From Burkholderiaceae bacterium (GTDB taxonomy: Bacteria; Pseudomonadota; Gammaproteobacteria; Burkholderiales; Burkholderiaceae), in NCBI GenBank assembly GCA_947470165.1, contig CANISN010000010.1, positions 1-19,177 on the forward strand: a DNA stretch of 19,177 bases. Direction: 5' to 3'. The first letter of the stretch is position 1, and each line of letters starts with the position of its first letter. The notes under the pieces were generated by a model. That model made no database searches. It was given only the letters and a program-made list of their open reading frames with translations, and had not been told where the DNA came from. The position numbers were made by a program, and so were the translations under genes. Shown one piece after another: positions 1-19,177 of this stretch.

Positions 1-483
1 CACAATCATTAAGTAGTTTATTGCCCTACTGGTATACATATATATTTATTGGGATTGACCTGAAAGATATGCGTAGATTGCTTGCTCACTGAGTGGCGTA
101 AATAGCAAAACGACTTAGGCGTATGATTCACTAAAAGGCTGCGATTAAAGATAGCGAGCATTGCTTAAAGTAGCGATCAGAAGGCAAAATACCCCATTAG
201 CACTCATAAGATTTTCTGAGTTTGATGGTGATAAAGTGCGAAATAAACTAGAATTCGCTTAAATTTATATGACTTTAATCGGGCAAACTATGTATATGAA
301 ACTAGGCAATAAATGTACTATGGACCATCACAGCTAATTGATGAACTGGCCTAAAGATAGTAATAGCAGTAGAAAATCAAAGAGGCATATAAGGTATAGT
401 GAGTAAATTGACTCTACTAATCACAACAAAGCTAACTAGATTCGAGTTCGAGACTTATATATATCCCGTTTACCCCAAAAAAT
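1..483. other. Left-edge intergenic region, no gene recognised
   Basis: This A+T-rich stretch has no convincing open frame on either strand. One + strand frame stays open from about 155 to 259 and then continues in two further short pieces, each interrupted by a stop, so a decayed gene is possible, but I cannot name a family. A loose direct repeat (TTAAAGATAGCGA at 145-157 and TTAAAGTAGCGA at 165-176) is present. A TTGACT hexamer at 408-413 could be a -35 box for the gene at 484, but no good -10 follows at 16-18 bp. Confidence 0.5.
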
Positions 484-948
484 ATGACAACAAATAATCT
501 ATTTTTAGAAGATTTAACTATTGGGCAAAAATTTACATCAGGCATCGCCTCAGTAGAAGATTACTTAATTCAAGAGTTTGGGTCCCAATATGACCCACAA
601 CTATTCCACACCAATAAAGAGCTAGCAAAAAATACCTTTTTTAAAGGGCTGGTAGCGAGTGGATGGCATACTGCAGCAATAACTATGCGATTACTTGTAC
701 AGAGCAATCTCAAGCTTGCTGGCGGTCTCATCGGTGCTGGTATAGACGAACTAAGGTGGCCAATTTCGGTTTATCCAGGAGATGAGCTACACCTAGATAT
801 AGAAGTTATAGAGACAAAAAAATCGGCATCAAAACCAAATAGAGGGTTCGCAAAAATTAAAGTGCTTACAAAAAATCAAAACGAAGCTATTGTGATGAGC
901 TATGTAGCCACCCTAGTAGTAGAAAGAAAAATAAATATAAAAATATAG
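484..948 (+). CDS. MaoC-family (R)-specific enoyl-CoA hydratase / dehydratase-like protein
   Basis: A 154-residue single hotdog-fold protein of the MaoC/PhaJ type, a family that hydrates or dehydrates acyl-CoA thioesters in the cytoplasm. The hydratase signature is visible: Asp37 and His42 in the segment QYDPQLFH have the D-x4-H spacing of the catalytic pair in (R)-hydratases, followed by the typical F-x-G-L-V-A-S-G-W-H-T stretch at residues 53-63. The length matches stand-alone MaoC proteins. No clear Shine-Dalgarno sequence precedes the ATG, so the start rests on the first in-frame Met and the family's usual N-terminus (ITIGQ-type opening). It is followed after 102 bp by an MFS permease on the same strand. 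Its substrate is unknown; an acyl-CoA from a short degradation pathway is the natural guess, and nothing ties it firmly to the minus-strand operon. Confidence 0.85.
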   Translation: MTTNNLFLEDLTIGQKFTSGIASVEDYLIQEFGSQYDPQLFHTNKELAKNTFFKGLVASGWHTAAITMRLLVQSNLKLAGGLIGAGIDELRWPISVYPGDELHLDIEVIETKKSASKPNRGFAKIKVLTKNQNEAIVMSYVATLVVERKINIKI

Positions 949-1050
949 TTCGAACACAGGAATAAAAAAGGGAATGTTATTTAGGCTTAAAGATACTAAA
1001 ATAACGCTCAATTCAGATGCTACATATTCCTAATCACAGTTAAAGAAATT

Positions 1051-2364
1051 ATGGCAGACTTCTGGCTTTCAAATAAGCAATGCTTAGAAATACCCCTTAT
1101 AGGTAAGCAGGCTTTTAAGGTATTTTTTTGCTTTGCATTTGCATATTTCATCTCATATTCATTTCGATCGGTGAATGCAGTCCTTTCTCCCGAACTAATG
1201 AATGATTTAGAAATTAGCAGTGGCGAGCTAGGCCTCCTATCATCATCTTATTTAATTGGATTCGGGCTGGCACAAATTCCCGTTGGGATACTTTTGGATA
1301 AATATGGCCCGCGAATTACAGAAATAAGTTTAATGATTTTCGCTGTTCTAGGAGCCTTACTTTTCTATGCTGCTGATAACTTTGCACTCCTCTTTGCAGG
1401 AAGAATGTTAATTGGTGTTGGAGTTTCTTCTTGTTTAATGTCAGCACTTTCGGGCTTTAGGTCATGGTATCCAATTAATATGCAGCCTCAACTAACATCG
1501 GCCATGCTTATCTTTGGCACATCTGGAGCTCTTTTTGCCTCTGCACCTGTCCACATTCTTTTACCTTACATTGGATGGAGAGGAGTTTTTTTATCTCTTG
1601 CAATTATTTGCGCCACATCTATAGTTATCTTGTATTTTTTTCTACCGGCTCAAACCCCAAAAGAGCAGCCTGCAAATTGGGAATCAAATTCAAATAAGAT
1701 CAAATTACTTTCGTGGGAAAGCTATCGCCCTATTCTTACAAGCGCCAATTATTTGAGACTGCTTCCAGTTGGTGCAATTTCTTTGGGTGGATTTATAGCA
1801 ATACAAACTCTTTGGCTAGGTCCATGGCTAATTAATGTCATGAACTATACATCCGAAGAATCATCGCAAATGATATTTTGGTTTAACGCAGTTCTTTTAA
1901 TTACTTATATTGTCAACACTCTTTTTTTAGCAAAACTTCAACTGATAGGGATTAGTACTTTTTCTTTTTTAGCCAGTATGACTGGTGTCTCGCTAGTCGC
2001 ACAAGGTGCCGCATTTTTTTTTCATGGTCCATTAAGTATATTTTGGTGGGGTCTTTATGCGATCACCTCTGCATCGTTTGTTCTTGCGCAAAGTCTTGTC
2101 GTAGCAAGCTTTCCAATATCTCATTCAGGAAGAGTATCAACAGCTTATAATGTTGCAATTTTTATTGGGGCATCTTTAATGCAATGGGGAATTGGCTATT
2201 TTATTGACAAGGGTATTGGATTCGGTCTTGCTGTGCAAGAGGCATTCACATTATCAATGGGACTGTATTTAGTAATTCAAGTTCTTGGATTTACTTGGTT
2301 GATGCTTGCCCCAAAAATTCTTCCCCAATTTCACGACTCTGAAAATATAAAATCAACACTTTAA
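1051..2364 (+). CDS. MFS transporter, 12 transmembrane helices
   Basis: A 437-residue, very hydrophobic inner-membrane protein of the major facilitator superfamily. The family hallmark motif A between helices 2 and 3 is clear as G79-ILLDKYGPR-88. An Arg in the first helix region (R39 in SFRSVNAVLSPEL) and the repeated Gly-rich helix 4-5 segments also fit, and the length allows the usual 6+6 helices with a central loop around residues 200-225. No strong Shine-Dalgarno sequence lies before the ATG, which has only AAAGAAATT upstream. It lies between the MaoC-like gene and the DUF1330 gene on the same strand, so uptake or export of a small organic acid is plausible, but the substrate cannot be read from the sequence. 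A sugar-phosphate/nitrate-permease-like subgroup is an alternative assignment. Confidence 0.85.
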   Translation: MADFWLSNKQCLEIPLIGKQAFKVFFCFAFAYFISYSFRSVNAVLSPELMNDLEISSGELGLLSSSYLIGFGLAQIPVGILLDKYGPRITEISLMIFAVLGALLFYAADNFALLFAGRMLIGVGVSSCLMSALSGFRSWYPINMQPQLTSAMLIFGTSGALFASAPVHILLPYIGWRGVFLSLAIICATSIVILYFFLPAQTPKEQPANWESNSNKIKLLSWESYRPILTSANYLRLLPVGAISLGGFIAIQTLWLGPWLINVMNYTSEESSQMIFWFNAVLLITYIVNTLFLAKLQLIGISTFSFLASMTGVSLVAQGAAFFFHGPLSIFWWGLYAITSASFVLAQSLVVASFPISHSGRVSTAYNVAIFIGASLMQWGIGYFIDKGIGFGLAVQEAFTLSMGLYLVIQVLGFTWLMLAPKILPQFHDSENIKSTL

Positions 2365-2575
2365 ATGATCGTAAATTACTGCATTTGCTTATTTGAGTAA
2401 TCATGTGTATAAAATTAACTTATGGCGTCAATAAGATTACCGTTAACCTGTAGTCCCTATTTGAGTCTAGGTCAAAGGGCTACAAAGTTATGTATTAAGA
2501 GAGGTTTTCAACTTTCACTTCTCATAATTATCTCTCAGGTTGTTTGTTATGTTTACAGCGATGCACTTAAATTGA

Positions 2576-2899
2576 ATGGTATATATGGAAGCTTTGTCAG
2601 TATTTGTTATTGCAAACCTAACTATTCATGACTCAGTTCCTTACAGGGTATATGAAAAAGGGTTCTTCCCACTACTTAAAAAATATGGGGGTGAATTTAT
2701 TACATATGATGACAATCCAATCACGCTTGAAGGCATTAGCCCTAGATCCGGGAGAATAATTTTATTTAAATTCCCTTCCGAAGAAAATGCAAAAAATTGG
2801 TACCATGATCCCGATTACCAATCATTAATTAATAACCGACTACTAGGAACTACCCTGGAGTTCTTAACAATAATTCACGGGATTGAAACAAGAAAATAA
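2576..2899 (+). CDS. DUF1330 family protein
   Basis: A 107-residue protein resembling DUF1330, small ferredoxin-like alpha/beta proteins of the dimeric alpha-beta barrel group whose biochemical role is mostly unknown. Visible family features are the N-terminal beta strand (ALSVFVIANLTI), the YRVYEKGFFPLLKKYGGEF helix region, the central FKFPSEENAKNWY strand-helix and the YHDPDYQ-x5-NR motif near residues 80-90. The start is uncertain: ATG at 2576 and ATG at 2585 are both possible, neither has a good Shine-Dalgarno sequence, and 2585 gives the more typical N-terminus and a length nearer the usual 95-105 residues. It ends 10 bp before the convergent EamA gene. A 211-bp gap separates it from the MFS gene, and I see no terminator or promoter there that I trust. 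Confidence 0.75.
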   Translation: MVYMEALSVFVIANLTIHDSVPYRVYEKGFFPLLKKYGGEFITYDDNPITLEGISPRSGRIILFKFPSEENAKNWYHDPDYQSLINNRLLGTTLEFLTIIHGIETRK

Positions 2900-2909
2900 T
2901 CAAAAAAAT

Positions 2910-3782
2910 TCAAGCCTTTAATATTTCCTGATTCTTTCCAATAAAAACTGTTAAAACTATTAAAAATGTAAAAACTAAATTTACAGCTGTCAGTGGATCG
3001 TTAAGCAAGATATATGATAAGAATAAGTTAAAAGCTGGTTGTAGTAATAGTAATTGACTTACTCTAGCAACGCCACCATATGACAGCCCGCCGTACCAAA
3101 AGAAAAAAGCCAGATAAGATGAGGATATTCCAAGCCATATGAATGCTAACCAAGAATTTATTGAAACTTCAAAAGGTCTGAAGTCAATAGAATAATAAGA
3201 AATTACTATATTAGCCGGTAGACAATATATAAGTGTCCACGAAATAATCGCTATAGGTTTATTATCTTTTGATAGGGTACCGCCAACAGCATAAGCAAAT
3301 GCTGCAGCTAGACAAGCAACAAACAATAGGCAATCCCCATATGAAATACTTCCAGTACCATCCATCAATGCAAAACCAATAACCAATAAACTTCCAGCAA
3401 TTGAGGCTAACCAAAACCTATATGACGGCCTTTCACCCGCGTATATAAAACTAAAATATGCCGTTGCGAGAGGTAGAATTCCCAGAATTACCCCAGCATG
3501 TGATGGCAACTTATTTGATAGGGCCAATGCAGTGAATATTGGGTAAATAAAGCCGATACCTGGAATCATAAAAAGAAATTCTTTAAATTTAATTGATTTC
3601 GGGTATGGAATTTTCTTAACTAAAATAAAAATAATAGCAATTATCCCTGCGAGAGCAGTTCTAGCAGATCCTATAAAAATTGGATTAAAACCATCTAAAG
3701 CAATTTTAGTCAATGGTAAGGTTAGGCTAAATAAGAAGACTCCTACTAGCCCCAACAATAATCCCTTATTTTCAGATTGCAT
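2910..3782 (-). CDS. EamA/DMT-superfamily transporter (probable exporter)
   Basis: A 290-residue integral membrane protein with two tandem EamA repeats, about residues 6-139 and 149-283, giving the usual ten helices of drug/metabolite transporters. The second repeat ends with the family-typical VARVSQLLLLQPAFN segment followed by a short acidic-Pro loop (NDPLT). It is the last gene of the minus-strand block, only 21 bp after the stop of the Fe-S/membrane fusion gene, so it is probably co-transcribed. Characterised family members often export amino acids or metabolites, so one possible role is to expel an aromatic acid or pathway intermediate. That role is inferred from position only. No hairpin terminator is visible after its TGA stop; only a T-rich tract follows. 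Confidence 0.8.
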   Translation of the reverse strand: MQSENKGLLLGLVGVFLFSLTLPLTKIALDGFNPIFIGSARTALAGIIAIIFILVKKIPYPKSIKFKEFLFMIPGIGFIYPIFTALALSNKLPSHAGVILGILPLATAYFSFIYAGERPSYRFWLASIAGSLLVIGFALMDGTGSISYGDCLLFVACLAAAFAYAVGGTLSKDNKPIAIISWTLIYCLPANIVISYYSIDFRPFEVSINSWLAFIWLGISSSYLAFFFWYGGLSYGGVARVSQLLLLQPAFNLFLSYILLNDPLTAVNLVFTFLIVLTVFIGKNQEILKA

Positions 3783-3803
3783 CTAAGGGCTCATAGGTGA
3801 AAT

Positions 3804-5402
3804 TTATGCGCAATCACCAGAGCCTCTTCTAGGGCTGTAGTTATATGTTAAACCGTTGAAATAACTTGCTTTCACAATTACTATAAATTTCCATAAAAAT
3901 CCATAAGTAATGGCAAAAATTCCAAACAGAGCAAAAAGTAAGTGCGCATCTTTCGGCACAAGTAAGCCATAAACCATCTCACCAACCATGATAATTGCTA
4001 TTGAAGATAGCAGTGGTGATGAAGATTTTAAAACAGAGGAAGCAAGCGGCGGGAGTCTATCTTCACTCCTTACTAGATATCGATACCACAAACCAAAATT
4101 AATACCAACCAGTATTGAGCTACTCAAAATAAGCAATGAGATATCTAAATATAGACCTTGAAATGCTAAGAAAATTTGTATAAGGCCAAAGCCCTCCATC
4201 AACCCTCCAAAAAATATCATCCACGGAATATCGGGAACACGCCAAGCAGGTATTCCACGGGCCTTGTATAGAATCATGGACTGACACAAAAGGAAGCATG
4301 AAGCAAAAAAGGCAGTCAAAAATAAATTCAGGAGATTAGAATCAACCGCAGTATAAATAGACACTGGGAAAAGGAGGGCGACGACATATAATTCTCGCGT
4401 CATCCACGATGATTGAGGTCTTAATATTGCGCGCCAAAATCTAATTTTTCGTCCAATTTTTAAAAAAACAAAAAAGAGACCAATTGATATAGAAGCTAAT
4501 GAACAAAGAATTAAGTCCCTAGAGCTGCCTAATGGAATCATATTTGTAGCCGTGAATATTGATGTTAATACTAGCAATCCAGATCCCATCCCGCCAAACA
4601 TCCAATTCATTGCAGCCCGCCAATCCCAAAAATTTTGAAGCGAACCTACAACTGGATTAACCTTGTCATGAAGGGCTTCTTTCGCTTGAGAAAAAGGTTT
4701 TTCAACCAAATCGCGACCAAGAATTGAAGGTGTTGTATACAGATATTTAATTTGAGGCTCAGTGCCAACATTTTCATTGAGCCGCATTGTTGGTTGGTCA
4801 CGCGAAAGAACCGAAACATTACTCTCGAGATCATTAAAGTCTCCAAAATTAATAGCTTGTGCTATGCAAGATGCAGCGCATGCGGGAGTTGCTTCAAAGT
4901 CAATGCCTGGCTTCAAGCCCCGCGCTAATCCATCATCTATCTTTGGCTGGCAAAAAGTACATTTTTGAGCTACGCCTATGCGCTCAGGGTGAGCTGTCGC
5001 ATTTTCTTGTTTCGTTTTCTCCCCATAATATCCCACATCCTCATGAATTAAGGTTCTGGCCTCATAAGGGCAAGAGACGGCACAGTAAGCACAACCGATA
5101 CATTGATCATAATCAATTGCAACTATGCCATCCTCTCTTTTAGTAGTTGCTCCTGTAGGGCATACAGGTACGCAAGGAGGCTCATCACAATGTTGACAAC
5201 CAGTTACCATAAATAATCTTTGGACATCCGGAAAAGCACCGGTTTCAATGTCAATTACTTTGCGCCATTGAACCCCAGGTGGCGTATCGTTTGTCTGTTT
5301 GCATGCAATCGTACATGTTTGGCAACCAACGCAGCGATTCAAATCAATGACCATGCCCCAGCGTTTTTTTTCAATAACATCTTGATTAACTTTTATGCTC
5401 AT
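3804..5402 (-). CDS. Fused 4x[4Fe-4S] electron-transfer subunit and NrfD-like membrane anchor (PadC-PadD-like)
   Basis: A 532-residue two-domain protein. Residues 15-185 are a DmsB/PsrB-type ferredoxin domain with all 16 cluster cysteines in four groups: C24/27/30/34, C69/72/77/81, C101/104/107/111 and C148/151/175/179. Residues about 262-515 hold roughly eight hydrophobic helices resembling the NrfD/PsrC/DmsC quinone-reactive anchor. In DMSO-reductase-family complexes these are usually two separate subunits; here they are one chain joined by a hydrophilic linker (about 190-258). No Tat or Sec signal is present, so the Fe-S domain should face the cytoplasm. The start is firm: AAGGA lies 6 nt before the ATG, which overlaps the stop of the upstream molybdoenzyme gene as ATGA. 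It would pass electrons from the Mo subunit to membrane quinone. Polysulfide- or nitrate-type complexes are less likely given the CoA-related neighbours. Confidence 0.9.
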   Translation of the reverse strand: MSIKVNQDVIEKKRWGMVIDLNRCVGCQTCTIACKQTNDTPPGVQWRKVIDIETGAFPDVQRLFMVTGCQHCDEPPCVPVCPTGATTKREDGIVAIDYDQCIGCAYCAVSCPYEARTLIHEDVGYYGEKTKQENATAHPERIGVAQKCTFCQPKIDDGLARGLKPGIDFEATPACAASCIAQAINFGDFNDLESNVSVLSRDQPTMRLNENVGTEPQIKYLYTTPSILGRDLVEKPFSQAKEALHDKVNPVVGSLQNFWDWRAAMNWMFGGMGSGLLVLTSIFTATNMIPLGSSRDLILCSLASISIGLFFVFLKIGRKIRFWRAILRPQSSWMTRELYVVALLFPVSIYTAVDSNLLNLFLTAFFASCFLLCQSMILYKARGIPAWRVPDIPWMIFFGGLMEGFGLIQIFLAFQGLYLDISLLILSSSILVGINFGLWYRYLVRSEDRLPPLASSVLKSSSPLLSSIAIIMVGEMVYGLLVPKDAHLLFALFGIFAITYGFLWKFIVIVKASYFNGLTYNYSPRRGSGDCA

Positions 5403-8164
5403 ATTTTTTCCTTAGCAAGCTCTGGGATAAGCAACTTTCCGCTTACCGCATGGCGAAGACGAACTCTCATAATATCTGCGCTACTTCCCGTTCCATCAGT
5501 TAGTTTTAGAGAAAGATCAGTCAAAGAATTTAGGCTTGGTAAATTTAAATCTTTAGCAAATGGCGTTTTCCAGTGATCGAATTGCCCAATCATAAGTACA
5601 GTATCCGGACGAATTCCTTCGCGTAAGACTGCATCACCTTCAGTATGGCCGGAAACAGATTCCAGAATTATCCTATCCCCTTCTTTGATGCCCATCTCTT
5701 TGGCAGTAGTGCGATTGATAATCACCCCTTTATGACCTGAAACATTGTCAGCAACCTCTTTAATTAAAGGAAGACCTACATTTGCACCCCATGCATACTG
5801 CATAGATCGCGCAGTCAAAGCCCAGAATGGAAAATGGTCTGGATTTTGTTCATACTCATGGGCATACTCCAACCAAATATCTGGAAAACATTCATAGGTT
5901 GGAAGCGGCTCATACTCGGCCAATTGCTTTTCCCACCATTCGATACCAGACTCATGTAATCGATTTGCTAGTTCATGTCCATGTCTTGTTATCCGCTCTT
6001 GGTATGGCATCTCAAATCGCAGGCCTGCTTTTTCAAGCGCAGGATAGAGATACCAGTTCAGCTGAGAAAACGGTCTTAATAAATATCCATTTACCTTGAA
6101 CCACTCTAAATCACGAATCTCTTCACCCTTGGTAAGACTATGACTGGCAGCTTTAGCAAATGCGTTCCATACCTCCTCGGTCCGCGGAGCAACCGAAGTG
6201 TCAAGCGAGTAATCAAATGTACCTGCCCGATCTTTTAAACGTATTCCTGCCGCCCCATCATTCACTTGCTCAAGATACTCGCCCAAAATTCCAACACGCT
6301 GCGCCAAGGCAGTAGAAATATCTGTGAAATCCATAGTATCAAATTGAGACTTAATGACCGGTTGGCGTATAGCCCACCCTTCATCCTTCCAGAACTGCTC
6401 CATCATCTTAGTTCCACCAACACGAATAATCTGCAAGCTTTCAATATCGAGTGATTCTGGAAGGAGCACATCTGCAAAGTGATTAGTTTCGTCATCCGTG
6501 TAGGCAAATGAAACAATGAATGGAAATTCTGCCAATCTTTCCGCTACCTCTGGTGCATTCCATGAGGAAATTGCTGGATTTGACCGATAGCAAAACCATA
6601 CATCTGGAGGCATTGTCCTAGGCCAATTATCTGGAGCCTTTTTTTGAAATAACCAAGGTAAATGTGCTGGCCCCAAGGAAGGTGACCAAGGTGAATCTGA
6701 CGATAAAGGGACTAGTGTTTTATAGGCATTACGAATGTGAGGTTGTTTCATCCATCCCTCAGCAGAAGTATCATTAAATTGATACTTCATCAAACCATCT
6801 GGCCCATCTGGAATGACCGATGCAGCTCGAGAAGTTGCAGGTCTAACTAGTTTAATCGTAGTACCTAAAGTACCACCAGGAACCTCAAGTCCCCCAACTA
6901 AGACTGTGAGCATTGTTCTCGCCCAACAACAATGGAAACCTCCCCATCCATTGTTCACACCCTTGCCAAGCATCACGGAAACAGGGCGAAAAGGCATAGT
7001 AATACCTTCTATCTCAATAGTCTGGCCAATACAGGCATGAGATAGGTACTCGCTCGCAATTCGACGAATAGTTTCAGCAGGAATGTCACATTCAGCTGCA
7101 GCCCATTCAGGCGTATAAGCTTTCATGTGCTCTAATAATTTTTGAAATGCCGGAACACCAAACGCACCCTGATGATCAAAATGATTTTTGTCGGGGCCAT
7201 ACTCAACTCCGGAAACAGAATATTGCCCAGTAAGTGCTGGTCTTAAGAGACCCGGATCATCATGGGGTTTCGCTTTGGAGTCTGCCAAATCCCAAATCAA
7301 TGGCTTACCAGTTTCTTTTTCACGCAAAAACCAACCATTTGGTCCAATTAAATAAGGTGAGCTAGTTCTATTTTTAATAAATGGGGCATCGCATTCTTTC
7401 TCAAGATCATGCTCAAATAAGATGCAGTAAATTAAGGCAAATAAAAACGCAGCATCCGTTTTTGGCTTAATTGGAACCCACTCAGCTGAGACCGCTCCAG
7501 TCACAGATAAATGTGGCTCTACCTGAATACGCTTAGCACCTCGGGCCCTTGCATTAGCCTCTCTCCAGACACCAACCACTCCACCGGACGCCTCGACATT
7601 ATTTCCACAATTAATGACGTAGTTAACATTGGGAGTGTCCGGGGAGACAGTGAAAGCCCTGTGCCACAACTCACCGTACAAATGCTCAGAGTGATAGCAT
7701 TTAACGCCTTGGCCAGCGCCATAACCACCATCAATTGGACCCCAGGCAGCCATAAATGCCGGGAAGGTTCCCATATATTGAACCGGAGTACCAGCGCCGC
7801 CGGTTGTAGTGGCAACGCGAGGGACGCCCTCTGCATTTAACAAGCCAGTTGCACGAATATGATTTAATTTTTCAGCAATTAGGTCTAGCGCCTCATCCCA
7901 TGAGACAGGAACAAAGCCGGGATCTTCATTCCTGCCTTTTTTAGGGTTAGTGCGAATCATCGGTTGCTTAATGCGATTGGGATTGTATGTTTTTTGAATA
8001 ATCCCATAAGCCTTCACACACACCCTACCTCCGCCTGGATGCTGACCGCATACAGAGTAATTTGACTCTACTCTTTTTGCAACACCGTCTTCAACCTCTA
8101 CAGTCAGTAAGTCAGGACCAGCAACACACTGATAACAGTAGATAGGAACTTTTATAGATGTCAT
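5399..8164 (-). CDS. padB: Molybdopterin oxidoreductase, phenylacetyl-CoA:acceptor oxidoreductase (PadB)-like catalytic subunit
   Basis: A 921-residue catalytic subunit of the DMSO-reductase superfamily with bis-molybdopterin guanine dinucleotide. The N-terminal Fe-S region has C10, C13, C39 and C49, the molybdopterin core runs from about residue 62 to 640, and the C-terminal dinucleotide-binding domain lies near 785-905. Cys156 (VKCYHSEH) is a candidate Mo ligand. Overall it resembles PadB of Thauera and Aromatoleum, the membrane-associated enzyme that oxidises phenylacetyl-CoA to phenylglyoxylate plus CoA. The chain begins directly at the cluster motif with no Tat signal, so it is cytoplasmic, as a CoA-thioester substrate requires. 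AAAGG lies 6 nt before the ATG. It overlaps the Fe-S/anchor gene by 4 bp, implying a stoichiometric complex. The family call is strong; phenylacetyl-CoA rather than a substituted arylacetyl-CoA or other acyl-CoA is inferred from resemblance and neighbours. Confidence 0.8.
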   Translation of the reverse strand: MTSIKVPIYCYQCVAGPDLLTVEVEDGVAKRVESNYSVCGQHPGGGRVCVKAYGIIQKTYNPNRIKQPMIRTNPKKGRNEDPGFVPVSWDEALDLIAEKLNHIRATGLLNAEGVPRVATTTGGAGTPVQYMGTFPAFMAAWGPIDGGYGAGQGVKCYHSEHLYGELWHRAFTVSPDTPNVNYVINCGNNVEASGGVVGVWREANARARGAKRIQVEPHLSVTGAVSAEWVPIKPKTDAAFLFALIYCILFEHDLEKECDAPFIKNRTSSPYLIGPNGWFLREKETGKPLIWDLADSKAKPHDDPGLLRPALTGQYSVSGVEYGPDKNHFDHQGAFGVPAFQKLLEHMKAYTPEWAAAECDIPAETIRRIASEYLSHACIGQTIEIEGITMPFRPVSVMLGKGVNNGWGGFHCCWARTMLTVLVGGLEVPGGTLGTTIKLVRPATSRAASVIPDGPDGLMKYQFNDTSAEGWMKQPHIRNAYKTLVPLSSDSPWSPSLGPAHLPWLFQKKAPDNWPRTMPPDVWFCYRSNPAISSWNAPEVAERLAEFPFIVSFAYTDDETNHFADVLLPESLDIESLQIIRVGGTKMMEQFWKDEGWAIRQPVIKSQFDTMDFTDISTALAQRVGILGEYLEQVNDGAAGIRLKDRAGTFDYSLDTSVAPRTEEVWNAFAKAASHSLTKGEEIRDLEWFKVNGYLLRPFSQLNWYLYPALEKAGLRFEMPYQERITRHGHELANRLHESGIEWWEKQLAEYEPLPTYECFPDIWLEYAHEYEQNPDHFPFWALTARSMQYAWGANVGLPLIKEVADNVSGHKGVIINRTTAKEMGIKEGDRIILESVSGHTEGDAVLREGIRPDTVLMIGQFDHWKTPFAKDLNLPSLNSLTDLSLKLTDGTGSSADIMRVRLRHAVSGKLLIPELAKEKI

Positions 8165-8207
8165 TTCAAACCTTTAATATATAAACAAATAAAAGTATTG
8201 TTCTCAA

Positions 8208-8618
8208 TCATTTAGGATTTAAGATCCGCTCTTTTTTCTTTTCTATTCGTAATTTTTGTTTCAATACATCAACCACAAAACGGGTATGGACAGCCGATCC
8301 TATCGTGTCAATTTCATCTTTGATATCCACTTGGAATACTACGCGCGGAAGATTTAATTCCTTAACGGTGCAATTTATTTCAACTATTTGACCTAAAAGG
8401 GTTGGGGCCAAATGATCGATCTCTACCCTAGATCCCACAGAGTCTTCACCCGTATTCTGGTGCGCCGATAACAATTCGCGGCAGGCTGTTTCCAAGTCAA
8501 ACACCATTGATGGGGTTGAGTAGATACGCAAGTCGTCACCCATAAATGAGATAGTTTTTTCAGTCTCAACTACATACTTGACTGAATACTGCGTACCCAC
8601 CTGAAGTGTATCTTTCAT
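8208..8618 (-). CDS. FlK-like hotdog acyl-CoA thioesterase
   Basis: A 136-residue single hotdog protein resembling the fluoroacetyl-CoA thioesterase FlK of Streptomyces cattleya. The opening MKDTLQVGTQY matches that family, and Thr35, Glu43 and His69 have exactly the 8- and 26-residue spacing of FlK's catalytic Thr42, Glu50 and His76. The conserved strand IGSAVHTRFVV (residues 106-116) also agrees. Family members hydrolyse small acyl-CoA esters in the cytoplasm. Here, placed between the transporter ATPase and the Mo oxidoreductase, it could free an aromatic acid or recycle CoA from a stalled intermediate. TAAGGA lies about 6 nt before the ATG and overlaps the livF stop; the gap to livF is 9 bp. 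Fluoroacetyl-CoA is not implied as the substrate, since the triad alone does not set specificity. Confidence 0.8.
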   Translation of the reverse strand: MKDTLQVGTQYSVKYVVETEKTISFMGDDLRIYSTPSMVFDLETACRELLSAHQNTGEDSVGSRVEIDHLAPTLLGQIVEINCTVKELNLPRVVFQVDIKDEIDTIGSAVHTRFVVDVLKQKLRIEKKKERILNPK

Positions 8619-8627
8619 AAATAATCC

Positions 8628-9371
8628 TTATAAGTTATTGCTGCTATTACCAAGACCCAGATAGGTATCTATCATCTTTTGATCATTTAAAAGATCTTTT
8701 GCCAATCCTTCGAGAGCAACTTTGCCAGTCTCTAGAACATACCCACGATCAGCAATTTTTAATGCCCCTCTAGCATTTTGTTCAACTAGTAATATTGATA
8801 TACCGCGAGCCCGCAAGGAAGATACTGTTTGAAGTACTTCATAGACAATCTTAGGAGCAAGTCCTAAGGAGGGTTCATCCAACATCAAGATTCTTGGCTT
8901 TGCCATTAAAGCCCTGCCAATAGCAAGCATTTGGCGCTCACCTCCAGACAGCGTGTCAGCTATTTGATTGCGACGCTCTTTTAGCTGCGGAAAGATCTTA
9001 AAAATACTATTCAGATTTTCTTCTTGATCACGCATACCTTTTCGAAATCTATAGAATCCTCCCAGAATGAGATTATCTTGTACTGACATCGAACCAAATA
9101 ATTCTCTTGTTTCCGGCACAAGGCAAAGCCCATTAGCAACCATTTGAGATACAGAATGCTTTACCAGCATTTTTCCATCTAACCAAGTCTCTCCAGATGA
9201 AGACAACATCCCCATGATGGCATTTAATATGGTGCTCTTTCCAGCTCCATTTGGCCCAATCACAGTAACAATCTCACCCTCGTTAAGCTCTAAACAAACT
9301 TCATCAATGGCCCTAACGGATCCATAGGCTACAGAAAATTTTTCAAGTTTGAGCAATGGTTGGCGGCTCAT
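8628..9371 (-). CDS. livF: Branched-chain-amino-acid-type ABC transporter ATPase LivF
   Basis: A 247-residue ABC ATPase with Walker A GPNGAGKST at 39-47, signature LSGGERQ at 141-147, Walker B ILMLDE at 161-166 and the VEQN switch (196-199) that distinguishes LivF from LivG, which has the usual His. It powers uptake together with the LivG half of the upstream fusion. Its ATG overlaps the stop of the livM-livG fusion (ATGA), with GGAAGG 6 nt before the start, so the two ATPases are translationally coupled. Genomic context (acyl-CoA ligase, thioesterase and Mo enzyme in the same operon) suggests an aromatic or other organic acid rather than leucine/isoleucine/valine as cargo, which is an inference. 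Confidence 0.92.
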   Translation of the reverse strand: MSRQPLLKLEKFSVAYGSVRAIDEVCLELNEGEIVTVIGPNGAGKSTILNAIMGMLSSSGETWLDGKMLVKHSVSQMVANGLCLVPETRELFGSMSVQDNLILGGFYRFRKGMRDQEENLNSIFKIFPQLKERRNQIADTLSGGERQMLAIGRALMAKPRILMLDEPSLGLAPKIVYEVLQTVSSLRARGISILLVEQNARGALKIADRGYVLETGKVALEGLAKDLLNDQKMIDTYLGLGNSSNNL

Positions 9372-11194
9372 AATGAACCTTCCGATTGCTCATCAATTCC
9401 TAAATATGCATCCAGTACGCGCGGGTTCTTTTGTATCTCTTGAGGGGTTCCAGTGGCAATAACTGTTCCAAAATCTAGCACAGTAATTCGATCAGCTAAG
9501 TGCATGACAAATTCCATATCGTGTTCAATAATTAAGATGCTTAAACCCTCTAATCTCAACTGCATTAAAAGACTTGCTAAATCTTTCTTTTCTAAATGGC
9601 GCAGGCCGGCAGCAGGCTCATCTAATAGCAAAGCTACGGGTTGTCCAGAAAGGGCTCGTGCAATTTCGACAATTCGCTGCTTCCCAAGAGAAAGTGAGCT
9701 GGCAATAGCATTCTCGGAGCCTGCCAAACCACAACGACGTATTTGCTCAATAGCCTCTAATTGAATTGCACGCTCTTCCCTTCGATCTAGCCTAAGCATG
9801 CAAGCAAGCCAGCCAAAATGCCCCCTAAGATGCGCACCTAAGGCAACATTATCCAAAACCGATTGAGACCTTAGAAGGCGTACATGTTGAAAAGTTCTTC
9901 CAAGACCACGGGTAGCAAAGTCACGAGCCACTTTACCCCTCATTGATTCGCCCAGCAGCTCAACTTGACCTTCTGAAGGAAAATCCACTCCGGAAAGAAT
10001 ATTAAAAATTGTACTTTTACCTGCACCATTTGGGCCAATCAAGGCATGAATTTCTCCTGCATTTAAATCAAGAGAGACTGATCTATTGGCAACTAGCCCG
10101 CCAAAGCGCTTAGTAACACCTTTTGCATCTAGAATGAGAGTCCCTTTTGGGGGCATATTCCGTGAATTTAATTCACTGGGCTCATATTTGTCGATATGAA
10201 ATTTTTTCTTAGGTTTCACGAATGATAAAAATAGCTTAATGAGTCCAGGCCATAAGCCATTTGGATAGTACTGAAGAATAAATAACATAATCAAACCAAA
10301 AATAATGGACTCCGGATTGATATTCGAGCCAAAAATAGATGGAATGATGTCCTGCAAATAACTTTTGATAAAAGTAATCAAACCAGACCCAAGTACAGCA
10401 CCCCAAAGATAGGCCGCACCTCCGATCACTGCCATAAATAAATACTCAATACTCGAACTAAGATTAAATGGGGTTGGATTTACAAAACGTTGAAAATGGG
10501 AATACAGCCAACCTGATGTAGAAGCCATTAATGCAGCAAGCATGAATACCTTGGCTCTATAACTACTAGTATTGATACCCATCGATTCAGCCATCAAACG
10601 GCCTGACTTTAAAGATTGAATAGCACGACCTTCTCTAGAATCTAGTAAGTTATGCATGAGCCAAAGCAATAGGAAAAAAATCAACCAAATAACGCATCCA
10701 AAGGAGCGTGGTGATATCAAGGAATATGTAGAGATGGATAGCGGAGGAATGCTTGTGATCCCAGTATGTCCACCTAGGAATTCAAGATTACCAAATAGAT
10801 AGTAAAAACTTAGGCCCCACGCAATCGTACAAAGCGGCAAATAGAAGCCTGATAAATTAAGTGTAATTACTCCTAAAAACCAAGCCAATGCATAAGTAAT
10901 CATTAAACCGAAGACGAGGCCAACCCAGGGAAGAAAAGATGGGTCCAGGAGATTTCCAAGATTATCCGCAATAAATAATGAAGTTGTTACCCAAGCTGTA
11001 GCATAAGCACCTATTCCGACAAAGGCCGCTTGACCAAATGAGGTCATACCGGCAACGCCGGTCATTATGACTAGCCCTAAAACTACGATGGCATATATAC
11101 CTACGTAATCTAATAAGGAAATAGTGAAATCAGGCAAGAAAAGCCAGGCGCTAAAAAAAGTGCTAATAGCAATCACGGGTAATTTAGCACTCAT
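9368..11194 (-). CDS. LivM-LivG fusion: permease and ATPase in one chain
   Basis: A 608-residue fusion. Residues 1 to about 325 form a LivM permease with around ten hydrophobic helices and the cytoplasmic coupling loop around 186-217 (SREGRAIQSLKSGRLMAESMG). Residues about 350-605 form a LivG ATPase with Walker A GPNGAGKST at 387-395, signature LSLGKQR at 501-507, Walker B ALLLDE at 521-526 and switch His558. A basic/polar linker (326-350) joins them. The frame is continuous, so this is a genuine fusion and not two genes. The start overlaps the livH stop by one base (TAATG), with GGAGG 10 nt upstream. It would pair with LivH in the membrane and LivF in the cytoplasm. Fused LivMG proteins are known in Burkholderiales-type HAAT transporters. 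Confidence 0.9.
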   Translation of the reverse strand: MSAKLPVIAISTFFSAWLFLPDFTISLLDYVGIYAIVVLGLVIMTGVAGMTSFGQAAFVGIGAYATAWVTTSLFIADNLGNLLDPSFLPWVGLVFGLMITYALAWFLGVITLNLSGFYLPLCTIAWGLSFYYLFGNLEFLGGHTGITSIPPLSISTYSLISPRSFGCVIWLIFFLLLWLMHNLLDSREGRAIQSLKSGRLMAESMGINTSSYRAKVFMLAALMASTSGWLYSHFQRFVNPTPFNLSSSIEYLFMAVIGGAAYLWGAVLGSGLITFIKSYLQDIIPSIFGSNINPESIIFGLIMLFILQYYPNGLWPGLIKLFLSFVKPKKKFHIDKYEPSELNSRNMPPKGTLILDAKGVTKRFGGLVANRSVSLDLNAGEIHALIGPNGAGKSTIFNILSGVDFPSEGQVELLGESMRGKVARDFATRGLGRTFQHVRLLRSQSVLDNVALGAHLRGHFGWLACMLRLDRREERAIQLEAIEQIRRCGLAGSENAIASSLSLGKQRIVEIARALSGQPVALLLDEPAAGLRHLEKKDLASLLMQLRLEGLSILIIEHDMEFVMHLADRITVLDFGTVIATGTPQEIQKNPRVLDAYLGIDEQSEGSL

Positions 11195-12222
11195 TACTCA
11201 TCATCCTCCACATGGCGACTGCGGAAAGAGCGCCAAAAAAGAACAGGCACAATCAAGGTAAAGACAATTACTTCTTTGTATGCGCTCGCCCAAAAGGATG
11301 AAAATGCTTCTAATTGCCCAACAAGTAAAGCACCAAATAAAGATAAAGGGAAACTAACAAGGCCACCAATGATGGCAGCAACAAATCCCTTAAGGCCAAT
11401 TAAGAATCCAGTGTCATAGTAAATTGTTGATAAGGATGCAATCAATATTCCAGAGATAGCAGCAATAAAAGATGCCATTGCAAAGCTGAGATCTCCGCAA
11501 AATTCAATTGGTATTCCAACCAATCTAGCACCTGTTCTATTGATAGCTGTGGCTCTTAAAGCCTTACCAAAGATATTTTTCTCAAAGAATACAAACAACA
11601 AAGCAACCAGAAATATAGTTACAAATACCACTATAAGAGACTGACCTTTTATTGCAACATTACCTATATTCAAGCTTTGTTCGGTAAAGAGTGGAATGCG
11701 CCAACCTTCTGCGCCAAAAAATAAAAGACTAAAACCTACCAAAATACCATGCAATGTAACGGCTGCAATAAGAAGAAATAGCACAGAACTACTAGCAATA
11801 GGCCTAAATACAAATCGATATAGAAGTGGGCCCAATGGAGTAATTATGAAAATAGTAGCTAATATGTTACAAATCACACTTTCAGGCGGAAGCACATAAA
11901 TACAAAATGCAGCAATAGCTGGGAAAAATAAAGTCCATATGAAGGTGGTTTTCCAGTCAACCTCAATACCATGCTTCCACCTCCATACTTCAGTAAATAG
12001 CACAATAGATGCCAAGCAGACTAGCAGCCAAAATGTACCTGGCGTTTTTGTTCCACCCAATGCAGCCATAGACAATGCTGCATAAGCAACTAAATCCCCT
12101 TGTGAGATAAAAATAACTCTGGTAACCATGAATACCAAAACCAAGGCGATGGCTAATAAACCATAAATTACACCGTTAACCAAACCATCCTGCCCTAAAA
12201 AAAGGGCAATTTCCCAGTTCAT
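11194..12222 (-). CDS. livH: Branched-chain-amino-acid-type ABC transporter permease LivH
   Basis: An inner-membrane permease of the LivH type with many hydrophobic helices and the family-typical opening DGLVNGVIYGLLAIALVLVF and the loop NRTGARLVGI. The frame is open upstream to 12291, but I choose the ATG at 12222. It has AAGGA 7 nt before it, gives the conventional LivH N-terminus (MNWEIALFLGQ) and a length of 342 residues, and leaves the strong hairpin at 12263-12292 untranslated. A hydrophilic stretch near residues 78-90 (the KHGIEVDWK region) makes it slightly longer than the classical E. coli LivH. It pairs with the LivM half of the next gene to form the translocation path. Confidence 0.88.
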   Translation of the reverse strand: MNWEIALFLGQDGLVNGVIYGLLAIALVLVFMVTRVIFISQGDLVAYAALSMAALGGTKTPGTFWLLVCLASIVLFTEVWRWKHGIEVDWKTTFIWTLFFPAIAAFCIYVLPPESVICNILATIFIITPLGPLLYRFVFRPIASSSVLFLLIAAVTLHGILVGFSLLFFGAEGWRIPLFTEQSLNIGNVAIKGQSLIVVFVTIFLVALLFVFFEKNIFGKALRATAINRTGARLVGIPIEFCGDLSFAMASFIAAISGILIASLSTIYYDTGFLIGLKGFVAAIIGGLVSFPLSLFGALLVGQLEAFSSFWASAYKEVIVFTLIVPVLFWRSFRSRHVEDDE

Positions 12223-12262
12223 CTGTGTTTCCTTAAACTCAATGCATTCAATTCGCTGAATA

Positions 12263-12292
12263 GTTGGCAGAAATTCATATATTTCTGCCAAC
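12263..12292 (-). promoter_or_regulatory. Perfect 12-bp hairpin between binding-protein gene and livH
   Basis: GTTGGCAGAAAT at 12263-12274 and ATTTCTGCCAAC at 12281-12292 are exact reverse complements with a 6-nt loop. The hairpin begins 13 bp after the binding-protein stop and ends 40 bp before the livH ATG. No run of U follows in the transcribed direction, so it is a poor intrinsic terminator. A 3' mRNA-stabilising or processing element that keeps the binding-protein message more abundant than the permease message is the likely role. Confidence 0.7.
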
Positions 12293-12305
12293 CCTAATCT
12301 TTAAA

Positions 12306-13457
12306 TTAATTTAAAGGCTCATATTTCCAAGTACCATTTTCAATTTTGACCATTACACGGGAACGCTGATCAAGACCTAAATGATCGGTAGGTGTTGTGT
12401 TGTAGATGCCATGTGAAGCGGGAACCTCCTTGATATTCTCTAAAGCTGCACGGAGTGCCGCACGAAAAGCTGGCGTCCCTGGCTTTCCTCCCTTTAATGC
12501 TTCTGGGATTGCTGCGCTCATTACCTGACCAGCATCCCACATGTGACCACCGAATGTCGATACGGATCCTTTTCCATAGACATCTTCATAGGCTTTGTAG
12601 TAAGCCATTGCAGATTTTTTAACTGGATTAGTTGTTGGTAATTGCGGGGCTACAAGAATCGGTCCAACTGCAAGTAGTGTGCCTTCAACATCTTTTCCAC
12701 CAACACGAATAAAGTCATTATTAGCGACACCCAAGGTCTGATATACGACTCCCTTAAAACCAACTTCTTTGAGAGTTTTTTGGGGAAGTACTGCTGGTGT
12801 ACCAGAGGCGGCAATCAGAACAGCATCTGGTTTGCTACCAACAATACGGAGCGCTTGTCCAGAAACAGAGCTATCAGTTCTTACATAGCGCTCGTTACTA
12901 ACTATCTTAATTTTCTTTAAATCAGTAGCGGTAACAAATGCCTGATACCAGCCTTCACCATATGCATCAGAAAATCCAATGAATCCAACTGTCTTAACAC
13001 CGTTATTGGCCATATGCTCGGCAGTAGCTAAAGCCATAGAAATATCATTTTGAGTTGTCTTATACACCCAACGTCTTGGGCCATCTACAGGCTCAACAAT
13101 TCTAGAGGCCGCAGAAACTGAAATCATTGGCGTTGTCCCTTCTGCAACCACATCAATCATGGCCAATGAATTAGGTGATGTAGAGGAGCCAATAATTAAA
13201 TCAACCTTATCTTCAGAAATAAACTTGCGAGTATTTTTTACAGCAGCTGTGGTATCACTAGCATCATCTAAAATGATGTAGTTTATTTTTTGCCCAGCAA
13301 CAATCTTTGGCAATAAGGCAACCGTATTTTTCTCTGGTATGCCCAAGGAAGCCGCAGGACCTGTTGTAGAAACAGTCACTCCAACATTAATGTCGGCAAA
13401 AGATAATGCACTAAAACAAAGAGCAACAGATAACAAAGTAATTTTGATAAATTTCAT
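12306..13457 (-). CDS. Periplasmic binding protein of a branched-chain-amino-acid-type (HAAT) ABC transporter
   Basis: A 383-residue solute-binding protein of the LivJ/LivK-like Peripla_BP_6 type. A Sec signal peptide of about 21 residues (MKFIKITLLSVALCFSALSFA, cleaved before DINVG) is clear. The mature chain opens with the typical strand INVGVTVSTTGPAAS and contains the hinge-region segments DLIIGSSTSPNSLAM and VGFIGFSDAYGEGW. The frame is open to 13490, but the ATG at 13457 is preferred because it puts the signal peptide at the N-terminus and has a GGGGGTG tract about 6 nt upstream. It captures the substrate in the periplasm for LivH/LivMG/LivF. Relatives in aromatic-degradation operons bind aromatic acids, and the adjacent CoA ligase gene (38 bp away) supports that. 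The ligand itself cannot be read from the sequence. Confidence 0.9.
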   Translation of the reverse strand: MKFIKITLLSVALCFSALSFADINVGVTVSTTGPAASLGIPEKNTVALLPKIVAGQKINYIILDDASDTTAAVKNTRKFISEDKVDLIIGSSTSPNSLAMIDVVAEGTTPMISVSAASRIVEPVDGPRRWVYKTTQNDISMALATAEHMANNGVKTVGFIGFSDAYGEGWYQAFVTATDLKKIKIVSNERYVRTDSSVSGQALRIVGSKPDAVLIAASGTPAVLPQKTLKEVGFKGVVYQTLGVANNDFIRVGGKDVEGTLLAVGPILVAPQLPTTNPVKKSAMAYYKAYEDVYGKGSVSTFGGHMWDAGQVMSAAIPEALKGGKPGTPAFRAALRAALENIKEVPASHGIYNTTPTDHLGLDQRSRVMVKIENGTWKYEPLN

Positions 13458-13495
13458 TTCACACCCCCAATAAGAAAATAACGCCGTCAATATTT

Positions 13496-15139
13496 CTAAT
13501 TACAACTTTTTCCATCAACTTCAATTTCCCTCATCCTAAACTTCTGCACTTTACCGCTTGCTGTTGTGGGGTAATCATCTACCACTCTCACAATAGACGG
13601 AATTTTGTAACTTGCAATATTCCCTTTGCATTTAGCGCGCAAACTATCTACGTCAAGGGTTGCACCATGTTTCAAACGAATCCATGCGCATAATTGCTCA
13701 CCATATAGCTCATCTGGAATTCCAAATACTTGAGCCTCTGCAATTTCAGGAATCGTGTGAAGATATTCCTCTATTTCCCGAGGAAAAATATTTTCTCCCC
13801 CACGTATCACCACATCCTTTAGGCGGCCGACTATCGCAACGCAGCAATCAGACCGCATCACAGCTAAGTCACCCGTATGCATCCAGCCATCTGCATCAAT
13901 AGCATTTTTAGTAGCCTCATCATTTTGCCAATAACCGGGCATAACTAAGTAACCTTTTACACATAACTCTCCAGTGATCCCCTTGGAGAGAGTACTGCCT
14001 GAGATAGGATCAACTACTTTTACCTGCACATGTGGTAAAGGTGAGCCTACTGTTTCAACACGTTGCTCAAAAGTATCAAGCAATGTGGTTTGTAATGAAA
14101 TAGGAGAGGTCTCTGTCATGCCATACACAACCGACATTTCCTCCATATTCATCTTATCAATGACTGCACGTAAAATTTCTGCAGGACAAGGTGCGCCACC
14201 CATCAAGCCCGTTCTTAATGTTTTTAAATCATATGAATTAAATTCAGGTAGGTTTAGCATGGCAATAAACATCATAGGCACGCCATAGATTGCAGAACAT
14301 CCTTCACGTTCTACTGCATCGAGACAAGATTTAGCGTCGAAAGTTTCTGCAGGAAAGACAGTGGCAGCCCCCACAGAAAATGCGCCGAGTACGCCAATAA
14401 CCATTCCAAAACAATGAAACATGGGTACTGGTAAACATACCTTATCTGAAGAAGTAATTTGTAACCTATAAGAGATTTGTATAGCGTTATTGACTAGATT
14501 GAAATTAGTTAATGTAGCTCCCTTAGGATTACCTGTAGTACCCGATGTGTATTGAATACTAACTAACTGATTGGGCTTACACGCATCGCTCAAATTTTCG
14601 ATATCTATATGTGATGTTTTAACCGGATTTTCAAGAAGCTCATTCCACGATATTGAGCCAGAGTACTTCTCATCTCCAAAAGTAAACAATAACTTTAAAT
14701 ATTTAGAATTTTTAATAACTTGATTAGCTGCTCCCAAGCAATCAAAATTACGGAAGTTGGGATGTAAAAATAACGCCTTGCATCCAGAATGTTCAATTAC
14801 ATAGCCTAATTCAGTCAAGCGATACGCAGGATTGATGTTAACAAGAATGGCGCCAATCTTTGCGACTGCAAATTGAACAACTACCCACTCATATCGATTA
14901 GCGCTCCAAATACCAATTCTGTCTCCCTCTAAAATTCCTGAAGCGAGCAATCCAGAGGCCACATCTTTTGATAGTCGATCTAAATCTTGGAAACTCAAAA
15001 TCTTGCCCTGCCATACACTGATGACGGCAGGTTTTGATGGAAAGTTATCAACCGATTCCTTCAATACGTCATTCACAGACATATTTCTGAGAGGCGGATT
15101 ATTACCGCCTATTGCAATTGAAAGTGCGCTAGTAGGCAT
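13496..15139 (-). CDS. AMP-forming acyl-CoA ligase (acyl/aryl-CoA synthetase)
   Basis: A 547-residue ANL-superfamily enzyme that activates a carboxylic acid to its CoA thioester through an acyl-adenylate. The landmarks are complete: P-loop YTSGTTGNPKG at 197-207, A5 motif YGMTETSP at 339-346, HTGD at 421-424, hinge GRLKDVVIRGGENIFP at 438-453 and the catalytic A10 lysine K530 in ASGKVQKF. It resembles FadD-like medium/long-chain and aryl-acid ligases more than the short PaaK-type phenylacetate-CoA ligases, which lack this architecture. Placement between iorB (42 bp) and the uptake binding protein (38 bp) suggests it activates the imported acid. The ATG at 15139 has no clear Shine-Dalgarno sequence; Met20 (codon at 15082) is an alternative start just before the conserved region. 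Confidence 0.88.
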   Translation of the reverse strand: MPTSALSIAIGGNNPPLRNMSVNDVLKESVDNFPSKPAVISVWQGKILSFQDLDRLSKDVASGLLASGILEGDRIGIWSANRYEWVVVQFAVAKIGAILVNINPAYRLTELGYVIEHSGCKALFLHPNFRNFDCLGAANQVIKNSKYLKLLFTFGDEKYSGSISWNELLENPVKTSHIDIENLSDACKPNQLVSIQYTSGTTGNPKGATLTNFNLVNNAIQISYRLQITSSDKVCLPVPMFHCFGMVIGVLGAFSVGAATVFPAETFDAKSCLDAVEREGCSAIYGVPMMFIAMLNLPEFNSYDLKTLRTGLMGGAPCPAEILRAVIDKMNMEEMSVVYGMTETSPISLQTTLLDTFEQRVETVGSPLPHVQVKVVDPISGSTLSKGITGELCVKGYLVMPGYWQNDEATKNAIDADGWMHTGDLAVMRSDCCVAIVGRLKDVVIRGGENIFPREIEEYLHTIPEIAEAQVFGIPDELYGEQLCAWIRLKHGATLDVDSLRAKCKGNIASYKIPSIVRVVDDYPTTASGKVQKFRMREIEVDGKSCN

Positions 15140-15181
15140 TATTAAACATGAAGTAGATGTTAAACATGGTATCTAATTACA

Positions 15182-16717
15182 TCAATTTTTCTTAAGTAAA
15201 TTTTTATCAAAAAAAGATATGGGTTGTAAATTTCCACTCATGATTTCTTCTTTTGCATGATTTTTCTCTAAGCACCGATTTACACCATCCCTTATTGCAG
15301 AAGAGGCATCTGCATTAATTTCTATAGCTGGTTTAACAATATGGTTCATTAATTTGTCAAAATCCCCAAGACTCTCTCTATATGTTCCGCTATAACCTTT
15401 AATTATTCTTGCACTTAAGGCTACTTCTAATGCAAAGTTATATGAAATTTTTCGACTCAAGTCTATAAGGTTTAACCATCCCTCGATAGATTCTTGTTCA
15501 GCAGCATAGCGATACCCAAAACGTCGAATTATCTTTAATTTAGAAACAAGCCAAAGAAGGCTAAAGCCAGAGATGCTGCTAGTTTTTAAATGCAAGCCAA
15601 AATTAAATTTTTCTAAAATCTCACGCTTCTTTGCCCAATTGATAATGGGTTTTGCAATAGAGGGCGGCAAAAACCCACAGAACTCTTCTAGTCCGGGCTT
15701 AAAGTACTCAGTGATTATTACGACTGATCCTGGCTGTACACTGGCCTCTTTATAAACTCGCTCAAACCTGGTTCTTCTTGTTTTTAAGTATGCGACCTTA
15801 ATTAAGTCATCAAATGACATTCGTAGCGCTAAATATCTTGCTGTCTCAGGTAATAATTCGTTATTTAATTCAGTGGAATTATCGGAGGGCGTTGATAATA
15901 AAAATTTCAGCCTCTCCAAATATAGCTTTGCATAGCTTATATTTTGATAAACAGTCAAACGACGTATACCTTCCTCAATAAACAGGTGGGCGTTCGCCGA
16001 AAACATCTGCTGTGCCTGCTTAATTAGAGCTTCAACATCTCGCTCAGATGAAGTTAAGCTGAGCGTTAGAGCTGAATGACTGTGTGAAGATTCTTGCTTT
16101 GCACCGCCAACCAAATCATAGGCGTAAGAAAATCCAGATAAATTTACTTTCACAGCAAATCCCGAAGTCTCAATCACTTTTTCAAAAACACTCCTATTGA
16201 TAGGTAAAAAACCGCTTCCCGCTAATGCCCCAAACATAATCGAACTGATCGCACTCTTCGTTGCAGAAACAGCTTGATCCATATCAAAGATGATGCTTTT
16301 TTTTGCCAATGCTCTAACTGCATCTGCAGCACGAGACACATCATAACGACCGTCGCCAATATGGGATTTTTCAGAGGTTGCGAACACTCGATGTTCAGAA
16401 GTAATTAAGGTAGTGCGATTTGGTGTTATGTAACCTGACTGCAAAACCCTTGCTGCTTCAATCAACTCAGAAGCTATGACTAAGTCAACCATTCCTGGCA
16501 TCGGTGTAAGGGCAAGGGCTTGGGTTGAATCCTTATCAGCTAACTCAATATAGTAAGTAGTCGCCCCCGTTCTTTGCGCCACACCTGGAATAGAAGTGCA
16601 TTGAACACGCATGCCACTCAACCTGGCTGCCTCTGCAATCCAGTCAGTTAATGTGCCGCCACCCTCGCCACCTAATGCGGCTATCAGAATGGAAATGGAC
16701 TTTTTATCTTGGATCAT
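15182..16717 (-). CDS. iorB: Indolepyruvate/2-oxoacid oxidoreductase subunit beta (IorB) with C-terminal extension
   Basis: A 511-residue partner subunit of IorA. Residues 8 to about 200 form the pyruvate:ferredoxin oxidoreductase gamma-type domain, recognised by GGEGGGTLTDWIAEAA (16-31) and the substrate-side motif GVAQRTGATTYY (45-56). Residues about 225-500 form a mainly helical extension with a segment (RRLTVYQNISYAKLYLERL, about 242-260) like the C-terminal DUF6537 domain of large single-chain indolepyruvate ferredoxin oxidoreductases. Archaeal IorB proteins have only the first domain, so this is the long two-subunit bacterial form. Its ATG overlaps the iorA stop (ATGA) and lacks a strong ribosome site, consistent with translational coupling and a 1:1 complex. 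It has no cysteine cluster motif of its own; electrons leave through IorA's Fe-S domain. Confidence 0.85.
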   Translation of the reverse strand: MIQDKKSISILIAALGGEGGGTLTDWIAEAARLSGMRVQCTSIPGVAQRTGATTYYIELADKDSTQALALTPMPGMVDLVIASELIEAARVLQSGYITPNRTTLITSEHRVFATSEKSHIGDGRYDVSRAADAVRALAKKSIIFDMDQAVSATKSAISSIMFGALAGSGFLPINRSVFEKVIETSGFAVKVNLSGFSYAYDLVGGAKQESSHSHSALTLSLTSSERDVEALIKQAQQMFSANAHLFIEEGIRRLTVYQNISYAKLYLERLKFLLSTPSDNSTELNNELLPETARYLALRMSFDDLIKVAYLKTRRTRFERVYKEASVQPGSVVIITEYFKPGLEEFCGFLPPSIAKPIINWAKKREILEKFNFGLHLKTSSISGFSLLWLVSKLKIIRRFGYRYAAEQESIEGWLNLIDLSRKISYNFALEVALSARIIKGYSGTYRESLGDFDKLMNHIVKPAIEINADASSAIRDGVNRCLEKNHAKEEIMSGNLQPISFFDKNLLKKN

Positions 16718-18870
16718 TTTGATGGGTATAGCAAATGATTTGGTAATCTTCTTCCCTGCATGGCGGAGATAAAGAAATTACGAAGAAAATAAAAGGCTGA
16801 ATCTATCAATCCAGGGTTTCGAATTGTTTCCACTCGATAAAATGATGGGCATAAAACAGCAGCATGAGCAACTTCCCCGCAATTTCCACAACCAATACAG
16901 CTACTGTTTACAGTTGTTACTGGGTCGACTCTTAAGGGGTCGGGATTCTCTTTGATGGTTAAGGAAGGACATCCGGACAGCCTAATGCAAGAATGATCTC
17001 CGGAGCATGTATCTTCATCAACGCCAAATTTTGTGTTAACAACCCGTTTACCTAACTTTAATTTTTGCGCAATTAGAGGTTTGATTCGGCGTTGCTTTGC
17101 TAAAGCACACTCTCCATCTGCAATGATGACTCTTAACCCCTTTGTATCATCTTTGACGGCTCGTTTTAGGGCCTTAATCATTTTCTCTACTTTGTAGGAT
17201 GGAATAGTCTTGATCCAACTAACGCCAACCCCACGTAAAGCTGACTCGATATCCATATCAACTGGCTGATCTTTGAAATTAACACCGCTAGAGGGGATAT
17301 TTTGATGTCCTGTTGCTGATGCATATCCATTTTTTAGTAAAACTAAAATACCACTTCCCTTATTAAACACATAGCTAGCAACACCTGAAGTCAAGCTACT
17401 ATGCCAAAACCCTCCGTCGCCCCCAATGCTAATGACCGGCTTTTCCATTAAGGGAGAAAGCCCCGCAGATGAAGCTAAACCCATGCCGTAACCAAGTATC
17501 GTGTTGCCAGCAAAGAATGGTTCTAGAGTGGCAAAACTATGGCAGCCTATATCGGCACTTATATGTAAGGGCCCAATATCTTTTTGAAGTAACTTCAGGG
17601 CAGAAAATACGGGTCTCTCAGGGCACCCAGTACAAAAAGTGGGGTATCGAGGTGGCACTGGCACACCTAATAATTCAGCGGCCTTTTTCTTAATAGATTC
17701 AATGTAGTCAATTGATTCAAGTGGCTTGGTATCAAGGCCAATGTGAATATGATCTGCGGCAAATTTCCCAATTCCTTCCAGCATTACCAGCCCAATATAT
17801 TCTCCAGCCAATGGGAAGTAATTCTTACCGCCGACATTCGTGCTAAGTTTCAAGTCATGACAAAACGCTTTGATTGCTTGCTCAAGAAACGCCGGCTGCC
17901 CTTCCTCAACAATCAATATATTCTTTTTATTCCTACAAAATTCTTGGATCTCAGTAGGAACCAGCGGGTAGGTAACATTCAAAACATAGAGTGGAATTTT
18001 AGAGATGCCATTTTTATCAATTAAGCCAAACGTCTCTAGCGCTCTAATGATTCCGTTATATAAGCCACCCTGCACAACAATACCAACATCTTCCAACTCT
18101 CCAGTGAAGAATTCATTCAGTTTTCTCTCTTGGATATATCTAACTGCTTCAGGCCATCTAACATTAATCTTCAACTTTTCCTGTACATAAGTTGCCGGCG
18201 GGAGGCTTATTTTGTCTGGCTCAAACAGGGATGATTGTAATTTATTGACTGTTGATATCTTTGGCTTAATATTGGTTTTAGTTTTGAAACTACCAGTCAT
18301 ATGACATGCCCGAATTCTGAGTTCAAGCATTACTGGAGTGTTGCTTGCCTCAGATAAACTAAAAGCTTCCTCAACCATATTTACAATGTGCTCAAGATCA
18401 GGGCGAGGATCGAGCAACCATATTTGGGATTTCATGGCAAAGGCATGACTGCGCTCTTGAATAATGCTTGAGCCCTCTCCGTAGTCCTCGCCAATGACAA
18501 TCACTGCCCCCCCATAAACACCAGCAGAAGCTAAGTTAGAAAGGGCGTCTGATGCAACATTGGTACCCACAATAGACTTGAAAGTAATGGCGCCACGTAT
18601 TGGGTAATTGATTGAAGCGCTCAACATTGCGGCTGCGCTTGCTTCATTGGCACAGTTTTCCACATGAACTCCTAAATCAGACAAATATTCGCCGGCATCA
18701 GAAAGTACATCTATTAAATGGGAGACTGGTGCGCCTTCGTATCCCCCTACATAAGAAACGCCAGATTGAAGAAGTGCCTTGGTAACGGCCAGAATCCCTT
18801 CTCCCTCGAAGATCTCCCCATCGCCTAATTTAAGCTGAGCAACTTCTTTTTTGAATGAACGTTCTGCCAA
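16714..18870 (-). CDS. iorA: Indolepyruvate/2-oxoacid:ferredoxin oxidoreductase subunit alpha (IorA)
   Basis: A 718-residue thiamine-diphosphate enzyme subunit that oxidatively decarboxylates aryl 2-oxo acids to acyl-CoA. The N-terminal pyrimidine-binding domain spans about 25-200 (GYEGAPVSHLIDVL, ENCANEASAAAML). The diphosphate-binding domain spans about 410-590, with FCTGCPERP (412-420), GDGGFWHSSLTSG (484-496) and N514 as cofactor-site landmarks. The C-terminal ferredoxin-like region has C622/C628/C634-P and C658/C661/C664/C674-P. The start codon is TTG at 18870, supported by TAAGGAAG 6 nt upstream; the first internal Met is residue 83, too late for the fold. It is first in the operon, directly behind the predicted promoter. 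Possible substrates are phenyl- or indolepyruvate, or an arylglyoxylate made by the PadB-like enzyme downstream. Confidence 0.87.
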   Translation of the reverse strand: MAERSFKKEVAQLKLGDGEIFEGEGILAVTKALLQSGVSYVGGYEGAPVSHLIDVLSDAGEYLSDLGVHVENCANEASAAAMLSASINYPIRGAITFKSIVGTNVASDALSNLASAGVYGGAVIVIGEDYGEGSSIIQERSHAFAMKSQIWLLDPRPDLEHIVNMVEEAFSLSEASNTPVMLELRIRACHMTGSFKTKTNIKPKISTVNKLQSSLFEPDKISLPPATYVQEKLKINVRWPEAVRYIQERKLNEFFTGELEDVGIVVQGGLYNGIIRALETFGLIDKNGISKIPLYVLNVTYPLVPTEIQEFCRNKKNILIVEEGQPAFLEQAIKAFCHDLKLSTNVGGKNYFPLAGEYIGLVMLEGIGKFAADHIHIGLDTKPLESIDYIESIKKKAAELLGVPVPPRYPTFCTGCPERPVFSALKLLQKDIGPLHISADIGCHSFATLEPFFAGNTILGYGMGLASSAGLSPLMEKPVISIGGDGGFWHSSLTSGVASYVFNKGSGILVLLKNGYASATGHQNIPSSGVNFKDQPVDMDIESALRGVGVSWIKTIPSYKVEKMIKALKRAVKDDTKGLRVIIADGECALAKQRRIKPLIAQKLKLGKRVVNTKFGVDEDTCSGDHSCIRLSGCPSLTIKENPDPLRVDPVTTVNSSCIGCGNCGEVAHAAVLCPSFYRVETIRNPGLIDSAFYFLRNFFISAMQGRRLPNHLLYPSK

Positions 18871-18921
18871 GGGTCTTCCTTATTTTTTATCTACAGATTA
18901 GCCATATACATTGGTTTTTTT

Positions 18922-18950
18922 AGGATAGACACATATTAAAAATCTATCAA
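18922..18950 (-). promoter_or_regulatory. Predicted sigma70-type promoter of the ior-liv-pad operon
   Basis: On the minus strand TTGATA (18945-18950) and TATCCT (18922-18927) are separated by 17 bp, matching the -35/-10 consensus at 5 and 4 of 6 positions. The start of transcription would fall near 18915, giving a leader of about 45 nt before the iorA TTG start. This is the only good promoter-like pair I found upstream of the operon. Confidence 0.5.
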
Positions 18951-18953
18951 TAC

Positions 18954-18959
18954 TATAAT
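18954..18959 (+). promoter_or_regulatory. Candidate -10 hexamer for the divergent LysR gene
   Basis: A perfect TATAAT lies on the plus strand about 60 bp upstream of the regulator ATG. The nearest TTGACA-like hexamer (TAGACA at 18926-18931) is 22 bp away, too far for a normal spacer, so the promoter would be weak or regulator-dependent. The hexamer is 3 bp from the operon's -35 box, so the two promoters would compete for polymerase. Confidence 0.4.
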
Positions 18960-18973
18960 TTGTATATGTAATA

Positions 18974-19000
18974 TAGATAAAGTAGATAATTTAGATAAAG
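18974..19000. repeat. Three contiguous 9-bp TAGATAA repeats in the divergent promoter region
   Basis: TAGATAAAG (18974-18982), TAGATAATT (18983-18991) and TAGATAAAG (18992-19000) are directly abutting. They lie about 59-85 bp upstream of the predicted operon start, where LysR-type regulators usually place their recognition site. An inverted TTTATCTA occurs at 18886-18893 and an ATCTATC at 18942-18948. An imperfect dyad with CTATA/TATAG ends spans 18953-18976. The repeats are read directly; a regulator-binding role is inferred. Confidence 0.6.
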
Positions 19001-19017
19001 TCACTCGAGCTAACCCC

Positions 19018-19177
19018 ATGAAAACATTAGATTTAAATTTAGTCAGAATATATGTGTCGATATTTGAGGCAAAGTCCGTATCCAAGGCCGCAGTAATACT
19101 CTCAATGACTCAGCCTTCAGTTAGCTATGGGTTAGCCCGCCTACGAGAAGTTTTTAAGGACAGGCTTTTTGAACGTA
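19018..19177 (+). CDS. LysR-type transcriptional regulator, N-terminal part (cut by window edge)
   Basis: The first 53 codons of a LysR-family regulator, running off the right end. The N-terminal winged helix-turn-helix is unmistakable: LDLNLVRIYVSIFEAKSVS, then AAVILSMTQPSVSYGLARLRE and KDRLFER, the usual end of the DNA-binding domain. The ATG has no good Shine-Dalgarno sequence, but the next codons fit the family N-terminus exactly. It is transcribed divergently from the minus-strand operon across a 147-bp gap. This is the classical arrangement in which a LysR-type regulator controls the neighbouring operon and its own gene in response to a pathway compound. The effector domain is outside the window, so the inducer class cannot be judged. 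Confidence 0.9.
   Translation, partial: MKTLDLNLVRIYVSIFEAKSVSKAAVILSMTQPSVSYGLARLREVFKDRLFER

Follow-up and report, generated by a model that had tools for sequence, protein, structure and literature searches.

In the anaerobic degradation of phenylacetate by Thauera, Azoarcus and Aromatoleum (the Pad pathway), PadJ activates the substrate with CoA, the Mo/Fe-S/membrane dehydrogenase PadBCD oxidizes it and the thiamine 2-oxoacid oxidoreductase PadEFGHI completes the sequence. A different enzyme, DpgC, converts arylacetyl-CoA to arylglyoxylate using O2 and without Mo. According to the accessible passages of PMC9765128, the published Pad chemistry includes phenylglyoxylyl-CoA and its hydrolysis, and IorAB is reported to convert phenylpyruvate to phenylacetyl-CoA in Aromatoleum; the same role is proposed for Desulfococcus in passages of PMC5109826. 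In the auxin iad loci, as outlined in PMC9613470, homologues of IorA and IorB are markers, and anthranilic acid is reached by way of isatinic acid, which is an arylglyoxylate. The literature searched, mainly freely accessible abstracts and passages including PMC5109826, PMC9765128, PMC10581246, PMC9613470 and PMC3610893, yielded no description of IorAB replacing PadEFGHI.

Here we describe an operon that probably imports an arylacetic acid, adds CoA and, independently of oxygen, shortens the side chain so that a benzoyl-type acid results. We infer that this operon represents a variant of the Pad alpha-oxidation pathway.

Organization of the operon and proposed pathway

The window, i.e. the whole stretch of DNA analysed (19,177 nucleotides), is the complete contig CANISN010000010.1 (positions 1-19,177) of a Burkholderiaceae bacterium MAG (GCA_947470165.1) that is 82% complete. 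Eleven genes located at 2910-18870, all on the (-) strand and separated by gaps of at most 43 bp, form a single operon (Table 1), and all genes named by the original prediction are present as ORFs where it had placed them, in the families it had named. From IorA to the Fe-S/anchor gene, the successive gaps are -4, 42, 5, 14, -1, -4, 9, 43 and -4 bp. Since the EamA gene follows 21 bp further on the same strand, the operon extends past the segment 3804-18870 to which it had originally been confined.

Misbinning of the contig was considered and rejected, as a flanking MFS gene shares 89% identity with that of a congener, which speaks for assigning the contig to the genus. Likeness to the congener stops at the end of this MFS gene, and an empty site in the congener is not demonstrable. 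An orthologue of the Mo subunit is absent from 36 of 36 congeners (best match among them, 5.9e-30). A plasmid search with the same protein returned only matches below 60% identity, and a query coverage of 80% or more was reached by 1 of 76 records.

Table 1. Genes of the operon, from first to last, with the evidence for each assignment.
Feature	Position	Strand	Evidence
IorA-type 2-oxoacid:ferredoxin oxidoreductase alpha subunit, operon's first gene	16714-18870	-	TIGR03336 278 bits; thiamine + Fe-S motifs
IorB-type subunit, POR domain + DUF6537	15182-16717	-	NF006179 518 bits, cut-off 348
Acyl/aryl-CoA ligase, AMP-binding	13496-15139	-	family match
HAAT ABC importer periplasmic binding protein	12306-13490	-	family match; solved relatives include CouP (4jb0/4jb2)
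ABC permease, LivH-like	11194-12291	-	family match
ABC permease-ATPase fusion (LivM+LivG)	9368-11194	-	family match
ABC ATPase, LivF-like	8628-9371	-	family match
FlK-type hotdog thioesterase, proposed arylglyoxylyl-CoA hydrolase	8208-8618	-	PF22636 97.6 bits
DMSO-reductase-family Mo subunit, proposed arylacetyl-CoA dehydrogenase	5399-8164	-	PF00384/PF01568
Fe-S electron-transfer subunit fused to membrane anchor, PadC+PadD equivalent	3804-5402	-	family match
EamA-family transporter, operon's last gene, possible product exporter	2910-3782	-	family match

We give an even chance to a reading in which uptake of an aromatic carboxylate precedes oxygen-independent alpha-oxidation of arylacetate, with IorAB acting on arylglyoxylate and FlK on arylglyoxylyl-CoA. 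The ABC importer would take up the aromatic acid and the ligase would convert it to arylacetyl-CoA, the candidate substrates being phenyl-, 4-hydroxyphenyl- or indoleacetate. The Mo/Fe-S/membrane complex would then oxidize the alpha-CH2 to a ketone, delivering four electrons to quinone and yielding arylglyoxylyl-CoA, an activated thioester that the FlK-type thioesterase would hydrolyse to arylglyoxylate. Finally, IorAB would carry out oxidative decarboxylation of arylglyoxylate to aroyl-CoA with ferredoxin as the acceptor, which is the job of PadEFGHI in denitrifiers. All of these reactions, the points at which FlK and IorAB act and what becomes of the product are predicted from gene families and gene context.

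At the entry of this route, the HAAT binding protein (376 bits to 3sg0, 313 bits to 4jb0) is by sequence a CouP relative, with an aromatic acid as its putative ligand. The CoA ligase is devoid of the PaaK-type C-terminal domain PF14535 and shares 54% identity with the ligase of L014, a locus encoding a relative of the Mo subunit.

The molybdenum enzyme, its relatives and the thioesterase

Although originally described as PadB-like, the Mo subunit departs from a typical PadB, its sequence lying outside the group of the available PadI-linked PadB. In sequence terms, this is one of the outcomes that the original prediction had listed as refuting it. It shares 27% identity with the PadI-linked PadB of L106, which served as the reference instead of a named Thauera or Aromatoleum PadB. 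It belongs to a separate lineage comprising 45 of the 60 tree rows (SH-aLRT 100, computed without bootstrap, with L106 forming a long branch). This tree used 60 of the 118 alignment rows, rows shorter than 700 aa having been left out beforehand, and the 118-row alignment contains repeated genes such as L156/L022, L153/L179 and L155/L003. Judging from record titles, relatives of the Mo subunit are present in Alpha-, Beta- and Gammaproteobacteria.

The N-terminal Fe-S motif consists of C10, C13 and C49, the third Cys being gone and Pro17 Asp18 standing between C13 and C49. At position 17, every family row with a residue (91 of 91) has Pro, and all 24 outgroup rows, L106 among them, have Cys. Alignment identifies Cys156 as the Mo-ligand residue, which is intact. 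The idea of a selenoprotein, raised by SelB adjoining the Mo gene in some loci, was discarded because all 93 family rows with a residue in the ligand column have Cys. The window encodes all three parts of the complex, with the Fe-S subunit and the membrane anchor joined to the Mo subunit's set as a single fused protein with about seven hydrophobic segments from residue 298 onward; in the sister clade they are separate.

What remains of the PadB comparison is the proposed chemistry, for which the neighbours of the relatives argue. Among 96 loci (genes called by codon usage; duplicates included, L199 = L022 and L192 = L020), a phenylacetate-CoA ligase homologue lies near the Mo relative in 14 and a 4-hydroxybenzoyl-CoA reductase homologue in 7 (961 bits to 1rm6 for a representative). 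A ThDP decarboxylase likewise occurs in 7/96; among solved structures it is closest, at a distant match, to benzoylformate decarboxylases. The ThDP gene of L207 was rejected as benzoylformate-decarboxylase-like because its matches are to NF006052 and to models of acetolactate synthase. The operon of L014 includes a DpgC-like gene (415 bits, cut-off 530), so that the term oxygenase-free, which is true of the window, does not extend to this relative. Together, this gene context makes conversion of arylacetyl-CoA to arylglyoxylate the most plausible function of the Mo enzyme, as originally predicted. It is improbable, in our view, that the enzyme acts on a different substrate (another CoA thioester, or in a reductive reaction) and owes its pairing with IorA to the general metabolism of aromatic acids. 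The low identity to Pad-linked PadB, the altered Fe-S motif and the varied other neighbours of the relatives (UbiD, thiolase, CoA transferase) would suit such a function, but the phenylacetate-CoA ligase, 4-hydroxybenzoyl-CoA reductase and DpgC-like genes speak against it.

The complete gene set, whose co-conservation the original prediction had proposed as a check, is rare: including a related ligase, it occurs in L014 only among the 96 loci, and IorA lies within the same stretch as the Mo relative in 7/96.

The thioesterase is weakly similar to solved FlK (44 bits), with which its Thr, Glu, His and Arg align; we take these four to be the active-site (catalytic) residues of FlK. No fluoroacetate link was seen in its gene context. 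Of 86 testable loci, 45 have an FlK gene no more than 900 bp upstream of the Mo gene and the other 41 lack it there. Wherever a 4-hydroxybenzoyl-CoA reductase gene is part of the locus (7 loci), FlK lies upstream of the Mo gene (6/7 under a stricter cut). As aroyl-CoA would be needed in these loci, the presence of FlK there makes terminal hydrolysis of aroyl-CoA to the free acid, the last step of the original prediction, doubtful. Hydrolysis of arylglyoxylyl-CoA therefore appears more likely from these sequences than release of the final acid, and an equivalent hydrolysis belongs to the published Pad chemistry in the passages of PMC9765128.

The same loci weigh against partial oxidation with excretion, whereby FlK would free a benzoic-type acid and EamA export it, the gain being quinol and reduced ferredoxin while the ring is kept. 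The position of the EamA gene right behind the Fe-S/anchor gene is consistent with export, as is the finding that BoxB, PobA (best 23 bits) and intradiol dioxygenase were not found in the operon's own genome, which also counts against a route ending in aroyl-CoA. However, that search covered three ring-degradation families in a genome of 82% completeness, with no control genome above the cut-off for BoxB, and EamA has no match in the compared loci outside the window (E<=1e-8). We consider excretion decidedly improbable.

Distribution and placement of IorAB

The window IorA scores 278 bits against TIGR03336, under the equivalog cut-off of 651, and IorB exceeds the cut-off of NF006179. The GDG...N thiamine motif of IorA is intact, 12 of its 15 Cys are kept in 41/41 aligned rows and a 13th in 40/41; the POR domain of IorB is present. 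At the genome level, the association between IorA and this Mo enzyme is strong. Of 78 distinct genomes encoding such a Mo subunit, 74 have an IorA of at least 50% identity, compared to 21 of 289 Pseudomonadota genomes, the window's own included. The 78 genomes were selected for having the Mo subunit, are phylogenetically non-independent and partially overlap with the Burkholderiales sample below. In 399 Burkholderiales, IorA occurred in 13/17 genomes with the Mo subunit vs 35/382 without (Fisher p=3.8e-10), the 17 being a lower bound because the best 2 candidates per genome were scored. In addition, the own genome, 82% complete, gave no PadI match at E<=1e-60. These results count in favour of IorAB as the putative stand-in for phenylglyoxylate oxidoreductase.

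Among the 96 loci, PadE/G/I homologues were found in L190 only, where the PadI-like gene scores higher as 3-methyl-2-oxobutanoate dehydrogenase (320 bits) or PorB (298) than as PadI (223, cut-off 700); the genome of L190 (G350) also carries IorA, as do the genomes with a benzoylformate-decarboxylase-like gene.

A single inherited IorAB-PadB cassette is contradicted by the trees, in which PadB-linked IorA is spread over more than one clade. Supported branches force at least 5 changes of linkage in each of 2 trees, gains and losses being counted together. In one of the trees, the PadB-linked label is barely more clustered than by chance (57 of 500 shuffles equally low). Rows of up to 560 aa were left out, and the window IorA forms a long branch of unusual composition whose exact position is unsure.

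We favour arylglyoxylate as the substrate of IorAB. In L227, IorAB precedes two further genes, one for a salicylyl-CoA 5-hydroxylase (1333 bits, cut-off 1078) and the other gentisate-dioxygenase-like. By analogy, this locus and the auxin iad locus fit an IorAB of this type found where aroyl-CoA is needed. The IorA of L014 is sister to an IorA whose neighbour is a hydroxyacid oxidase of the mandelate dehydrogenase kin.

The main rival, which we consider unlikely and which is not mutually exclusive with the other rivals, places IorAB upstream, converting arylpyruvates from Phe, Tyr or Trp to arylacetyl-CoA. The ligase would then add free arylacetate, and the arylglyoxylate made by the Mo enzyme would be exported or finished elsewhere. 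Such a role is reported in Aromatoleum (passages of PMC9765128) and proposed in Desulfococcus (passages of PMC5109826), and CouP, to which the binding protein is related, bound 4-hydroxyphenylpyruvate (passages of PMC3610893). Furthermore, PadI is followed immediately by IorBA in L108, a locus in which IorBA would be superfluous as a second enzyme for arylglyoxylate, and IorA also occurs in genomes that may carry other arylglyoxylate enzymes. In contrast, no aminotransferase or other source of arylpyruvate is found among the window's families, no PadI was matched at E<=1e-60 in the own genome, and both the salicylyl-CoA 5-hydroxylase neighbour in L227 and isatinic acid in the auxin loci (passages of PMC9613470) fit arylglyoxylate.

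We tentatively suggest, at somewhat less than an even chance, that the Mo subunit represents a second, widespread lineage of arylacetyl-CoA dehydrogenases in which an invariant Pro-Asp replaces the third Cys. These enzymes would often have their own arylglyoxylyl-CoA thioesterase and pair with IorAB as arylglyoxylate:ferredoxin oxidoreductase. If so, aromatic side-chain alpha-oxidation would reach beyond a few denitrifiers and their kin into Alpha-, Beta- and Gammaproteobacteria, many Proteobacteria would possess an oxygenase-free route from arylacetate to aroyl-CoA, and IorAB would have a second function. IorAB would also become a candidate for the conversion of phenylglyoxylate to benzoyl-CoA, a step called unclear in a sulfate reducer in the passages of PMC5109826.

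Comparison with known systems

The operon shares with the Pad pathway the series of activation, dehydrogenation and 2-oxoacid oxidation. It differs in the lineage of its Mo subunit, the fusion of the Fe-S and anchor parts, a different type of AMP-binding ligase, IorAB in the place of PadEFGHI and an additional FlK-type thioesterase. Compared to known indolepyruvate/arylpyruvate:ferredoxin oxidoreductases, the window's pair has both subunits with intact motifs and an IorB above the NCBIfam cut-off, but it is linked to an arylacetyl-CoA dehydrogenase-like complex and, from its sequence context, may act at a later step. The thioesterase has PF22636 and the four residues in common with FlK, a fluoroacetyl-CoA thioesterase, whereas its similarity is weak and its proposed substrate is arylglyoxylyl-CoA. 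The iad auxin locus also relies on IorAB (IadA/IadB being the IorA/IorB homologues) in an aerobic route via an arylglyoxylate; that locus opens with a Rieske-type dioxygenase and the window with a Mo enzyme. Lastly, DpgC, a (3,5-dihydroxyphenyl)acetyl-CoA 1,2-dioxygenase, yields the same class of product as proposed here, arylglyoxylate, and a DpgC-like gene is part of the L014 operon while the window has none.

Operon and genomic setting

The window is an entire contig (C10) of a metagenome-assembled genome of 1.8 Mb in 260 contigs (82% complete, 1.6% contaminated). On its minus strand, eleven genes with intergenic gaps of -4 to 43 bp follow one another in the order IorA, IorB, acyl-CoA ligase, binding protein, permease, fused permease-ATPase, ATPase, FlK-type thioesterase, Mo subunit, fused Fe-S/membrane subunit and EamA transporter. 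The operon described in the original prediction holds. The EamA gene, which lies beyond the range first proposed, could possibly export the product, and the inverted repeat between the binding-protein and permease genes may have a role in transporter stoichiometry.

Features of the operon and of two other loci
Feature	Sequence	Coordinates	Strand	Detail
Eleven-gene operon	Window	18870 to 2910	minus	IorA to EamA transporter
EamA transporter gene	Window	2910-3782	minus	21 bp past the last enzyme gene
Mo subunit gene	Window	5399-8164	minus	DMSO-reductase family
FlK gene	Window	8208-8618	minus	Thioesterase
Inverted repeat	Window	12263-12292		Perfect, 12 bp, 6-base loop; between binding-protein and permease genes; overlapped by the listed TTG start of the permease
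DpgC-like gene	L014	8203-9465		Flanked by ligase and FlK
Apparent operon	L108	5758-14671		PadI and probable PadE-H, then IorB, IorA; divergent LysR gene

G+C content is about 0.36-0.46 in the operon, 0.34-0.38 in the first 3 kb of the window and 0.39 in a 14 kb stretch of the congener G001, so that composition leaves the origin of the operon undecided. The MFS gene flanking the operon is 89% identical to its G001 counterpart, similarity to G001 stops at the end of this gene, and none of 36 congeners carries an orthologue of the Mo subunit. We infer that the operon is an accessory acquisition.

The binding protein groups with the solved proteins 3sg0 (376 bits), 4dqd (374 bits) and CouP 4jb0 (313 bits), the first two of which were reportedly solved with aromatic 2-oxo acids. 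The 82% complete genome yielded no match for an intradiol dioxygenase, for PobA (top score 23 bits) or for BoxB, a search in which the control genomes also stayed below the cut-off, so no route past aroyl-CoA was recognised among these families.

A separate lineage of Mo subunits

A Pad reference was sought by searching 399 Burkholderiales genomes for PadI, which exceeded the curated cut-off in three. At locus L106 of one of them (G166), PadI is followed by Mo, Fe-S and anchor subunits; its PadE-PadH are presumed from size and order. The L106 PadB and the window Mo subunit are 27% identical across an alignment of 918 positions (299 bits). A tree of 60 subunits, built by a quick method without bootstrap and with long branches flagged, sets the 45 rows of the window-type family (SH-aLRT 100) off from L106 and the rows closest to it. 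Within this family, 13 rows make up a clade in whose loci the Fe-S and anchor genes are mostly separate, and the other 32 form a group that includes the window. Direct membership in the Pad pathway is unsupported, and we met no report of enzyme activity for any member of this lineage in the literature searched. At L196, a Mo subunit closer to the L106 type (35%) is followed by an importer with a window-like fused permease-ATPase.

In an alignment of 118 rows, with some genes entered more than once, Pro17 and Asp18 occur in 91/91 family rows that have letters at these positions. All 24 outgroup rows, L106 among them, carry Cys at position 17 instead. Every family row with letters keeps Cys10, Cys13, Cys49 and Cys156, the last being the Mo ligand, and His42 is found in 92/92 such rows versus 13/24 outgroup rows. 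The exchange at position 17 implies that one N-terminal cluster ligand is other than the usual Cys; Asp18 would be our guess for the replacement.

Gene neighbourhoods and pairing with IorA

We examined 96 loci, two of them repeats: the best 80 of 178 Mo relatives (59-79% identity; their titles point to Burkholderiaceae and to numerous MAGs of Alpha- and Gammaproteobacteria), L013 and 15 more Burkholderiales loci. Because many are cut by contig ends, counts are lower bounds: FlK was found in at least 48, a homologue of phenylacetate-CoA ligase in 14, UbiD in 9, IorA, a homologue of 4-hydroxybenzoyl-CoA reductase and a benzoylformate-decarboxylase-like gene in 7 each, class III CoA transferase in 5, and PadE/G/I homologues (L190) and a DpgC-like gene (L014) in at least one each. 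The L038 HcrA homologue matched 4-hydroxybenzoyl-CoA reductase 1rm6 at 961 bits. The L070 ThDP enzyme distantly matched benzoylformate decarboxylases best among solved proteins (104-123 bits, many entries being much the same enzyme), other ThDP enzymes reaching 101 bits. The L190 PadI-like gene encodes a 2-oxoacid oxidoreductase and no proven PadI, since 3-methyl-2-oxobutanoate dehydrogenase (320 bits) and PorB (298) outscore PadI (223; cut-off 700).

The closest full relative is L014 of Lacisediminimonas profundi (Mo subunit 79% identical), ordered IorA, IorB, ligase, DpgC-like gene, FlK, Mo, Fe-S/anchor and importer; its DpgC-like gene means that O2-dependent and O2-independent enzymes for one step may occur together in a single operon. 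L200, L201 and L203 share the order ABC importer, FlK, Mo, Fe-S, anchor and phenylacetate-CoA ligase, with Hcr-like genes behind the ligase in L200 and L201. A SelB-cluster gene (one cluster member tested) stands next or nearly next behind the Fe-S/anchor gene in L062, L064, L065, L066, L078 and L080, yet the Mo ligand is Cys. In L058, L069, L070, L074, L076, L079 and L085, the Mo gene diverges from a cluster encoding a thiolase, an OB-fold protein, UbiD and a ThDP decarboxylase. Most of these clusters add SDR, FAD monooxygenase and CoA-ligase-like genes, and we read them as an aromatic route of no kind that we recognised.

Across 78 distinct genomes from the 80 loci (two hold two loci each), 74 encode IorA at 50% identity or more: 40/40 in one batch and 34/38 in the other, which leaves out two repeated genomes and includes several fragments, e.g. 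G471 and G499. The exceptions are G503, G517 and G519, with none, and G502, with a 29% match only. The background is 21/289 Pseudomonadota, our genome included (23 at E<=1e-40 minus two 29% matches); of the three among the 289 that carry the Mo subunit, two also encode IorA. Among the 399 Burkholderiales, IorA occurs in 13/17 genomes with the Mo subunit versus 35/382 without (p=3.8e-10; 2.4e-9 once our genome is removed). The four Mo-positive genomes lacking it are G117, with PadI above cut-off, G414 and G429, with PadI-like matches far under it (217 and 227 bits), and G090, with an acetolactate-synthase-like ThDP gene.

In the IorA tree, the eight PadB-linked rows are scattered: their placement needs six label changes, of which supported branches force no fewer than five (57/500 label shuffles were as low). 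A second tree of other rows gave five, all forced. PadB linkage has therefore changed several times, by gain or by loss, between which the trees do not distinguish. Two IorA genes are adjacent, or flank one IorB gene, in L170, L173, L175 and L178, and reading of L170, L175 and L178 also revealed TRAP-transporter-like genes.

Proposed roles of the thioesterase and IorAB

Of the 86 loci long enough to be tested (another 10 were too short), 45 have FlK no more than 900 bp upstream of their Mo gene, and these 45 include all seven with a 4-hydroxybenzoyl-CoA reductase gene (six by a stricter cut). Since hydrolysis of aroyl-CoA would be futile there, a final FlK step to the free acid, as originally proposed, is doubtful. 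Together with the Aromatoleum route, described in passages of PMC9765128 as proceeding through phenylglyoxylyl-CoA and then hydrolysis, these loci make a predicted arylglyoxylyl-CoA hydrolase the better reading of FlK. In L015-L017, another hotdog thioesterase (4HBT_2) after the Fe-S/anchor gene replaces FlK.

IorAB might instead act upstream, converting arylpyruvate to arylacetyl-CoA, the role published for this setting in PMC9765128 and proposed in PMC5109826, a paper that describes the conversion of phenylglyoxylate to benzoyl-CoA in Desulfococcus multivorans as unclear. Such a role, which we rate as rather unlikely, is favored by L108, where IorBA directly follow PadI. Two 2-oxoacid oxidoreductases thus stand together at that locus. 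Against it, IorAB in L227 neighbor a 4HBT_2 thioesterase and a salicylyl-CoA 5-hydroxylase (1333 bits, above cut-off), making an aroyl-CoA a natural product for them to form there; a gentisate-dioxygenase-like gene in L227 scored 330 bits, under cut-off. A gentisate dioxygenase above cut-off adjoins IorAB in L170, and in L209 they accompany a hydroxyacid oxidase. Among solved single-domain proteins, this oxidase matches mandelate dehydrogenase best (302 bits); a lactate oxidase that is a fusion reached 317 bits across two stretches.

A downstream role, from arylglyoxylate to aroyl-CoA, is probable in our judgment. The auxin iad locus also counts for it: sections of PMC9613470 present IorA/IorB homologues as its exclusive markers and a route that leads by way of isatinic acid to anthranilic acid, with no assignment of the isatinic acid step to IadAB in those sections. 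The original interpretation is correct in part: the context supports its logic of alpha-oxidation, and replacement of PadEFGHI by IorAB is the likelier of the two readings.
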